From Microbacterium caowuchunii (GTDB lineage: Bacteria > Actinomycetota > Actinomycetes > Actinomycetales > Microbacteriaceae): 64,000 bases of DNA. Under the pieces are notes generated by a model. The model saw only the letters and a list, made by a program, of their open reading frames with translations, did not search any database and was not told where the DNA came from. The position numbers and the translations under genes were made by a program. The stretch is from contig NZ_CP044231.1 of NCBI RefSeq assembly GCF_008727755.1, positions 2,294,001-2,358,000 on the forward strand, in the 5' to 3' direction. This document shows, piece after piece, positions 1 to 64,000 of the stretch; position 1 is the stretch's first letter, and each line of letters starts with the position of its first letter.

Positions 1-24
1 CTACATTCGAGGAGCACAACAAGC

Positions 25-273
25 ATGGATTGGCGCGACAAATCGGCCTGCCTCACGGTCGACCCGGAGCTGTTCTTCCCGGTTGGCAACACCGGACCCG
101 CGGTCGATCAGATCGAGAAGGCTAAGGCTGTGTGCGCCCGCTGCACGGTGACCGAGGTCTGCCTGCAGTACGCCCTCGAGACCGGCCAGGACTCCGGTGT
201 CTGGGGTGGCCTGTCCGAAGACGAGCGCCGAGCTCTCAAGCGCCGCGCCGCACGCGCCCGCCGCGCTTCCTGA
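25..273 (+). CDS. whiB1: WhiB-family iron-sulfur regulator, WhiB1-like
   Basis: An 82-residue protein beginning MDWRDKSAC. It has the four WhiB cysteines (C9, C37, C40, C46), expected to hold a [4Fe-4S] cluster, then the GVWGG turn and a basic C-terminal tail that binds DNA. The N-terminal MDWR start and the PELFFPVGN segment match the WhiB1 class rather than WhiB2. WhiB1 proteins are NO-sensitive transcription factors that bind the primary sigma factor. The start is supported by a GAGGAG Shine-Dalgarno sequence about 10 nt upstream. A strong terminator follows. Family assignment is firm; target genes cannot be read from the sequence. Confidence 0.95.
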   Translation: MDWRDKSACLTVDPELFFPVGNTGPAVDQIEKAKAVCARCTVTEVCLQYALETGQDSGVWGGLSEDERRALKRRAARARRAS

Positions 274-278
274 TCCTC

Positions 279-324
279 ACCGCCCCGCCAGGGGACGCCT
301 CCGCGTCCTCCCGGCGGGGCGGTG
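279..324. terminator. Bidirectional rho-independent terminator
   Basis: CACCGCCCCGCC (279-290) pairs perfectly with GGCGGGGCGGTG (313-324), followed by TCTTTC. It lies between convergent whiB1 and pdtaS and can serve both. Confidence 0.85.
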
Positions 325-335
325 TCTTTCTCCGC

Positions 336-1829
336 TCAGACCTGAGCGCGCGCGATGTACCGCAGTGGGATGTCGATGGTCACTTCGGTGCCGCTGCCCA
401 TGATGGTGTGCCAGTCGATCGTCCCGCCCAGCTCCCCCTGGATCAGCGTCCGGACGATCTGCGTCCCGAGCCCTCGCCCGACCTGTCCCTCCGGGAGCCC
501 CACCCCGGTGTCGCGGACCCGGACCTCCAGGCTCTCCTCCGTGCGCTCGGCGGCGATCTCCACCTCGCCCTCCTGACCGGCGAGACCGTGCTCCACGGCG
601 TTCGTCACGAGTTCGGTGAGCGCCAGCGCGAGGGGCGTCGCATACTCGCTCGGCAGCGGGCCGAAAGTTCCGGTCTTGCGGGTCTTCGCGCGCGTGTTCG
701 GGGCCGCGGCGACCTCGGCCACGAGCTTGAGCACGCGGGAGAACACCTCGTCGAAGTCGACGCTCTGGGTCAGTCCCTCCGACAGCGTGTCGTGCACGAC
801 CGCGATCGCGGACACCCGCCGCGTCGCGTGCGCCAGCGCGTCGCGCGCCTCATCGGAATGCGTCCGCCGCGCCTGGATCCGTAGCAGCGAGGCGACGGTC
901 TGGAGGTTGTTCTTCACGCGGTGGTGGATCTCACGGATCGTCGCATCCTTCGTGATGAGCTCCTGCTCCTGGTGGCGCAGCTCCGTCACGTCACGGCACA
1001 GCACGATCGCTCCGATCCGCGTGCCGTGGTCGCGGAGCGGGATGGCGCGCAGCGACACGGTGACCCCGCGCGCCTCCACATCCGCCCGCCACGGGGCGCG
1101 GCCGGCGACGACGACCGGCAGGGACTCGTCGAACTGGCGCTTCGCCGGGAGGATCTTGGTGATGACCTCGATGAGCGGCTCCCCCTCGAGCTCGTCGTCG
1201 AAGCCCATCCGGTTGAAGGCGGAGAGGGCGTTGGGACTCGCGAACGTCGCCAGCCCGTCGACGTCGACGCGGATGAGGCCGTCCGAGGCCCGCGGGGCTC
1301 CCCGGCGCGGCGCGGTCGGCGCCGCGGGGTCGGGGAACTCCCCCGACGCGATCATGCCGAACAGATCGTCGGCGCAGTCGTTGAACGTGATCTGCTGCCG
1401 GGACGGCGTCCGCGCCTCACCCAGGTTGGTGTGCCGGGTGAGGACGGCCAGGACCGTGGGCGCGGTGCCCGCCGCTCCGCGCGTGCGCATGACCGGGACG
1501 GCCCTGACCCGGGTCGGTGTCTCCTCGAACCAGTCCGGCGAGGCCGAGTCCACGATGCGGCCGGACAGGAACGCCTCGCGCACCTGCGCCCGCCACTGCG
1601 GACGCACCCGGTCGCCCACGATGTCGCGGTAGAAGAGGGTCGCCGCACCGCTCGGGCGGGCGTGTGCGACGGCGATGAACGAGTCGTCCGCCGTCGGCAC
1701 CCAGATCACGATATCGGCGGAGGCGAGGTCGGCGAGGAGCTGACCGTCCCCCGCGAGCCTATGGAGCCACTCCACATCCGCCGGGTCCGAGAAGCCGTGC
1801 GCGTAGACGAGATCACTGAGGGTCGACAC
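336..1829 (-). CDS. pdtaS: Sensor histidine kinase, PdtaS-like
   Basis: A 497-residue soluble sensor kinase. The N-terminal ~150 residues resemble a GAF domain and a PAS-like domain follows (~190-290). The HisKA_2 phosphoacceptor helix reads IREIHHRVKNNLQ, and the HATPase has ELVTNAVEHGL (N box), DTGVGLPEG and GLGTQIV. This HisKA_2 type with GAF+PAS is the PdtaS family, which signals to the ANTAR RNA-binding regulator PdtaR; PdtaR is not in this window. No membrane segment is visible, so it should be cytosolic. The start is a GTG with a TAGGCT hexamer 6 nt upstream, suggesting leaderless transcription from inside the stop of the upstream gene. Confidence 0.9.
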   Translation of the reverse strand: MSTLSDLVYAHGFSDPADVEWLHRLAGDGQLLADLASADIVIWVPTADDSFIAVAHARPSGAATLFYRDIVGDRVRPQWRAQVREAFLSGRIVDSASPDWFEETPTRVRAVPVMRTRGAAGTAPTVLAVLTRHTNLGEARTPSRQQITFNDCADDLFGMIASGEFPDPAAPTAPRRGAPRASDGLIRVDVDGLATFASPNALSAFNRMGFDDELEGEPLIEVITKILPAKRQFDESLPVVVAGRAPWRADVEARGVTVSLRAIPLRDHGTRIGAIVLCRDVTELRHQEQELITKDATIREIHHRVKNNLQTVASLLRIQARRTHSDEARDALAHATRRVSAIAVVHDTLSEGLTQSVDFDEVFSRVLKLVAEVAAAPNTRAKTRKTGTFGPLPSEYATPLALALTELVTNAVEHGLAGQEGEVEIAAERTEESLEVRVRDTGVGLPEGQVGRGLGTQIVRTLIQGELGGTIDWHTIMGSGTEVTIDIPLRYIARAQV

Positions 1830-1835
1830 CGTCCC

Positions 1836-1841
1836 AGCCTA
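1836..1841 (-). promoter_or_regulatory. Leaderless -10 hexamer of pdtaS
   Basis: TAGGCT, then GGGACG, then the GTG start at 1829. No Shine-Dalgarno is present. The hexamer overlaps the TAG stop (1839-1841) of the upstream ATPase gene. Confidence 0.55.
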
Positions 1842-3131
1842 GACGTCGGCCGAGGCGGCCCGCGGGGCGGGCGTGCGCCGGGACTCCCGTCGGCGGGCGC
1901 GCCGCGTCGACGGCAGGATGTCGCCGGGGGCGGGAGGCACGAGCTCGGCCCCGACCACACGGCGGACCGCCGCGACGAGGGCGGACCGCGGAGCGACCTC
2001 GGCGACCGGGCGCGCGGCGAGCATGGCCGCATCCGTGCCGCGGCGGTCCTCAGGGAGGAACCACGCATCGCGGATGTCGGCGTACCGCTCCAGCGTGCGG
2101 CGGATCTGGCCCCGTGCGTCCAGCCCGACCGTGCCCGCGCGCAGGCGATTGACCACGACGGTGACCGGGGTGCGCCCGGCGGCCGCGCGCAGGTCGGGGT
2201 AGGCACGCAGGAAGCGCGCCACGCCCACCGGGTCGGCGGAGAGGACCGCGACGACCCGGTCGGCGGACGCGACGGCCGCGAGCGTCGCGGCGTTGCGCCG
2301 GGGACCGCTGAGGATGTCGCTGACGATCTCCTCGTCCTGCTCCAGGCTCGCCCCGGTGTCCACGACCGTGTGCTCCGCCCAGCCCGCGCACTCGGCGAGC
2401 GCCCGGGTCACGCGTGCGGCGCTCAGCTCGGGCCATCTGGCCGGTCGGTTGATCCCGACGAGGACATCGACGTCCACCCCTCCCAGCGGCAGGCTGATCC
2501 GCTGCAGCTCCGCCTCGTCGAGCGCCCCGCGCTCGGCCTGGCGGCAGGCCACGGCGAATCCCGGTCCTTCGTCGGGAAGCCCCAGGGACAGGGCGATGGC
2601 AGGTGCGTGGGAGTCCGCATCCACCAGGGCCACATGACGCCCGCCGCGCGCCAGCTCGGTCGCCAGCGAGATCGCCACCGTGGTCCGCCCGGGGGCGCCG
2701 TGGGGTCCCCACACCGCGATGGTGCGCGAGGCGGCCGGGCCCGGGGCCGGGACCGCCGCCGTGCGGGCGGAGAGGACGGCCCGGGCGAGGTCGCGCAGCG
2801 GGAGCGTCGGCGCCAGCGGCACCGCCAGCCCGAACGCCGCGGCCAGGCGGCCGGCCGCCGCATCCGTGCCGAGCGGGACCATGCGGATGCCGTGCCGATC
2901 CGCGTAGGCCACCGCGGGAGCGGTGAGCGTCTCCGGCGACGCGTGCACCACGAGCGCAGCCGCGCCGGCGAGCGCGGCGGCGGCGCTCTCGTCCGGGTCG
3001 CGGCCGGCCGAGACGGTCGCCGAGAGGTGTGCCGGTTCGACGAGGGCGATCTCGCTCGCCCCCTCCAACGCGAGCTCGGCGGCCAGGGCGGAGGCGAGGG
3101 GCTGGCCCAGTGCGAGGACGATCCGCGTCAT
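1839..3131 (-). CDS. MinD/CpaE-like P-loop ATPase
   Basis: A 430-residue protein. The first ~125 residues form a receiver-like domain without an obvious phospho-aspartate context. A SIMIBI-type P-loop domain follows: GPHGAPGRTT at 142-151, LVDADSHAP as the switch/A' motif, then TVVDTGASLEQDEE. The Walker lysine position is arginine. The ATG overlaps the TGA of the SAF-domain gene (ATGA, 3128-3131), so the two are co-translated. CpaE-type ATPases localise tight-adherence pili, but no pilin, CpaF or TadB gene lies nearby, so the role here is open. The upstream 195 codons of the same frame are discarded because they overlap the SAF-domain gene. Confidence 0.8.
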   Translation of the reverse strand: MTRIVLALGQPLASALAAELALEGASEIALVEPAHLSATVSAGRDPDESAAAALAGAAALVVHASPETLTAPAVAYADRHGIRMVPLGTDAAAGRLAAAFGLAVPLAPTLPLRDLARAVLSARTAAVPAPGPAASRTIAVWGPHGAPGRTTVAISLATELARGGRHVALVDADSHAPAIALSLGLPDEGPGFAVACRQAERGALDEAELQRISLPLGGVDVDVLVGINRPARWPELSAARVTRALAECAGWAEHTVVDTGASLEQDEEIVSDILSGPRRNAATLAAVASADRVVAVLSADPVGVARFLRAYPDLRAAAGRTPVTVVVNRLRAGTVGLDARGQIRRTLERYADIRDAWFLPEDRRGTDAAMLAARPVAEVAPRSALVAAVRRVVGAELVPPAPGDILPSTRRARRRESRRTPAPRAASADV

Positions 3132-3766
3132 CCCGGAGCTCCCCCGGCCGGCACGACCGACAGCGCCGCATCTCCCGAGATCGCCGCCAGCACATCGGCG
3201 ACCCGGGCGCGGGGGATCACGAGCTCTACGGAGGCGGTGCCCCCACCGACCATGCTCTGGTCGCGGGTGACTCCGGCCACGGTGGCATCCGCGACGAGGA
3301 TCCGCGGCGCCTGGCGGATCCCCTCCGGATCCAGCGGCGCCGCCCACACCTCCACACCGGTCCCCGTGTCGACACCGCTCGGGATGTCGGTGGCGCTGCG
3401 GACCACGACGGTCGTGCTGCGGGATGCGGCGGCCGCTCCGATGGCCTGCGCCGGGACGAGCTCCCCCGCATGGATGGTGCGCAGCGCAACGGTGTCCTCC
3501 GCGAGCCCGTCGACCGCGGCATAGGTGTCCTCGAGCGTTCCGAGCGCCACGTCCACCACTCGGAGGTCCGCCGGGGCCACCGCCTCTCCGGGCACGATCG
3601 TCCGGGTCGCCGCGTAGACGGGGACCGTCTGCCGCGCCGCCGCCACGACCAGCCATACTCCCGCGATCGAGGCGAGCACGAGGACCGCGCCGATGAGGAA
3701 CCGGGCATCCGCCCACAACGCCCGCGGGCGTTGCCGCGGGGCATCCGGTGCTGTCATGCGGTCCAT
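3128..3766 (-). CDS. SAF-domain membrane-anchored protein (CpaB/RcpC-like)
   Basis: A 212-residue protein with one N-terminal membrane segment (about residues 22-45, FLIGAVLVLASIAGVWLVVA). A SAF domain follows (YAATRTIVPGEAVAPADL...IHAGELVPAQAI). SAF domains occur in CpaB/FlgA pilus and flagellar assembly proteins. The gene overlaps the MinD-like ATPase gene by 4 nt, indicating a two-gene operon. An alternative start is the ATG three codons later (3757). In many Microbacteriaceae this pair occurs without pilus genes, and its function is not established. Confidence 0.8.
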   Translation of the reverse strand: MDRMTAPDAPRQRPRALWADARFLIGAVLVLASIAGVWLVVAAARQTVPVYAATRTIVPGEAVAPADLRVVDVALGTLEDTYAAVDGLAEDTVALRTIHAGELVPAQAIGAAAASRSTTVVVRSATDIPSGVDTGTGVEVWAAPLDPEGIRQAPRILVADATVAGVTRDQSMVGGGTASVELVIPRARVADVLAAISGDAALSVVPAGGAPG

Positions 3767-3837
3767 GGTCGCTCAGCGATCCCCGGGGCGTCGGATGTTA
3801 TCCACAGCGTCGGCGGTGCAGCGTCGGATCGCCCGAG

Positions 3838-3843
3838 CATAAT
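3838..3843 (+). promoter_or_regulatory. Leaderless -10 hexamer of the HTH gene
   Basis: CATAAT followed by GAGGTC and the ATG at 3850. The 6-nt spacing is the same as at other leaderless starts in this window. Confidence 0.45.
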
Positions 3844-3849
3844 GAGGTC

Positions 3850-4131
3850 ATGCCCGATTCGTCCGCCTCGGAGGGGCGCCTCCTCGCCCCGGCCGCGGCG
3901 GCGGAGGCCCTCGCCGTGTCGGTCGACGATGTGATCGCCCTCATCATGGAGGGCCGGTTGCGCGGCGTCCGCGTCGGCTCGGGCCGGCAGTGGCGCATCT
4001 CCGAATCGAGTCTTGCCGAGTACCTCGACGATCTGGCCGAAGAAGCACGCCGGATCGCCCTGTGGCGGCAGTCCAACGCGGCGAGCTTCCCCGAGCTGTG
4101 GGGCAAGGGCCCGGTGCGCAACCCCGACTAA
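3850..4131 (+). CDS. Small excisionase/MerR-type HTH protein
   Basis: A 93-residue protein with a helix-turn-helix of the excisionase type. It is recognisable from LLAPAAAAEALAVSVDDVIALIMEGRLRGVRVGSGRQWRI, including the wing residues G-RQWRI that follow the recognition helix. A helical tail (LAEYLDDLAEEARRIALWRQ) may dimerise. BldC of Streptomyces has the same fold, but identity is too low to give that name. The ATG at 3850 is chosen over the upstream in-frame codon because of the -10 hexamer. It is convergent with the next gene, with 3 nt between stops. Targets are unknown. Confidence 0.75.
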   Translation: MPDSSASEGRLLAPAAAAEALAVSVDDVIALIMEGRLRGVRVGSGRQWRISESSLAEYLDDLAEEARRIALWRQSNAASFPELWGKGPVRNPD

Positions 4132-4134
4132 CGC

Positions 4135-4734
4135 TCAGAGTCGCTCCACCGCGTCGACCCGCACCCAGCCGACGGCGGCGAACGGCACGAGCCGGTGCCC
4201 GCGCACCGCCTCCGCCCGCCGGGGCGATCCGGGGTCGTGCAGGGCGAGGTCGAGGTGATCCGCGCCCGCGCGGTCTATCGTGCCCGTCAACGCGCGGCCG
4301 TGCGCCGTCAGAACGGTCACGGGCACACGACGGCGCACCAGGTCGCGCAGGACGAAGCCGAGGGTCATCCGCTCCGTCAGCGACGGGCGCCCGTCCGGTC
4401 CGGGGCGGGCGGAGCGGAGCATGTCGGCGTGATCGAGTCCGATCGCGGCGATCGATCCCACCGGGATGATCCCGGTACGCCCTGCGGACTCCACACCCAC
4501 CCAGTCCGCGCCGACCGCGCTCACGTGGCCGGTCACCGTGGAATCGTCGCGCAGCTCGAACCAGACCTCCGCCCTGGCAGCCGGATCTCCGCGTCCGAGC
4601 TCGACCAGCCGTTCCCGCAGTCCGACCTTCGCCAGGCGCAGGCGCTCCCCCTCGGTGTCGAGGATGGCGCGCTCGGCCTCCCACTCCGCATCGAACTGGT
4701 CCTGGAGGTCCTCGAAGAATCGATCCCATCGCAC
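4135..4734 (-). CDS. Conserved actinobacterial protein of unknown function
   Basis: A 199-residue soluble protein. The N-terminus is acidic and helical (RWDRFFEDLQDQFDAEWEAER). It is followed by two beta-rich segments with small-barrel character (DSTVTGHVSAVGADWVGVESAGRTGIIPVGSIAAIG and the C-terminal HGRALTGTIDRAGADHLDLALHD). The repeated pattern resembles SH3/Sm-like barrels, but I do not recognise a named family. The start is a GTG preceded at 6 nt by TAATCT, so the transcript is probably leaderless. It is divergent from the Rv3235-family gene. No catalytic motif is visible. Confidence 0.7.
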   Translation of the reverse strand: MRWDRFFEDLQDQFDAEWEAERAILDTEGERLRLAKVGLRERLVELGRGDPAARAEVWFELRDDSTVTGHVSAVGADWVGVESAGRTGIIPVGSIAAIGLDHADMLRSARPGPDGRPSLTERMTLGFVLRDLVRRRVPVTVLTAHGRALTGTIDRAGADHLDLALHDPGSPRRAEAVRGHRLVPFAAVGWVRVDAVERL

Positions 4735-4740
4735 GCCGCG

Positions 4741-4746
4741 AGATTA
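4741..4746 (-). promoter_or_regulatory. Leaderless -10 hexamer
   Basis: TAATCT on the minus strand, 6 nt before the GTG start of the 199-residue protein at 4734. Confidence 0.5.
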
Positions 4747-4863
4747 GACCCGGCAGAGCTTCCAGATGAGAAGTTTTCCACAATGGACGACACGTCTAGA
4801 GCCGCCTCCGGCACGCGTGGTCTACTGAACGCACTCAGGATCCCCCCACCCTGCGAGGCTCAG

Positions 4864-5298
4864 ATGGCACAGTCGCCGACGCACGCGCAACGCGTCCCCC
4901 GCGCGGACGGTCGCCCGTCCGGCGATTTCTTCGGGCCGCAGCCCACGTCCGCCGCCGACCTGCCCGATCCGCTCCCCCTCGTCCGCAATCTCACCGGAGG
5001 CGTCCTGGAGGCACTGGCCGGCGTCCGAGACATCGACCAGTTCGCGCGCTGGCTGACCGAGGAGGCGTACCGTGCACTGCTCGTCCGGGTGAATCTCGCG
5101 ACCAGGGCGCGCAGTGCCCGAGGCGTCCGCGCCGCCCGTCCGGTGCACACCATCCTGAGCGTCCATCTCTCCGAGCCCGCCGACGGGGTCGTCGAGGCGG
5201 TCGTGATCGTCGCCGGCCCCGCGCGCACGCGGGCGGTCGCCATCCGGCTCGAAGGCATCGACCACCGGTGGCGCGCCACCTCCCTGGCGCTGCTGTGA
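4864..5298 (+). CDS. Rv3235-family protein
   Basis: A 144-residue protein. After a variable proline-rich N-terminus it has the conserved core LVRNLTGGVLEALAGVRDIDQFARWLTEEAYRALLVR and a C-terminal VxxVxV...RAVAIRLEGIDHRWRATSL segment. This is typical of the actinobacterial Rv3235 family, usually found near secA as here. Function is unknown. The start is uncertain: an in-frame ATG at 4783 would add 27 residues. I prefer 4864 because similarity to the family seems to start after it. It is convergent with the aminotransferase gene. Confidence 0.7.
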   Translation: MAQSPTHAQRVPRADGRPSGDFFGPQPTSAADLPDPLPLVRNLTGGVLEALAGVRDIDQFARWLTEEAYRALLVRVNLATRARSARGVRAARPVHTILSVHLSEPADGVVEAVVIVAGPARTRAVAIRLEGIDHRWRATSLALL

Positions 5299-5320
5299 GC
5301 GGGCGCCCGCGCTCGGGCCC

Positions 5321-6547
5321 CTACTGCCGGTAGGACGCCAGGAAGTTGCCCATCCGCTCGATGGCCTCCGCGATGACGCGCGCCTCGGGGAGCGTGACGA
5401 TCCGCAGGTGGTCCGGGGTGGGCCAGTTGAAGCCGGTTCCGGGGACGAGCAGGATGTGCTCCGAGACCAGCAGATCCCGCACGAGACGCTGGTCATCGTG
5501 GATCTCGTGCACCTCGGGATCGAGCCGCGGGAACGCGTAGAGGGCACCCTGCGGGCGAACGCAGGACACGCCGGGGATGGACTCCAGCCCGGCCCAGGCC
5601 ACGTCACGCTGTTCGTGCAGCCGCCCGGTCGGGGCGATCAGCGCGTCGATCGACTGGACGCCGGAGAGCGCGGCCTGCACGGCGTGCTGGGCGGGCACGT
5701 TGGGGCACAGCCGCGTGGAGGCGAGGAGGTTGATGCCCTCCAGGAAGCCGCGCGCGTGATCCTTCGGCCCGGTGATCACCAGCCACCCGGACCGGAAGCC
5801 CGCCACCCGGTAGGTCTTGGATAGGCCGTTGAAAGTCAGGCAGAGCAGGTCCGGCGCGAGGGTCGCCAGGGAGATGTGCCTCGCCCCGTCGAACAGGATG
5901 CGGTCGTAGATCTCGTCGGCGAGCAGCAGCAGGGAGTTCTCCCGAGCCACCTGCACGATCTGCTCGAGGACCTCCCGGCTGTACACCGCGCCGGTCGGGT
6001 TGTTCGGGTTGATCACGACGATCGCCTTGGTCTTGGGGGTGACCTTGGCGCGGATGTCCTCGATGTCGGGCTGCCACCCGTTCTGCTCATCACAGACGTA
6101 GTGCACCGGGGTCCCGCCGCCGAGGCTGGTCATCGCGGTCCACAGCGGGTAGTCCGGGGCGGGGATGAGGACCTCGTCGCCCTCGTCCAGCAGCGCCTGC
6201 ATCGTCATGGTGATCAGCTCCGACACCCCGTTGCCGAGGTAGACGTCCTCGGGGGTGAACGGGGGGAAGTCGGGGTCCTGCTCGTAGCGGTACACGACGG
6301 CGCGGCGCGCGGAAGCGATCCCCTTGCTGTCGCTGTAGCCGTGGGAGCCGGGGATCGCCTCGATCATGTCGCGGACGATCTGGAACGGTGCCTCGAACCC
6401 GAACGTGGCCGGGTTCCCGGTGTTCAGCTTGAGGATGGTGTGCCCCTCGGCCTCGAGCCGGTCGGCCTCGACGAGGGCCTCTCCGCGGATCTCGTAGAGG
6501 ACGTTCTTCAGCTTGGCTGACTGGTCGAGGTGGCGTAGGACGGTCAT
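5321..6547 (-). CDS. alaA: PLP-dependent aminotransferase, AlaA-like
   Basis: A 408-residue class I/II aminotransferase, probably glutamate-pyruvate (alanine) transaminase. The PLP-binding lysine is K244 in FNGLSKTYRVAGFRSGW. Other hallmarks are NTGNPATFGF near residue 42, NPNNPTGAVYS (180-190) and LADEIYDRILF (209-219). Length and the RHLDQSAKLKNVLYEIRG start match AlaA. The ATG has TATCCT 6 nt upstream and no Shine-Dalgarno, so initiation is probably leaderless. It lies downstream of the polyamine importer operon but has its own promoter. Exact substrate is inferred from family only. Confidence 0.88.
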   Translation of the reverse strand: MTVLRHLDQSAKLKNVLYEIRGEALVEADRLEAEGHTILKLNTGNPATFGFEAPFQIVRDMIEAIPGSHGYSDSKGIASARRAVVYRYEQDPDFPPFTPEDVYLGNGVSELITMTMQALLDEGDEVLIPAPDYPLWTAMTSLGGGTPVHYVCDEQNGWQPDIEDIRAKVTPKTKAIVVINPNNPTGAVYSREVLEQIVQVARENSLLLLADEIYDRILFDGARHISLATLAPDLLCLTFNGLSKTYRVAGFRSGWLVITGPKDHARGFLEGINLLASTRLCPNVPAQHAVQAALSGVQSIDALIAPTGRLHEQRDVAWAGLESIPGVSCVRPQGALYAFPRLDPEVHEIHDDQRLVRDLLVSEHILLVPGTGFNWPTPDHLRIVTLPEARVIAEAIERMGNFLASYRQ

Positions 6548-6553
6548 CCGATC

Positions 6554-6559
6554 AGGATA
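6554..6559 (-). promoter_or_regulatory. Leaderless -10 hexamer of alaA
   Basis: TATCCT on the minus strand, followed by GATCGG and the ATG at 6547. Confidence 0.55.
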
Positions 6560-6663
6560 GTCCCGCCCCCGGGCGGCCAATCGCCAGCCGCTGGCCTGCC
6601 GCATGCGCCCCTTCCCCCGGCGTCCCCGGTTCGCGCCGTCCTCCCCTCCGCTCGGGCGGGTGG

Positions 6664-7485
6664 TCAGCGCCGCCACGCCGCCGCCCGGCGGGCGGAGATC
6701 ACCTGGAACACCAGCACCGCGGCGATCGCGAGGAAGAACACCGCCGAGGCGATGACGTTCGCCTGGGGCGGGATGCCGCGCTGGGCCGCGACGTAGATGA
6801 AGACCGGGAAGGTCTGGGTCGTGCCGGAGGTGAAGTAGGTGATGATGAAGTCGTCGAAGCTGAGGCTGAACGACAGCAGCGCCGCCGCGACGATCCCCGG
6901 CAGCAGCAGCGGGAACGTGATCCGCCAGAACACCTGGTTGGGTGAGCCGTACAGGTCCCGTCCGGCCTCCTCGAGCGCCGGATCGAGCGAGAGGACCCGG
7001 GCCCGGACCGTCACCACGACGAAGCTCAGGCAGAACATCGCGTGCGCGATGATGATCGTCCCCAGCCCCTTGGGCACGCCGGCGGTGAGGAACTGGGCCG
7101 CGAGGCCGGCGCCCATCACGACCTCCGGCGTGGCCATCGGCAGGAACAGCAGCAGGCTGATCGCGTTCCGTGCCCGGAAGCGGTATCGCACGAGGGCGAT
7201 CGCGATCATCGTCCCGAGCACCGTCGCGATGAGGGTCGCCGTCCCGCCGACGATGAGGCTGTTGCCGAACGCGGTGCACACCTCGGGCTGCGCGCACACG
7301 CTCAGCCAGTTGTCGAAGGTGAACCCGTTCCACGAGATGTTCGACCGGTTGGCATCGTTGAACGAGAACACGAACGTGTAGACGATGGGGATCAGCAGCA
7401 GCGTGAAGGCGATCACAACGTAGGCGGGCAGCAGCCATCGTCCGAGCCCGACGGGTGCACGACCTCTCGTCACGGCGGCGCTCAC
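6664..7485 (-). CDS. potC: ABC importer permease, PotC-like
   Basis: A 273-residue inner-membrane permease with about six membrane segments. The EAA loop reads SLDPALEEAGRDLYGSPNQVFWRITFPLLLPGI, the contact site for the ATPase. It is the second permease of a spermidine/putrescine-type (PotABCD) importer. The start is a GTG overlapping the potB stop (GTGA, 7482-7485), so translation is coupled. The size fits PotC. The transported amine cannot be deduced from the sequence. Confidence 0.88.
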   Translation of the reverse strand: MSAAVTRGRAPVGLGRWLLPAYVVIAFTLLLIPIVYTFVFSFNDANRSNISWNGFTFDNWLSVCAQPEVCTAFGNSLIVGGTATLIATVLGTMIAIALVRYRFRARNAISLLLFLPMATPEVVMGAGLAAQFLTAGVPKGLGTIIIAHAMFCLSFVVVTVRARVLSLDPALEEAGRDLYGSPNQVFWRITFPLLLPGIVAAALLSFSLSFDDFIITYFTSGTTQTFPVFIYVAAQRGIPPQANVIASAVFFLAIAAVLVFQVISARRAAAWRR

Positions 7486-8402
7486 AACAGGTCGTCCGTT
7501 CCCGAGCGCCGCACGTAGAACCCCACGATCACGACGATCACCGCCATCAGCAGGATGCTGAGCGCCGCCGCCTGGGGGTAGTTGACGGTGATGAGGAACT
7601 TCGACTGGATGACGTTCCCGAGCATGGACGTCGACGGACTGCCGAGGAAGGCCTGGCTCGCGTTGACGTAGTCGCCCGCGGCCGGGATGAAGGTGAGCAG
7701 GGTGCCGGAGACGAGCCCCGGGACCGACAACGGCAGGGTCACCCGGAAGAAGGTGGTCGCGGGACCGGCGTAGAGGTCGTTGCCCGCCTCGAGCAGCCGC
7801 GTGTCGAGGCGGTCCAGCGAGGCGAACAGCGGCAGAGTCATGAACGGGATGAAGTTGTAGGTGAGTCCGAACACGACCGCGAATCCGGTCCCGGTGAGGT
7901 GCGCCTGCGGCCCCAGCAGCCCGATCATCTGCAGTGTGCTCACCACGGGGCCCTCGTCCGAGAGGATCTGCTTCCAGGCGAAGGTCCGCAGCAGGAACGA
8001 GATGAAGAACGGCGCGATCACGAGCACCAGCAGGAGGTTCCGCCACAGCGGACGGTCCCGCAGGCGCACGCCGATGAAGTACGCGAGGGGATAGCTGATC
8101 AGCACCGCGAAGACGGTTGCCAGCAGCGCGTACCAGAAGGACCGGAGGAACTGCGGCCAGTACGCCGCGATGACGTCGATGTAGTTCTGCCACGCGAACC
8201 CGTAGGTGAACACCCCGTACTCCGCAGGGTCGTTCACCCCGAAGGACGTCATGAGCAGCGAAACGAACGGGACGAGGAAGAAGAGGGTGAGGTACAGCAG
8301 TCCCGGCAGCAGCAGGACGAGTGCGACGGTCCCGATGCTGCGACGGGCGGAGCGCGGGGCGGTGTCGTTCGCCCCCGCCGGCGCGAGGACGGTGAGGGCC
8401 AC
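7482..8402 (-). CDS. potB: ABC importer permease, PotB-like
   Basis: A 306-residue permease with an N-terminal membrane segment (VALVLLLPGLLYLTLFFLVPF) and further segments. Its EAA motif is RLDTRLLEAGNDLYAGPATTFFRVTLPLSVPG. It pairs with PotC to form the membrane channel of the polyamine-type importer. The GTG start lies 1 nt after the potA stop, and the gene overlaps potC by 4 nt, so it belongs to a tight operon potD-potA-potB-potC. Confidence 0.88.
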   Translation of the reverse strand: MALTVLAPAGANDTAPRSARRSIGTVALVLLLPGLLYLTLFFLVPFVSLLMTSFGVNDPAEYGVFTYGFAWQNYIDVIAAYWPQFLRSFWYALLATVFAVLISYPLAYFIGVRLRDRPLWRNLLLVLVIAPFFISFLLRTFAWKQILSDEGPVVSTLQMIGLLGPQAHLTGTGFAVVFGLTYNFIPFMTLPLFASLDRLDTRLLEAGNDLYAGPATTFFRVTLPLSVPGLVSGTLLTFIPAAGDYVNASQAFLGSPSTSMLGNVIQSKFLITVNYPQAAALSILLMAVIVVIVGFYVRRSGTDDLL

Positions 8403-8403
8403 G

Positions 8404-9588
8404 CTACGCCGCCTCGCCGGTCGATCCGGCGACGGCCAGCAGGCCGGTGTCGAGCTCCTCCTCGGGCACGGCCGCCTCGCGGGCGCCGGCCTCCAGCCCG
8501 AAGGTGTGCTCGCGGTCCCACGCCACCCACACCTCCGCGCCGGGCGCGTAGACCGCCCCGAAGACGAGGTTCTGCGCGAACACCGCGAGCGTGCCGACCT
8601 CGGGGACCTCGACGAGGTACTGCGTGCTCACGCCCGTGAACGAGGCATCCGTCACCCGACCCGGTCCGAGCACGTTCCGGCTGCCGTCCCGGGGCGGCTC
8701 CTCCGCGTGCAGCAGGAGCTTCTCCGGACGGACGCCGAGGGTGATCCGACCCGATGTCCGGACGGCCCGTTCCTCCGGAAGCGCCAGCACGCCTCCTGCG
8801 GTGCGCGCGGTGACGACGCCGCCCGACGACTGCACGACGGTCGCGTCCAGCAGGTTCGACTGGCCGAGGAAGGTGGCGACGAAGCCGGTGCGGGGACGCT
8901 CGTACAACTCCTCCGGCGAACCCAGTTGCTCGATCCGGCCGCGGTTCATCACGGCGACCGTGTCGGCCATCGTCATGGCCTCCTCCTGATCGTGCGTGAC
9001 GTGCAGGAAGGTGAGGCCCACCTCGCTCTGGATCGACTTCAGCTCCAGCTGCATCTGCCGGCGGAGTTTCAGATCCAGTGCCCCGAGCGGCTCGTCGAGC
9101 AGGAGCAGCGCCGGGCGGTTGACGACCGCGCGGGCCAGCGCGACGCGCTGCTGCTGCCCCCCGGACAGCTGGCTCGGCCGCCGGTCGGCGAGGTGGTCGA
9201 GTTCCACGAGCCGCAGCGCCTCGTGCGCCTTGCCGACGGCATCGGCGATCCCGCGTCGGCGCAGCCCGAACGAGACGTTCTCCAGCACGCTCATGTGCGG
9301 GAAGAGCGCGTAGCTCTGGAAGACCGTGTTCACCGGACGCTTGTGCGGCTTGACGTCCGTGACGTCGGTGCCGCCGAGCAGGATGCGGCCGGCCGAGGGC
9401 GACTCCAGCCCGGCGACCAGGCGGAGGGTCGTCGTCTTACCGCATCCGGACGGACCGAGCAGGGCGAAGAAGGACCCCGCCGGGATCGTGAGGTCGAGAT
9501 CCTCGATGGCGGTGAAGCCCGGGAACGTCTTGCGGATCCCCTCCAGCCGGAGGTCGGCCCCGGACTCCCCGAATGTGCCGGCGGACAT
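8404..9588 (-). CDS. potA: ABC importer ATP-binding protein, PotA-like
   Basis: A 394-residue ATPase with Walker [11 protein letters not shown], signature [14 protein letters not shown] and Walker [14 protein letters not shown]. The H-loop is [13 protein letters not shown]-terminal TOBE-type regulatory domain ([13 protein letters not shown]...) follows. The order ATPase-permease-permease and the extended C-terminus match PotA. The ATG is 5 nt downstream of the potD stop. The first ~230 codons of the same reading frame overlap potD and are not used. Confidence 0.92.
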
Positions 9589-9593
9589 GGCCG

Positions 9594-10817
9594 TCAGGCA
9601 CCCAGGCCGACGGACTCGAAGGCGGTGTTGTACTTCTGCTGCTCCTCGTTCGAGAGCGCGCGGAAGATGTGTGCCTGTGACAACGTCGCGTCGTCGGGGA
9701 AGATGAGCTGGTTCTCGACCATCTCCGGATCGATGTCGGCCATCGCCTCCTGCGCCCCCTCGACGGGAGTGATGAAGTTCACCCACGCCGCGACCTCCGC
9801 CGCCACCGCCGGGTCGTAGTAGTAGTCGATGAGCTTCTCGACGTTCGTCTTCTGTGCGGAGCCGACCGGCACGAGGAAGTTGTCGCTCCACAGCGTCCCG
9901 CCGGAGTCGGGCAGGGCGAAGCCGAACTTGTCCCCCACCTCCGCGTTGATGGCGGCGATGTCGCCGGACCAGACGATCGCGGCGAGCGTGTCCTCGTTCT
10001 TCAGGTCGTCGGCGTAGGAGTTCCCCTTGATGTTGCGGATCTGGCCGTCCGACACCTGTTGTGCGAACACCTCCAGCGCACGGTCGAACTCGGCGTCGCC
10101 CCATCCGGACCCCGCGATGTCCACGCCCTGGCTCAGCATGATCAGTCCGAGGGTGTCCCGCATCTCGCTCAGCACGCCCACGCGCCCCTTGAGCTCCGGA
10201 GCCCACAGGTCCTCGAGGGAGGCGAGTCCGTTCGGCAGTTTCTCCTTGTTCCAGGCGAGGCCCGCGAACCCGGACTGCCACGGCAGCGAGTACGACCGGC
10301 CGGGATCGAAGCTCGGATCCTGCAGGCTCGGGGACAGGTTGGCGGTCGCGTTGGGGAGGTTCGCCTTGTCGAGTTCCTGGGCGTATCCGGAGGCGATCCA
10401 GATGTTCGCCATCCAGTCCGTGAGGCAGACGGTGTCCGCGCCGATGTCCTGGCCGAGCGCCAGCTGGTCGCGCACCTTCGCGAAGTAGGTGTTGTTGTCG
10501 TCGATGGAGACGTCGTACGTCACGGACAGGCCGGTGAGCGCCTCGAAGGCCTCCAGGGTCGGGTGCCCGCCGGAGTCGTCCTCATCGAGATAGAAGGACC
10601 AGTTGGCCCAGGTGAGGCTCTTCTCGGCATCGGAACGGTCCTGCGCCGCGGAGGCCGCGGGCGCGGAACCGCCCACGCGGCCGGAGCACGCCGCGAGGAA
10701 GGCGGCCATGGACAGACCGGCTCCCGCGACGAAGGAGCGACGGGACAACCGCGCGTTGCGGGCCTGGGCGATCAGGGCGCGAACCGCCGGGTCTTCGGGC
10801 AGAGGTCCTCGGGGCAT
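9594..10817 (-). CDS. potD: ABC importer substrate-binding lipoprotein, PotD/F-like
   Basis: A 407-residue solute-binding protein. The N-terminus has a twin-arginine motif (SRRSFVAGAG) followed by a hydrophobic stretch and a lipobox LAAC. It is therefore probably exported by Tat and lipid-anchored. The body (LTWANWSFYLDEDD, ending in SNEEQQKYNTAFESVG) is of the spermidine/putrescine-binding class. The ATG at 10817 is preferred because GGAGGAG lies 6 nt upstream; a GTG two codons earlier is less well placed. It is first in the operon and divergent from the Lrp regulator. Confidence 0.9.
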   Translation of the reverse strand: MPRGPLPEDPAVRALIAQARNARLSRRSFVAGAGLSMAAFLAACSGRVGGSAPAASAAQDRSDAEKSLTWANWSFYLDEDDSGGHPTLEAFEALTGLSVTYDVSIDDNNTYFAKVRDQLALGQDIGADTVCLTDWMANIWIASGYAQELDKANLPNATANLSPSLQDPSFDPGRSYSLPWQSGFAGLAWNKEKLPNGLASLEDLWAPELKGRVGVLSEMRDTLGLIMLSQGVDIAGSGWGDAEFDRALEVFAQQVSDGQIRNIKGNSYADDLKNEDTLAAIVWSGDIAAINAEVGDKFGFALPDSGGTLWSDNFLVPVGSAQKTNVEKLIDYYYDPAVAAEVAAWVNFITPVEGAQEAMADIDPEMVENQLIFPDDATLSQAHIFRALSNEEQQKYNTAFESVGLGA

Positions 10818-10996
10818 CAGCACTCCTCCGTCGGCACAGACTTTCGGGTGGAGCCGATACTGTCAGATCCGCCCCGGATAGCGCTACGGAATCCGTCGCC
10901 TGAAACACGGATGTCACACGGATCCGCTCCGGATGCGGCTTCCAGCCCCTGGTTCCGCAGTAGCGTGGACGCTCACCATCCCCCGCAAGGAGACCC

Positions 10997-11455
10997 ATGG
11001 CCGGTCGCGACGCCCTCGACGACACCACGAAGCGCATCATCGAGCAGCTCCAGGAGAACGGCCGCAGGTCCTACTCCGAGATCGGACGTGCGGTCGGCCT
11101 CAGCGAGGCCGCCGTGCGTCAGCGCGTCCAGCGACTCACGGAGTCCGGCGTCATCCAGATCGTCGCGGTGACGGATCCGATGCAGCTGGGGTTCCGGCGT
11201 CAGGCGATGGTGGGTCTTCGGGTGACCGGTGACACCCGGGCGGTGGCCGCCGAGCTGGAGAAGCTGGAGGCGGTCGACTACCTGGTCCTGACGGCCGGCA
11301 GCTTCGACATCCTCGCCGAGGTCGTGTGCGAGTCGGATGCGGACCTCAGCGAGCTGCTGAACACCCGGATCCGCACCCTCCCGGGCGTGCTCTCGAGCGA
11401 GACCTTCGTGTACCTGGAACTGCGCAAGCAGTCCTACGACTGGGGCACCCGCTAG
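10997..11455 (+). CDS. Lrp/AsnC-family transcriptional regulator
   Basis: A 152-residue protein. It has an N-terminal winged HTH (DDTTKRIIEQLQENGRRSYSEIGRAVGLSEAAVRQRVQRLTESGVI) and a C-terminal RAM ligand-binding domain (VGLRVTGDTRAVAAELEKLEAVDYLVLTAGSFDILAEV). Such proteins form dimers or octamers and sense amino acids or amines. The ATG has AAGGAG upstream. It diverges from potD with about 180 nt between them, so it is the likely regulator of the importer. That is inferred from position only. Confidence 0.9.
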   Translation: MAGRDALDDTTKRIIEQLQENGRRSYSEIGRAVGLSEAAVRQRVQRLTESGVIQIVAVTDPMQLGFRRQAMVGLRVTGDTRAVAAELEKLEAVDYLVLTAGSFDILAEVVCESDADLSELLNTRIRTLPGVLSSETFVYLELRKQSYDWGTR

Positions 11456-11461
11456 GCCGAT

Positions 11462-11536
11462 CCCGCGAGACTGCATACCCGACACGAGACTGCGCGTGGC
11501 GACGTCCGTCTCGTGCGGGATATGCAGTCTCGCGGG
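11462..11536. repeat. Long imperfect palindrome built from a repeated word
   Basis: CCCGCGAGACTGCATA (11462-11477) pairs perfectly with TATGCAGTCTCGCGGG (11521-11536). The inner CCCGACACGAGAC pairs with GTCTCGTGCGGG with one offset base. The word CGAGACTGC occurs twice in direct orientation. It sits between the convergent lrp and secA genes. It could be a shared terminator or a REP-like mobile palindrome; there is no clear T-tract. Confidence 0.75.
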
Positions 11537-11538
11537 CT

Positions 11539-14340
11539 CTACTTCTTCTTGGCGCGACGCTGCGCGCGGTTCTGCGCAGCCGGCACGGTCGCCGCGGGAG
11601 CGGCCGCCTCGGTCTTCTGCCCGAAGGCGCCACGCGCCGCCTCACGCACGGGGGCGGCCGGGGCCTGCGCCGCGGTGGCCTGACGCGCTCGCCCCGTGGC
11701 GGCCTTCTCGACCTGGCCGCGGTCGTTGCGGACCTCGACCTCGCCGTCCTCCGTGGGAGCGGTGTACTGCAGGCGCTGCGCCTCCATGGCGGGAACCTCG
11801 AGTCCCTTGGCCTGGACCTCGGTGCGCTCTCCGTCGGGACGGCGCACCTCGACCTCGAGGTTGAAGAGGAACCCGACGGACTCCTCCTTGATCTGCCCCA
11901 TCATGGTCTGGAACATCTCGTAGCCCTCGCGCTGATACTCGATCAGCGGGTCGCGCTGCGCCATCGCCCGAAGGCCGATGCCGTCCTTGAGGTAGTCCAT
12001 CTCGTAGAGGTGGTCGCGCCAGCGGCGGTCGACGACCTGGAGCACCACGCGACGCTCGAGCTCGCGCATGGCGGCCTCGCCCAGCTGCTCCTCACGCTTC
12101 TGGTACGCGATCTTGGCGTCGCTGCGCAGCTCGCGCTTGAGACCGGCGGGCGTGACGCGCCCCTTCTCCCCCGCCTCGGCGATGACCTCGTCGATCGTGA
12201 CGCCGACCGGGTAGACCGTGCCGAGCTCCGTCCAGAGCGCGTCGAAGTCCCAGCTCTCGGTGTGGCCGCTGCCGGTGTGGTCGTCGACGATCGCGTCGAC
12301 CACGTCCTCGATGAACCGGGAGACGCGGTCGGCGATGTCGTCGCCCTGCAGGATGTGGCGGCGATCCGCGTAAATCGCCTCGCGCTGGCGGTTCAGGACG
12401 TCGTCGTACTTGAGGACGTTCTTGCGCATCTCGGCGTTCCGCGCCTCGACCTGGGCCTGCGCGCTCTTGATGGCGCGGGAGACCATGCCCGATTCGATGG
12501 CGACGTCGTCCGGGAAGTTGGTGCGGGCCAGGATCGCCTCGGCGGCACCGGACTGGAACAGCCGCATCAGGTCGTCGGTCAGGGACAGGTAGAAGCGGCT
12601 CTCACCGGGGTCGCCCTGACGTCCGGAACGACCGCGCAGCTGGTTGTCGATGCGGCGGGACTCGTGACGCTCGGTGCCGAGCACGTACAGACCGCCGGCC
12701 TCGACGACCTTGGCCGCCTCCTCGGCGACGACGTCACGCGTGCGCTCGTACGCCTCCTCCCAAGCCTGCTCGTACTCCTCCGGCGTCTCGACGGGGTCCA
12801 GCCCCTTCGCCTTCAGCTCCGCGACGGCGAGGAACTCCGCGTTGCCGCCGAGCATGATGTCGGTGCCGCGGCCGGCCATGTTCGTGGCGACGGTCACCGC
12901 GCCCAGGCGACCCGCGCGGGCGACGATCTCGGCCTCGCGCGCGTGGTTCTTGGCGTTGAGGACCTCGTGCTTGATGCCCTTCTTCGCCAGGAGCCGGGAG
13001 AGGTACTCGCTCTTCTCGACGCTGACCGTGCCGACCAGGACCGGCTGCCCCTTCTCGTTGCGCTGGACGATGTCCTCCACGACCTGGGCGAACTTCGCCG
13101 CCTCGTTCTTGTAGACGAGGTCCGGCTGGTCCTTGCGGATCATCGGCTTGTTGGTGGGGATGGGGACGACGCCCAGCTTGTACGTCGACATGAACTCCGC
13201 GGCCTCGGTCTCGGCCGTACCGGTCATGCCGGAGAGCTTCTCGTAGAGACGGAAGTAGTTCTGCAGGGTGACCGTCGCGAGGGTCTGGTTCTCGGCCTTG
13301 ACCGGGACGCCCTCCTTGGCCTCGATCGCCTGGTGGATGCCTTCGTTGTACCGGCGGCCGACCAGGATGCGGCCGGTGTGCTCGTCGACGATCATGACCT
13401 CGTCGTTCATCACGACGTAATCCGTGTCGCGCTTGAAGAGGGCGAGCGCCTTGATGGAGTTGTTCAGGAACGAGATCAGCGGGGTGTTCGCGGACTCGTA
13501 GAGGTTGTCGATGCCGAGGTAGTCCTCGACCTTCTCGATTCCGGGCTCCAGCACGCCGATGGTGCGCTTCTTCTCGTCGACCTCGTAGTCGATGCCGGGC
13601 TCAAGCGTGCGGGCGACCTTGGCGAACTCACCGAACCAGCGGTTCGCCTCCCCCGAGGAAGGCCCGGAGATGATCAGCGGGGTGCGCGCCTCGTCGATGA
13701 GGATCGAGTCCACCTCGTCGACGATCGCGAAGAAGTGACCACGCTGGACGAGGTCCTCCTTGCGCCAAGCCATGTTGTCGCGCAGGTAGTCGAAACCGAA
13801 CTCGTTGTTCGTGCCGTAGGTCACGTCCGCGGCGTACTGCTCTCGCCGCACCTCGGGGGTCTGTCCCGACACGATCGTTCCGGTGGTCATCCCGAGCGCC
13901 CGGTACACGCGGCCCATGAGCTCGGACTGGTAGGAGGCCAGGTAGTCGTTGACCGTGATGATGTGGACGCCGTTGCCGGCGATCGCATTGAGGTATCCCG
14001 CGAACGTCGCGGTGAGGGTCTTCCCCTCACCGGTCTTCATCTCGGCGATGTTGCCGAGGTGGAGCGCCGCGCCACCCATGATCTGCACGTCGTAGGGACG
14101 CTGGTTCAGGGTGCGCTTGGCAGCCTCACGGACGGCGGCGAACGCCTCCGGCATGAGCTGGTCGAGCGTCTCCCCCGCTTCGTGGCGGGCGCGCAACTCC
14201 GCGGTCTCCCCGCGCAACTCCTCGTCCGTGAGCTGCGTGTACTCCTCCTCCAGGGCGTTGACCGCCTTCGCGATCTGCTGCAGGCGGCGCACAAGGCGGC
14301 CCTCTCCTGCGCGGAGGAGTTTCTCGAGAGGGTTGGCCAC
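11539..14340 (-). CDS. secA: Protein translocase ATPase SecA
   Basis: A 933-residue SecA. Walker A is [12 protein letters not shown], the DEAD-type motif is [16 protein letters not shown], and helicase motifs include [14 protein letters not shown] and [12 protein letters not shown]. The C-terminus ends in a basic AQRRAKKK tail without the zinc-binding cysteines, typical of actinobacterial SecA1. It drives preprotein export through SecYEG. The start is a GTG ([14 protein letters not shown]), with GGAG 7 nt upstream. The in-frame extension further upstream does not resemble SecA. Confidence 0.97.
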
Positions 14341-14552
14341 GGGGCATCTCCATCTGTCGGGCGGGCGCTCGCGCGCCGAGTCGCACCCGGGAACCGGGCA
14401 CACCGCCTCCCATGGTATCCGCCCGCACGCGTCCAATCACCGGAAATCCGGGACGTTCGCGCGTAGCGATCGGCCACGGGGCGGCCACCGCCGGAGATGC
14501 CGCTTCCGCGCATGCATATACTCGGAAACGACTAACGCGGACGGGAAGTGGA

Positions 14553-15137
14553 ATGTCGGTACGTCAGAGCCTGCTCGCCATCCTCAGCCAGGGACCCTGC
14601 TATGGGTACCAGCTGCGGGCGGAATTCGATCGCCGTACCGGCGGTGTCTGGCCACTGAACGTGGGGCAGATCTACAACACCCTGGAGCGCCTGGAGCGCG
14701 ACGGCCTCGTGGCCAAGGGCGACCCCGACGAGCAGGGTCACGTCTACTACTCCGCGACCGACGCCGGGCGCGCGGAGGCCGCCGGGTGGCTCGCCCGCCC
14801 CGTGGTGCGGGCCGCTCCCGGCCGGGACGAACTCACCGTGAAGGTGGCCCTGGCCGCCACCCTGCCCGGGGTCGATGCGGCCGCGCTCATCGCCGCCGAG
14901 CGCGCGGCCGCCCAGGGGCGTCTGGAAGCCTTGCGGGAGACCGCGCCGGGGGACGCGGACGAACCCGGCGCCCTCGCCCACGTGCTCGTGCACGAGGGAC
15001 TCGTGGCGAGCGCGGAGGCGGAGCTCGCCTGGCTGGATCGTGCGGCCGAGCGGGTGGCCGGCCATCCGGAGTCCGCACGGACGACGGGCCTGTCCGGGCT
15101 CCGCCCGAAACGCGGCCGTCCCGCCCGCGTCGCCTGA
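14553..15137 (+). CDS. PadR-family transcriptional regulator
   Basis: A 194-residue protein with an N-terminal PadR winged HTH (SLLAILSQGPCYGYQLRAEFDRRTGGVWPLNVGQIYNTLERLERDGLV) and a longer helical C-terminus (PadR_C/Vir-like) for dimerisation. GGAAGTGG precedes the ATG. PadR genes usually sit beside the transporter they repress. Here the neighbours are secA (divergent) and a coiled-coil protein, so no target is evident. Confidence 0.85.
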   Translation: MSVRQSLLAILSQGPCYGYQLRAEFDRRTGGVWPLNVGQIYNTLERLERDGLVAKGDPDEQGHVYYSATDAGRAEAAGWLARPVVRAAPGRDELTVKVALAATLPGVDAAALIAAERAAAQGRLEALRETAPGDADEPGALAHVLVHEGLVASAEAELAWLDRAAERVAGHPESARTTGLSGLRPKRGRPARVA

Positions 15138-15163
15138 ACCGGCTCGGCCCCCGCCTGCACGCT

Positions 15164-15169
15164 TAGGAT
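15164..15169 (+). promoter_or_regulatory. Leaderless -10 hexamer
   Basis: TAGGAT followed by CGATCC and the ATG at 15176. Confidence 0.55.
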
Positions 15170-15175
15170 CGATCC

Positions 15176-16507
15176 ATGGCCGGTTTCTGGGGTAAACGCA
15201 AGCGCGAAGAGCAAGCGGAGATCAACGCGCAGGATGCGGATCTGGCGCGCCGCGCACAGCAGTCCCTGGTCGCGGTGGACGAACGCATCCGTCTGACCAC
15301 CGAGGAGCTCTCCTTCGCCGAGGCCGAGCTCGGGGAGTCCTCGACGAAGGACCTCCGCGAGGCCCTGATCGCCGTCCGCACGCACCTCGGCGAGGCCTTC
15401 CAGCTGCACCAGCTGAACCACGACGAGATCCCGGACACCCCGGAGGAGCTGCGCACCCGGAACGCCCGCATCGTCCAGCTGTGCGAGTGGGCGGATCAGC
15501 TCCTGGACGAGCGCACGTCGGCCCTCGCGGACGACATCGCCCGCGTCCGTCGCGCCCCGGAGATCCTGGCCCGCGTGCGTGCCGACGCGGAGCGCCTGCG
15601 CGAGCGCATCCCGCACGCGCAGAGCGTGGTCGACCGGATGCGGCTGCGCTACGCCGCCTCGGCGGTGCACCAGATCGAGAACTCCCCCGCAGAGGCGGAG
15701 CAGGTGCTGTCGTTCGCCCTGCACAGCGCGGATGTGTCGACACGCCGCCGGGAGGCCGGGCGCGCCGACGAGGCGAACCTCGCACTGGAGACGGCCACCG
15801 AGTCGGTGCGCCGCGCCGAGACGCTGCTCGACGGTGTCGAGGACTTCGAGATCGAGGCCTTGCGCGCGGAGTCCACCCTCGCCGAGGTCATCGCCGATTC
15901 CCGCGGCGACCTCGTCACGGCCCGCAGCGTCCCCGCGAACCCAGAGATCGTCAGCGCGATGCGCGATCTGGAGGCGGCGCTCGCGGCCCTACCCGCCCCC
16001 GGCTCGCTGACCGACCCGTTCGCCGCACTGTCCGGCCTGCGCACGGCCAACAGCGCACTCGACGCGGTCGTGGCCAAGGCCCGGCACCGGGCCGAGCGGC
16101 CGCTGCCCAGCGTCCTGCAGGTGCGCCACGCGGTGGACGACGCCGACCGCCAGATCGCGGTGGCCCGGAGCCTCATCAGCGGCCACCGCGGCTGGATCGG
16201 CGCGGACGCCCGCACCCGGTTCGCGGAGGCGGAGCGCACGCGCACCGACATCGACCGGCTGCCGGACGAGGAGGACTCGCGCGAGGTCGCCCTGCACCTG
16301 GCGCGCCGCGCCGGTCAGCTCGCCAGCGAGGCACTGCAACTCGCCCAGCGCGACATCGACTCCTCCCGGCCGCGCGACGACGACTGGGGCGGCGGGAGCT
16401 GGGGCGGCCGGGGCGGTCGCGGCGGCCGCGGCGGGATGGGCGACGCGATGGGCGGCATCCTGGGCGGCCTCGTGATCGGTGGCCTGCTCGGCGACATGTT
16501 CGACTGA
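15176..16507 (+). CDS. Coiled-coil protein with glycine-rich C-terminus, function unknown
   Basis: A 443-residue protein. It starts MAGFWGKRKREEQAEI and is almost entirely charged helix, predicted coiled coil, from ~10 to ~400. It then changes to a Gly-rich tail (GGRGGRGGRGGMGDAM) and a short hydrophobic glycine zipper (GGILGGLVIGGLLGDMFD). It resembles actinobacterial proteins linked to TPM-phosphatase genes, but no enzymatic motif is seen. The glycine zipper may insert in or contact the membrane. Initiation appears leaderless. A strong terminator separates it from hpf. Confidence 0.75.
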   Translation: MAGFWGKRKREEQAEINAQDADLARRAQQSLVAVDERIRLTTEELSFAEAELGESSTKDLREALIAVRTHLGEAFQLHQLNHDEIPDTPEELRTRNARIVQLCEWADQLLDERTSALADDIARVRRAPEILARVRADAERLRERIPHAQSVVDRMRLRYAASAVHQIENSPAEAEQVLSFALHSADVSTRRREAGRADEANLALETATESVRRAETLLDGVEDFEIEALRAESTLAEVIADSRGDLVTARSVPANPEIVSAMRDLEAALAALPAPGSLTDPFAALSGLRTANSALDAVVAKARHRAERPLPSVLQVRHAVDDADRQIAVARSLISGHRGWIGADARTRFAEAERTRTDIDRLPDEEDSREVALHLARRAGQLASEALQLAQRDIDSSRPRDDDWGGGSWGGRGGRGGRGGMGDAMGGILGGLVIGGLLGDMFD

Positions 16508-16530
16508 GCGCCCGCTCCTCGGTGAACACG

Positions 16531-16564
16531 AAGGAGGGACCCGCCGTCAGGCGGGTCCCTCCTT
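16531..16564. terminator. Bidirectional terminator between convergent genes
   Basis: AAGGAGGGACCCGCC (16531-16545), loop GTCA, GGCGGGTCCCTCCTT (16550-16564): 15 perfect base pairs with T/A ends, serving the coiled-coil gene and hpf. Confidence 0.95.
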
Positions 16565-16581
16565 GTCTGACGCCTCGGGCG

Positions 16582-17241
16582 TCAGGAAGCCAGCTGGGCC
16601 GGCGGCGCGAGGGTCTCCAGCGAGATCACCCCGTAGTCCCAGCCCTTGCGGCGGTAGACGACGCTCGGGTGGTCGGTGCGGGAGTCGATGAACAGGAAGA
16701 AGTCGTGCCCGACGAGCTCCATCCGGTCCACGGCCTCCTCGACCGTCATCCATTCGGCGTCGAAACGCTTCGTGCGGATGACCACCGGCGTGTAGTCCTC
16801 TTCATCCTCTGCTCCGGTGAGGATGGGGACCTCCCCCGTGGCGACCGCCTTCAGGACGTCGGCGGATGCCGGCTGCACGTCGATCCCGGCGATCTCGCCG
16901 GTGCCCTTCTCGAAGCGTGCACCGCGGGGGTGGTTGCGGCCGTCGACCCGCTTCTCCTTCGCGCGCCGCACCTGCTCGCAGAGCTTGTCGACCGCGAGGT
17001 CGAGAGCGACGAACTTGTCCCCGTCCACGGCTTCGGCGCGCACGATCGGGCCCTTGCCGGTGAGGGTGAGTTCGACGGTGGAGTCTTCCATCCGACCGTT
17101 GTGGTAGGCGCGGTTGGTGACCTTCACCTCGAGACTCTGCGCCCGCGGCGCGATGTTCTCGATGCGACCGGACTTCTCCTCGACCACGGCACGGAATCGG
17201 TCGGTTACCCCGACGCCCACGCCGACGATACTGGTGTCCAT
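16582..17241 (-). CDS. hpf: Long-form ribosome hibernation promoting factor
   Basis: A 219-residue protein. The N-terminal S30AE domain (MDTSIVGVGVGVTDRFRAVVEEKSG...VELTLTGKGPIV) is joined by a linker to the C-terminal dimerisation domain (IRTKRFDAEWMTVEEAVDRMELVGHDFFLFIDS...VVYRRKGWDYGVI). The long form dimerises 70S ribosomes to 100S under stress. The second of two adjacent ATGs is chosen because AAGGAGG lies 5 nt before it. It is downstream of comFC, as in other Actinobacteria. Confidence 0.95.
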   Translation of the reverse strand: MDTSIVGVGVGVTDRFRAVVEEKSGRIENIAPRAQSLEVKVTNRAYHNGRMEDSTVELTLTGKGPIVRAEAVDGDKFVALDLAVDKLCEQVRRAKEKRVDGRNHPRGARFEKGTGEIAGIDVQPASADVLKAVATGEVPILTGAEDEEDYTPVVIRTKRFDAEWMTVEEAVDRMELVGHDFFLFIDSRTDHPSVVYRRKGWDYGVISLETLAPPAQLAS

Positions 17242-17328
17242 CATGACCTCCTTGTTCCGGTCCACCCGGTCAAGGGCGGACCATCGTCGCCTTGTACCCT
17301 CCACGCTAGTCCCCGGGGCTGGGGCCTG

Positions 17329-17988
17329 TCACGTCGGGCCGCCCCGCCGCGGCGTGGCGGCGACCGTGAGAGCGCACAGGACGGGCACACCGGCGGCGCG
17401 GAGGGCACGGGCCGCCTCCGCGAGCGTCGCGCCCGTGGTGAGGACATCGTCCACCAGTACGACCGGATGCGGTGCGCGGAGCGGCCGGGCCTGGAGACTG
17501 CCCGCCACGTTCCGGGCCCGGTCCGCCCGGCCGAGCCCTCGTTGATCGACGGTCGGACGGGCGACCCGCAGGAGGCGGGCGGCGGGGAGGGAACTGCGCC
17601 GGACGAGGGTCTCGACGACGCGGTACCCGCGTCTCCGGAATGCCGCACGGGAGGTGGGCAGCGGCACGAAGACGGCCGGCTCGCGCACCACGGTCGCGGC
17701 GAGGGCGGCGAGCGCCGCGCCGAAAGGGCGGGTGAGGGAGGTACGCCCCTCCTCCTTCAGCGCGCGCAGCATCCGGGCCACCTCCCCCTCGTAGACGAAC
17801 GCGGAGTGCACGGTGAGGCCCCCGTCCAGCGCGCGCGATGTCCTGGCCGGGACCGTGAGCCGTCGGATGCAGGCCGGGCACAGCGCCACGTCCGGGGCGC
17901 CGCACCCGGCGCAGGAGACGGGCAGGACGAAGGCGAGCGCGTCGGCGGTGGCGCGCCGGACCGCGCGGGCGAACGCAGGCGATGGCAT
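17329..17988 (-). CDS. comFC: ComF-family phosphoribosyltransferase-like protein
   Basis: A 219-residue ComF-family protein. An N-terminal zinc finger (CAGCGAPDVALCPAC) precedes a phosphoribosyltransferase fold with the PRPP-binding loop VVLVDDVLTTGATL. In naturally competent bacteria ComFC takes part in DNA uptake; in Actinobacteria the role is unproven. It lies between lpqB and hpf in the conserved order. Confidence 0.9.
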   Translation of the reverse strand: MPSPAFARAVRRATADALAFVLPVSCAGCGAPDVALCPACIRRLTVPARTSRALDGGLTVHSAFVYEGEVARMLRALKEEGRTSLTRPFGAALAALAATVVREPAVFVPLPTSRAAFRRRGYRVVETLVRRSSLPAARLLRVARPTVDQRGLGRADRARNVAGSLQARPLRAPHPVVLVDDVLTTGATLAEAARALRAAGVPVLCALTVAATPRRGGPT

Positions 17989-18081
17989 GTCGTGATCGTC
18001 CCGCCTGCGCCCGTCCCCAGTGGCGATCAGTCCTGGAGTGGGGACGGAAGGCGGGTGCCGCCCCGCTGGGGAGGAGGACCG

Positions 18082-19755
18082 CTACTTGGGGTTGCCCTGT
18101 TGAACGGCCAGCACCGTCACATCGGTCGCCGTCTGCACCCAGTTCGACGACCGGCGGACGAACAGCGCACCGTCCGCCGTCCGCAGTCGCACCGCGCTCG
18201 CGATGTTGACCCCGGCCAACTCGACCGCCCCGTCCGGCGCATCGACCGAGGAGACCAGGCCACCGACCGGCTGCTCGACGAACCTCGTCTGCTCCCCGCC
18301 CGCGGAGATCGCGCCGACGGTGACCGTGTCCAGCCAGCCGACGTCGTTGCCCTCCCCGGTGATCCCGGTCAGCACGACCGGCTCACCGAGGGCTCGTGGC
18401 ACGCCGTCGGAGTCGCGGACGACGCCGGCGACCGCGAGCACCCGGCGCGCACCGAAGCTGACGATCGCGGCCATGCGCGTGCCGTCACGGGAGACCTGCA
18501 TCGAGTGGATGCGGCTCGCCCCCGTCCACGCCCCGCCGACCGCGATCACGTCGCCGTCGGCCGTCGTCGCGAGCGTCGCGGCCGGATCGCCGCCGGGCAC
18601 CGTCCAGACCGTCCCGAACGGATCGATCGTCGGATCCAGGAGCCCGGGCCGCCCGTCCAGCGGGGTGACCCGACCGTCGTCCCGGACCAGCGCCGCCGAT
18701 CCGTCCGCGAGCCGTACCGCGGCCGACACGCGGTCGCGCCCCACCTGGACGGCGACGGGCGAGAGCCGCTCGATCGCCTCGGACAGCCCGGGGATCGGGG
18801 TGAGGTCCCCGGAGACGAGATAGCCGAACCCCTCCGGGGTGAGCACGAGCGCCCGGGCGTCGACCATGGTGTCCTGCGTGGGCACCCTCCGCGCGTCTAT
18901 GCGCGCGCCCTCCACGAGCATCTCCACCTGGGAGACCTGCGCGGTCGCGAGGCTCGCCGACAGCTGCGTCTGCATGCGGTCGAGCGTGGTCTGATCCACC
19001 GCGAGCGCCTGCTCGCTCAGCTGCGCCTGCGCCACCCCGCCCGGGACCGGGACGGAGGGGACGAGGTCGACGTTCTCGGGGAACGCGGTGACGACCGAGT
19101 CCACGAGCCAGGCGGCCGGATCGCCGTTGACCAGCGCATCCGCGATCCGGGTGGCGGCGTTGTACGTCGGGAACCAGCGCAGGTCGGGGACGAGGAACTC
19201 CCAGGTGGGATCGAAGTACATGACCGAGTAGCTGTGGAACACGCTGCGGAAGACGTCCTCGTCGAGCAGGATGCCGTCCGGCGCGTTCGTGATGCGCCAC
19301 TCGCCGTCGGCCTGCTGGGCCAGGGTGTACGCCAGCGGCGGGGTGCTCGCCCCATCCGAGTCCGTGTAGGTGCCGCCCGCGTCGACCGTTGCCCGCGGGG
19401 TGACCTGCAGGGTGATCGTGTCCTCGCCCGTCGACACGTAGAGGCGGTCGGCGAGGACGTCGACGATCACGCCCGCCTGCGGCTTCCAGTCCTCCCGGTA
19501 GTCCGCGGCGAGGTACAGCCGGGCGGTCTGCCAGTCGTTCTGGGGACCGGATGCGGCGGTGACGAACCCGTCCACGATCTGCTCCGGCGTCGCCCCCGGT
19601 TGCGGCGCGTTCGGCCGGAAGGTCACGTCGGGGGCGAGCGCCTCGGCCGTGACGACCGGGCCGGGCTGCACGGGACCGCTGGTGGGAAGACCCGCGCATC
19701 CGCCGAGCGCCGCCACCACCGCGATCGCCGCCAGGGCACGCCACATCCGTTTCAT
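18082..19755 (-). CDS. lpqB: Lipoprotein LpqB, MtrAB-associated
   Basis: A 557-residue lipoprotein. The signal peptide ends in the lipobox LGGC (MKRMWRALAAIAVVAALGGC). A GerMN domain follows (LYVSTGEDTITLQVTPRATVDAGG...YTLAQQADGEWRI). The C-terminal half has beta-propeller character. LpqB contacts the MtrB extracellular region in mycobacteria and modulates MtrA output. The ATG overlaps the mtrB stop (ATGA at 19752-19755), so translation is coupled. It will be anchored on the outer face of the membrane. Confidence 0.95.
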   Translation of the reverse strand: MKRMWRALAAIAVVAALGGCAGLPTSGPVQPGPVVTAEALAPDVTFRPNAPQPGATPEQIVDGFVTAASGPQNDWQTARLYLAADYREDWKPQAGVIVDVLADRLYVSTGEDTITLQVTPRATVDAGGTYTDSDGASTPPLAYTLAQQADGEWRITNAPDGILLDEDVFRSVFHSYSVMYFDPTWEFLVPDLRWFPTYNAATRIADALVNGDPAAWLVDSVVTAFPENVDLVPSVPVPGGVAQAQLSEQALAVDQTTLDRMQTQLSASLATAQVSQVEMLVEGARIDARRVPTQDTMVDARALVLTPEGFGYLVSGDLTPIPGLSEAIERLSPVAVQVGRDRVSAAVRLADGSAALVRDDGRVTPLDGRPGLLDPTIDPFGTVWTVPGGDPAATLATTADGDVIAVGGAWTGASRIHSMQVSRDGTRMAAIVSFGARRVLAVAGVVRDSDGVPRALGEPVVLTGITGEGNDVGWLDTVTVGAISAGGEQTRFVEQPVGGLVSSVDAPDGAVELAGVNIASAVRLRTADGALFVRRSSNWVQTATDVTVLAVQQGNPK

Positions 19756-21446
19756 GTCTGCTCCTGCCGTGCCGCGCGGGTCGCCGCGTCCACGTCGATC
19801 GGCTCCGTGACGCCCAGCACCGCCAGGGTGTCGTCCCCGGGATCCAGGGGGATCGGGGAGACCAAGTCCTCGGTGTGGGGGTGGCGTGGCAGGGTGAGCA
19901 CGAAGTTCGTCCCCCGTCCGGGCGATGACCACACCGCGAGCGTCCCGCCGTGCAGGCGGGCGTCGCCGAGGGCGATGGACAGCCCGAGCCCGGTTCCGCC
20001 GATCGTGCGCTTGCGGGACGGGTCCGCACGCCAGAACCGGTCGAACACCCGCTCCTGATCCTCCGGCCGCATCCCGAGGCCGTAGTCGCGGACACCGAGG
20101 GCGACCGCGTCCTGATCGCTGTCGACGGTCACCACGATCGGCCGGCCCTCGCCGTGCTCGATCGCGTTGCCGAGGAGGTTCCGCACGATCCGGCGGACCC
20201 GGCGCGGATCGACGTCGACCGGGGAGTATCCGCCGGGGGCGACCAGGCGCACCTCGCTCCCGTGCTGATCGGCGAGCTGCTGCATCGACGCGATGACGTC
20301 CTCAGCGAGCGCCGCCACGCTCGTCGGCTCCAGCTCCAGCTGCACCGAGCCCGCGTCGTAGCGGCTGATCTCGAGGAGGTCGCCCAGCAGCACCTCGAAC
20401 CGCTGCACCTGCGCGTGCAGCAGCTCGACGGCGCGCGCCGACACCGGGTCGAACCCGTCGCGGTGGTCGTTGAGCACGTCCGCGGCGAGACGGATCGTCG
20501 TCAGGGGCGTGCGCAGCTCGTGCGAGACGTCCGAGACGAACCGCTGCTGGACCAGGGAGAGGTCGGCGAGCTCCTTGATCTGGGCCTGGATGCTGTCGGC
20601 CATCGCGTTGAACGACCGCCCGAGGGTCGCGATCTCGTCCTCCCCGTGCACGTCCAGGCGCATGTCGAGTCGCCCGGCCGCGAGCTCGGCGCTCGTTCGC
20701 GCGGCATCGGCGATCGGCACGGTGACCGCGCGCAGCACGAGCCAGGAGATCACCGCGATGATGGCGATCAGCGCGATCGCGACGACCCAGAGGGTCCCCT
20801 GCACGAAGCCGAGGGTCTGCTCGGCGGCGGAGAGGTCGTAGGCGATGTACAGCTCGTAGGCGCCCGCACCCTCGACGTTGACGTTCAGCTGCTGGCCGAC
20901 CACGATGCCCGGCACCGACCCGCCGCTCCCGTCGGGCAGGGCGATGGACTGCCACCACTGCACATCGCCGTTGCTGCGCACCCGGTTCTTCAGTGCCTCC
21001 GTGATCTGCTCGTCCCAGTCGCCGCCGAAGAGGAAGTCCTGCGGGGCGGTGGAGGACGGCTCCTGGTCGATCCGGAACGCCGCGACCCGTTCCGAGAAGG
21101 ACTGCCGGGCGAGGGTCGCCCGCACGCTGTCCATGACGTTGCGCACCTGCGCGCTGTCGCTCTGCACCGCGGAATCGAGCGTCTCCTGCGCCGCGGTCGT
21201 CGCCCGCCGCGCGTCGCCCAGCACCTGGTCGCGACGGGACTGGAACAGGTCGTTCTGGATGGCGAGCGCCATCCAGACGCAGGCGACCAGGATCGCGAGG
21301 CTGGACAGGGCGATCGTGATCAGCAGCGTCCGGAAGCGCAGCGAACGCCGCCACAGCCCGGCGATCGTGTCCGGCCATGTCCGCCAGGCGCGCAGCTGCG
21401 CGAGGAGCGCGTCGCGGCGCGAGGGCGGCAGGGCCCGAGCATTCAT
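19752..21446 (-). CDS. mtrB: Sensor histidine kinase MtrB
   Basis: A 564-residue membrane kinase. The first membrane segment (FRTLLITIALSSLAILVACVWMAL) is followed by an extracellular domain of about 170 residues and a second segment (VVAIALIAIIAVISWLVL). The cytoplasmic part has HAMP, HisKA (FVSDVSHELRTPLTTIR) and HATPase (NLLGNAIEHGEG; GLGMRPEDQERVFDRFWRADPSR). MtrAB controls cell-wall turnover and division. The ATG at 21446 lies 1 nt after the mtrA stop. Confidence 0.95.
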   Translation of the reverse strand: MNARALPPSRRDALLAQLRAWRTWPDTIAGLWRRSLRFRTLLITIALSSLAILVACVWMALAIQNDLFQSRRDQVLGDARRATTAAQETLDSAVQSDSAQVRNVMDSVRATLARQSFSERVAAFRIDQEPSSTAPQDFLFGGDWDEQITEALKNRVRSNGDVQWWQSIALPDGSGGSVPGIVVGQQLNVNVEGAGAYELYIAYDLSAAEQTLGFVQGTLWVVAIALIAIIAVISWLVLRAVTVPIADAARTSAELAAGRLDMRLDVHGEDEIATLGRSFNAMADSIQAQIKELADLSLVQQRFVSDVSHELRTPLTTIRLAADVLNDHRDGFDPVSARAVELLHAQVQRFEVLLGDLLEISRYDAGSVQLELEPTSVAALAEDVIASMQQLADQHGSEVRLVAPGGYSPVDVDPRRVRRIVRNLLGNAIEHGEGRPIVVTVDSDQDAVALGVRDYGLGMRPEDQERVFDRFWRADPSRKRTIGGTGLGLSIALGDARLHGGTLAVWSSPGRGTNFVLTLPRHPHTEDLVSPIPLDPGDDTLAVLGVTEPIDVDAATRAARQEQT

Positions 21447-21447
21447 G

Positions 21448-22128
21448 TCAGACCACGGCGCCCGCGCGGTACCCGACACCGCGCACCGTCGTGACGATCT
21501 TCGGGTTGTCCGCGTCGAGCTCGACCTTGGCGCGGAGGCGCTGGACGTGCACGTTCACCAGACGCGTGTCGGCTTTGTAGTGATAGCCCCAGACCTGCTC
21601 GAGCAGCATCTCCCGGGAGAAGACCTGCGCAGGCTTGGACGCCAGGGCGACGAGAAGTTCGAACTCCAAGGGGGTGAGCGCGATGACGGTCTCCCCGCGC
21701 CGCACCTCGTGGGCGGCCACGTCGACCGTGAGATCACCGATCCGCAGCACCTCGGCGGAGTCCGTGGCCGTCGGGCGCAGCCGGGTCCGGATGCGGGCCA
21801 CGAGTTCCTTCGGATTGAAGGGCTTGACGATGTAGTCGTCCGCCCCCGACTCGAGACCTCGGACGACGTCCGCCGTGTCGGTGCGGGCGGTCAGCATGAT
21901 GATGGGGACGCCGGACTCGCTGCGCAGCCGCGTACAGATCTCGATCCCGTCCATGCCCGGGAGCATCAGATCCAAGAGCACCAGATCCGGCCGCTCCGCA
22001 CGGAACGCGCCGACGGCCTCCGATCCGTCCGCGCAGAACGCGGTCTCGAAGCCCTCGGTGTTGAGGACGATGCCGATCATTTCGGCCAGCGCGGTGTCGT
22101 CGTCGACCACGAGAATGCGTGAAGTCAT
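21448..22128 (-). CDS. mtrA: Response regulator MtrA
   Basis: A 226-residue OmpR/PhoB-type regulator. The receiver has DDD near residue 10, the phospho-acceptor in LVLLDLMLPGMDG and IVKPF. The C-terminal winged helix includes TPLEFELLVALASKPAQVFSREMLLEQVWGYHYKADTRLVNVHVQRLRAK. It is very close to mycobacterial MtrA. The ATG of MTSRILVVDDD is chosen by family length; a GTG at 22158 would add 10 residues. It is first in the mtrA-mtrB-lpqB operon. Confidence 0.95.
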   Translation of the reverse strand: MTSRILVVDDDTALAEMIGIVLNTEGFETAFCADGSEAVGAFRAERPDLVLLDLMLPGMDGIEICTRLRSESGVPIIMLTARTDTADVVRGLESGADDYIVKPFNPKELVARIRTRLRPTATDSAEVLRIGDLTVDVAAHEVRRGETVIALTPLEFELLVALASKPAQVFSREMLLEQVWGYHYKADTRLVNVHVQRLRAKVELDADNPKIVTTVRGVGYRAGAVV

Positions 22129-22289
22129 GAAACGCGTGTCATCCTTTGCGTCCGGCACGGCGACGGCCGGGCACCGCCGTTCTTCCCCATGCGCTCCCCA
22201 CAGAGTAGTGCACTCCCCCGCACAGCGGCCGTGTGGTCGGGGCCCTGTGCCACGATAGGGGCAGCCGACGAATCCGCGAGGGAGAGATC

Positions 22290-23501
22290 GTGACCGCCTA
22301 TCCGTCCTGGACGCCGGCGCCGCGCCCGGGCATCGTCCCGCTGCATCCGCTGTCCTACGGCACCATCCTGGGTCGTTCGTTCACGGCTCTGCGCCACAAT
22401 CCCCGCGTCCTGCTGGGCTTCGCCCTCGGCGCCCAGATGATCGCCTACATCGTGCTGACGGTCGTGGTCGGCGGAACGGCCCTCGCCTCGTTCTCCCGCC
22501 TGGACACGGTGCCGGAGGGCAGCGCCGACTACGACGCCGTGCTCGCCGGGTCGATCGCCCTCACCATCGTCGCCGGGGTCGTCCTGGGGATCGCGAGCAC
22601 CGCACTGACGGTGGTGGTGCAGGGGATCGTCGTGGCCGACGTCGCGCACGGCGTCGTATCCGAGCGGCTCACCGTTGGCGCACTGTGGCGACGCGTGCGG
22701 CCCGCGTTCTGGCGGCTGCTCGGCTACACCTTCCTCGCCGTCGCCGCCGTGACCGTCGTGCTGGGCGGCCTCGTCGCCGCGGTCATCGCCCTCTCCTCGG
22801 TCGCACTGGCGGCCGGGATCGTGCTGGCGGTCCTCCTCGTGCTCGCCGCCATCCCGCTCACCGTCTGGCTGACCACCAAGCTGTTCCTCGTCCCGGCCGT
22901 GCTCGTCCTGGAGGGGGCGGGGGTGTTCGCCGGTATCGCCCGTTCGTGGCGACTGACCCGCAACAGGTTCTGGAAGACCTTCGGGGTCTGGTTCGTCATC
23001 CAGCTGAGCTTCAGCGTGCTCGCGCAGATCATCAGCGTGCCGTTCTCCCTGATCGCCGGCATCCTGCCCGCCATCATCGCCCCGACCGGCGCCGAGGAGC
23101 CGGGAGTGATCATCGGGGTGCTCGTAACCTCCGGGATCACACAGATCGTGACCCTGCTCATCCAATCCGTCGCGCTGGTGGTCGTCGCCTCCGCGTCGAC
23201 CCTCGTCTACATCGATGCGCGGATGCGGACCGAGGGCCTCGACCACGACCTGCAGTCGTACGTGGACCAGCGGCAGGCGGGGGCGGGAACGGCGGACCCG
23301 TACCGCTGGCACGTCGGCCGCGAGGTCGCCGCCTCGTGGCCTTCCCCGTCCGGGGCTCCCGGTCCCGGTTCCCCCTCCGGCGCACCGGACCCGCTCGCAT
23401 CCCCGCAGACATGGACGGCACCCGGCGGGAACGCGCCCGGCTCGGAAACGCAGCCCCGCGCCACCGACTGGACCGCACCGGGCGGGGATGCCGCACGGTG
23501 A
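22290..23501 (+). CDS. Multi-pass membrane protein (glycerophosphodiester phosphodiesterase membrane-domain type)
   Basis: A 403-residue protein with about six membrane segments (for example VLLGFALGAQMIAYIVLTVVV, LALIIVAG-type stretches, and GIVLAVLLVLAAIPLTVWL). The disordered Pro-rich C-terminal tail repeats TWTAPGG/DWTAPGG. This matches the DUF7847/GDPD membrane-domain proteins of Actinobacteria; there is no catalytic domain. The start is a GTG with GAGGGAGAG upstream. It heads a five-gene operon in which each gene overlaps or abuts the next. Confidence 0.8.
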   Translation: MTAYPSWTPAPRPGIVPLHPLSYGTILGRSFTALRHNPRVLLGFALGAQMIAYIVLTVVVGGTALASFSRLDTVPEGSADYDAVLAGSIALTIVAGVVLGIASTALTVVVQGIVVADVAHGVVSERLTVGALWRRVRPAFWRLLGYTFLAVAAVTVVLGGLVAAVIALSSVALAAGIVLAVLLVLAAIPLTVWLTTKLFLVPAVLVLEGAGVFAGIARSWRLTRNRFWKTFGVWFVIQLSFSVLAQIISVPFSLIAGILPAIIAPTGAEEPGVIIGVLVTSGITQIVTLLIQSVALVVVASASTLVYIDARMRTEGLDHDLQSYVDQRQAGAGTADPYRWHVGREVAASWPSPSGAPGPGSPSGAPDPLASPQTWTAPGGNAPGSETQPRATDWTAPGGDAAR

Positions 23502-24148
23502 CCCGCGTCCCCGCACCCCTGAGCGCACTCACCCCGGACGCCGACGAGGCACGGCGGTGGGCGGAGCAGGAACTCGCCGACCCCGTGTACGAGGCCGCGC
23601 GTCCGACCCCCTTCGACCGGGTCGCGCAGGCGATCGGCGATGCCATCGCCCAGTTCTTCACCCAACCCGTCCCGTCCTCGTGGGGACCCGCCTTCGCCGT
23701 CGTGGCCACGGTCGTCGTCCTCGCGGTCGTGCTCGTCGCGTTCCTCATCTGGGGCCGGCCGCGGGCGGGTGCCCGGATCCGGCCGGAGAGCGGGACGGAC
23801 CTCTTCGGCGACGTCGGCCACCGTTCGGCCGCGGAGCTGCGGGCCGACGCGGCGCGGTACGCGGCCGATGAGGACTGGACGGAGGCGATCGGCGCCTCGG
23901 TCAGGGCGCTGGCCCGCGGCTTGGACGAGCGCGGCATCCTGGAGACCCCGCCGGGGACCACGGTGCAGTCGTTCGCCCGTCAGGCGGCGGCGTCGTTCCC
24001 GGAGCACGCCGCGGAGTTCGCGAGCGCGGCATCCGATTTCGACGACGTCCGCTACCTCCGGCGCCCCGGCACGCGCATCGCCTACGAACGCGTGCGGAGC
24101 CTCGACGAGGCGGTGGCCCGCACGCGGGTGCCGGCAGGACGCGGATGA
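23498..24148 (+). CDS. DUF4129-domain membrane protein
   Basis: A 216-residue protein with one central membrane segment (FAVVATVVVLAVVLVAFLIWG). A cytoplasmic DUF4129 domain follows (RSAAELRADAARYAADEDWTEAIGASVRALARGLDERGILETPPGTTVQSFARQAA). The GTG overlaps the upstream stop (GTGA). DUF4129 proteins accompany MoxR/DUF58 clusters, often as transglutaminase fusions; this one lacks the protease part. Confidence 0.85.
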   Translation: MTRVPAPLSALTPDADEARRWAEQELADPVYEAARPTPFDRVAQAIGDAIAQFFTQPVPSSWGPAFAVVATVVVLAVVLVAFLIWGRPRAGARIRPESGTDLFGDVGHRSAAELRADAARYAADEDWTEAIGASVRALARGLDERGILETPPGTTVQSFARQAAASFPEHAAEFASAASDFDDVRYLRRPGTRIAYERVRSLDEAVARTRVPAGRG

Positions 24149-25308
24149 GCGCCCCTCCCCTCGCGGTGCGACGTGGCACGAGGTCCCGCCGTGCGTTCAC
24201 CTGGGCGGGCATCGTGGTCGTCCTCATCGTCGCAGGCACGATCGGCGCCCTCCTCGCCTCCTCCCTGCAATGGAGCGGCCGCGAGCGGCTGGACCCGGAG
24301 TCGGCCGGGCCGGACGGCGCGCGGGCGCTCGCCCGGATCCTCACGCAGCACGGCGTCGACGTCCACGTCGTGCGCGACCGGGAGGACGCGCACGAGACCC
24401 TGGCGACGGCGCCGGCGACCCTCGTCCTGCCCGACTCCGCGTACCTCTCCGACGAGACGTTCCTCGGCCTCGCCGACGCTGCGGCCGGCGTCGTCGTGCT
24501 GGAGCCGCGCTCCCGCGGCGTCCGTCTGCTCTTCGACGGCCGGGTCGAAGGATACGGCGACGACGCCCCGGTCCCTCCGGACTGCGCACTGCCCGCCGCC
24601 CGGCGTGCGGGGCCGATCGCCGTCGGCGCCGCCTTCGGGGCGGACGCTGCCGGCTGCTATCCGGTCGGGGACGAATACGGCCTCGTCTGGGCGGAACGCC
24701 CCGCGGGCCGAGCGGTCGCGGTGGACGGCACCGTCCTGTTCACGAACGACCGCCTCGCCGCCGACGGCAACGCCGCACTCGCGGTCAATCTGCTCGGCGA
24801 GCGCGGGCGGGTGGTCTGGTTCGTCCCCACCATCACCGACAGCGACGGGGCGGATGCCGCGACCCTGGGGGAACTCACGCCCGCCTGGGTGAGCCCGGCC
24901 ATCGTCCTGCTCATCTGCGCGGCCGCGGGCACGATCCTGTGGCGTGGACGACGGTTCGGGCCCCTCGTCCGCGAGCGCCTGCCCGTGACCGTCCGCGGCA
25001 GCGAGACCACCCGCGGCCGGGCGCACCTCTACGCCGAGACCCGGGACGCCGCACACGCCGCTGCGGTGCTCCGACGCGGCGCGACCGGGCGCCTGGGACG
25101 GATGCTGGGGCTTCCGGCGACCGCCGACGCCACCGCCGTCGCGGACGCCGTGGCCGCACGACTCGGCCGCGCCGGCGGCGACGTCCACGGCATCCTGCAC
25201 CTGGACCGGCCCCGCACCGACCGGGATCTCGTCATCCTGGCCCGCCGGCTGAACGACCTCGAGACGGCACTGACCTCGGCCCTCCGGCCCGGAAAGGAAA
25301 CCCGATGA
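24145..25308 (+). CDS. DUF4350-domain membrane protein
   Basis: A 387-residue protein. It has a TM near residues 17-40 (AFTWAGIVVVLIVAGTIGALLASS) and an extracytoplasmic DUF4350 domain with GATase-like character (PDGARALARILTQHGVDVHVV...LVLPDSAYLS). A second TM (SPAIVLLICAAAGTILW) and a cytoplasmic helical tail follow. It overlaps DUF4129 by 4 nt and the MoxR gene by 4 nt. Function is unknown beyond membership of the cluster. Confidence 0.85.
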   Translation: MSAPPLAVRRGTRSRRAFTWAGIVVVLIVAGTIGALLASSLQWSGRERLDPESAGPDGARALARILTQHGVDVHVVRDREDAHETLATAPATLVLPDSAYLSDETFLGLADAAAGVVVLEPRSRGVRLLFDGRVEGYGDDAPVPPDCALPAARRAGPIAVGAAFGADAAGCYPVGDEYGLVWAERPAGRAVAVDGTVLFTNDRLAADGNAALAVNLLGERGRVVWFVPTITDSDGADAATLGELTPAWVSPAIVLLICAAAGTILWRGRRFGPLVRERLPVTVRGSETTRGRAHLYAETRDAAHAAAVLRRGATGRLGRMLGLPATADATAVADAVAARLGRAGGDVHGILHLDRPRTDRDLVILARRLNDLETALTSALRPGKETR

Positions 25309-26270
25309 CCGCCCCCCTCCCCACCGACGACGACCTCCGCCGGGCGATGCACGACGTGCGCCTGGAGATCGGCAAAGCCGTCATCGGCCAGGACGGCGCC
25401 GTGACCGGTCTGCTGGTCGCCCTCCTCGCCCGCGGCCACGTCCTGCTCGAGGGCGTCCCGGGCGTGGCGAAGACGCTTCTGGTGCGGGCCTTCAGCCGGG
25501 CGCTGGGCCTCGACACCCACCGCGTGCAGTTCACCCCCGACCTCATGCCGGGGGACGTCACCGGGTCGCTCATCTACGATGCCCGCTCGGGGGAGTTCGA
25601 GTTCCGCGAGGGCCCGGTCTTCACACAGGTCCTGCTGGCCGATGAGATCAACCGCACCCCACCGAAGACCCAGTCGGCGCTGCTCGAGGCGATGGAGGAG
25701 CGGCAGGTGTCCGCCGACGGCGTCACCCGTCCGCTCCCCGACCCCTTCCTGGTCGCCGCGACCCAGAACCCGATCGAGCACGAGGGCACCTACGAGCTGC
25801 CGGAGGCTCAGCTGGACCGGTTCCTGCTGAAGCTCACCGTCGAGGTCCCCGGCCGGGACGCGGAGATCGCGGTGCTGCGCCGCCACGCCGACGGCTTCGT
25901 ACCGCGGGAGCTGGGCGGGTTGACCGCGGTGGTGGATGCGGGCGCCATCCGCGCCGCGCAGGACGCCGCGGCATCCGTCGCGGTCTCGGACGATCTGCTC
26001 GGCTACGTCGTCGACCTCGCGCGCGCGACGCGGGAGGCCCCGTCCGTGCAGCTCGGCGCGAGCCCGCGAGCGGCGACCGCCCTGCTGGCCACGGCGAAGG
26101 CGTGGGCGTGGCTCGGTGGCTACCCGGCGATCACTCCGGACCACGTGCAGACCATGCTGTCCCCGACCTGGCGACACCGGCTCCGGCTGTCGCCGGAGGC
26201 GGAGTTCGAGGGAGTGCACGTCGACGCGGTGATCTCCTCCGTCCTGCAGCAGACCCCCGTCCCCCGCTGA
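25305..26270 (+). CDS. MoxR-type AAA+ ATPase
   Basis: A 321-residue MoxR-family AAA+ protein. Walker A is LLEGVPGVAKTLL, Walker B is VLLADEINRTPPKTQSALLEAMEE and sensor 1 is FLVAATQNPIEHEGTYELPEAQLDRF. MoxR ATPases act as chaperones that mature or activate VWA/DUF58 partners. The ATG overlaps the previous stop and has GGAAAGGAAA upstream. The DUF58 partner follows 1 nt after the stop. Confidence 0.93.
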   Translation: MTAPLPTDDDLRRAMHDVRLEIGKAVIGQDGAVTGLLVALLARGHVLLEGVPGVAKTLLVRAFSRALGLDTHRVQFTPDLMPGDVTGSLIYDARSGEFEFREGPVFTQVLLADEINRTPPKTQSALLEAMEERQVSADGVTRPLPDPFLVAATQNPIEHEGTYELPEAQLDRFLLKLTVEVPGRDAEIAVLRRHADGFVPRELGGLTAVVDAGAIRAAQDAAASVAVSDDLLGYVVDLARATREAPSVQLGASPRAATALLATAKAWAWLGGYPAITPDHVQTMLSPTWRHRLRLSPEAEFEGVHVDAVISSVLQQTPVPR

Positions 26271-26271
26271 C

Positions 26272-27576
26272 GTGTTCGTCACCGGTCGTCTTCCCGTCCT
26301 CGTCGCCCTCGGCGTCGTGCCGGTCGTCCTGCTCGGGGCCGCCGGCGTCGATCCGTGGGGCGTCCTGGCGGGCTGGCTGGCCCTGTGCCTCCTCATCGCG
26401 TGCGGGGATGCAGCGCTCGCGGCCTCCCCCGCCGGGGTCGACATCGCCCGGCGTCTGCCCGCCCGCGTCCGGCGCGACGAGGCGGTCGAGACGGAGGTCA
26501 TCGTGCGCAGCACGGGGCCGCGGCACCTGCGCGGGTGGCTCAGGGACGGGTGGCAACCGACAGCGGGCGGGCCGGAGGAACGGGCCGCCCTCGACATCCC
26601 GGCGGGAGAGTCCCGGCGGGTGCGCGTGCCGTTGCGCCCGCGACGCCGCGGTGAGGTCCGGACGGAGTTCGTCGTCATCCGTTCCCGCGGTCCGCTCGGC
26701 GTCGCCGGGCGCCAGCGGGTGATCCCCGCGTACGGCGCAGTGCGGGTGCTGCCGCCGTTCGCCTCGCGTCGCCACCTTCCGTCCCGGCTGGCCCGTCTTC
26801 GGGAGCTCGACGGCTCCACCAGCGTGCAGATCCGCGGTCGCGGCACGGAGTTCGACAGCCTGCGGGAGTACGTGCGCGGCGACGACGTCCGCTCCATCGA
26901 CTGGCGGGCGAGCGCGCGCGCCGGCACCACGATGCTCAAGACCTGGCGGCCCGAGCGGGACCGCCATGTCGTCATCGTCGTGGACACGGGCCGCACATCG
27001 GCCATGCGCGTGGGCGACGGAACCCGGCTGGACGCCGCGATGGAGGCGACGCTCCTGCTCGGCGCCCTGGCGGCGCGGGCCGGCGATCACGTGCATCTGG
27101 TGATGATGGACCGCGCCGAGCGGGCACACGTGAGCGGCGTCGCCGGCGCCGCACTGGTGCCGGCCCTCGTGGAGGCGATGGCCGATGTCGAGCCCCAGCT
27201 CATCGACACCGACTGGTCCGGGGTCGCGGCGCTCGTACGACGTATGACGGTCCGGCCGGCCCTCGTCGTGCTCCTCACCGCTCAGGACGATCCCGCCGCA
27301 TCCCGCGCCTTCCTCGCCGCGCTGCCTGCGTGGACGTCGCGCTCGCGGGTGCTCGTGGGGACGGCGACGGACGAGGAGATCGGCGCGGACGGTCCCCCGG
27401 CGGATGCGGAGCAGGCGTACCTGACGGCCGCGGTGCAGCGAGCGCGTTCGGATGCCGCACGCGTGGCGGCCGGGATCTCGCGCGCCGGCGCGGTGGCGCT
27501 GACCGCGGATGCGGAGACACTCCCCCCGCGCGTCGCCGACCACTACCTCGCGCTGAAGCTCCGCGGACTGCTCTGA
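26272..27576 (+). CDS. DUF58-domain protein
   Basis: A 434-residue protein. It has two N-terminal membrane segments (VLVALGVVPVVLLGAAG and GVLAGWLALCLLIACG), then a beta-rich region and the DUF58 core EFDSLREYVRGDDVRSIDWRASARAGTTMLK, which leads into a VWA-like fold (HVVIVVDTGRTSAM). It is the standard partner of the MoxR ATPase. GTG start one nucleotide after the MoxR stop. It closes the five-gene operon. Confidence 0.9.
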   Translation: MFVTGRLPVLVALGVVPVVLLGAAGVDPWGVLAGWLALCLLIACGDAALAASPAGVDIARRLPARVRRDEAVETEVIVRSTGPRHLRGWLRDGWQPTAGGPEERAALDIPAGESRRVRVPLRPRRRGEVRTEFVVIRSRGPLGVAGRQRVIPAYGAVRVLPPFASRRHLPSRLARLRELDGSTSVQIRGRGTEFDSLREYVRGDDVRSIDWRASARAGTTMLKTWRPERDRHVVIVVDTGRTSAMRVGDGTRLDAAMEATLLLGALAARAGDHVHLVMMDRAERAHVSGVAGAALVPALVEAMADVEPQLIDTDWSGVAALVRRMTVRPALVVLLTAQDDPAASRAFLAALPAWTSRSRVLVGTATDEEIGADGPPADAEQAYLTAAVQRARSDAARVAAGISRAGAVALTADAETLPPRVADHYLALKLRGLL

Positions 27577-27625
27577 GGTCTCCCTGCCCCGTCAGCCGGC
27601 ATGTCCGGCGCCCCGGCGGACATGC

Positions 27626-27662
27626 GGAAGGCCCGCCACCGTGTGCACGGGGCGGGCCTTCC
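27626..27662. terminator. Terminator between DUF58 gene and katG
   Basis: GGAAGGCCCGCC (27626-27637) pairs with GGCGGGCCTTCC (27651-27662). It lies between convergent genes and can serve both. Confidence 0.85.
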
Positions 27663-27670
27663 GGGGGCGA

Positions 27671-30037
<2,367 letters not shown>

Positions 30038-30070
30038 TCATGGGGGTATTCGGGTGGGCGGGGGAAAGTC

Positions 30071-30499
30071 TCAGGCCGCGGCGCACGTCGCGCACAGGCC
30101 CCAGAAGGTGACCTCGGCGGTGTGGATGCGGTAGCCGTGGGTCTGCGAGGGATGAATGCAGGGCGCCTCGCCCACGACGCAGTCCACGTCCTCGACCCGG
30201 CCGCACGCGTCGCACACGAGGTGGTGATGGTTGTCGGCCACGCGCAGTTCGAACAGGCCGGCGTGACCGGCCGGTTCGATGCGCCGGGCGAGACCGGCGT
30301 CGACGAAGTCCCCGAGGGCGTTGTAGACGGACTGCATGCTGGTCGCCGGGACCCCGGCGATCACCCGGCCGTGCACCTCGTCGGCGCGAGCGTGCGGGAG
30401 TTCCCGGAGCGCCTCGTACACGCTGCGGCGCGTGTCGGTGACGCGCAGACCGGCGCTGCGGATGGCGGTATCCGTCTCCGTCGTCGCTCTGTGGGGCAT
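30071..30499 (-). CDS. furA: Fur-family repressor FurA/CatR type
   Basis: A 142-residue Fur-family protein. The winged HTH is GLRVTDTRRSVYEALRELPHARADEVHGRV. The metal site is DNHHHLVCDACG, with a second C-x-x-C (GLCATCAAA) forming the structural zinc site. It is a peroxide- and iron-responsive repressor of katG in Actinobacteria. Position directly upstream of katG supports this. The ATG is preceded at 6 nt by TACGCT and shows no Shine-Dalgarno. Confidence 0.93.
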   Translation of the reverse strand: MPHRATTETDTAIRSAGLRVTDTRRSVYEALRELPHARADEVHGRVIAGVPATSMQSVYNALGDFVDAGLARRIEPAGHAGLFELRVADNHHHLVCDACGRVEDVDCVVGEAPCIHPSQTHGYRIHTAEVTFWGLCATCAAA

Positions 30500-30505
30500 A
30501 CCCCC

Positions 30506-30534
30506 AGCGTAGCTTAGTTTTGATTAGTTCAAAA
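30506..30534 (-). promoter_or_regulatory. furA-katG promoter with AT-rich operator palindrome
   Basis: The -10 is TACGCT (30506-30511), 6 nt before the furA ATG. Just upstream is a perfect inverted repeat TTTTGA-N5-TCAAAA (30518-30534) in otherwise GC-rich DNA. The repeat lies over the spacer/-35 region, where FurA autorepression would be expected. Confidence 0.7.
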
Positions 30535-30560
30535 AAGGAACACGCCGTCGCCGACCGGCG

Positions 30561-31556
30561 TCAGCCCGCCACGAGCTCGGGCGTACCCCGCTCGTCCTCG
30601 GTCAGATCGCCGGTCTCCCCGCGCCGGAACGCACGTCCGCCCAGGCCCAGCATGTAGGCGAGGAAGATGCCCAGGGCGAGGGCTCCGAGCCCGAGTTTCA
30701 CCGGCCAGGGCCAGGGCTGCGGCGTCACGAAGCCCTCGACGATCCCGGACAGCCCCAGCGCGAACACGAGACCGACCGCGACGGTCGCGAGGGATCGGCC
30801 GGCGGCCGCCAGCGCCGCTGCACGCGGGCGTCGACCCGGGACGACCCAGGCCCAGAAGATGTGCAGCCCCGCGGCGGCGGCGACGAAGATGCAGGTCAGT
30901 TCCAGCAGACCGTGCGGAAGGATGAATGCGAAGAAGACGTCGAGCCGGTCGAACGCCGCCATCACGGCCGCGGAGGTGCCGAGCCCGACGGCGTTCTGCA
31001 TCACCACGTAGATCGGCCAGAGGCCGGTGACCCCGAAGAGCACGCACTGCGCGGCGATCCACGCGTTGTTCGTCCAGACCGTGCCCGCGAAGACGGCCGC
31101 GGGGTTCTCCGAGTAGTAGGCGGTGAACTCGTCCTGCGCGTACGAGGCCAGCTGGGCCTCCGAGCCGAGGGCGGCCACGAGCGCGGGATCGGTGCCGATC
31201 CACGCTGCGACCAGCGTGGCGACGGCGACGAAGCCCACCGCCACGGCGAGGGTCGTCCAGCGCAGCCGATAGAGCGCGGCGGGAAGCTGCAGGGCGAAGA
31301 AGCGGGGGATGCGCCGCATCACGTTCTCGGTCGGACCGGTCAGACGCAACCGGGCGCGGGCCAGGACGAGCGAGAGGTGGTCCGCCTGCGGACTGCGCCC
31401 CGCGGTCGTCTTGAGGTCCGCGAGGTCGGCGGACGCGGAGCGGTACCGGGTGACCAGTTCGTCCACCTCCGGGCCGTCCAGCCGTCGCGACCGGGAGAGT
31501 TCGTCCAGTCGCTCCCACTCGGCGCGGTGGGCCGCCGTGAGCGCGTCGAGGTCCAT
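30561..31556 (-). CDS. SpoIIM-type (DUF95) membrane protein
   Basis: A 331-residue protein. The N-terminal helical region (~1-100) precedes about five membrane segments (for example LAVAVGFVAVATLVAAWIG). The family motif region is AVFAGTVWTNNAWIAAQCVLFGVTGLWPIYVVMQN...PHGLLELTCIFVAAAAGL. SpoIIM homologues in non-sporulating Actinobacteria sit next to RDD-family genes, as here, and their role is unknown. The ATG at 31556 is supported by a TAGAGT hexamer at 7 nt. Only 16 nt separate it from the divergent RDD start. Confidence 0.85.
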   Translation of the reverse strand: MDLDALTAAHRAEWERLDELSRSRRLDGPEVDELVTRYRSASADLADLKTTAGRSPQADHLSLVLARARLRLTGPTENVMRRIPRFFALQLPAALYRLRWTTLAVAVGFVAVATLVAAWIGTDPALVAALGSEAQLASYAQDEFTAYYSENPAAVFAGTVWTNNAWIAAQCVLFGVTGLWPIYVVMQNAVGLGTSAAVMAAFDRLDVFFAFILPHGLLELTCIFVAAAAGLHIFWAWVVPGRRPRAAALAAAGRSLATVAVGLVFALGLSGIVEGFVTPQPWPWPVKLGLGALALGIFLAYMLGLGGRAFRRGETGDLTEDERGTPELVAG

Positions 31557-31563
31557 GTGTTTG

Positions 31564-31569
31564 ACTCTA
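31564..31569 (-). promoter_or_regulatory. Leaderless -10 hexamer of the SpoIIM gene
   Basis: TAGAGT followed by CAAACAC and the ATG. It lies within the 16-bp gap to the divergent RDD gene. Confidence 0.5.
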
Positions 31570-31572
31570 GCC

Positions 31573-32382
31573 ATGCCCTCCCCCGCGCCCCTGGTCGACA
31601 TCGGCCAGGACGAGATCCTGACCGGTGAGGCCGTCGCCCTCGACGTGCAGCCGACCGGGTTCTTCCTGCGGGCGCTCGGCGCCCTGATCGACATCGCGGT
31701 CGCGGTACTCGTCTACATCCTGTTCCTGCTCGTCATGACGTGGTGGGGCGGGCAGGGCCTGGATGCCGCGGCGATGCCGATCTTCGCGATCGCGATGATC
31801 GTCGTGGTCGCCGTCGTCATCCCCACGGTGGTGGAGACCGCGACGCACGGCCGGAGCCTCGGCAAGCTCGCGGGCGGCGGGCGGATCGTGCGCACGGACG
31901 GCGGTGCGGCCGGTTTCCGGCACGCGCTGATCCGCGCGCTCGTGGGCGTGCTCGAGATCTGGTTCACGTTCGGCGCCGTGGCGGCGGTGACCGGGGCCTT
32001 CACTCCGCGATCGCAGCGCCTCGGCGACCTGCTGGCGGGCACCTACAGCGAACGCACGCGGTCCCCGAGACTCGTGCCGGTGCATCCCGAGGTGCCTCCC
32101 GCTCTCGCGGGATGGGCAGCGGTCGCCGATGTCGCGCCGCTTCCGGACCGGCTCGCGCGCCGGCTCAGCGCCTTCGTCCGGCAGGCCGAGCAGCTTCAGC
32201 CGGCGGCGCGGTCGAGGATCGCCGAGGAGCTGGCGGCCGAGGCATCCGCGTTCGTGTCACCGCTCCCGTCCGTGGACCCGGAGCTCTTCCTCCGCGCCGT
32301 GGTCGCGGTGCGGTTCGAACGCGAGCTCGCCGCGGTGCGACAGCGCGACGCGCGCGCCGCGGCGCTCACCCCCGACGCCTGA
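31573..32382 (+). CDS. RDD-family membrane protein
   Basis: A 269-residue protein with an N-terminal RDD domain of three membrane segments (GFFLRALGALIDIAVAVLVYILFLLVM; GHARSLGKLAGG-type loop). The arginine and aspartates of the RDD signature are in the first segment. The C-terminal ~120 residues are soluble and helical (LPDRLARRLSAFVRQAEQLQPAARSRIAEELAAEASAF). It is the usual partner of SpoIIM. The ATG is 16 nt from the divergent start, so its promoter must overlap the neighbouring coding region. Confidence 0.85.
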   Translation: MPSPAPLVDIGQDEILTGEAVALDVQPTGFFLRALGALIDIAVAVLVYILFLLVMTWWGGQGLDAAAMPIFAIAMIVVVAVVIPTVVETATHGRSLGKLAGGGRIVRTDGGAAGFRHALIRALVGVLEIWFTFGAVAAVTGAFTPRSQRLGDLLAGTYSERTRSPRLVPVHPEVPPALAGWAAVADVAPLPDRLARRLSAFVRQAEQLQPAARSRIAEELAAEASAFVSPLPSVDPELFLRAVVAVRFERELAAVRQRDARAAALTPDA

Positions 32383-32446
32383 CCCGCACCGCCCTGACGC
32401 CTGACCCGCGCCCGGGCAACACCGTGCGACGACGCGGGGAGCACGA

Positions 32447-32481
32447 AAGGGGCGGGAGGCACGAACGCGCTCCCGCCCCTT
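32447..32481. terminator. Bidirectional terminator between RDD gene and ahcY
   Basis: AAGGGGCGGGAG (32447-32458), 11-nt loop, CTCCCGCCCCTT (32470-32481): 12 perfect pairs. Confidence 0.9.
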
Positions 32482-32488
32482 CCACCCG

Positions 32489-32515
32489 CTCAGTAGCGGT
32501 AGTGCTCCGGCTTGC

Positions 32516-32540
<25 letters not shown>
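32489..32540. repeat. 26-bp tandem duplication at the ahcY 3' end
   Basis: Two adjacent 26-bp copies (32489-32514 and 32515-32540) differ at one base. The inner copy encodes the last residues PEHYRY and stop of ahcY. The outer copy is noncoding in that frame. Confidence 0.9.
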
Positions 32541-33976
<1,436 letters not shown>

Positions 33977-34024
33977 ACGACCATTCTCGCGCACGCGCCC
34001 CGGAGACGGCTGCGTGTTACCCGG

Positions 34025-34231
34025 TCAGGTGCGCAGCGTCTCGTGACGGACGACGAGCCAGCCCTTGGGTACGGAGAGCCGCTCGGTGTGGATGGCGCAC
34101 AGATCGTGGGCGTGCGGATCGCCCGCTGCCCCCAGAGGACCCACGGCCGCCATCTGGTCGCCGTAGTCGTAGGTCAGCGTCGCCACCGCCTCGCGGGCGC
34201 AGGCGATCTTCGAGCAGAGTCTGGCTTGCAT
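34025..34231 (-). CDS. DUF3499-family small protein
   Basis: A 68-residue protein, MQARLCSKIACAREAVATLTYDYGD..., with cysteines C6, C11 and C45 in a possible metal-binding arrangement with H41 and H48. This is the actinobacterial DUF3499 family, which neighbours whiB2 and the zincin-like protein in many genomes. Function is unknown. The start has TAGGGT 7 nt upstream, indicating leaderless transcription. Confidence 0.85.
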   Translation of the reverse strand: MQARLCSKIACAREAVATLTYDYGDQMAAVGPLGAAGDPHAHDLCAIHTERLSVPKGWLVVRHETLRT

Positions 34232-34238
34232 CGCCTCG

Positions 34239-34244
34239 ACCCTA
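34239..34244 (-). promoter_or_regulatory. Leaderless -10 hexamer of the DUF3499 gene
   Basis: TAGGGT followed by CGAGGCG and the ATG at 34231. Confidence 0.55.
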
Positions 34245-34291
34245 CCGACGGCGCCGCGGGGCACCGCCGCGCCGCGCCGCATCCGCCCACC

Positions 34292-34297
34292 TAGGAT
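34292..34297 (+). promoter_or_regulatory. Leaderless -10 hexamer of the zincin-like gene
   Basis: TAGGAT followed by GGGGAC and the ATG at 34304. Confidence 0.55.
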
Positions 34298-34303
34298 GGG
34301 GAC

Positions 34304-34741
34304 ATGATCCGCCGGCGGTCCCGCACCACTCCCCCGAGGCCCCGCCCCGGACGGCACGGACGGCACGGACGCGAGGGCCGCAGCGCGGTCGTGCGCCCGC
34401 CGCTCCCCCCGCTGGAGACACGGGTCGAACGCTTCGACATGGCGGTGGGGTCGGCAGCGGAGTTCCTGCGCTCGGCGTGGGAGGAACTGCGCGAGGTGCG
34501 CTTCGAGATGGCGGACATGCCTCCCACCACGGATGCGGACGGCATCCCGCGCTGGACGGTGCTCCCCGCCGAGCGGCGCATCGTGCTCTACCGCCTGCCG
34601 ATCGAGCGTCTCGGGCACCTGCACCGCGACGACGACGCGCACCGGCGGATGATGATCGAGAGCTGCGTGTTCCGTGCCGCCGCGGAGTACCTGGGTCGCG
34701 ATCCCTGGGACCTGGGTCCGGACCGCTTCCGCGACATCTGA
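34304..34741 (+). CDS. Zincin-like (metallopeptidase family) protein, apparently lacking HExxH
   Basis: A 145-residue protein. The N-terminus is very basic (MIRRRSRTTPPRPRPGRHGRHGREGR). The core RVERFDMAVGSAAEFLRSAWEELREVRFEMADMP and RRIVLYRLPIERLGHLHRDDDAHRRMMIESCVFRAAAEYLG fits the actinobacterial family adjacent to DUF3499. Where related proteins carry a His-Glu zincin helix this one reads MIESCVFRAAAEYL, so the catalytic histidines are missing. It is probably not an active peptidase. Confidence 0.75.
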   Translation: MIRRRSRTTPPRPRPGRHGRHGREGRSAVVRPPLPPLETRVERFDMAVGSAAEFLRSAWEELREVRFEMADMPPTTDADGIPRWTVLPAERRIVLYRLPIERLGHLHRDDDAHRRMMIESCVFRAAAEYLGRDPWDLGPDRFRDI

Positions 34742-34762
34742 GTCGCGGGCGGGACGCCGGCC

Positions 34763-36169
34763 TCAGGGATAGACGGTGATCTCGGCGGCCGCGGACTCCG
34801 CCGCCCAGACCGGGAAGCCCGCCAGGGCACCGGCAGCGGCGAACGTCACGCCCGCGCGGATCGGCTGGTCCGTCGTGAGCCGGTAGACCGTCCCGGCGTC
34901 CACGGATACGACGGCGGCGCCGTTCGCCGCGACCGTCGTCCGGGTGGATGCGCCGCCGCTGAGCGGTTCCAGCACGACCTGTCCCGCTGCCGCCCCCGTG
35001 CCGACGAACATGATCTGCGGATCAGGCCCCTCCGGTACGGCGACGAGGGTCTCCGCGGAGAGCACCGGCGCGGGCGTGTACCAGGCGAAGTCGGCCCCCT
35101 CTCCCAGGCCCGTGGTCTGCCAGACCGCGGCCGCGACCGGGTCGTCCGCCTCGACCTCCACGCTGTAGACCCCGGCCTCGAGCCCGGCCAGGTCGATCTC
35201 GGACGGCACGTCGGCGAGGACGGGCGCCTCCTGGCGGAGGACCTCCCGGCCGTCCGCGTCGACCGCGGTCACGGTGACCGACGTGTCCACCCCCGCAGAG
35301 AGCAGCCGGAGGAGTGTCGTCGCGCCGCTCGGCGACGCCTCCACGGCGGAGGGCAGCACCTGGACACCCGGGATGACGACCGTCCGTTCGGCGCCCACGA
35401 CCGGGCCGACCTGATCGACGCCTCCCGGCAGGAGCGTCCGGGTGATGTTGGTCTGCAGGGCCGCGGCGACCGGGGCACCGGACGCGGTCACGCGCACGAC
35501 CGGAGCACCCTCGCCGACGCCGAGACCCGCGAGCGGCACGATCCGCTGGCTGCGCGCGTCGACACGCAGTGCGGTCCCTCCCGGGGGCACGCTGGCGCCG
35601 GTGGCGCCGTACAGCGTCAGGTCGACGGTGGCGGCGACGTCCGAGGGGTTCGCGAGCAGGATGAGGTCCGCGGCGCCGGTCGTCGTGGCCCCGCCGACCA
35701 GCCAGGACTCGATCAAGGGGGCGCGGCAGGCCGATGCGGCCAGCCCTCGGAGATCCTCCGCGTCCACCGCGGAGCTTCCCGCGGCCACCGCATCCGACCG
35801 CCGGTCACCCTGAGGCGAGGCGACGAGCACGGCCGGGCCCTCCCCTCCGGCGACCGCCGGAGTCGTGCCCAGCAGCGACGCGTCCAGGGGTTCCCCGGCG
35901 GAGCCGGAGACGACGCCGCTCGGCGCGGCCTGGGTCAGGCCGCCCGCCTCGCTGGAGTCACGGGCGAGCACCACGAGGGGTCCCGCGCAGGCGAGGACGG
36001 TTTCCGCGGGCGTCGGGACGACCGTCACCGCCACCGGCTCCTGCTCCCGGGTCGGCCAGGGAGCAGCCACGCCGATGCCGACCACCAGCACGATGCCGGC
36101 GGCCAGAGCGGCGCCCACGACGAGACGGGTGCTGGTCGCGGCCCAGGCGAGCGCGGTCCGGCGCGTCAT
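34763..36169 (-). CDS. DUF5719-family secreted/anchored protein
   Basis: A 468-residue protein with an N-terminal membrane segment (LVVGAALAAGIVLVVGIGVAA). A long beta-rich extracytoplasmic region follows, made of repeated Ig-like or sandwich units (LILLANPSDVAATVDLTLYGATG; VYSVEVEADDPVAAAVWQT). It matches the DUF5719 family, encoded beside the giant membrane glycosyltransferase in Actinobacteria. The ATG overlaps the stop of that gene (36166-36169). A role in surface-glycan assembly is inferred from the pairing. Confidence 0.82.
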   Translation of the reverse strand: MTRRTALAWAATSTRLVVGAALAAGIVLVVGIGVAAPWPTREQEPVAVTVVPTPAETVLACAGPLVVLARDSSEAGGLTQAAPSGVVSGSAGEPLDASLLGTTPAVAGGEGPAVLVASPQGDRRSDAVAAGSSAVDAEDLRGLAASACRAPLIESWLVGGATTTGAADLILLANPSDVAATVDLTLYGATGASVPPGGTALRVDARSQRIVPLAGLGVGEGAPVVRVTASGAPVAAALQTNITRTLLPGGVDQVGPVVGAERTVVIPGVQVLPSAVEASPSGATTLLRLLSAGVDTSVTVTAVDADGREVLRQEAPVLADVPSEIDLAGLEAGVYSVEVEADDPVAAAVWQTTGLGEGADFAWYTPAPVLSAETLVAVPEGPDPQIMFVGTGAAAGQVVLEPLSGGASTRTTVAANGAAVVSVDAGTVYRLTTDQPIRAGVTFAAAGALAGFPVWAAESAAAEITVYP

Positions 36170-39036
36170 CGTTCCTCCTCGCGGGCGCGGGGCCCGACCG
36201 TGCGGGGCATCCGCCGTGCCTGACGGCGCGACGACGCGGTGGGGACCGACAGCAGCAGCGCGGCGGCGACGACGACGAGCTGGATGAGGGCGATCAGCAC
36301 GGCGAGCTGACGGTCGGCCGCGGAGGGGCCGGGCCGATCGGCGACGTCGGCGGAGACACGCCAGAGCGTGCCCTTGGGTGTGACGCCCACGGTGTCCAGC
36401 TGGTCGCGCTGATCCAGGGCGGTCTCGGCGGAGAGCCGCAGCGCCCGTGCGGCATCCGTCTCGCTGTCCGACGCCGGGGCCAGCACGATGAACCGGATGC
36501 CGTGCGCGGCGACCCGGCTGACGATGTCGTCCGACGTCGCGGTGACCAGGTCCGCCGTCAGCTCCGCCACCTCCTCGTCCTGCGCATCCGGGACCGTCCG
36601 CGTCTCGGCGACGGTCGACTGACCGGCGATCGTCTCGCTCCCTCCCCAGACGACGCGCGCGGCGGCGGCGCCGGAATCGAGGGGTGTGATCAGGATGGTC
36701 CCGACCGAGAGGTCGTCGCGGCCTTGAGCGGCGACGTAGGCCGGCAGCGTCGAGCTGGGACCGTTCCGCAGCATCGATGCATCCCGCATCATGGCGGTCA
36801 CGGAGGGGACGGCGACGACGAGGAGGGTGCCGATCACCACCGCCGCACCGACCGCCCGCAGGCCGCGGAGGCGGATCGGCAGCCCCGCGTCGAGGGCGAT
36901 CACGGCGGCTCCCACCACGCCGAGCCACGCGAGGCTGAGACCGGACCCGGGCCAGAGCGGGACGGGCTCGGCGCTGGTGCTGGAGACGACGGCGATGCCC
37001 ACGGCGGCGAAGGCCGTGCCGATGCCGAGGAGGGCGATCACGAGCAGGATCGCGGAGACCATCCACCGCGGGGTGAGCAGCGACAGGAGGGCCAGCGCGC
37101 ACAGCGGAGCGACGAGCACGAGCACCCAGGGGGCGAGGGAGGACAGCGTCGTGCCCGAGAGCAGGGTGGTCCAGCCGGCGAGGTCGGTGGTGGGGAATCC
37201 GCCGGCGAGCGCCAGACGCCCCGCGGCATCCGCGGTCGCCTGAGGTCCCGCCCAAACGGGTCCGGGATCCGCCAGCAGACCCCAGATGTTCCCCGCGCGC
37301 ACCTGAACCCACAGGAGGGGGGCGAACAGGGCGAGCGAGGGGACGCCCAGCCAGACGATGTGGCCGACTCCGTGCCCCGCGCGGGCGACCAGCACGAGCA
37401 TGACCACGAGGGCCCACAGGATCACCAGCGCGGGAGCGAGCGAGGGCGCAGCGGCCAGTACGCCCGCCAGCAGCAGGGACGCCGCGCCGGCGGCCGCCCA
37501 GGATCGGTGGGCGACGGCGCCGGCGTAGATGAGCCACGGCAGCAGCAGGTGGACGATCACCGCACCGGCGCGCCCGTCGACCAAGGCCGTCCAGAACGTC
37601 GGCGCCAGCGCCCAGGCCACCGCGGCGGTGTTGCGCAGGAGCGAGTTCGAGGTGACGCGGCTGGCGGCGAACCAGGCGCCCAGCACGGCGAGCGGCAGGG
37701 CGGCTATCCACAGCAGCACGAGGGCCCGGGAGGGGTCCCCCGGCCAGAGCGAGCCCACCACCGCGATGAGGGCGGCGAAGGGGTCGGCCGGACCGACGGT
37801 GTCGAGGCCGACGGAACGGGCGCCGTATGCGGCGTCCGCCCAGAGCTGGCCCCACGTCGCACGGAGTGGTTCGAGGGCGCCCCCGCCCAGGACCGGCCAG
37901 GCGAGCAGCGACGGGAACGCCACGACCGAGACCAGCAGGGCGGCCAGGACGAGCCACGCGCCGCCGCCGGTGAAGAACCGGAGCTCCTCGCGGATGGGGC
38001 GATCCATCGCGTCCGCGTCGACATCGGCGTCGAAGCGCTGTCTGAGGTCGGTACGGGTGATGCGCAGCGATGCGAGCTGGTGCCAGGATGCGGTGCGCGA
38101 TCGGCGGATGACGCGGCGGGAGCGGGCGATCGCCCCCCAGCGGAAGAAGGCGACGATGGAGGCGCCCCACTCCGGGAGCACCCGGGCGGGCTGCTTGACC
38201 ACGAGCAGGGTCGCCGCGCGCCAGAGCGCCAGGGGGATGAGCGAGAGCAGGTGCAGCGGCACCGCCGCGGCGGGCGCGTAGGCGAGGCGGCGGTGGAGCT
38301 GCGCGAGGCGCGTGGCGTAGGCGCGGCGCCGGCGCCGGCGTCGTGTGGTCGGCGCCGGCAGCCCGGCCGCGCCGTCCCCGTCGACGGCGACGTGCGCGGT
38401 CGGCACGAGGCTGACGCGATGTCCGGCGAGGCGGGCGCGCACCCCGAGGTCGAGCCCCTCGTCGGCGCCACCGAGCGCGGGGTCGATCCCCTCGAGCTCA
38501 CGCCACACGCCGGCGCGGATCAGGATCCCCCGGATGTCGGCGCCCAGGACGTCCTCGTCGGCGTCGTGCTGTCCCTGGTCGAGCTCGTCGTCGGCCAGCC
38601 CCACCGTCCGGCCGAGGGGGGTCATGGTCACGCCCAGCGACACGATGCGCGAGGCGTCGTCGGCATCCACGAGCTTCGGCGCCACGATGGCGACCGACGG
38701 CGCACGTTCCAGTCCGGCGAGCAGTCGCCCGAGGGCGTGCGGCTCCGGGGCGGTGTCCTGGGCGAGCAACCAGATCGCGTCACCGGTCAGGCGGGGTCCG
38801 GCGAGACGGACGGCGTCGGCGAAGGTCGTCGCACCCGATGCCGTGATGATGCCTTCGGCGCCCGACGCCGCGGCCAGCTCGGTGACGGCAGGACCGGCGC
38901 CGCAGAGCACGATCGTCAGGACGTCCGCGGGGCGGGTCTGCGCGGCGAGCGCGTCGAGCGTGCGCGCGAGATGGGTCGCCGCGGAGGCGCGACCTTCGGG
39001 TCGCACGACGAGGAGGGCATGGACTCGGGCGGGCAT
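36166..39036 (-). CDS. Large membrane family-2 glycosyltransferase
   Basis: A 956-residue protein. The N-terminal ~230 residues form a GT-A fold (HALLVVRPEGRASAATHLARTLDALAAQTRP...DAIWLLAQDTAPEP...GGADEGLDLGVRARLAGH). A dozen or so membrane segments and extracellular loops follow. This architecture is known from actinobacterial cell-envelope glycosyltransferases located next to whiB2. It probably transfers sugars at the membrane, with the C-terminal part resembling polyprenyl-phosphate-sugar dependent enzymes. Donor and acceptor cannot be read. It is translationally coupled to the DUF5719 gene. Confidence 0.85.
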   Translation of the reverse strand: MPARVHALLVVRPEGRASAATHLARTLDALAAQTRPADVLTIVLCGAGPAVTELAAASGAEGIITASGATTFADAVRLAGPRLTGDAIWLLAQDTAPEPHALGRLLAGLERAPSVAIVAPKLVDADDASRIVSLGVTMTPLGRTVGLADDELDQGQHDADEDVLGADIRGILIRAGVWRELEGIDPALGGADEGLDLGVRARLAGHRVSLVPTAHVAVDGDGAAGLPAPTTRRRRRRRAYATRLAQLHRRLAYAPAAAVPLHLLSLIPLALWRAATLLVVKQPARVLPEWGASIVAFFRWGAIARSRRVIRRSRTASWHQLASLRITRTDLRQRFDADVDADAMDRPIREELRFFTGGGAWLVLAALLVSVVAFPSLLAWPVLGGGALEPLRATWGQLWADAAYGARSVGLDTVGPADPFAALIAVVGSLWPGDPSRALVLLWIAALPLAVLGAWFAASRVTSNSLLRNTAAVAWALAPTFWTALVDGRAGAVIVHLLLPWLIYAGAVAHRSWAAAGAASLLLAGVLAAAPSLAPALVILWALVVMLVLVARAGHGVGHIVWLGVPSLALFAPLLWVQVRAGNIWGLLADPGPVWAGPQATADAAGRLALAGGFPTTDLAGWTTLLSGTTLSSLAPWVLVLVAPLCALALLSLLTPRWMVSAILLVIALLGIGTAFAAVGIAVVSSTSAEPVPLWPGSGLSLAWLGVVGAAVIALDAGLPIRLRGLRAVGAAVVIGTLLVVAVPSVTAMMRDASMLRNGPSSTLPAYVAAQGRDDLSVGTILITPLDSGAAAARVVWGGSETIAGQSTVAETRTVPDAQDEEVAELTADLVTATSDDIVSRVAAHGIRFIVLAPASDSETDAARALRLSAETALDQRDQLDTVGVTPKGTLWRVSADVADRPGPSAADRQLAVLIALIQLVVVAAALLLSVPTASSRRQARRMPRTVGPRAREEER

Positions 39037-39113
39037 AGCCTGGTCAGCCTAAGCGCGCACGGGCGCGGTGGCCGGGCGTACGCGCCGAGGACACGCGATG
39101 TCGCGTGCCCTGC

Positions 39114-39437
39114 TCACCCCGCGCGGCGTTTGAGCTTGCGCCGCTCGCGCTCGCTCAGCCCGCCCCAGATCCCGAACCGCTCGTCGTTCTGCAGCGCGTA
39201 CTCCAGGCACTGGTCCCGCACGTCGCACGTCGTGCAGATGCGCTTGGCATCACGTGTGGAACCGCCCTTCTCCGGGAAGAAGGCCTCGGGGTCGGTCTGC
39301 GCGCAGAGCGCGTCGCTCTGCCATGACAGCGGGTTGCCTTCCGCCGGTGCGTCACGGCGAACGCCGGGGACACCGAGGAAGACCGGATCGACGAACCAAT
39401 TGTCGGGAACGCCCGAACGGTACTGTGCGCCCGTCAT
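39114..39437 (-). CDS. whiB2: WhiB-family regulator, WhiB2/WhmD-like
   Basis: A 107-residue WhiB protein with cysteines C45, C68, C71 and C77, the IWGG turn and a basic tail (SERERRKLKRR). The longer N-terminal region and synteny with the glycosyltransferase, DUF3499 and manA genes match mycobacterial WhiB2/WhmD, which is needed for septation. The ATG at 39437 is chosen because GGGGAGAG lies upstream; an in-frame codon 11 residues earlier has no such support. Confidence 0.93.
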   Translation of the reverse strand: MTGAQYRSGVPDNWFVDPVFLGVPGVRRDAPAEGNPLSWQSDALCAQTDPEAFFPEKGGSTRDAKRICTTCDVRDQCLEYALQNDERFGIWGGLSERERRKLKRRAG

Positions 39438-39663
39438 CTGCTCTCCCCGCCCTGTTCGATCTCCGCTCACGGTGAGTGGATGCCTAAATTACACAGGTGT
39501 GATTCGAGGAAATCAAGTCGCAGATCGTAAACCCTCAACTCACCGTTGAATCTTCACGACGCGCCGACGGCGTGTCGGTTGGCGCGGATTCGTTACTCCG
39601 GCACAACCCCTTCCGCGTTTCCTTGCGCGAAACCGGCAGACATCGCCCGCGTGTCGCGCCCGG

Positions 39664-40833
39664 TCATCGGCCGGGATGTGCGATGAAGAGTTCGCCGTCA
39701 CCGGTCACGATCAGTTCCCGCTCGTCGGGCGTGGCGAAGGCCGCCTGGCCGGGACGAAGCGTCACCGCGACGCCCGATCCCCCGACCACGGTCACCTCAC
39801 CGGCGACCGCGAGGGGGATGGCGGGGCCGGTGAGCGGGATGCGGCGTTCGGCGCCGCTGGACACGGACACGTGCCAGAGGACGAAGTCCGGGATGCCGGG
39901 AGCGAAGGTCTCCACGCCGTCGCCTTCGGCACGCGGCGCGAGGAACGGAGGCGGGCCGGGGGTCGCGTCGACGATCGCCATGAGCTCGGGGACGTCGATG
40001 TGCTTCGGGGTGAGTCCGCCGCGCAGGACGTTGTCGCTGGCCGCCATCGCCTCGACGCCGAGTCCCGAGAGGTACGCGTGCAGAACCCCGGCGGGGACGA
40101 AGAGCGCCTCTCCCCTGGCGAGGACGACGTGGTTCATCAGGAGCGCGACGACGACGCCGGGGTCACCGGGATAGGCGGCGGCGATCCTCCGCGCAGCATC
40201 GAACTCCGGTCCGAACTCCGGGGACCGCGCGGCGGCGAGCGCCGTGATCACGGCGGCGACGGTGTCCCGGGAGTCCCCCGACAGCAGCCAGGTGATCGTG
40301 CGGCGGAGCGCGGCGGGTTCGTCGTCCCCCTCCAGCGAGGCGCGGAGCGCCCGGAGACCGGGCTCGTCCCCGAGCGCGGTCAGCAGGCGACGGGTCGCGG
40401 AGAGTCCGCGGAGGCCCGCCAGCGCTTCGAAGCGCTCGGAGACCGCGACGATGACCTCGGGCTTGTGATTGCGGTCCTTGTAGTTGCGCTCCGGCGCGTC
40501 GACGGGGACGCCGGCGGCATCCTCGCGCGCCGCGCCTCGGCGTGCCTCGTCCTGGGAGGGGTGCACCTGGATGGACAGCGGCGAACCCGCCGCGAGCAGC
40601 TTCAGCAGGTACGGGAGTCGGTCCGGCGCGCCGGTCCCGGTGGCGCGCGCGTCCAGCCACGCGTCGAGCGTCAGGCCGCTGCCGTCTTCGACCTGCGCCG
40701 GCGAGCCCGGATGGTCCCCGAACCAGACCTCCGCCTCCGGGGCGCCGCTGGGTGTGCGACCCTCGAGCGCGGCGATGAGCGAGGTGGACCCCCAGGCGTA
40801 GTCGCGGGGGGCGTTGGAGAGCCGTGCCAGCAC
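39664..40833 (-). CDS. manA: Mannose-6-phosphate isomerase, class I
   Basis: A 389-residue type I phosphomannose isomerase. Zinc ligands lie in PLSIQVHPSQDEA, and YKDRNHKPEVIVAV holds the catalytic region. GVLHAYLSGLGVEAMAASDNVLRGGLTPKHID is the family signature. It interconverts fructose-6-P and mannose-6-P and supplies GDP-mannose for surface glycans. The start is a GTG preceded at 6 nt by TACGCT, the same TACGCT-GGGGGT context as furA. It is divergent from the first O-antigen-ligase-like gene. Confidence 0.93.
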   Translation of the reverse strand: MLARLSNAPRDYAWGSTSLIAALEGRTPSGAPEAEVWFGDHPGSPAQVEDGSGLTLDAWLDARATGTGAPDRLPYLLKLLAAGSPLSIQVHPSQDEARRGAAREDAAGVPVDAPERNYKDRNHKPEVIVAVSERFEALAGLRGLSATRRLLTALGDEPGLRALRASLEGDDEPAALRRTITWLLSGDSRDTVAAVITALAAARSPEFGPEFDAARRIAAAYPGDPGVVVALLMNHVVLARGEALFVPAGVLHAYLSGLGVEAMAASDNVLRGGLTPKHIDVPELMAIVDATPGPPPFLAPRAEGDGVETFAPGIPDFVLWHVSVSSGAERRIPLTGPAIPLAVAGEVTVVGGSGVAVTLRPGQAAFATPDERELIVTGDGELFIAHPGR

Positions 40834-40839
40834 ACCCCC

Positions 40840-40845
40840 AGCGTA
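40840..40845 (-). promoter_or_regulatory. Leaderless -10 hexamer of manA
   Basis: TACGCT followed by GGGGGT and the GTG start at 40833, identical in hexamer and spacer to the furA start. Confidence 0.6.
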
Positions 40846-40873
40846 CGGCGCACCCGGATACTCTGAGTGCATC

Positions 40874-42274
40874 ATGGCGGTCCTCACGAAACACCCCGCG
40901 GGTCCCGTTCCCGCCCCGCCCGCCCGCGAGCGCACGGGCCATCTGCTCTTGCGCGCCTGGTGCGTGTTCGTGCTCTTCCAGGCCCTCGCCGGAGTCGCGT
41001 GGGTGCACGCGCTGGGCGAGACGGGCGCCGGGTTCGTCGCGCTCGTCTCCGGGCTCGTCTCGGTGGGCGTCTGGGCGACCGTGCGGCCGCCGGTGAACTG
41101 GCGGCGTCTGCCCTGGTTCGTCCTGGGCTACGTGGCGTGGGCCGCCGCTTCCGCACTCTGGTCGGCGTGGCCGGCGACCACCGGCATCACCTGGCTGCTC
41201 CTGGCCGTCACGACGACCCAGGGACTCTTCGTCGCCGCGGTGCTCACCTGGAAGGAGACGGTCGCCGCCATCGCCGCCGCGCTGAAGTGGGTACTGTCCC
41301 TCTCGCTCCTGTTCGAACTGGGCGTATCGCTCTTCGTCGGCGGACCGTTGCTCCCTGGCTTCGTCGTCCCGGCCGAGAAGATGGATCCGATCGTCTACTG
41401 GTCACGCGACAACCTCTTCGACGGCGGCCGCATCCAGGGGATCTTCGGCAACGCCAACCTGCTCGCCGTGGTGGCGCTCCTGGCCGTGATCGTGTTCGCC
41501 ATCCGGTATGCGGCGCGCGCGCCCCGGCGCGTGCTCCTGCTCGGCTGGATCCTGCTGGCCGTCTTCCTCCTGGTACGGGCCGGATCGGCGACCGCCTATC
41601 TCTCCGCGCTGGCGGCCGCGGTCGTGCTCACGACGGTCCTGCTCATGCGCACGGTCCGCCGTCCGGGAGGGCGCACCGTCTACTACCTCGTGTACGCCGC
41701 GACCGCGGTGATCGGCGGCGCCGCCCTCTGGTTCGGGCGCGACGCGATCTTCGGCGCGCTGGGCCGCTCCAGCGACCTCACCGGTCGCGAGGGGATCTGG
41801 CAGGCGGTGCTCGAGCGCGCCGCGGAGCATCCCGTGATCGGCTGGGGGTTCGCGACTCCGTGGCTGCCGTCCGACCCGATGTTCGATCGCTGGATCGTCG
41901 ATCACGGGGAGACCGTGATGCAGGCGCACAACATGTGGATCGACGTGTTCCTCCAGCTCGGGATCATCGGGGTCCTCCTGATGGCCGGGATCTATCTCGC
42001 CTTCATCTGGCGCTCCTGGTTCTTCGCGATCGACCGGCCGCGCTGGGACCTGCGGGCGGACCGCCCCTATTCCCCGTTGACCCTCCTGCCGACCCTCGTG
42101 GCGACCGTGCTGCTGGTGCAGGGCCTGGCCGAGTCCGGACCGCTGCTGCTGTGGGGCTGGATGTTCGTGGTGATGCTCGGGAGCAAGGTCACCCAGGCGC
42201 CGCTGGTGGGCGTGGGACCCGCGGAGCAGTCGGCGTTGATCGAACGTGGGGATCCCGTGGTGGCCACCCCATGA
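40874..42274 (+). CDS. O-antigen ligase/polymerase-family membrane protein (first copy)
   Basis: A 466-residue protein with about ten membrane segments. A large extracytoplasmic loop carries the Wzy_C-type pattern: GRIQGIFGNANLLAVVALL before it, and ITGREGIWQAVLERAAEHPVIGWGF...MQAHNMWIDVFLQLGIIG within it. Such enzymes ligate or polymerise lipid-linked polysaccharide on the outer face of the membrane. It is followed without gap by a second member (ATG inside its stop codon). The substrate is unknown. Confidence 0.87.
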   Translation: MAVLTKHPAGPVPAPPARERTGHLLLRAWCVFVLFQALAGVAWVHALGETGAGFVALVSGLVSVGVWATVRPPVNWRRLPWFVLGYVAWAAASALWSAWPATTGITWLLLAVTTTQGLFVAAVLTWKETVAAIAAALKWVLSLSLLFELGVSLFVGGPLLPGFVVPAEKMDPIVYWSRDNLFDGGRIQGIFGNANLLAVVALLAVIVFAIRYAARAPRRVLLLGWILLAVFLLVRAGSATAYLSALAAAVVLTTVLLMRTVRRPGGRTVYYLVYAATAVIGGAALWFGRDAIFGALGRSSDLTGREGIWQAVLERAAEHPVIGWGFATPWLPSDPMFDRWIVDHGETVMQAHNMWIDVFLQLGIIGVLLMAGIYLAFIWRSWFFAIDRPRWDLRADRPYSPLTLLPTLVATVLLVQGLAESGPLLLWGWMFVVMLGSKVTQAPLVGVGPAEQSALIERGDPVVATP

Positions 42275-43599
42275 CGGCACTCCCCTTCGGCTCGTCGACG
42301 GGTGAGCTGCTGCGGTCGGCGGGGCTCGCCCGGGCGTTCACGCTGACCACGATCGCGGCCACGTTCGGCTCCTTCGCGATCGAGCGGCTCGCCGGCCGGG
42401 TGACCTACGTCACCATGATCGCCGGCCTCTGCCTCCTGGCCGGCGGCATCCTCATCGCCCGGCGGCGGGAGCTCTCACCGCTGCGTTTCGCACCGATTTC
42501 GGTGCTCGTCTTCATCGCCTGGGCCGGAGCCAGCGTGGTGTGGTCGACGGACTCGCGGAAGTCGCTCGCGGGCTGGGTGGGCCTCCTCGCTTTCGCGCTG
42601 CTCGCCCTGACGATCGCGCACGTCCGTGACACCCTGCAGACCGCCCGCGCCTTCGGGGACGTGATGCGCTGGCTGCTCTCGATCTCGCTCGGGGTCGAGA
42701 TCCTCTTCGGCATCCTGCTCGACATGCCGTTCTCCCTGCTGGGGGTCCAGGGGGCCATCGCCGACCTCGGCCCGGTGCAGGGCATCTTCGGCACGCGCAA
42801 CACGCTCGGCTTCATCGCGGTGCTCGCGCTCATCACCTTCGTGGTGGAGTGGCGCACCTCGTCCGTCCCTACCGGGCTCTCGATCTTCTCCGTCGTCCTC
42901 GCGGGCGGACTCGCCGTCCTCTCCGACTCCCCCACCGTCGTCGTCATCGCCACGATCGTCGCCCTGGCGACGCTCGCGCTCATGCTGATGCGGCACGCGA
43001 CACCCACGCAGCGCCCGCTCCTCCAGACGACCCTGGGCGCGGTGGTCGTCCTCGGGCTCATCGTCGCCTACCTGGCGCGGAACCCGATCATCGCCTTCCT
43101 GGGCGCAGGGTCGGACTTCTCCACCCGGGCCGATCTCTGGAACACGATCCTCGACTACGTGCGGTACTACCCCGTGCAGGGGTGGGGTTGGTACGGGGCG
43201 TGGTCGACGTCGGAGTTCCCGTTCCTCGGGATCAACTTCGCCCTGACCGAACGGCACGCGTCGGCGCTGAACGCCTACTTCGACGTCCTGCTGCAGGTGG
43301 GATGGCTGGGCCTCCTGCTCTTCCTCATCGTGTGCGGGATCGCGCTCGTGCGCGGCTGGAGCGAGGCCAGCACGCGGCGTTCCGTCGTCTACACCTGGAC
43401 GCCCCTCATCCTGGTCGCCCTCCTGGTCGACTCCATGTTCGAGAGCTTCACGCTGCACGGCTACGGCTGGATGATGCTCGTCCTCTGTGCGGCCCGTGCC
43501 GGGCACAGCCGCTCGTGGCGGGACCGGGTGCGCGAACCCGCCCCCGTGGGGCCGGAGTTGCCGAGTGGCATTCAGGGCGGTGACGGGAAGGCCGGGTAG
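42271..43599 (+). CDS. O-antigen ligase/polymerase-family membrane protein (second copy)
   Basis: A 442-residue multi-pass protein with the same layout as its upstream neighbour: GPVQGIFGTRNTLGFIAVLAL, then STRADLWNTILDYVRYYPVQGWGWYG and ERHASALNAYFDVLLQVGWLG. The ATG overlaps the upstream stop (ATGA). Two adjacent members suggest a ligase plus a polymerase, or two chain types. A GlfT1-like glycosyltransferase follows 13 nt downstream. Confidence 0.87.
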   Translation: MTALPFGSSTGELLRSAGLARAFTLTTIAATFGSFAIERLAGRVTYVTMIAGLCLLAGGILIARRRELSPLRFAPISVLVFIAWAGASVVWSTDSRKSLAGWVGLLAFALLALTIAHVRDTLQTARAFGDVMRWLLSISLGVEILFGILLDMPFSLLGVQGAIADLGPVQGIFGTRNTLGFIAVLALITFVVEWRTSSVPTGLSIFSVVLAGGLAVLSDSPTVVVIATIVALATLALMLMRHATPTQRPLLQTTLGAVVVLGLIVAYLARNPIIAFLGAGSDFSTRADLWNTILDYVRYYPVQGWGWYGAWSTSEFPFLGINFALTERHASALNAYFDVLLQVGWLGLLLFLIVCGIALVRGWSEASTRRSVVYTWTPLILVALLVDSMFESFTLHGYGWMMLVLCAARAGHSRSWRDRVREPAPVGPELPSGIQGGDGKAG

Positions 43600-43612
43600 A
43601 CTCTGCCCCGCT

Positions 43613-44614
43613 ATGACCACCGCATCCGAACGTCTCGACGAGCACACCTCCCCCGCCTTCGAGCCGTCGTCGGCGACGATCGCGATCGTGACCTACAACC
43701 GGTCGCACCTGCTCACCCGCCTGCTCGAGAGCATCGAGCGGATGGATCCGAAGCCTGGTCACGTCGTGATCGTGGACAACGCCTCGGTGGACGACACGGG
43801 CGACGTCGTCGAGTCCTTCCGCGACCGCGTGGGCGCCGAGATCGTCTACCGCCGGCTGGAGACCAACACCGGCGGTTCCGGAGGATTCAGTGAGGGCATG
43901 CGGCTCGCCTACGAGCTCGGGTCCACCTGGATCTGGCTGATGGACGACGACGTCGAGGTGATGCCGGACGGCCTCGCCAGCATGGGCAAGTGGGCACCGC
44001 GGTTCAAGAGCATCCAGGGCCGGCGGTACGACTATGACGGCAGCGAGTTCTACTGGCAGTACCGCATCGCGGACCGGATGGGGATCCCCATCCCCTTCGC
44101 CCCGTCCGGCTTCGACGAGTCGGGCTTCAAGGAGATGAACTCGGGGTGCTTCGAGGGGATGTTCATCCACCGCGACATCGTGGAACAGATCGGCCTGCCC
44201 GATCCGAGGTTCTTCATCTACTGGGACGACCAGATGTACGGATGGCTGGCCTCCCGCCACACGACGTCGGTGATCGTCGACGAATTCGTCCTGCGCCGCA
44301 CCCGCGAGATCAAGCAGTGGGACATGGGTATCCGGCACATGAACGCCTCGAGCGACGCGTACCGGTACTACATCATGCGCAACCGCGCGCACATCAAGCG
44401 CTACTATCGCGAGCTCGGCGTCTACAACCCGGTGCTGTTCAATGCCGGGACGGCCTTGACGTTCGCCAAGGAGATCGTCCGACTGCTCGCCGTGGAGCGG
44501 AAGGCACGCGGGACGAAGCACCTGTTCCGCGGGCTCAAGGACGGGCGGAAGATCGCCCGTGACCCGCAGTGGCGTCCGATGCCGCCGCTTGCGGACGCTC
44601 AGCCCTCGTTGTAG
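43613..44614 (+). CDS. Family-2 glycosyltransferase, GlfT1-like
   Basis: A 333-residue GT-A glycosyltransferase. It shows IAIVTYNRSHLLTRLLESI, VIVDNASVDDTG, ETNTGGSGGFSEGM and the metal-binding WLMDDDVEVMPDG, with a second acidic motif IYWDDQMYGWLA. The NxGGSGGF...DDDVE layout is that of rhamnosyl-galactofuranosyl transferases such as GlfT1. It is cytosolic or peripheral. It closes the four-gene run with the two ligase-like genes. Confidence 0.87.
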   Translation: MTTASERLDEHTSPAFEPSSATIAIVTYNRSHLLTRLLESIERMDPKPGHVVIVDNASVDDTGDVVESFRDRVGAEIVYRRLETNTGGSGGFSEGMRLAYELGSTWIWLMDDDVEVMPDGLASMGKWAPRFKSIQGRRYDYDGSEFYWQYRIADRMGIPIPFAPSGFDESGFKEMNSGCFEGMFIHRDIVEQIGLPDPRFFIYWDDQMYGWLASRHTTSVIVDEFVLRRTREIKQWDMGIRHMNASSDAYRYYIMRNRAHIKRYYRELGVYNPVLFNAGTALTFAKEIVRLLAVERKARGTKHLFRGLKDGRKIARDPQWRPMPPLADAQPSL

Positions 44615-44720
44615 TCGGCGTGCGCCGTCCTCGGTGGAGGACATACCCCGATATGGTGATCCTCGGAAGCGAAATGGCGCCGAACCACCGGCCGCCTTCG
44701 CCAAAGGCCTGGGGGGGCAC

Positions 44721-45131
44721 ATGCGGTATTGGCGCGGTATCACTACGTTCTTTCTGCTCCTTGCGCTGATCGTCGCGGCACCGGCACCTGCGCTCGCCGC
44801 TACGGATACGGCCGGGCCGGTGTTCGTGTCGAGTTCGGTGAGCGCGTCGTCGTTCAACCTCGCGAAAGGGCCGGCGCGGTTCACGGTCCGGGTCTCCTTG
44901 AAGGACCCCGCAGGCGTCCAGACGCCGACCATCACCGTCAGCCATCAGGGCACGGACCAAGGCCACGGATTCGGCGCGATGACCCTCGTTTCCGGCGACG
45001 CCACGAACGGCACATGGGAACGGCAAGTGACGATCCCCACCCACGCTGCACCCGGCCAATGGGATGTCACGCTCTACCCGACCAGCGACACCCTCGGAAA
45101 CACCGGAGACTTCTTCCGCACCATCGCCTGA
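44721..45131 (+). pseudogene. 5' part of an interrupted secreted Ig-like/FN3 protein gene
   Basis: The first 136 codons remain. A signal peptide (MRYWRGITTFFLLLALIVAAPAPALAA) precedes one Ig-like domain (VFVSSSVSASSFNLAKG...VSLKDPAGVQTPTITVSHQG...WERQVTIPTHAAPGQWDVTLYP). The frame ends at a TGA formed by the first three bases of the IS3 element at 45129. Related secreted proteins continue into fibronectin-III repeats. The matching FN3 C-terminus lies 16.6 kb downstream at 61748-61912 on the same strand. I infer that both are ends of one gene. Confidence 0.75.
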
Positions 45132-45143
45132 ACCGTCCCCGGT

Positions 45144-45497
45144 TTGATGCCGTTTCCTTTCGAGTCTGGAAGGAAGATGTTGAGTATGCCGAAGAGGATT
45201 CCGGAGGAGACGAAGCAGCGGGCGGTGCGGCTCGTTCTTGATCACCTCGATGAGTACCCAAACCTGACGGCCGCGTGCGAGACGGTGTCGAAGCGGCTGG
45301 GGTTCGGTTCTGAGTCGTTGCGCCGGTGGGTGCGGCAGGCGCAGGTCGATCAGGGCGATCGTGCGGGGGTCAGCTCGATCGAGAATGAGGAGCTCAAAGC
45401 GTTGCGACGCGAGGTGCGGGAGCTGCGAGAGGCGAACGCGATCTTGCGGGACGCGGCGGTTTTCTTCGCCGGGGAACTCGACCCCCGACGGCGTTGA
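45144..45497 (+). CDS. IS3-family transposase OrfA (HTH), left copy
   Basis: A 117-residue protein with a transposase-type HTH (MPKRIPEETKQRAVRLVLDHLDEYPNLTAACETVSKRLGFGSESLRRWVRQAQ) and a C-terminal leucine-zipper-like helix (IENEELKALRREVRELREANAILRDAA). It overlaps orfB by 4 nt, as usual for programmed frameshifting in IS3 elements. It has Cys where the right copy has Gly (AACETV versus AAGETV). The true start may be MPKRIPEE, 14 codons in. Confidence 0.9.
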   Translation: MMPFPFESGRKMLSMPKRIPEETKQRAVRLVLDHLDEYPNLTAACETVSKRLGFGSESLRRWVRQAQVDQGDRAGVSSIENEELKALRREVRELREANAILRDAAVFFAGELDPRRR

Positions 45498-46442
45498 TCG
45501 TCGCGTTCATCGACGAGCAACGAATCAAACACCGCGCGGTCGAGTCGGTCTGTCAGGTCCTGCGGGAGCAGGGCGTGCAGGTCGCCGCGCGGACCTATCG
45601 GGCCTGGAAGCGGGCCGAGCCCAGTGCGCGGGTTGCGGGCGGACGCGGTGGTCATCGACGCGCTCCTAGCCACGGTGGGAACGCCGGAGGGGTTGTATGG
45701 GCGGCGGAAGATGACCGCTCACCTGAGGCGGGGCGGACTGGTGGTCTCGAAACGACAGATCGATCGGCTGATGCGCGATCTCGGGCTGAATGGTCTGGTC
45801 CGAGGACGGCGGGTACGAACGACAGTCCCGGACCGTCATGCCGATCGCGCCCCGGATCTACTCGATCGGGACTTCACCGCCCAGGCGCCGAACCGCCGCT
45901 GGGTCGCGGACTTCACCTATGTCAGGACGTGGGCAGGCTTCGCTTATGTGTCGTTCGTGATCGACTGCTTCTCCCGAGCGATCGTGGGCTGGCATGCCGC
46001 GACCGTGAAGACGACCCCGCTGGTGACCACCGCGCTGCGGATGGGGTTGTGGCGGCGCGATCGCGCCGGCCACCCGGCCGTTGACGGGTTGATCCATCAC
46101 AGCGACGCGGGCTCGCAATTCACGAGCGTGTCGTTCGCCGAGACTCTCACACTCGAAGGCATCGCCGCGTCCATCGGATCAATCGGCGACGCATACGACA
46201 ACGCGCTGGCCGAATCGACCATCGGGCTGTTCAAGAACGAAGCGATCCGCGAGGGATCTCCCTTCCGATCTGGGCCGCTCAAGACGATCGACGACGTCGA
46301 ATGGGCCACCGCTGGCTGGGTCGACTGGTACAACGCTAGGCGCCTGCACTCCACCCTCGGAAACGTCCCGCCCGACGAGTACGAAGCGGTCTACTACGCT
46401 GACCTCGAAACGCCATCCCACCCGGTGATGGCGCCCGCATAG
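45494..46442 (+). pseudogene. IS3-family transposase OrfB, left copy, frameshifted
   Basis: Begins as MIVAFIDEQRIKHRAVESVCQVLREQG and loses frame near 45631, where an extra T (GGGTTGCGGG here, GGGTGCGGG in the right copy) is present. The remainder continues in the next frame from about 45640 to 46442 with the DDE residues intact: D in WVADFTYVR, D in IHHSDAGSQF, E in NALAESTIGLFKNE. No functional full-length transposase is expected from this copy unless a compensating frameshift occurs. Confidence 0.9.
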
Positions 46443-46503
46443 GAGCGGCAGAAAACCGGGGACGGTTCAAAGTTCAGCATGATTGTGCTGCAATTTGGCG
46501 GGA

Positions 46504-46509
46504 TAGGGT
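46504..46509 (+). promoter_or_regulatory. Leaderless -10 hexamer
   Basis: TAGGGT followed by CGGGCCC and the ATG at 46517. Confidence 0.45.
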
Positions 46510-46516
46510 CGGGCCC

Positions 46517-46846
46517 ATGGGGCACATCGCGAAGAGCACGGTGGTGATCGCCGTTGTAACGCTGGGCTTCATCTCGATCTTGATGTCGATCGCGTTCAGG
46601 TGGCCGGCTTCGCAGTGGATCGTTCCGATCGCGTGCGTGGTCCTTGTCATCGGATTACTCGCCGGTCTGGTGCGCTATCTGCCGCGTCGTACACGGCGAT
46701 CTCGCCGACCATCGGCCGAACTGTCTGCCTCGGACGGATACTCGGACCTCGAACTCGGGCGCCCTCCGATCACGAACTATCCCCGCGACGAAGCAAGCAC
46801 ATCGCAGATCGGTGATCCGCCGCCGCATCGTCCACCGTCCCCGTAG
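46517..46846 (+). CDS. Small two-TM membrane protein, function unknown
   Basis: A 109-residue protein with two membrane segments (VVIAVVTLGFISILMSIAF and IVPIACVVLVIGLLAGLV). A basic stretch (RYLPRRTRRSRRPS) follows, then a hydrophilic Pro/Asp-rich tail. No family is recognised. It begins 47 bp inside the IS-bounded block. The leaderless-type start context supports it being a real gene. Confidence 0.55.
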   Translation: MGHIAKSTVVIAVVTLGFISILMSIAFRWPASQWIVPIACVVLVIGLLAGLVRYLPRRTRRSRRPSAELSASDGYSDLELGRPPITNYPRDEASTSQIGDPPPHRPPSP

Positions 46847-46944
46847 TTGCTGACATCGAGCGCCTTCGCATCGAACGCATCGTTCGTAGAGCTGCAGACG
46901 CTGCCTACCGAGGCCGCATCCAGGTCGTATCAGAGGAGGACTAT

Positions 46945-47013
46945 ATGCAGAACATGCCAATCGTCCTCTTATGTTTTGTCATAATCACCAATATCGGCAA
47001 ACGCAATTATTGA
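46945..47013 (+). CDS. Possible 22-residue hydrophobic peptide with strong Shine-Dalgarno
   Basis: Reads MQNMPIVLLCFVIITNIGKR then NY and stop. A perfect AGGAGG lies 6 nt before the ATG. The Shine-Dalgarno is part of GAGGAC (46936-46941), which can pair with GTCCTC (46963-46968) inside the reading frame. A short hydrophobic peptide with a charged tail resembles type I toxins or leader peptides. The frame is also open upstream (ADIERLRIERIVRRAADAAYRG), so it may instead be the tail of a decayed gene. Confidence 0.35.
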   Translation: MQNMPIVLLCFVIITNIGKRNY

Positions 47014-47041
47014 GTGTTTCAACTAAATGGCGGGCCTCGAG

Positions 47042-47299
47042 TTACTTGAGTCGCTCATCCTTCACGCGTCCGCACGATCCGCACACTCGGTAGCCGGCGG
47101 ACGCCGTCGACCCGCAGTTGGTGCACGGGCCGTCGAGCATTGCCTGCACCTTCTGGTCGACCATCAGCTGGATCTGACGCCGCTTGGCCACCTGCTTCTG
47201 TGCCTGTCGGAAGAAGAAGAACGACACCGCACCCAGCGCGATCGCCCACACCCACGCCAGGAGAACCTGCAGGAAGTTCGGTCCACTCGGGGTGAACAT
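47042..47299 (-). CDS. Small membrane protein with C-terminal zinc ribbon
   Basis: An 85-residue protein. One membrane segment (FLQVLLAWVWAIALGAVSFFFF) precedes a basic amphipathic stretch and a zinc ribbon with paired cysteines CTNCGS...CGSCG. It may anchor a metal-binding domain at the membrane; no family name is recognised. Its start lies within a few bases of the point where umuD similarity begins on the other strand, suggesting an old recombination junction there. Confidence 0.7.
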   Translation of the reverse strand: MFTPSGPNFLQVLLAWVWAIALGAVSFFFFRQAQKQVAKRRQIQLMVDQKVQAMLDGPCTNCGSTASAGYRVCGSCGRVKDERLK

Positions 47300-47304
47300 C
47301 ATGA

Positions 47305-47466
47305 ACGTGGGAACGAGGGCGGTGGCTGAAGACTCTCGTCCGCTCCGCCGGCCGAGTCGTCCTGCAGGCCGAGAATCCGAAGTACCCGTCCATCCGGCTC
47401 GAGGGCGAGATGGAGATGACGGTGTGGGGCGTGGTCACCTACAACATCCATCGGCACCTGACGTGA
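47305..47466 (+). pseudogene. umuD: 3' remnant of umuD (S24 peptidase)
   Basis: About 53 codons remain, reading RWLKTLVRSAGRVVLQAENP, KYPSIRLEGEMEMTVWGVVT and a short tail. This is the C-terminal end of a UmuD/LexA-type self-cleaving protein. It carries the LK-LVR segment around the catalytic lysine and the typical ENPxYPxIxLEG...VWGVVT strand. The serine-containing half and the start are missing, and a stop codon closes the frame at 47302. Its TGA overlaps the GTG of the polymerase gene (GTGA), as in intact umuDC operons. Confidence 0.8.
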
Positions 47467-48728
47467 TCGGGCTCGTCGACGCGAACTCGTTCTACGCGTC
47501 GTGCGAGCGCGTGTTCGATCCGAAACTCGAGGGTCGCCCGGTCTGCGTCCTCTCGAACAACGACGGCTGTGTGGTCGCTCTCACGTCCGAAGCCAAGGCG
47601 CTGGGCATCAAGATGGGGACGCCGTGGTTCAAGATCCGGAGCTTCGCTGAGCATCACGGAGCGGTCGCGAAATCCAGCAACTACGAGCTCTACGGCGACT
47701 TGAGCCATCGCCTCCATCGTCTCGTGGAGCGGTTCGGAGCGTGGGTCGAGGAGTACTCGATCGACGAGTGTTTTCTGCACGTAAACGAGCAGAGAACCGA
47801 CCTCGCCGCTCTCGGCCGAGAGATCCGCGAAGCAGCTCGGCGGAACATCGGCCTCCCGGTCTCCGTCGGCTTCGGACCCTCCAAGGTCCTCGCGAAGCTC
47901 GCCAACCACGGGGCGAAGCGCGCTCCTCATCTCGGCGGCGTCTGCGACTGGACCGCGTACACGCCCGAGCAGCAGGAGGTGATCCTCGCGCACTATCCCA
48001 CGAGCGAGACCTGGGGCATCGCCGGCCGCCTCGAGCAGAAGCTCGCCGCCCGCGGCATCGAGAACATGCTGCAGCTGCGCGACGCGGACGCCGGCGCGAT
48101 CAAGAAGGCGTTCGGCGTCACCGTGCAGCGCATCGTCTACGAACTCCGCGGCATCCCGTGCATCGAGATCGAGCCGGTCCGGAAGACCAAGCAGCAGATC
48201 ATCTCGTCCAGGATGTTCGGCCATCCGGTGGAGGACCCGGACACCGTCGCACACGTCCTCTCTGTCTATGCCCAGCGCGCCACGGCGCGCATGCGTGGCG
48301 AGAAGTCCGTGGCCGGGCTCGTCTCCGCGTTCGCCGCGTCGTCGCCGTACGCCGACAACTACACCTCCGCTTGGGGGCAGATGGCGTTCGGGATGCCCAC
48401 CGACGACCCGGTCGCGATCGCCAAGGCGGCGACCGAGAGCCTGAAGGGTCAGCTCCGACCGGGAGTGAAGTACGTCCGCGCCGGGGTCATGCTGAACAAG
48501 CTCTCCCCCGCCGAGTCGCACAGCTTCCTCCCGGCGTTCCAGCCGGACTACGACCGCCGCGGCGTCGGCGAGCTGCTCGACAAGATCCACCGCCGCCACG
48601 GCGACAGCGCCGTCGGCCTCGGCCTGGCCGGCATCAGGCTCGGCCCCGCCTTCGAGATGCGCCGCGAGATGCTCTCGCTCCGCGCGACGACGCACTGGAA
48701 CGAGCTGGCGACGGTATACGCGCGCTGA
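47463..48728 (+). CDS. umuC: Y-family DNA polymerase, UmuC-type
   Basis: A 421-residue translesion polymerase. Catalytic acidic residues are D6 (GLVDANSFYASC) and D101-E102 (YSIDECF). The VLSNNDGCVVALTSEAKALGI segment and the KQQIISSRMFG/C-terminal MRREMLSLRATT region are typical of UmuC rather than DinB. The GTG start overlaps the stop of the umuD remnant. Without an intact UmuD in the window, its activation would depend on another copy or on independent activity. Confidence 0.9.
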   Translation: MIGLVDANSFYASCERVFDPKLEGRPVCVLSNNDGCVVALTSEAKALGIKMGTPWFKIRSFAEHHGAVAKSSNYELYGDLSHRLHRLVERFGAWVEEYSIDECFLHVNEQRTDLAALGREIREAARRNIGLPVSVGFGPSKVLAKLANHGAKRAPHLGGVCDWTAYTPEQQEVILAHYPTSETWGIAGRLEQKLAARGIENMLQLRDADAGAIKKAFGVTVQRIVYELRGIPCIEIEPVRKTKQQIISSRMFGHPVEDPDTVAHVLSVYAQRATARMRGEKSVAGLVSAFAASSPYADNYTSAWGQMAFGMPTDDPVAIAKAATESLKGQLRPGVKYVRAGVMLNKLSPAESHSFLPAFQPDYDRRGVGELLDKIHRRHGDSAVGLGLAGIRLGPAFEMRREMLSLRATTHWNELATVYAR

Positions 48729-48844
48729 CGCGCTCATGGGCGACCGCCAGACAGCACAGCTGTCTCGGGAGGCGGCCGGCAGATTCAGGGTCTCCCTGTC
48801 TGCCCCGGTCCCGCACACCCGCGGGAAGGTCACCACCTCCCGGT

Positions 48845-48860
48845 TCGACACACATGTCGA
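48845..48860. promoter_or_regulatory. Perfect 6-4-6 palindrome upstream of RIIA-like gene
   Basis: TCGACA-CACA-TGTCGA, ending 15 nt before the ATG at 48876. It has the same arm and spacer layout as the actinobacterial SOS box (TCGAAC-N4-GTTCGA) but differs at two arm positions. It probably serves as an operator. Two other short inverted repeats, AGACAG-N5-CTGTCT (48749-48765) and GGCAGA...TCTGCC, lie in the same leader. Confidence 0.5.
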
Positions 48861-48875
48861 CCAGACAGGAACACC

Positions 48876-51053
48876 ATGAAGATCACTGCACCCAGGCGAG
48901 TCGCCCCGGACGACTCGCATTACCTCGACCCGGCGCTCTTCGGCGAGGACGACCGCTTCGTACTGTCGACCATCCGGCCCGAGGACACGTCGATTGCGGT
49001 CGAGATGCTCATCGGCAACTACGCGTCGCCGATGGACGCCGTCGTCCGCGAGCTGTACGTCAACGCGGACGACTCCCACCGCTCGGCCGGCCAGACCCGG
49101 CCTGTCGAGATCACGATGCCCACGGAGGATTCCCCGTTCCTCGTCGTTCGCGACTTCGGCCTGGGCATGAGCGCCGCCGACATGGTGGGCGTCTTCACCC
49201 GTCCCGCAGCGTCGACGAAGCGGAACGAGAACACCTCGGCCGGCTGCCTCGGTATCGGGGCGAAGTCCCCGTTCACCGTGGCGGATCGCTTCGTCGTGCG
49301 TGGCGTCAAGAACGGCGTCTCGGTCACCCTCGTCATGGCCCGCATCGACGGGCACCTCATGCACCACATCGTTCACGAGGTCACGCCCGTCGACGAGGTT
49401 GGCGTGGACGGTGTGGAGATCACCGTCCCGGTCGAGGTCGACAAGATCGAGAAGTGGTGGAAGGCGCTGTCGCGCGTCCACTTCTGGTGGGACGAGGGTC
49501 GAGCCCTCATCACGAACAGGGAAATGTCTCCCGTCGGTCTCCCCACATGGTCGGAACGGATCCTCGAAGGCGGCTCTGCGCCTTCGGGGCCGACCGTCGT
49601 GCACAACCAGTCTCTTCGGTCGCCGGCCGTGCTCATGGGTCAGATCAGCTACGCGATCCCGAAGGACATGTTGGTCGTTCAGGAGCCGCTGCTCTACGTC
49701 GTCCCCGTCGGGGACGTGAGCATCGCACCGAACCGCGAGTCGATCGTTGACACGGAGGAGAATCGCCGCCTGATCGAAGAGCTGACCTACGCGTGGCAGC
49801 AGGAACAGTTCCACGACCTGGCCGAGACGCTCATGGACCCGACCACGAGCATGATGGCGATGTCGGCCATCCATGCCGACTTGAAGAGTCGAGCCCTCGT
49901 CCGTCACTTCCACACGTGGGCTCGCCGCGCGCGTCCAGACGACCACAAGGCGTACCGACTGCCTCGTTACGACATCGGGCTGAACGTCCCCTTCGCTCAG
50001 TCCTCTCCCGTTGAGATGCGTGTCCATGGTGCCCCGGAGCACGCCTCGGCCCGGGTGATGTCCTGCGAAGATGTTGCGCAGCTTGCTTCGGAACAGAACG
50101 TGCCGAAGGTGGTTTTCGTCGATCGCGACAAGCTACCTGAGGCGCGCCGGAAGATCCTCACCAACTGGGCGCGCGCCGAGAACGTGATCGCCGTCGTCGC
50201 GTCCCGCTTGGATCTGGCGGATGTCCGGTTCGGCAACAACTGGGGCTGGACGGCGGATCCTGACACGTTGACCCGGCCGTTCGCTGCGTCGGACGAGATC
50301 GAGTGGGTGAACCCGGACGACATCCGGATCGCCCGCGTCAAGCACCAGAGCTCGACACCGGCGCCGACTTCTTCGTCGCCGATCGAGGTGATCGACCTGT
50401 CGGTGCATATGCGCGACAGGAGGGAGATGACAGTGGGTGAGCTGGTCGCTCACACGCGGTCGCGGTCCAACCGCTGGGTGATCGTCGACACGGTGGCCGA
50501 GATCAGGAGGATCGACGCGCGGCTGCCGTCGAACATCGTCGCGGTCGCGAGCGGTCAGCGCCCGGCGGCGTTGCTCAGGAGCGAACTCGGCGCTCGGGCG
50601 ATCACGGCCGCCGAGTTCCTGTCCAAGCAGACCGAGTACGTGCTGAGATCACTCACGTCTTCGCAGAAGCGGTTCATCGCGGACCTCGCAATCGCCCAGC
50701 TGCCGCAGATCGATCGCTTCTTCCGTCAGAGGACTGAGTGGATCGAGAAGACGGAGGATGTGGCCGTCCGCGATGTCGCCCAGGCGATCTCGAAGATCGT
50801 CAAGAAGGTGATCGAGGAGCACCGCGGCACAGGTCGGACGCCGCGGCCGGGCTACGGACCGAGGGACTTCGCCTGGGCGCTCGGAGTCCACGCGCTCAAG
50901 CAGTCGTGGCTGGTCGAGCACGGCTCACTGGGCAAGTACGCGCCGGCGCTGATGGCTGCTCAGTCCCCCGGGCTGACCATCTACCAGTTCCGGGAGGAGC
51001 GCGAGGCGGTGATCGACCACATCCGCGCCACCATCGCCACTCAGCTCATCTAG
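48876..51053 (+). CDS. Phage RIIA-like GHKL ATPase
   Basis: A 725-residue protein. Its N-terminal third is a GHKL/HSP90-type ATPase domain: N box VVRELYVNADDSH (E59, N63, D65), G1 box RDFGLGMS (93-97), G2 box GCLGIGAKSPFTVADRF (123-138). The GIGAKSPF version is characteristic of phage rIIA-like proteins rather than MutL, Hsp90 or histidine kinases. The remainder is unrecognised. rIIA proteins of T-even phages block exclusion systems; function outside phages is unknown. It suggests a phage or plasmid source for this block. Confidence 0.75.
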   Translation: MKITAPRRVAPDDSHYLDPALFGEDDRFVLSTIRPEDTSIAVEMLIGNYASPMDAVVRELYVNADDSHRSAGQTRPVEITMPTEDSPFLVVRDFGLGMSAADMVGVFTRPAASTKRNENTSAGCLGIGAKSPFTVADRFVVRGVKNGVSVTLVMARIDGHLMHHIVHEVTPVDEVGVDGVEITVPVEVDKIEKWWKALSRVHFWWDEGRALITNREMSPVGLPTWSERILEGGSAPSGPTVVHNQSLRSPAVLMGQISYAIPKDMLVVQEPLLYVVPVGDVSIAPNRESIVDTEENRRLIEELTYAWQQEQFHDLAETLMDPTTSMMAMSAIHADLKSRALVRHFHTWARRARPDDHKAYRLPRYDIGLNVPFAQSSPVEMRVHGAPEHASARVMSCEDVAQLASEQNVPKVVFVDRDKLPEARRKILTNWARAENVIAVVASRLDLADVRFGNNWGWTADPDTLTRPFAASDEIEWVNPDDIRIARVKHQSSTPAPTSSSPIEVIDLSVHMRDRREMTVGELVAHTRSRSNRWVIVDTVAEIRRIDARLPSNIVAVASGQRPAALLRSELGARAITAAEFLSKQTEYVLRSLTSSQKRFIADLAIAQLPQIDRFFRQRTEWIEKTEDVAVRDVAQAISKIVKKVIEEHRGTGRTPRPGYGPRDFAWALGVHALKQSWLVEHGSLGKYAPALMAAQSPGLTIYQFREEREAVIDHIRATIATQLI

Positions 51054-51057
51054 GGTC

Positions 51058-51125
51058 GAGCCGGCAACCATCGAGAACCCCTGTCGCCTTCGGGCGGCGG
51101 GGGTTCTTCTTTCGCGACTGACGGC
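51058..51125 (+). terminator. Terminator module, copy 1 of a 68-bp repeat
   Basis: Hairpin GAACCCC...CGCC/GGCG...GGGGTTC followed by TTCTTTCGC, directly after the RIIA-like gene. The whole 68 bp recurs at 53703-53770 with 3 mismatches. Confidence 0.85.
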
Positions 51126-51221
51126 ACCGAGGGCCGCGGAAGAACCAGTGCATGTGCGGGATGACACGTGTCCCCCATTTGGACTACAGACACAGAGTCC
51201 ACAGCTGAGAGGGTGGGAAAT

Positions 51222-51596
51222 GTGAACACACCGGACCATCACGAGGAGACGAAGTCATCCATCGCTGTGTGGGCGGTCGTTGCGTATGTGGTGCTGTTGA
51301 TGGCCACGGTTGCCGCTGTCATCCTGGCCGCAAGCTCGCTGGGCTCACTGTCCGGTGAGCTGCCAGTGGACGACCCCACACCCGACGAACAACGGACGTG
51401 GCAAACCGGCCTGTACGCCCTATGGGCAGGCATTGCAGGGGCTGTACTGACGACCATCACCGGAGTGATCGCGGGTTCCCGGATGCCTAAGCAGCAGTTC
51501 TTCTGGGCCGCTGGGTTGGCGGCCGCTTCCATCCTCGTCGTCGTGATCGCGGCAGTCGCCACCTGGGCGGTTGTCCTCCCGCCCTTGCCCAGCTGA
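51222..51596 (+). CDS. Small membrane protein, function unknown
   Basis: A 124-residue protein with three membrane segments (VWAVVAYVVLLMATVAAVILAASSL; LYALWAGIAGAVLTTITGVIAG; FFWAAGLAAASILVVVIAAVATWAVVL). GTG start with GAGGGTGGGAAAT upstream. No family is recognised. An AraC-type HTH gene follows 18 nt downstream on the same strand, so the two may be co-transcribed. Confidence 0.65.
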   Translation: MNTPDHHEETKSSIAVWAVVAYVVLLMATVAAVILAASSLGSLSGELPVDDPTPDEQRTWQTGLYALWAGIAGAVLTTITGVIAGSRMPKQQFFWAAGLAAASILVVVIAAVATWAVVLPPLPS

Positions 51597-51614
51597 CTGG
51601 CACCCGATCACGAA

Positions 51615-52229
51615 ATGCCGCCGCCCAGCCCGTCGCTCGAGGAGTTGCGGCGACGTGCAGTGGGGATGATCGCCCAGGACTATCACGATCCTTCATGTAG
51701 CCCGGTGACGATATCCCGGATGCTCTATGTGTCACGCCGACAGCTGTCACGATCCTTCGAGCACGACTCCCTGGGGCCCGGGGCAACAATCGCCGCGATG
51801 AGGGTCGAGGCCGCCTGCGTGCTGATCGCCGGGGACCCGGCCCGCGCATTGCGGGATGTTGCGGTCTTGGTCGGGTTCGCCGATCCTCAGACATTCCGGG
51901 CCCAGTTCGCCACACGGACGGGTGTGCTCCCGAGCGAATTCCGCGCGATGGCAGAGGCGGGGTCCGTCTCAAACAGACAGCAAGGGCCTGCCACCGGCGA
52001 GGTGACAGACCCTTGGCGGCTGTTACGGGTTGCAGCCGACGGCAGCCTGAAGCCACCACCACACGTCCGCCCGCCACGATTCCATGTCGTACGTGGGACC
52101 GCCACCGGCGTAGTTGTAGACCACGTGGCAGTGGAATTGGTTCTCGATCGTCGATATGACCTTGCTCGCGTTGCTACCGAGGCGGGCCCTCAAGTCCGCG
52201 CTGTGGTAGGAGAGGATCGCCGCCCCTGA
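51615..52229 (+). CDS. AraC-type HTH protein, C-terminus probably run-on
   Basis: Residues 1-115 are an AraC DNA-binding domain with two HTH motifs (PVTISRMLYVSRRQLSRSFEHD and ALRDVAVLVGFADPQTFRAQFATRTGVLPSEFRA). The frame then stays open to 52229. The last ~70 codons are antisense to the end of the DUF2599-like gene and look non-natural. The original stop was probably near the hairpin at 51982. There is no ligand-binding domain. It may control the adjacent secreted-protein genes, but that is only positional. Confidence 0.6.
   Translation: MPPPSPSLEELRRRAVGMIAQDYHDPSCSPVTISRMLYVSRRQLSRSFEHDSLGPGATIAAMRVEAACVLIAGDPARALRDVAVLVGFADPQTFRAQFATRTGVLPSEFRAMAEAGSVSNRQQGPATGEVTDPWRLLRVAADGSLKPPPHVRPPRFHVVRGTATGVVVDHVAVELVLDRRYDLARVATEAGPQVRAVVGEDRRP
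51982..52014 (-). terminator. Imperfect hairpin terminator of DUF2599-like gene
   Basis: On the minus strand AAGGGTCTGTCACC, loop TCGCC, GGTGGCAGGCCCTT with 3 mismatched positions, 8 nt after the stop at 52023 and followed by GCTGTCTGTTTG. Confidence 0.6.
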
Positions 52230-52910
52230 CGAGTACCGCCCGAACTGGGTCGGCACTGCACGAACCACGTAGTCCGAACCACTCTGGCTCGTCACGTACG
52301 CGGACTCTACGAGCCACGATCCCTGGTAGGGGTCAGCGATCACGGGGTACACGATGTCTGCCACGGCATCCAGGTCCACGTGCTGCGTCAGCTGGTTGCC
52401 TTCCAGCGTGAACCACGTCGGGATGTCCTTCCCCTCGGCATCTCGTGCCCAGGGGGCGGCTGTTCCACCGATGAACTCCCCCGAGGCGTTCAGGTACATG
52501 TACCCGCCGTCCTCGATGTCGTCGACGATGGCATTGTCCGGCAGGTCCAGCGTGAAGTCGTACGCCCGCGGGGCGATGTCGCTTTCGATCCTGATGGCGA
52601 ACAGCGCCGATGCGTCGTCGAGGAGGACGGAGTCCACTGTGCTCCCGTCCCCGGGATCTTCGGCCGTAAGGCGGAATTCGCCAGCCTCCGAGGCGATGGT
52701 GATGGTGTCCGATGTGACGGACGCCGTAACGTCCTCGACCGTCGAGGCCGTTACGCCCTCCGGCGCTGCTGCCTCCGCCAGGTCCGGTGCGACGACCCGT
52801 AGCTCGTCGATGAGGTCCGGTGAGTCGTTGTCTGCGAACGACGCGGTCGGGACGGACAGCACGACGAGTGTGCCCGCGAGAAGTGTGGCCGCTGATGCTT
52901 TGAACCGCAT
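52023..52910 (-). CDS. Secreted DUF2599-like protein (paralogue 1)
   Basis: A 295-residue protein with a Sec signal peptide (MRFKASAATLLAGTLVVLSVPTASFA). A beta-rich middle region (YDFTLDLPDNAIVDDIEDGG...APWARDAEG...LTQHVDLDAVADIVYPVIADPYQGSW) leads to a C-terminal domain with CHVV...MESWRADVWWW...GCNP. The Cys-His...W-E-RPD...CNP pattern fits DUF2599. GGAGG precedes the ATG. It shares this layout with 55267-56223. It diverges from another secreted-protein gene, with 145 nt between. Function is unknown. Confidence 0.75.
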   Translation of the reverse strand: MRFKASAATLLAGTLVVLSVPTASFADNDSPDLIDELRVVAPDLAEAAAPEGVTASTVEDVTASVTSDTITIASEAGEFRLTAEDPGDGSTVDSVLLDDASALFAIRIESDIAPRAYDFTLDLPDNAIVDDIEDGGYMYLNASGEFIGGTAAPWARDAEGKDIPTWFTLEGNQLTQHVDLDAVADIVYPVIADPYQGSWLVESAYVTSQSGSDYVVRAVPTQFGRYSSGAAILSYHSADLRARLGSNASKVISTIENQFHCHVVYNYAGGGPTYDMESWRADVWWWLQAAVGCNP

Positions 52911-53055
52911 ACATACCTCCGCTTGGTGGGATTTGGACTCCCAGTCTGGAAGCGGGAAGGGGTGCGCACGGCATGAATTTGGGACAGAACTCGACTGACG
53001 GCACGTGCCGAGCAAGACGATGGGGTCGAAGTATCCACGAAACGAAGGGATGACG

Positions 53056-53640
53056 ATGACGAGACTAAGTCGAGCCAGGCTCTCCACGCTCAGCACAGCC
53101 CTGTTGGTGGGCGCGCTGGCGCTGGTGAGCGCGCTACCGGCCCACGCCACGGCGGATGATTCCAGTACGTTGGATGACCCCACGGTCGAGATCGGCTCGG
53201 TAGAGCAGCTCTCGACCAGCGAGATGGCGCTGCTTGAATCCGACGATCTGAAGCGGGTGACAGTGGATGCATTCACCGGTGATATCACCGCGGTGCAGCC
53301 AATGAGTGCACAGGAGCTCAGTGCGGAGAGATCCTCGCAGTCGGTCGGCACCTTCGGCGTGAGCACCGGCTGTTCTGGGACTACCGTCGCATGCTGGCAC
53401 TCGCAGGCGCCGGCCGTGCTGTACAGCTTCACCACTGGTGTTACCAACGGCACGTGGGGGAACCGTACGGATTTCTGGACGGGCAACTACTACGCCAAGC
53501 TGTGCTGGCTCGACCCGCTGCCTGCGAACCCGTTCAATCCCGCGACCGTCTGCATGCCGATCCGCAATGGGAAGAACGCATGGATCTCGCTGGGCTGGGT
53601 CGTCACAGGCAAGAAAGCCGACGTCTCGACCACGCGGTAA
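53056..53640 (+). CDS. Secreted protein of unknown function
   Basis: A 194-residue protein with a signal peptide (LSTALLVGALALVSALPAHA). An acidic linker follows, then a Cys-containing C-terminal domain (STGCSGTTVACWHSQAP...GTWGNRTDFWTGNYYAKLCW...TVCMPIRNGKNAWISLGWVVTG) with two likely disulfides. Lactococcin-972-like proteins show a similar size and layout, but I see no firm match. AAGGG lies 6 nt before this ATG; another ATG is two codons upstream. It is divergent from DUF2599 paralogue 1, suggesting joint regulation. Confidence 0.7.
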   Translation: MTRLSRARLSTLSTALLVGALALVSALPAHATADDSSTLDDPTVEIGSVEQLSTSEMALLESDDLKRVTVDAFTGDITAVQPMSAQELSAERSSQSVGTFGVSTGCSGTTVACWHSQAPAVLYSFTTGVTNGTWGNRTDFWTGNYYAKLCWLDPLPANPFNPATVCMPIRNGKNAWISLGWVVTGKKADVSTTR

Positions 53641-53702
53641 CTGATCCCGCGGAATCGTGTTCTACTCGCGGGCGACCCCGAACCGGCCGCCCGGCTAGAG
53701 CC

Positions 53703-53770
53703 GAGCCGGCATCCATCGAGAACCCCTGTCGCCATCCGGCGGCGGGGGTTCTTCTTTCGCGACTGACGGC
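53703..53770 (+). terminator. Terminator module, copy 2 of the 68-bp repeat
   Basis: The same hairpin and T-rich tail as 51058-51125 with 3 mismatches in 68 bp, about 60 nt after the stop of the secreted-protein gene. Confidence 0.85.
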
Positions 53771-53883
53771 TCCTTCCTGGTGCTGTACCCGCATACGTGG
53801 GGCGCCGGTGCTCATGCCCACGTCTGGCGGCTCAAGTGTGGCCACCACCAGACCCTGCCAACACATATTCCGTTAAATGTTGG

Positions 53884-53889
53884 TATAAT
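53884..53889 (+). promoter_or_regulatory. Consensus TATAAT -10, leaderless, for the Fic gene
   Basis: TATAAT followed by TGCTGC and the ATG at 53896. The surrounding DNA (ATATTCCGTTAAATGTTGG) is markedly AT-rich. ATATTCCG also forms one arm of the PadR-gene operator at 56343. Confidence 0.65.
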
Positions 53890-53895
53890 TGCTGC

Positions 53896-55137
53896 ATGCC
53901 CACAGATCACACCCGCACCCTCATCCCCGTGGATGCGGTCACGCACGAGACCTACGACTGGGCGCCGCGCGCGCCACAGATGTTCTCGCGCGCCGAGGTC
54001 GAGCGACAGACGGGACCCTACGAGGCAACCGTCACAGCTCCGATCGCGAACTGGTCCCCGGTCATCTCGGGTGACGAGCTGGCGAACATCGAGGACGCCA
54101 CTCGTCAGCTGGTCGAGTTCGACAAGCACGCGCAGAGCAAGCTCGGTTCAGACAGTCCGGCGCTCGGGCCGATGACCGCGATCCTGCTGCGCACGGAGTC
54201 GGCGTCCAGCTCCCAGATCGAGCAGCTGACGACGTCGGCGAAGCAGCTCGCTCTCGCCGAGATCGATGAGGGTGACAAGGCCAACGCGCTCACCGTAATC
54301 GGGAACGTCCGCGCCATGGAAGCCGCGCTCCGGCTCGCCGACGACATCAGCGCGGAGTCGATCCTCGCGATGCATGAGGCGCTGATGCTCCACCAGAGCG
54401 GCTTTGACCCGATCGCGGCCGGCCGCTTCCGTGAGGAGCAGGTCTGGATCGGGCCAGGGGAAGCCGGCCCTCGCGTCGCTGACTTCGTCGCGCCGCATCA
54501 TGATCGCATTCCCGGTGCGATCGAGGACCTCGTCTCCTTCATCGACCGCGAGGATCTTCCGGTGCTCGTCCAGGTCGCCGTCGCGCACGCCCAGTTCGAG
54601 ACGATCCACCCGTTCCCCGATGGGAACGGACGAACCGGCCGCGCGCTCGCGCAGTCGATCCTCCGGAACAAGGAGCTCGTCGGATCGACCGCCGTGCCCA
54701 TCTCAGCGGGCCTCCTCGTGCACACCGAGCGCTACTTCGACGCCCTCGGCGCGTACCGGGCCGGCGACGCCGGACCCATCGTCCGCGAGTTCGTCGCGGC
54801 GAGCCTGATCGCATCCGCCACCGGAACCGAGCTCGTGGACGACCTCGTCGTCCAGCTCGAGGAGTCGCGCGCCAAGATGTCCGGCATCCGGGCGGACGCC
54901 ACCGCGTGGAAGATCCTGCCCACCCTCGTCGGCCAGCCCGCGGTGACGACGAAGTACCTGAAGCAGGTCCTCGGCCTCGGGGAGATGGCTGCGCTTCGGG
55001 CACTGGAGACGCTCACCGAACGCGGGGTCCTGACCGAGACCACGGGGTGGAGCCGGAACCGTGTCTGGCAGCACGCCGGCATCTTCGAGGTGCTCGACGG
55101 CTACGCCGCGAAGATCCGTCGGATGTCCTCTCGCTGA
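53896..55137 (+). CDS. Fic-domain protein (probable AMPylator)
   Basis: A 413-residue protein of the Fic/DOC family. It has a Fic_N domain, the catalytic motif HPFPDGNGRTGR at 238-249 (catalytic H238) and a C-terminal winged helix (ATAWKILPTLVGQPAVTTKYLKQVLGLGEMAALRALETLTERGVL). The N-terminal inhibitory helix reads SSQIEQ (105-110): the glutamate is kept but the usual following Gly/Asn is Gln. It probably transfers AMP to a protein target and is autoinhibited (class II). No separate antitoxin gene adjoins it. Confidence 0.9.
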   Translation: MPTDHTRTLIPVDAVTHETYDWAPRAPQMFSRAEVERQTGPYEATVTAPIANWSPVISGDELANIEDATRQLVEFDKHAQSKLGSDSPALGPMTAILLRTESASSSQIEQLTTSAKQLALAEIDEGDKANALTVIGNVRAMEAALRLADDISAESILAMHEALMLHQSGFDPIAAGRFREEQVWIGPGEAGPRVADFVAPHHDRIPGAIEDLVSFIDREDLPVLVQVAVAHAQFETIHPFPDGNGRTGRALAQSILRNKELVGSTAVPISAGLLVHTERYFDALGAYRAGDAGPIVREFVAASLIASATGTELVDDLVVQLEESRAKMSGIRADATAWKILPTLVGQPAVTTKYLKQVLGLGEMAALRALETLTERGVLTETTGWSRNRVWQHAGIFEVLDGYAAKIRRMSSR

Positions 55138-55160
55138 GTCTGGCTCGGCCCGGTCATGAC

Positions 55161-55200
55161 GAACCCCCGGCGCCCTCGAGGCGGCGGGGGTTCTTCTTTC
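55161..55200 (+). terminator. Terminator after the Fic gene, related to the 68-bp module
   Basis: GAACCCCCGGCGCC pairs with GGCGGCGGGGGTTC (one mismatch), ending TTCTTTCGC. It shares the GGGGGTTCTTCTTTCGC tail with the two 68-bp modules. Confidence 0.85.
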
Positions 55201-55266
55201 GCTCTCGGTCCTGGACATGAAGGAGGGGAAGAGTCCGCGGACCCTCCCCCTCCTATCCCTGTCGCT

Positions 55267-56223
55267 CTACGGGTTGCAGAGCGTTGCGATGAAGCCGGGA
55301 AGACCGATGTCAGGCTTGTTCGTCTCCAGGTTCCACGGGCTCTTCAGCGGACCGGCGACCATGTGGCAGCCGATCTGGTTCCGAGTCGTGGACGCGTTGA
55401 TCTTGTTCTTGTTCGCCTGCGTCACCTGAGCGTTCGCAAGCTCTGTCGCGGCGACGCCCTGCCAGGTCAGCGCGCAGGAGACGTTACCCGGGCATGCCCA
55501 CTGGGCGAAGGTGGTCGGGGTCATGGCGATGCGCGTGGCGCCGCTGTACCAGGACCACTCCTGGACCCACGTGCCGCCGAGCCACGGGTCGGCGACCACG
55601 GGGTACGCGTTGGCGCTCGTGTGCGCGACGTGCTGCACGAGAGCAGTGCCGTCCACCTCATAGCGGGTGTCGACTGCGGCGCCGTCGGCGTCGACCGCCC
55701 AGGGTGCGAGCACGGCGTACAGGACCTCACCGTCTTCGTCGCGGACGGCTACGCCACCGTCTTCGACGGCCGAGAGAGATGCCCCTGCGGGCAGGTTGAA
55801 CTCGTACCGGTACTCGGTGGGGCTGGCGGCTCCCTCGATCACGGAGATGAGCTGGATCGAACCGTCGTCCTTCGGGATCGGGACGGCGATCGAACCGTCC
55901 CCGCCGTCGTATCCGACCAGACCCTCGCCGACGTCCTCGCCATCCACCGACGCGCCGGGCAGCTGGACGGAGATCTCTTCCGCACCAGATCCCACGATGA
56001 TCGGCTCGCCGGAGTTGTCCGGGATGACGATCCCCGCGTCCTCCGGCGCGGAGACGTTGTTGAGCAAGGTCGGCGCCTCGTCCGTCAGTGCTGTGAGTTC
56101 CAGCGCATCCAGCACGGTCAGCTCGTCATCGGTCGAAGCGAAAGCCGCCCCGCCGATACCCGCTGCCAGAAGGCAGCCGACGGCAGCCGAGGCCGCGAAC
56201 GTGCGCAGTCGTTTTAACTTCAT
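55267..56223 (-). CDS. Secreted DUF2599-like protein (paralogue 2)
   Basis: A 318-residue protein with a signal peptide (LRTFAASAAVGCLLAAGIGGAAFA). It has the same middle motifs as paralogue 1 (YEFNLPAGASLSAVEDGG, APWAVDADG, LVQHVAHTSANAYPVVADPWLGGTW) and a C-terminal DUF2599-type end (NQIGCHMVAGPLKSPWNLETNKPDIG...CNP). GGGGGAATCACC precedes the ATG. It is convergent with the Fic gene and divergent from the PadR gene. The two paralogues within 3 kb suggest duplication or linked acquisition. Confidence 0.78.
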   Translation of the reverse strand: MKLKRLRTFAASAAVGCLLAAGIGGAAFASTDDELTVLDALELTALTDEAPTLLNNVSAPEDAGIVIPDNSGEPIIVGSGAEEISVQLPGASVDGEDVGEGLVGYDGGDGSIAVPIPKDDGSIQLISVIEGAASPTEYRYEFNLPAGASLSAVEDGGVAVRDEDGEVLYAVLAPWAVDADGAAVDTRYEVDGTALVQHVAHTSANAYPVVADPWLGGTWVQEWSWYSGATRIAMTPTTFAQWACPGNVSCALTWQGVAATELANAQVTQANKNKINASTTRNQIGCHMVAGPLKSPWNLETNKPDIGLPGFIATLCNP

Positions 56224-56342
56224 GGTGATTCCCCCGGTATCTGGCGGTCGGATCTCGGCTCGCCGTGGTGGACGCCCCGTCGCCGGCGGATGCTGGCAGG
56301 TGACGTGGATGCGAAGGTAGCGGAGGAATACTCTTGTCCGCC

Positions 56343-56380
56343 ATATATTCCGACGACTCGGGATATATCGGTGCTACATT
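56343..56380 (+). promoter_or_regulatory. Operator palindrome and leaderless promoter of the PadR-membrane gene pair
   Basis: ATATATTCCGA (56343-56353), CGAC, TCGGGATATAT (56358-56368): 10 of 11 positions pair. The -10 TACATT (56375-56380) is followed by GCCGTC and the ATG at 56387. Position just upstream of the -10 fits PadR autorepression. Confidence 0.75.
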
Positions 56381-56386
56381 GCCGTC

Positions 56387-56713
56387 ATGGCCGTCACCGA
56401 TTTGCAGTTCGCCGTGCTGAGCTCGCTCGCCTCAGGGCGTCAGCATGGGTACGCCCTCATGCAGGATGCCGAAGCGCAACTCGGGAAGCCTCTCGCCGTC
56501 GCGACGGCGTACGCGTGCTTCGACGCGCTGGTCAGCCGCGGGTGGATCATCCAGGACGGCGAGGAGGTAGTGAACGGTCGCACCCGGCGGTACTACTCCC
56601 TGTCACCTGTCGGTGGGCAGACTCTGGCGGCTCGTGCCGACGAGCTCGCCGCGCAAGCGCGGCTGGCCCACGAACGTCTGCGTGGTGCGAACGGGAAGGC
56701 GGCAACAGCGTGA
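56387..56713 (+). CDS. PadR-family transcriptional regulator (short)
   Basis: A 108-residue PadR winged-HTH protein: VTDLQFAVLSSLASGRQHGYALMQDAEAQLGKPLAVATAYACFDALVSRGWIIQ, then the wing with GRTRRYYSLSPVG and a short dimerisation helix. The stop overlaps the GTG of the following membrane-protein gene. Small PadR-membrane-protein pairs of this kind are common and often respond to envelope stress or antimicrobial compounds. Confidence 0.85.
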   Translation: MAVTDLQFAVLSSLASGRQHGYALMQDAEAQLGKPLAVATAYACFDALVSRGWIIQDGEEVVNGRTRRYYSLSPVGGQTLAARADELAAQARLAHERLRGANGKAATA

Positions 56714-57459
56714 GCGAACTTCGTCAAGACGTGGAGCGCATGCTGCGCTGGTACCCGTCTCGTTGGCGTCAGCAGCACGGTGAAGCGATCCTTGGCATCT
56801 ACCTCGACGCTGCGGACGTTCGCGGCGACGAAGCGCCGCTCAGCCGCGCAGACCGCAAAGCGCTTCGCGCCGGCGGCCTGTTCGAGCGCTCGAGGTACTC
56901 GCTCCCCATCGTGGCTGCGTTCCTCGGCACGGTGTCGATCGCGGCCGGTATGGCCATGACCACGCAGCGCGTGGAGATCTGGGGACCGCTGTTGTGGCTC
57001 CTGGTGGGCCCGGCTCTGCTCTGCCTCTCGATCTTCGGCCTTCGCGCAGCGGCACAGGGTGGATGGACCGCAGCGACGATCTCCGCCACGGTCACCTCGG
57101 CGGCCGCAGCGTTCGCACTCATGAGCACCTTCTGGGTCGGCATGCTGCGCGATGAAGTCGGCCTCGGAGTTCCTCCACTCTCCAGCCTTTGGGCGCTCGG
57201 CCTGCTCTACATGGCCTTCGTGGGACTGGTCCTCACGATCACGATGGCGCCGCTGTTCACTCGCTCGGGAGTCCGCCAGGACTGGGCCTTCACGATCGCG
57301 TTCATGTCCGGCTTCTTCGGGGCGATCCCGCTGACGCTTGGCCTGCTCAGTGGAGTCGCCGCCGTCCTCGTCGGCACGGGCCTCGTCTTCTACTCGATCC
57401 GCGTCGCCCGTCGTCACCGCCGCGGCGCGAAGAGCGTACCGACCGCCGAGATCGCGTAG
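56710..57459 (+). CDS. Membrane protein coupled to PadR regulator
   Basis: A 249-residue protein. A soluble N-terminal stretch (SELRQDVERMLRWYPSRWRQQHGEAILGIYLD) resembles the helical start of proteins paired with PadR regulators. About six membrane segments follow. GTG start overlaps the PadR stop (GTGA). No transport motif is seen. Its function is presumably linked to whatever signal the PadR protein senses. Confidence 0.75.
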   Translation: MSELRQDVERMLRWYPSRWRQQHGEAILGIYLDAADVRGDEAPLSRADRKALRAGGLFERSRYSLPIVAAFLGTVSIAAGMAMTTQRVEIWGPLLWLLVGPALLCLSIFGLRAAAQGGWTAATISATVTSAAAAFALMSTFWVGMLRDEVGLGVPPLSSLWALGLLYMAFVGLVLTITMAPLFTRSGVRQDWAFTIAFMSGFFGAIPLTLGLLSGVAAVLVGTGLVFYSIRVARRHRRGAKSVPTAEIA

Positions 57460-57532
57460 AGCGTCGCCTCCCCGTCGTCACGGCGCTGGCCGCCGGCGGT
57501 GTCGCGAGCGCGAACGCCGTGGTTGCCGCGCC

Positions 57533-57834
57533 GTGACCACGAGACGGTCACAGGATGGTCACTTGACGCCCACGGAGGGGCGTCGCGACCCCGTTTCGTC
57601 GTCGTCATGGGTCTATGGGCGCGCCGTGGCCGCGTGGTGACCACGCAGTGGGCACACAGTGACCAGTGGCTGGTCACACGTCGTGGGAACCCCCGATTCA
57701 GCCCCGCTCGAGGTCTTGAATCGCTCTTGTGGTCGGGAAGTGGTCACTCCCCGACCCTCAGGTGGCCACTCGCGGGCCACTCGCGGGTCACGTGTGGGCA
57801 CAGAGTGGCCGGCCAGTGGCCGGGAACTGGTCAC
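57533..57834. repeat. Array of GTGACC/GGTCAC words
   Basis: Nine copies in 302 bp at 57533, 57546, 57557, 57637, 57659, 57672, 57742, 57786 and 57829. Three read GTGACC on the plus strand and six read GGTCAC. Seven extend to GTGACCA. Variants GTGGCC/GGCCAC add about five more at 57626, 57762-57769, 57775, 57805 and 57816. Chance expectation is about 0.15 copies. Confidence 0.85.
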
Positions 57835-58284
57835 AGATTCCCGATGCTGCGCACCGGATCGGTGCTCACAGGGGCGAATGTGGACGGGACCGTGGAGCCT
57901 ATGGGGGCGTGCGAAGAGGCCCCTACGCTCCGCCGGGCAGGAGCTCCTCCAAACTTCCTCTTCGCGGTGCTCATCGTCGTCTGGAACGCACCTTCCCGGC
58001 GGAGCTGGGCAAACGGCGGAACTGCAACGGGGCCTCCACAGGAGGGATACGCCAGGCCTGACAGGCCGCTCCCCGCCCCCTCTGATGAGACTGCTCCGGG
58101 TGCTGATCTCTCCTCGAGCTCGCGGCCGACGGAGGGCGCACGGGTGAGATTCAGCGGAGCTTGATGGGGCCAAAGCCGTCCTCGGGGGCTACCGCCCCGT
58201 CGGCATGGACGCGCAATCTCAGCGTCGGACCAGTCCGCCCCTGAACTCCTACTTCGGCCGATGATGCAAGGGTGGCGGGCAACA

Positions 58285-58347
58285 GTTTCCAAGCCCGTCC
58301 CGGCTCTCTTTCGGCTGCGCCGGAGAGCTCTGGCCGACCTTGGAAAC
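58285..58347. repeat. Nested long palindrome
   Basis: The outer arms GTTTCCAAG (58285-58293) and CTTGGAAAC (58339-58347) are perfect. Inside them GCTCTC (58303-58308) pairs with GAGAGC (58323-58328), and a small CGGC-TGC-GCCG hairpin forms the tip. It is about 63 bp and could be a cruciform, a structured RNA or a recombination site. Confidence 0.7.
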
Positions 58348-58842
58348 CAATCGTGAACAGCGCCAGTCGTGACTGTGTGGGAGGCACCCACTTGCGGATC
58401 TGACAGCGCCACCGGGACGGTATCTGGACGGACTCGTGACGGGGTCCGCGACGAGCTCTGTGGCGTCCCTTCGCTACGTGCTCTGCGACGAATTCCGTGT
58501 CGGTCTCACATCCGCCGGCGGAGCCCTGCTGCTCTGCGTAGAGCAGTCTCCCGGCTCGATGTAAGAGCGATGTGGCAACCGGTCTGGCGACCGATTCTGT
58601 GCTGTCTGATGCGGGGATCCTGGCCACGGCACAGCCGTGTCCGATGTGGCGAGAGAAGAGCTCAGAAGCGTCGCTGCGCTCCTGTCGCGGTACTCATCGT
58701 GCACGCCGTCGCTACGCGCCGTCGCACCCGCTGAATGGTGTCAGAGCGCCATGAGGGAGGTCGCAGCGATGCTGCAACATGCGCTGCTTCGAGGGCTAAA
58801 GCAGCCGCGTTGCCCGCGGCCGCGTCGGGGTGGAACGAGGAA

Positions 58843-59023
58843 GGATACTCCTTCCTCGACGTCGCTTCGCAGGCTCAGCTCGAGGCATGGATACCTGGTG
58901 CCACTTCGTTCCAAACCAGGTATCCACGCCAACCCCGACTTTCCGGTGCAAAAGGATGGCCAAGTATCCTTACCCCGCTTCGCGCCCTGCGGGTTCGGGC
59001 AAGGATACTTGATGGGAGTATCC
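58843..59023. repeat. Array of GGATAC/GTATCC words in inverted pairs
   Basis: Six copies in 181 bp at 58843, 58889, 58920, 58964, 59003 and 59018. They form inverted pairs: GGATACCTGG with CCAGGTATCC, and AAGTATCCTT with AAGGATACTT. Chance expectation is about 0.1 copies. Confidence 0.85.
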
Positions 59024-59204
59024 ATCCTTTTCCCCAGATGAAGCAGCAAATATGACCTCGATCCACCGCTGCAGCGTCGGATGCGAGGGAGAAAGAGAAA
59101 AAGAGCATAAGAGAGCGTGGCACCGGGCGGCGTTTTCTCCCTCGCTGCGCTCGTCGAAATCTTGCCCGGTGGTCGGCATAGCCGACACGCTTTCGGTCAC
59201 CTCT

Positions 59205-59316
59205 GAGACCGTCGCTGCGCTTGGTCTCTGAGCCTCCCTCACCCTCGTCGCTACGCTTCTCGGGCTCTCACTGCGGAGCTGTCGCTCCTTGCCCTTCGAC
59301 GCCCCACTGGGGCGTC
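59205..59316. repeat. Short hairpins
   Basis: GAGACC-N12-GGTCTC (59205-59228) has the loop GTCGCTGCGCTT. GACGCCCC-ACT-GGGGCGTC (59298-59316) has eight perfect pairs. GTCGGC-ATA-GCCGAC lies just upstream (59172-59186). The word TCGCTGCGCT recurs nearby at about 58670, 59141 and 59212. Confidence 0.65.
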
Positions 59317-59614
59317 TCCGGGTGCTCCCGTCGATGCGGTGCCACTGCTTCGCTGCGACGCCGACATCGTCGGTTGACCGCGTCCATTCGGAGCGCGGTG
59401 CAACAACGCGGCCGTCTGCCGCGGATGGTGCTGAGGAAGGGACAGATGGCACTCAGAGTTCCGACGCTGTCGCGTCGATCAGGTTCTGATTCGTGCCGAT
59501 GTGACAGGGGGTCGGCGATGCCGACCCGGGGGTCCGATTGATGTCCCTCACGGTTCCGTGAGTGGGTCCATCATCGACCCTGTTTCACCGATCCGGACCA
59601 GGAGGTGCGGCGCC

Positions 59615-60112
59615 ATGGGCAAGAGCAAGAGCAGAGGCTTCCGTGAGATGCGGAAGCCGCGGCCGGAGCTTCCTGACGTGCCCGATCTCGGGACCTTGTC
59701 CATGCCCAGGAAGAGCAATCGAGCTGCGGCGAAGTACGTGGCAATGGTGGGGTCCTTATGGGGCCGACGCCGTGCCGATCGGAAGGCGCGCAAGCTCGCG
59801 CTGCGGCGCCAGGATGCCCAGGCGGCCAACCCGCGCAGGCATCATCTCGACAAGGCCGTGCGCGAGCAGATGCTCACCGCCATGCCCGGCTGGGTCTTCG
59901 ACCACAAGACCAAGATGTTCGTCCCGATGGATGATGCTCCCGAAAGGCTCGAGGAGCTGCTCGATGCAGTGACGGATCTGCAGTCGCAGACCATCGTCCT
60001 GCGCGTCGCCGGCCTGTCGCCGGCGGAGGCCGCGCGCGTGCGCGGCTACCTCCAGACCGGTTCCAGCCTCATCGCTGTGAACAGTCGGCCGCGAGCATCG
60101 ATCTCCGCGTAG
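59615..60112 (+). CDS. Basic protein of unknown function
   Basis: A 165-residue protein. Its N-terminus is strongly basic (MGKSKSRGFREMRKPRPELP; RKSNRAAAKYVAMVGSLWGRRRADRKARKLALRRQDAQ), followed by a more regular C-terminal half (AMPGWVFDHKTKMFVPMDDAPERLEELLDAVTDLQSQTIVLRVAGLSPAEAARVRGYLQTGSS). It suggests nucleic-acid binding. AGGAGGTG lies about 10 nt before the ATG. A palindrome CTCACGG-TT-CCGTGAG lies 53 bp upstream. No family is recognised. Confidence 0.65.
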   Translation: MGKSKSRGFREMRKPRPELPDVPDLGTLSMPRKSNRAAAKYVAMVGSLWGRRRADRKARKLALRRQDAQAANPRRHHLDKAVREQMLTAMPGWVFDHKTKMFVPMDDAPERLEELLDAVTDLQSQTIVLRVAGLSPAEAARVRGYLQTGSSLIAVNSRPRASISA

Positions 60113-60125
60113 GACTGCGACATTC

Positions 60126-60144
60126 GCGCGAAATCATTTCGCGC
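60126..60144 (+). terminator. Short palindrome after the basic-protein gene
   Basis: GCGCGAAA-TCA-TTTCGCGC, 13 nt after the stop at 60112. It could act as a terminator, although no T-tract follows. Confidence 0.4.
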
Positions 60145-60170
60145 TCACTTCTCGGAATGATTCCCTTCGA

Positions 60171-60327
60171 CTTCTCGGGCGACCAGTGCCCGTACGAACG
60201 CCACGAAAGCCATTTCCTGCTCGGTGCAGTCGATCTACTTGTCGGCCCGGCCCATAGTCGGCGCGAACGCCAATGCCCTCGCGGCCGGGCCGACACCCTC
60301 TCCGCTTCAATACTTCTCGGGCGACCA
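60171..60327. repeat. 15-bp direct repeat enclosing a 12-bp-arm palindrome
   Basis: CTTCTCGGGCGACCA occurs at 60171-60185 and 60313-60327. Between them GTCGGCCCGGCC (60241-60252) pairs perfectly with GGCCGGGCCGAC (60283-60294). No gene is visible in 60113-60406. Confidence 0.7.
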
Positions 60328-60433
60328 TTCTTACTACGCATAGCCATACTGCATCCGTCGCCCGAGAACCCACTTCGGCTGCACCCAATGTCCGGACGGA
60401 CGCCACTGAACCGTCCCCGGTTTTCTGCCGCTC

Positions 60434-61381
60434 CTATGCGGGCGCCATCACCGGGTGGGATGGCGTTTCGAGGTCAGCGTAGTAGACCGCTTCGTACTCG
60501 TCGGGCGGGACGTTTCCGAGGGTGGAGTGCAGGCGCCTAGCGTTGTACCAGTCGACCCAGCCAGCGGTGGCCCATTCGACGTCGTCGATCGTCTTGAGCG
60601 GCCCAGATCGGAAGGGAGATCCCTCGCGGATCGCTTCGTTCTTGAACAGCCCGATGGTCGATTCGGCCAGCGCGTTGTCGTATGCGTCGCCGATTGATCC
60701 GATGGACGCGGCGATGCCTTCGAGTGTGAGAGTCTCGGCGAACGACACGCTCGTGAATTGCGAGCCCGCGTCGCTGTGATGGATCAACCCGTCAACGGCC
60801 GGGTGGCCGGCGCGATCGCGCCGCCACAACCCCATCCGCAGCGCGGTGGTCACCAGCGGGGTCGTCTTCACGGTCGCGGCATGCCAGCCCACGATCGCTC
60901 GGGAGAAGCAGTCGATCACGAACGACACATAAGCGAAGCCTGCCCACGTCCTGACATAGGTGAAGTCCGCGACCCAGCGGCGGTTCGGCGCCTGGGCGGT
61001 GAAGTCCCGATCGAGTAGATCCGGGGCGCGATCGGCATGACGGTCCGGGACTGTCGTTCGTACCCGCCGTCCTCGGACCAGACCATTCAGCCCGAGATCG
61101 CGCATCAGCCGATCGATCTGTCGTTTCGAGACCACCAGTCCGCCCCGCCTCAGGTGAGCGGTCATCTTCCGCCGCCCATACAACCCCTCCGGCGTTCCCA
61201 CCGTGGCTAGGAGCGCGTCGATGACCACCGCGTCCGCCCGCACCCGCGCACTGGGCTCGGCCCGCTTCCAGGCCCGATAGGTCCGCGCGGCGACCTGCAC
61301 GCCCTGCTCCCGCAGGTCCTGACAGACCGACTCGACCGCGCGGTGTTTGATTCGTTGCTCGTCGATGAACGCGACGATCAA
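60434..61381 (-). CDS. IS3-family transposase OrfB, right copy, intact
   Basis: A 315-residue DDE transposase with an N-terminal HTH_21 segment (IDEQRIKHRAVESVCQDLREQG...SARVRADAVVIDALL; PEGLYGRRKMTAHLRRGGLVVSKRQIDRLMRDLGLNGL) and an rve integrase core. Catalytic residues are D in WVADFTYVR, D in IHHSDAGSQFTS and E in NALAESTIGLFKNE. It is produced with OrfA as a frameshift fusion in this family. This copy can presumably also mobilise the left copy in trans. Confidence 0.95.
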   Translation of the reverse strand: MIVAFIDEQRIKHRAVESVCQDLREQGVQVAARTYRAWKRAEPSARVRADAVVIDALLATVGTPEGLYGRRKMTAHLRRGGLVVSKRQIDRLMRDLGLNGLVRGRRVRTTVPDRHADRAPDLLDRDFTAQAPNRRWVADFTYVRTWAGFAYVSFVIDCFSRAIVGWHAATVKTTPLVTTALRMGLWRRDRAGHPAVDGLIHHSDAGSQFTSVSFAETLTLEGIAASIGSIGDAYDNALAESTIGLFKNEAIREGSPFRSGPLKTIDDVEWATAGWVDWYNARRLHSTLGNVPPDEYEAVYYADLETPSHPVMAPA

Positions 61382-61731
61382 CGCCGTCGGGGGTCGAGTT
61401 CCCCGGCGAAGAAAACCGCCGCGTCCCGCAAGATCGCGTTCGCCTCTCGCAGCTCCCGCACCTCGCGTCGCAACGCTTTGAGCTCCTCATTCTCGATCGA
61501 GCTGACCCCCGCACGATCGCCCTGATCGACCTGCGCCTGCCGCACCCACCGGCGCAACGACTCAGAACCGAACCCCAGCCGCTTCGACACCGTCTCGCCC
61601 GCGGCCGTCAGGTTTGGGTACTCATCGAGGTGATCAAGAACGAGCCGCACCGCCCGCTGCTTCGTCTCCTCCGGAATCCTCTTCGGCATACTCAACATCT
61701 TCCTTCCAGACTCGAAAGGAAACGGCATCAA
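61378..61731 (-). CDS. IS3-family transposase OrfA, right copy
   Basis: A 117-residue HTH protein identical to the left copy except Gly for Cys (AAGETV). It overlaps OrfB by 4 nt. The reading frame opens only 15 bp inside the element; translation may start at MPKRIPEE, 14 codons in. Confidence 0.92.
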   Translation of the reverse strand: MMPFPFESGRKMLSMPKRIPEETKQRAVRLVLDHLDEYPNLTAAGETVSKRLGFGSESLRRWVRQAQVDQGDRAGVSSIENEELKALRREVRELREANAILRDAAVFFAGELDPRRR

Positions 61732-61747
61732 ACCGGGGACGGTTCAC

Positions 61748-61912
61748 ACCGCATCCCCCGGCGGGAAAACCACCACCACCACCGACACCCGGGTCAAAGT
61801 CACCGGGCTCAGCAACGGCACCGCCTACACCTTCACCGTCACCGCCACCAACACCGCCGGCACCTCCCCCGCCTCCACCCCGACCGCGAAGACCACCCCG
61901 AAAACAGGCTGA
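61748..61912 (+). pseudogene. 3' remnant of a fibronectin-III domain of the interrupted secreted protein
   Basis: A 54-codon fragment directly abutting the right IS copy. It is the C-terminal half of an FN3 domain: TASPGGKTTTTDTRVKVTGL, SNGTAYTFTVTATNTAGTSP, then a TKTTP-rich tail and TGA. It has no start of its own. It lies in the same orientation as the secreted N-terminal fragment at 44721, and both fit one Ig/FN3 protein split by the IS-bounded block. Confidence 0.75.
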
Positions 61913-61949
61913 CCCCGCGACTGAGCGCGATGCCGCCGCTGATCGAGGC

Positions 61950-62693
61950 TCAGCCCGGGGTGTAGTCCGCGTTGTACTGGTCGAGCACCTCATTGATCGG
62001 TGCATCCATCTTGAGCGTGCCCTTGTCGAGGTAGAGCCCGCGCGTGCAGAACCGACGCAGATCCCGCTCGTTGTGGCTGACGAAGAAGAGCGTCCGCCCC
62101 TCGGCGAGAAGCTCGTCGATACGGCGGTAGCACTTCTCGCGGAAGGCCTTGTCACCGACGGCGAGCACCTCGTCGACGAGCAGGATGGGCTCCTCCAGCT
62201 GCGACACCACCGAGAACGCCAGCCGGACCTTCATGCCACTGGACAGACGCTTGTACGGCGTGTCGACGGAGTCGTGCAACTCGGCGAAGTCGATGATGCC
62301 GTCGAATCGGCGCGCGACCTCGGCACGGGACATCCCGTGCAGGCCCGCGATGAGGCGCACATTCTCGCGCACGGTGAGGTCCCCGACGAATCCGCCGGTG
62401 ATCTCGATCAGCGGCGCCACTCCCCCGTGCACGCGCACGTCACCTTCGTCGGCGAGCAGGACACCGGCGACGAGCTTGAGCAGGGTGGACTTTCCCTGCC
62501 CGTTGCGCCCGATCACGCCGATCGACTCGCCGGGGCGCACCTCGAACGACACGTGGCGCAGCGCCCAGAACTCACCTGGGCGGGAACGTCGCGAGGAGCC
62601 CCCGAACAGATCTTTGATGTTGCGGCGACCACGTCGGTTCCGCCGGAACCGGACGCCGAGGTCGCGCACCTCGATTGCGAGCTCGGCAGCCAT
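61950..62693 (-). CDS. wzt: Polysaccharide ABC exporter ATP-binding protein, Wzt/TagH-like
   Basis: A 247-residue ATPase: Walker A GRNGQGKST (62-70), signature RLSSGMKVRLAFSV and Walker B EPILLVDEVLAVGD. The H-loop is FVSHNERDLRRF. The GDLTVRENV and YKRLSSGM motifs are those of polysaccharide/teichoic-acid exporters. It lacks the C-terminal glycan-recognition domain of some Wzt proteins. The start overlaps the permease stop by one base. It is convergent with the FN3 remnant. Confidence 0.93.
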   Translation of the reverse strand: MAAELAIEVRDLGVRFRRNRRGRRNIKDLFGGSSRRSRPGEFWALRHVSFEVRPGESIGVIGRNGQGKSTLLKLVAGVLLADEGDVRVHGGVAPLIEITGGFVGDLTVRENVRLIAGLHGMSRAEVARRFDGIIDFAELHDSVDTPYKRLSSGMKVRLAFSVVSQLEEPILLVDEVLAVGDKAFREKCYRRIDELLAEGRTLFFVSHNERDLRRFCTRGLYLDKGTLKMDAPINEVLDQYNADYTPG

Positions 62694-63484
62694 CACAACT
62701 CCTTCAGCACAGTGCGCTCGAGGCGCCGGAAGACGAGGATGCCGATCAGCAGGATGAGGATGCTCGCGACGGCCCCGACGACGACGGCGAGCGTGTCCCA
62801 CTGGTCGGGGAAGAAGCCGACCCGGTACAGCGTGAAGATACCCGTCAGCGGGTTGAGCGAGGCGAGATCGGCGAACGCACCGGGCAGGTCGTTCACGCCG
62901 TAGATGATCGGCGACGCATAGAACAACGCGCGCAGGACCAGGCGAGTGGTGCGCTCGAGGTCCCCCCACATCACGCACAGCGGCGCCACGATGAGGCCGA
63001 TGCCGACCAGGAGCACGGTCTGCAGCAGCACCGCCACCGGGAAGAGCAACAATCCCCAGTTGACCGTGGCTCCGGCGACGACGACGAACAACACCAGCAC
63101 AGGCAGGGAGCAGAGGAACTCCACGCCCTTGCTGAGGATGATGCGGTTGATCCAGATGGTGCGCGGAATGGCGGTCGATCTGACCAGGCGGGCGTCCTTC
63201 TTGAACGCACGGGTGAAGTCCGACACCGAGATGTTGAACCACACCCAGGGCAGCAGCGCGGTGATCAGGAACACGATGTACGGCTCCTCACCGACCCCGC
63301 GGCCGAAGACCTGCGTGAACACGAACCAGTAGATCGCGCTCATCACGAGCGGGTCGAGGACGGACCACAGGTAGCCGAGCGCGCTCGTGGCGTAACGGAC
63401 CTTGAGGTCTCGCGCGGACAGCAGCCACAAGGAGTGCAGGTAGCGCCGCGGCGATCCGGGGGCTCCGACGGCGGCTGTGCTCAC
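62693..63484 (-). CDS. wzm: Polysaccharide ABC exporter permease, Wzm/TagG-like
   Basis: A 263-residue ABC-2 permease with six membrane segments. The LLSARDLKVRYATSALGYLWSVLDPLVMSAIYWFVF start and the RSTAIPRTIWINRIILSKGVEFLCSLPVLVL region are typical of the family. With the ATPase it exports lipid-linked glycan across the membrane. The GTG at 63484 is preferred over an ATG 13 codons upstream because TAGACT lies 7 nt before it. Confidence 0.92.
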   Translation of the reverse strand: MSTAAVGAPGSPRRYLHSLWLLSARDLKVRYATSALGYLWSVLDPLVMSAIYWFVFTQVFGRGVGEEPYIVFLITALLPWVWFNISVSDFTRAFKKDARLVRSTAIPRTIWINRIILSKGVEFLCSLPVLVLFVVVAGATVNWGLLLFPVAVLLQTVLLVGIGLIVAPLCVMWGDLERTTRLVLRALFYASPIIYGVNDLPGAFADLASLNPLTGIFTLYRVGFFPDQWDTLAVVVGAVASILILLIGILVFRRLERTVLKEL

Positions 63485-63491
63485 GATGTCG

Positions 63492-63497
63492 AGTCTA
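63492..63497 (-). promoter_or_regulatory. Leaderless -10 hexamer of wzm
   Basis: TAGACT followed by CGACATC and the GTG at 63484. Confidence 0.55.
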
Positions 63498-63519
63498 TTC
63501 CGGGTGCGACGGCCCGCTC

Positions 63520-64000
63520 TCACGGCGCGGTCAGGGAAAGCAGACGTCCGATCTCCTCGCCCGCGCGGGCGTACCCGTCAGCGGTGGTGTGCACGCCGTC
63601 CGTGCGGTAGACCGGCATCCATGTGCCGTCCGCATCCCGCATCCCGGCCCAGGGGTCGACGAACTCCCAGCCCCGGGTGCGGGCGAGCTCGGCCAGGGCG
63701 GTGTTCAGGACGTTCGCCTCCTCCGGGAGCGGGTCCAACGGTGGGATGGCCGCCAGGGCGACGCGCGGAGCGGCCACGACATCTGCGATACGCACCACGT
63801 TCGCGGTGATCGTGTCGGTGGGGGTGCCGACGGCGATGTCGTTGGTGCCGCCCATCACGACCAGCAGGTCTGCGTCAGGGGCGGGCACGGCCGTGTCGGC
63901 CAGCCGGGTGGTCGTGATGCCGTCGACCGCCCACCCGCCGATGAGCTCGTATTCGTCCGGAGGAAGATGGGCCGGCCACGCGACACCCGCTGCCATCCCC
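63520..64000 (-). CDS. SGNH/GDSL-type hydrolase, 5' end beyond the window
   Basis: About 158 visible residues of an SGNH hydrolase. Block III is VVMGGTNDI and block V is YRTDGVHTTADGY with the catalytic Asp and His. The block I GDS serine motif is absent, so the true N-terminus must lie past the window end. Such enzymes deacetylate or hydrolyse esters on surface glycans, which would fit the exporter next door. That link is inferred. Confidence 0.8.
   Translation of the reverse strand, partial: GMAAGVAWPAHLPPDEYELIGGWAVDGITTTRLADTAVPAPDADLLVVMGGTNDIAVGTPTDTITANVVRIADVVAAPRVALAAIPPLDPLPEEANVLNTALAELARTRGWEFVDPWAGMRDADGTWMPVYRTDGVHTTADGYARAGEEIGRLLSLTAP

Follow-up and report, generated by a model that had tools for sequence, protein, structure and literature searches.

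In composite transposons such as ISApl1-mcr-1-ISApl1, cargo DNA is held between two near-identical IS copies. To our knowledge, ISApl1 is not a member of the IS3 family. Deletions adjacent to IS3-family elements have been documented in three evolved E. coli populations, where 14 of 83 IS movements came with large deletions (PMC11708052); all 14 deletion events involved IS150 and none carried target duplications. Variable slots of surface-polysaccharide loci provide a further point of comparison.

We analyzed a 64-kb stretch of DNA (positions 2294001-2358000, hereafter the window) from a Microbacterium genome of 3.26 Mb in one contig. It contains a block with cargo between two near-identical IS copies, as in composite transposons; unlike them, it has no outer target duplication, its left IS copy is broken, the host gene has lost sequence, and no second location is known. 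With the IS150 deletions (PMC11708052) it shares an IS3-family element, DNA missing from the element's end and the absence of a target duplication, but the window has two copies with cargo between them, and its events are reconstructed rather than watched over time. The block lies between a GlfT1-like gene and wzt, a slot filled with differing genes in relatives; the window's cargo, however, is unrelated to polysaccharide.

The IS copies and the genes between them

The initial annotation had described a 16.6-kb block bounded by two inverted IS3 copies, and this was confirmed: the outer IS edges (45129-61746) span 16,618 bp and the inner edges enclose 13,937 bp of cargo. Two substitutions and a single difference in length separate the left copy (45129..46469, + strand, 1341 bp) from the right copy (60407..61746, - strand, 1340 bp). 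Pfam and repeat inspection identified the IS3-family features of consecutive orfA (HTH_Tnp_1) and orfB (rve) and terminal inverted repeats. The orfB frame of the left copy is broken by the one-base length difference, and just the right copy keeps both orfA and orfB open. Two matches to the IS were found in the genome, both in this block (40 of 119 candidate stretches were scored). The chance of a second random, independent insertion within 15.3 kb of the first is about 1% (30.6/3263 kb).

The left copy is flanked by GCC and AAG and has no target duplication, the right copy is flanked by CAC on both sides (3 bp), and the outer flank pair of the block, GCC and CAC, shares no 3-bp target duplication. 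Among 12 full-length IS relatives whose ends were recognised, a 3-bp duplication was present in five, a 4-bp duplication in one and none in six, two of which (L156 and L157) have the same flanks; a further full-length relative (L180), whose ends were not recognised, was left out of the count. Two rearrangements were considered for the pair and rejected. Inversion between the copies would swap the inner flanks, but after such a swap neither copy has matching 3-bp flanks, and circle merging via one resident IS would yield direct copies, whereas the observed copies are inverted.

The umuC-like, RIIA-like, Fic and two DUF2599 genes initially reported between the IS copies are all present. The UmuC-like Y-family polymerase (47460..48728, + strand; Pfam IMS, IMS_C and DUF4113; PHROG 1268) scored 349.6 bits against NCBIfam NF002955, below the cut-off of 431, while Pfam and PHROG concur on the superfamily. 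The RIIA-like GHKL-type ATPase (48876..51053, + strand, 725 aa; PHROG 612 RIIA, E 1e-53) lacks any near-full-length match among 365 other Microbacterium, the best covering 145 residues at 38%; short matches, mainly to its ATPase domain, occur in 144 of these genomes, and a search of the protein collection gave 12 relatives with at least 40% identity over at least 86% of the length. An AraC-type HTH protein (51615..52229, + strand; Pfam HTH_18) is encoded by a gene overlapping that of DUF2599 protein a (52026..52931, - strand; Pfam PF10783), which by eye is of the secreted type, as is a 189-aa protein without a family (53044..53610, + strand).

The Fic protein (53887..55137, + strand; Pfam Fic and Fic_N) shares 79% identity over 411 aa with a part of an Arthrobacter plasmid that carries no annotation, and no other cargo gene was found in the 13.3 kb around this relative. 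It scored against the PADLOC SoFic model (E 2.4e-65), but its score of 58.7 bits against NCBIfam NF046030 (SoFic) is below the cut-off of 550. DUF2599 protein b (55270..56223, - strand; Pfam PF10783) is 29% identical to protein a and is followed by a PadR-type regulator (Pfam PadR) and a protein without a family that has hydrophobic stretches by eye (together 56387..57459, + strand). From 57.5 to 59.5 kb lies a stretch of about 2 kb with no convincing gene, as third-position GC is not raised and the seven frames scanned contain no Pfam family. A 164-aa protein without a family (59618..60112, + strand; third-position GC 0.83) completes the cargo. A phage island was rejected as an identity for the block: the RIIA-like and UmuC-like proteins have weak phage relatives, but viral-contig scans, which cover close relatives only, gave none. 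A search of 44000-62500 for an RNA target gave no Rfam match at gathering scores, and no tRNA was found in the window.

The GlfT1/wzt junction is present on both sides of the insertion

The clearest new point of the analysis is a duplicated gene overlap at the outer borders, outside both of the surface-protein fragments that flank the IS copies. The left neighbor is a complete gene for a GlfT1-like family 2 glycosyltransferase (43613..44614, + strand; Pfam Glycos_transf_2), and the right neighbor is a complete wzt gene for an ABC-transporter ATPase (61950..62693, - strand; Pfam ABC_tran), followed by the ABC-2 permease gene wzm (62693..63523, - strand; Pfam ABC2_membrane). An imperfect 45-bp direct repeat, identical at 36 of 45 positions with a longest identical run of 13 bp, lies at 44577-44621 and 61928-61972, and an ungapped comparison found no third copy of at least 33/45 elsewhere in the window. 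Both copies read as a GlfT1-type end on the + strand and a wzt-type end on the - strand: the left copy encodes MPPLADAQPSL and ADYNEG, and the right copy MPPLIEAQPGV and ADYTPG, each followed by a stop. The left copy also aligns with the native gene overlap of four relatives (L009, L047, L068 and L040).

Since the junction is present twice, the true insertion can be placed at about 17.3 kb (44622..61927) rather than at the IS edges; both neighbors keep complete 3' ends, and with these borders both surface-protein fragments belong to the insertion. Its GC content is 65.5%, compared to 71.5% for positions 1-44600 of the window; this lower GC supports the initially described IS-bounded block as foreign DNA.

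The GlfT1-wzt slot in relatives

Of 365 other Microbacterium, 341 have a DNA match to the GlfT1-like gene, at least seven of these matches being weak (E about 1e-4), and this genus-wide search agrees with the loci carrying the closest GlfT1-like genes, which are nearly all from Microbacterium. Eighty relatives' loci were read, 66 of which have a wzt match downstream of the GlfT1-like gene; two of these matches (L019 and L059) are just 45-48% identical, are probably other transporters, and were treated as unbounded in the search of slot contents. The two genes stand tail to tail in many relatives: no more than 150 bp separates them in 26 of these 66 loci, and in eight of the 26 they overlap by 16 bp. 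The stretch behind the GlfT1-like gene was searched in the remaining 54 loci (38 wzt-bounded, 16 not), and none of them had a match to the N-terminal fragment, the FN3 fragment or the 11 cargo proteins. Because the neighbors abut or overlap in 26 of 66 loci and neither fragment was found in the other 54 stretches, this slot is not the native place of the surface gene. The ancestral Ig/FN3 gene initially expected at this place was thus found in none of the 80 loci, 26 having no room for it and 54 no match.

In the seven slots whose contents were read, acyltransferase, pyruvyl-transferase or epimerase genes were found, with secreted-protein genes in some; the slots of L006 and L008 hold an unrelated 850-aa secreted-type protein. 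One relative, L044, carries a 1.1-kb insert with one long - strand gene, around which 19 bp of the junction are repeated exactly (19/19). This repeat exceeds those of all 100 shuffles and shows a second insertion of the same sort as that in the window. It is the sole such case among 38 other filled, bounded slots of more than 150 bp, the remaining 37 having no junction-type repeat. In L013 and L097, FN3 matches of 60-67% were also observed on the upstream side of the GlfT1-like gene, and the FN3 protein of L013 adjoins that gene.

The two secreted-protein fragments

As initially annotated, an N-terminal fragment of a secreted Ig-like protein (44721..45128, + strand; signal peptide by eye, one Ig-like domain) ends exactly at the left IS, with its last base at 45128 and its stop codon formed by the first three bases of the element. 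Likewise, an FN3 C-terminal fragment in the same orientation (61748..61912, + strand) starts at the right IS, its frame being open from the first full codon behind the element, where the match to an intact FN3 protein also begins. Pfam aligns this fragment to fn3 positions 43-82 of 84; it thus holds the latter half of a single FN3 domain, ending in a stop, and fn3 positions 1-42 are missing. The reading frames on the two sides of the block are not in phase, since 16,619 bases leave a remainder of 2. Neither fragment has a second match in the genome. The missing middle was not found elsewhere in the genome, and within the block nothing but the two fragments appeared at E <0.01 among the best eight matches per query.

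Homologs of the Ig fragment occur in one of 365 other Microbacterium and in eight genomes of a sample of 397 others from the family; the fragment is 58% identical to one such protein, P0078, over 126 aa. Searches with the fragment or its G319 homolog provided ten homologs for inspection. Nine (L116 from G319, P0074-P0079, L140 and L141; P0076 is L139) bear YQW-type Ig repeats, SLH-like repeats or cell-wall-binding CW_binding_2 repeats and have no FN3 domain, as judged by Pfam scan for L116, P0078, L140 (an incomplete protein that ends at the locus border) and L141 and by eye for the other five, with listed Pfam domains also used for P0074 and P0076. The tenth (L142/L150) is an incomplete signal-Ig-Ig-FN3n protein from another genus of the family (fn3 E 2e-80), sharing 38% identity with the Ig piece (79 residues) and, within an FN3 repeat, 65% with the FN3 piece (55 aa). 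No FN3 was seen by eye in the weak matches L143, L144 and L146. A further candidate, L145, looked by eye like an Ig and FN3 precedent, but a Pfam scan gave no family and it was not counted.

The claim that a single Ig/FN3 gene was split is therefore upheld in part, with order, orientation and the L142/L150 precedent in its favor and the out-of-phase join and the missing fn3 positions 1-42 against it. The simplest reading of these sequences is that the two pieces plausibly derive from one gene that later lost its middle, since both are unique in the genome and the L142/L150 architecture has both parts.

Origin of the island

The account that we consider reasonably probable is that a foreign 17.3-kb segment in the GlfT1-wzt slot represents an IS-scarred island in which a surface gene was cut and its middle lost. 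A segment of about 17.3 kb (44622-61927) would have entered the variable slot where the GlfT1-like gene and wzt converge, leaving their overlap on both sides so that both genes remain complete. Homologous recombination may have introduced one junction copy together with the foreign DNA, as suggested by two copies that differ at 9 of 45 positions yet are both good gene ends; this 20% difference could instead reflect age. The segment may have brought, or received later, a secreted Ig/FN3-type surface gene, the two inverted IS3-family copies and the unrelated cargo. The probable form of the surface gene is a single signal-Ig-FN3 gene, which would then have been cut at both outer IS ends, its middle being lost through a transposase-driven deletion beginning exactly at an IS end. 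We infer this order of events, and several findings count against parts of it. At face value, CAC/CAC at the right IS is that copy's own 3-bp duplication, in which case FN3 was already cut when the right IS landed; the probability of one chance 3-bp match among the four flank pairs compared is about 1/16. The lack of FN3 in nine of ten inspected homologs likewise speaks against a single signal-Ig-FN3 gene, and the 37 of 38 other filled, bounded slots without a junction-type repeat also count against the account.

These nine homologs are also an argument for fragments derived from two different surface-protein genes lying close together in the imported DNA, of which two IS insertions and adjacent deletions left remnants at the IS edges. 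The FN3 protein beside the GlfT1-like gene of L013 points the same way, but we regard this origin as unlikely given that signal-Ig-Ig-FN3n occurs as a single protein and that two side-by-side remnants, each unique in the genome, are less simple. A true composite transposon would have moved the 13.9-kb cargo into one Ig/FN3 gene between its inverted IS copies, with later decay erasing the outer duplication and part of FN3. This would agree with an inverted, near-identical pair whose only two genomic copies are found here, with the correct order and orientation of the fragments, and with the ability of relatives of the IS to produce 3-bp duplications (5 of 12 full-length copies). It appears distinctly unlikely, however, as the outer flanks mismatch, the join is out of phase with half a domain missing, and orfB of the left IS is broken. 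Nor was such a unit met elsewhere: the cargo proteins are absent from the 80 relatives' loci, the RIIA-like protein lacks a near-full-length match in the other Microbacterium, and the plasmid stretch with the Fic relative is without other cargo. Site-specific integration, with an integrase acting at the gene end and the 45-bp repeats as attachment sites, would likewise produce a direct repeat that restores a gene end. We consider it highly improbable, since Pfam scans of the block's proteins found no integrase besides the IS transposase, the window has no tRNA, and the repeat copies differ at nine positions with no more than 13 identical bp in a row.

The block is accordingly an IS-scarred island and not a clean composite transposon. 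Of the two origins initially put forward, a composite-transposon insertion is not supported in a clean form, given the unmatched outer flanks, the lost first half of FN3 and the frames out of phase; a serially built island fits an IS-bounded foreign block with two truncated secreted-protein pieces. An IS pair that bounds two gene fragments does not by itself make a composite transposon, and here the likely true borders were found further out.

The case is one of ordinary genome remodelling with unusually readable borders, and it indicates that a compact cell-envelope locus can take up foreign DNA with both overlapping neighbors left unbroken. Tentatively, overlapping convergent gene ends might act as a selective filter for integration, in which both genes stay whole only when the import carries the overlap a second time. 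A narrow literature search on duplicated gene overlaps found nothing. If such a filter operates, islands at overlapping neighbors would carry a diagnostic overlap repeat, of which the window and L044 would provide two independent cases.

The overlap between the 3' ends of the GlfT1-like gene and wzt has received more than one insertion. In L044, a relative's locus carrying the GlfT1-like gene, a 1.1-kb insertion (L044:10942-12080) is bordered by an exact 19-bp repeat; it is independent of the window's insertion and uses the same overlap as its site. In another such locus, L013, a multi-FN3 protein gene (L013:7025-9910) lies directly upstream of the GlfT1-like gene. The window's GlfT1-like gene is 89% identical to the copy in L006, a record titled Stenotrophomonas maltophilia, which is probably a contamination or mislabelling.

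Within the cargo, the RIIA-like ATPase (48876-51053) belongs to a rare family: the protein collection yielded 12 close relatives, among which P0012 alone is labelled with a source, unclassified Microbacterium. The Fic gene and a secreted-type protein of 189 aa lie between two DUF2599 proteins that share 29% identity (52026-56223); in the literature searched, DUF2599 is mentioned by just 3 papers. A terminator-like repeat lies behind or between cargo genes at 51050-51128, 53695-53773 (92% identical) and, as a shorter part, 55165-55202, and a genome search returned these three matches only, all among the cargo.
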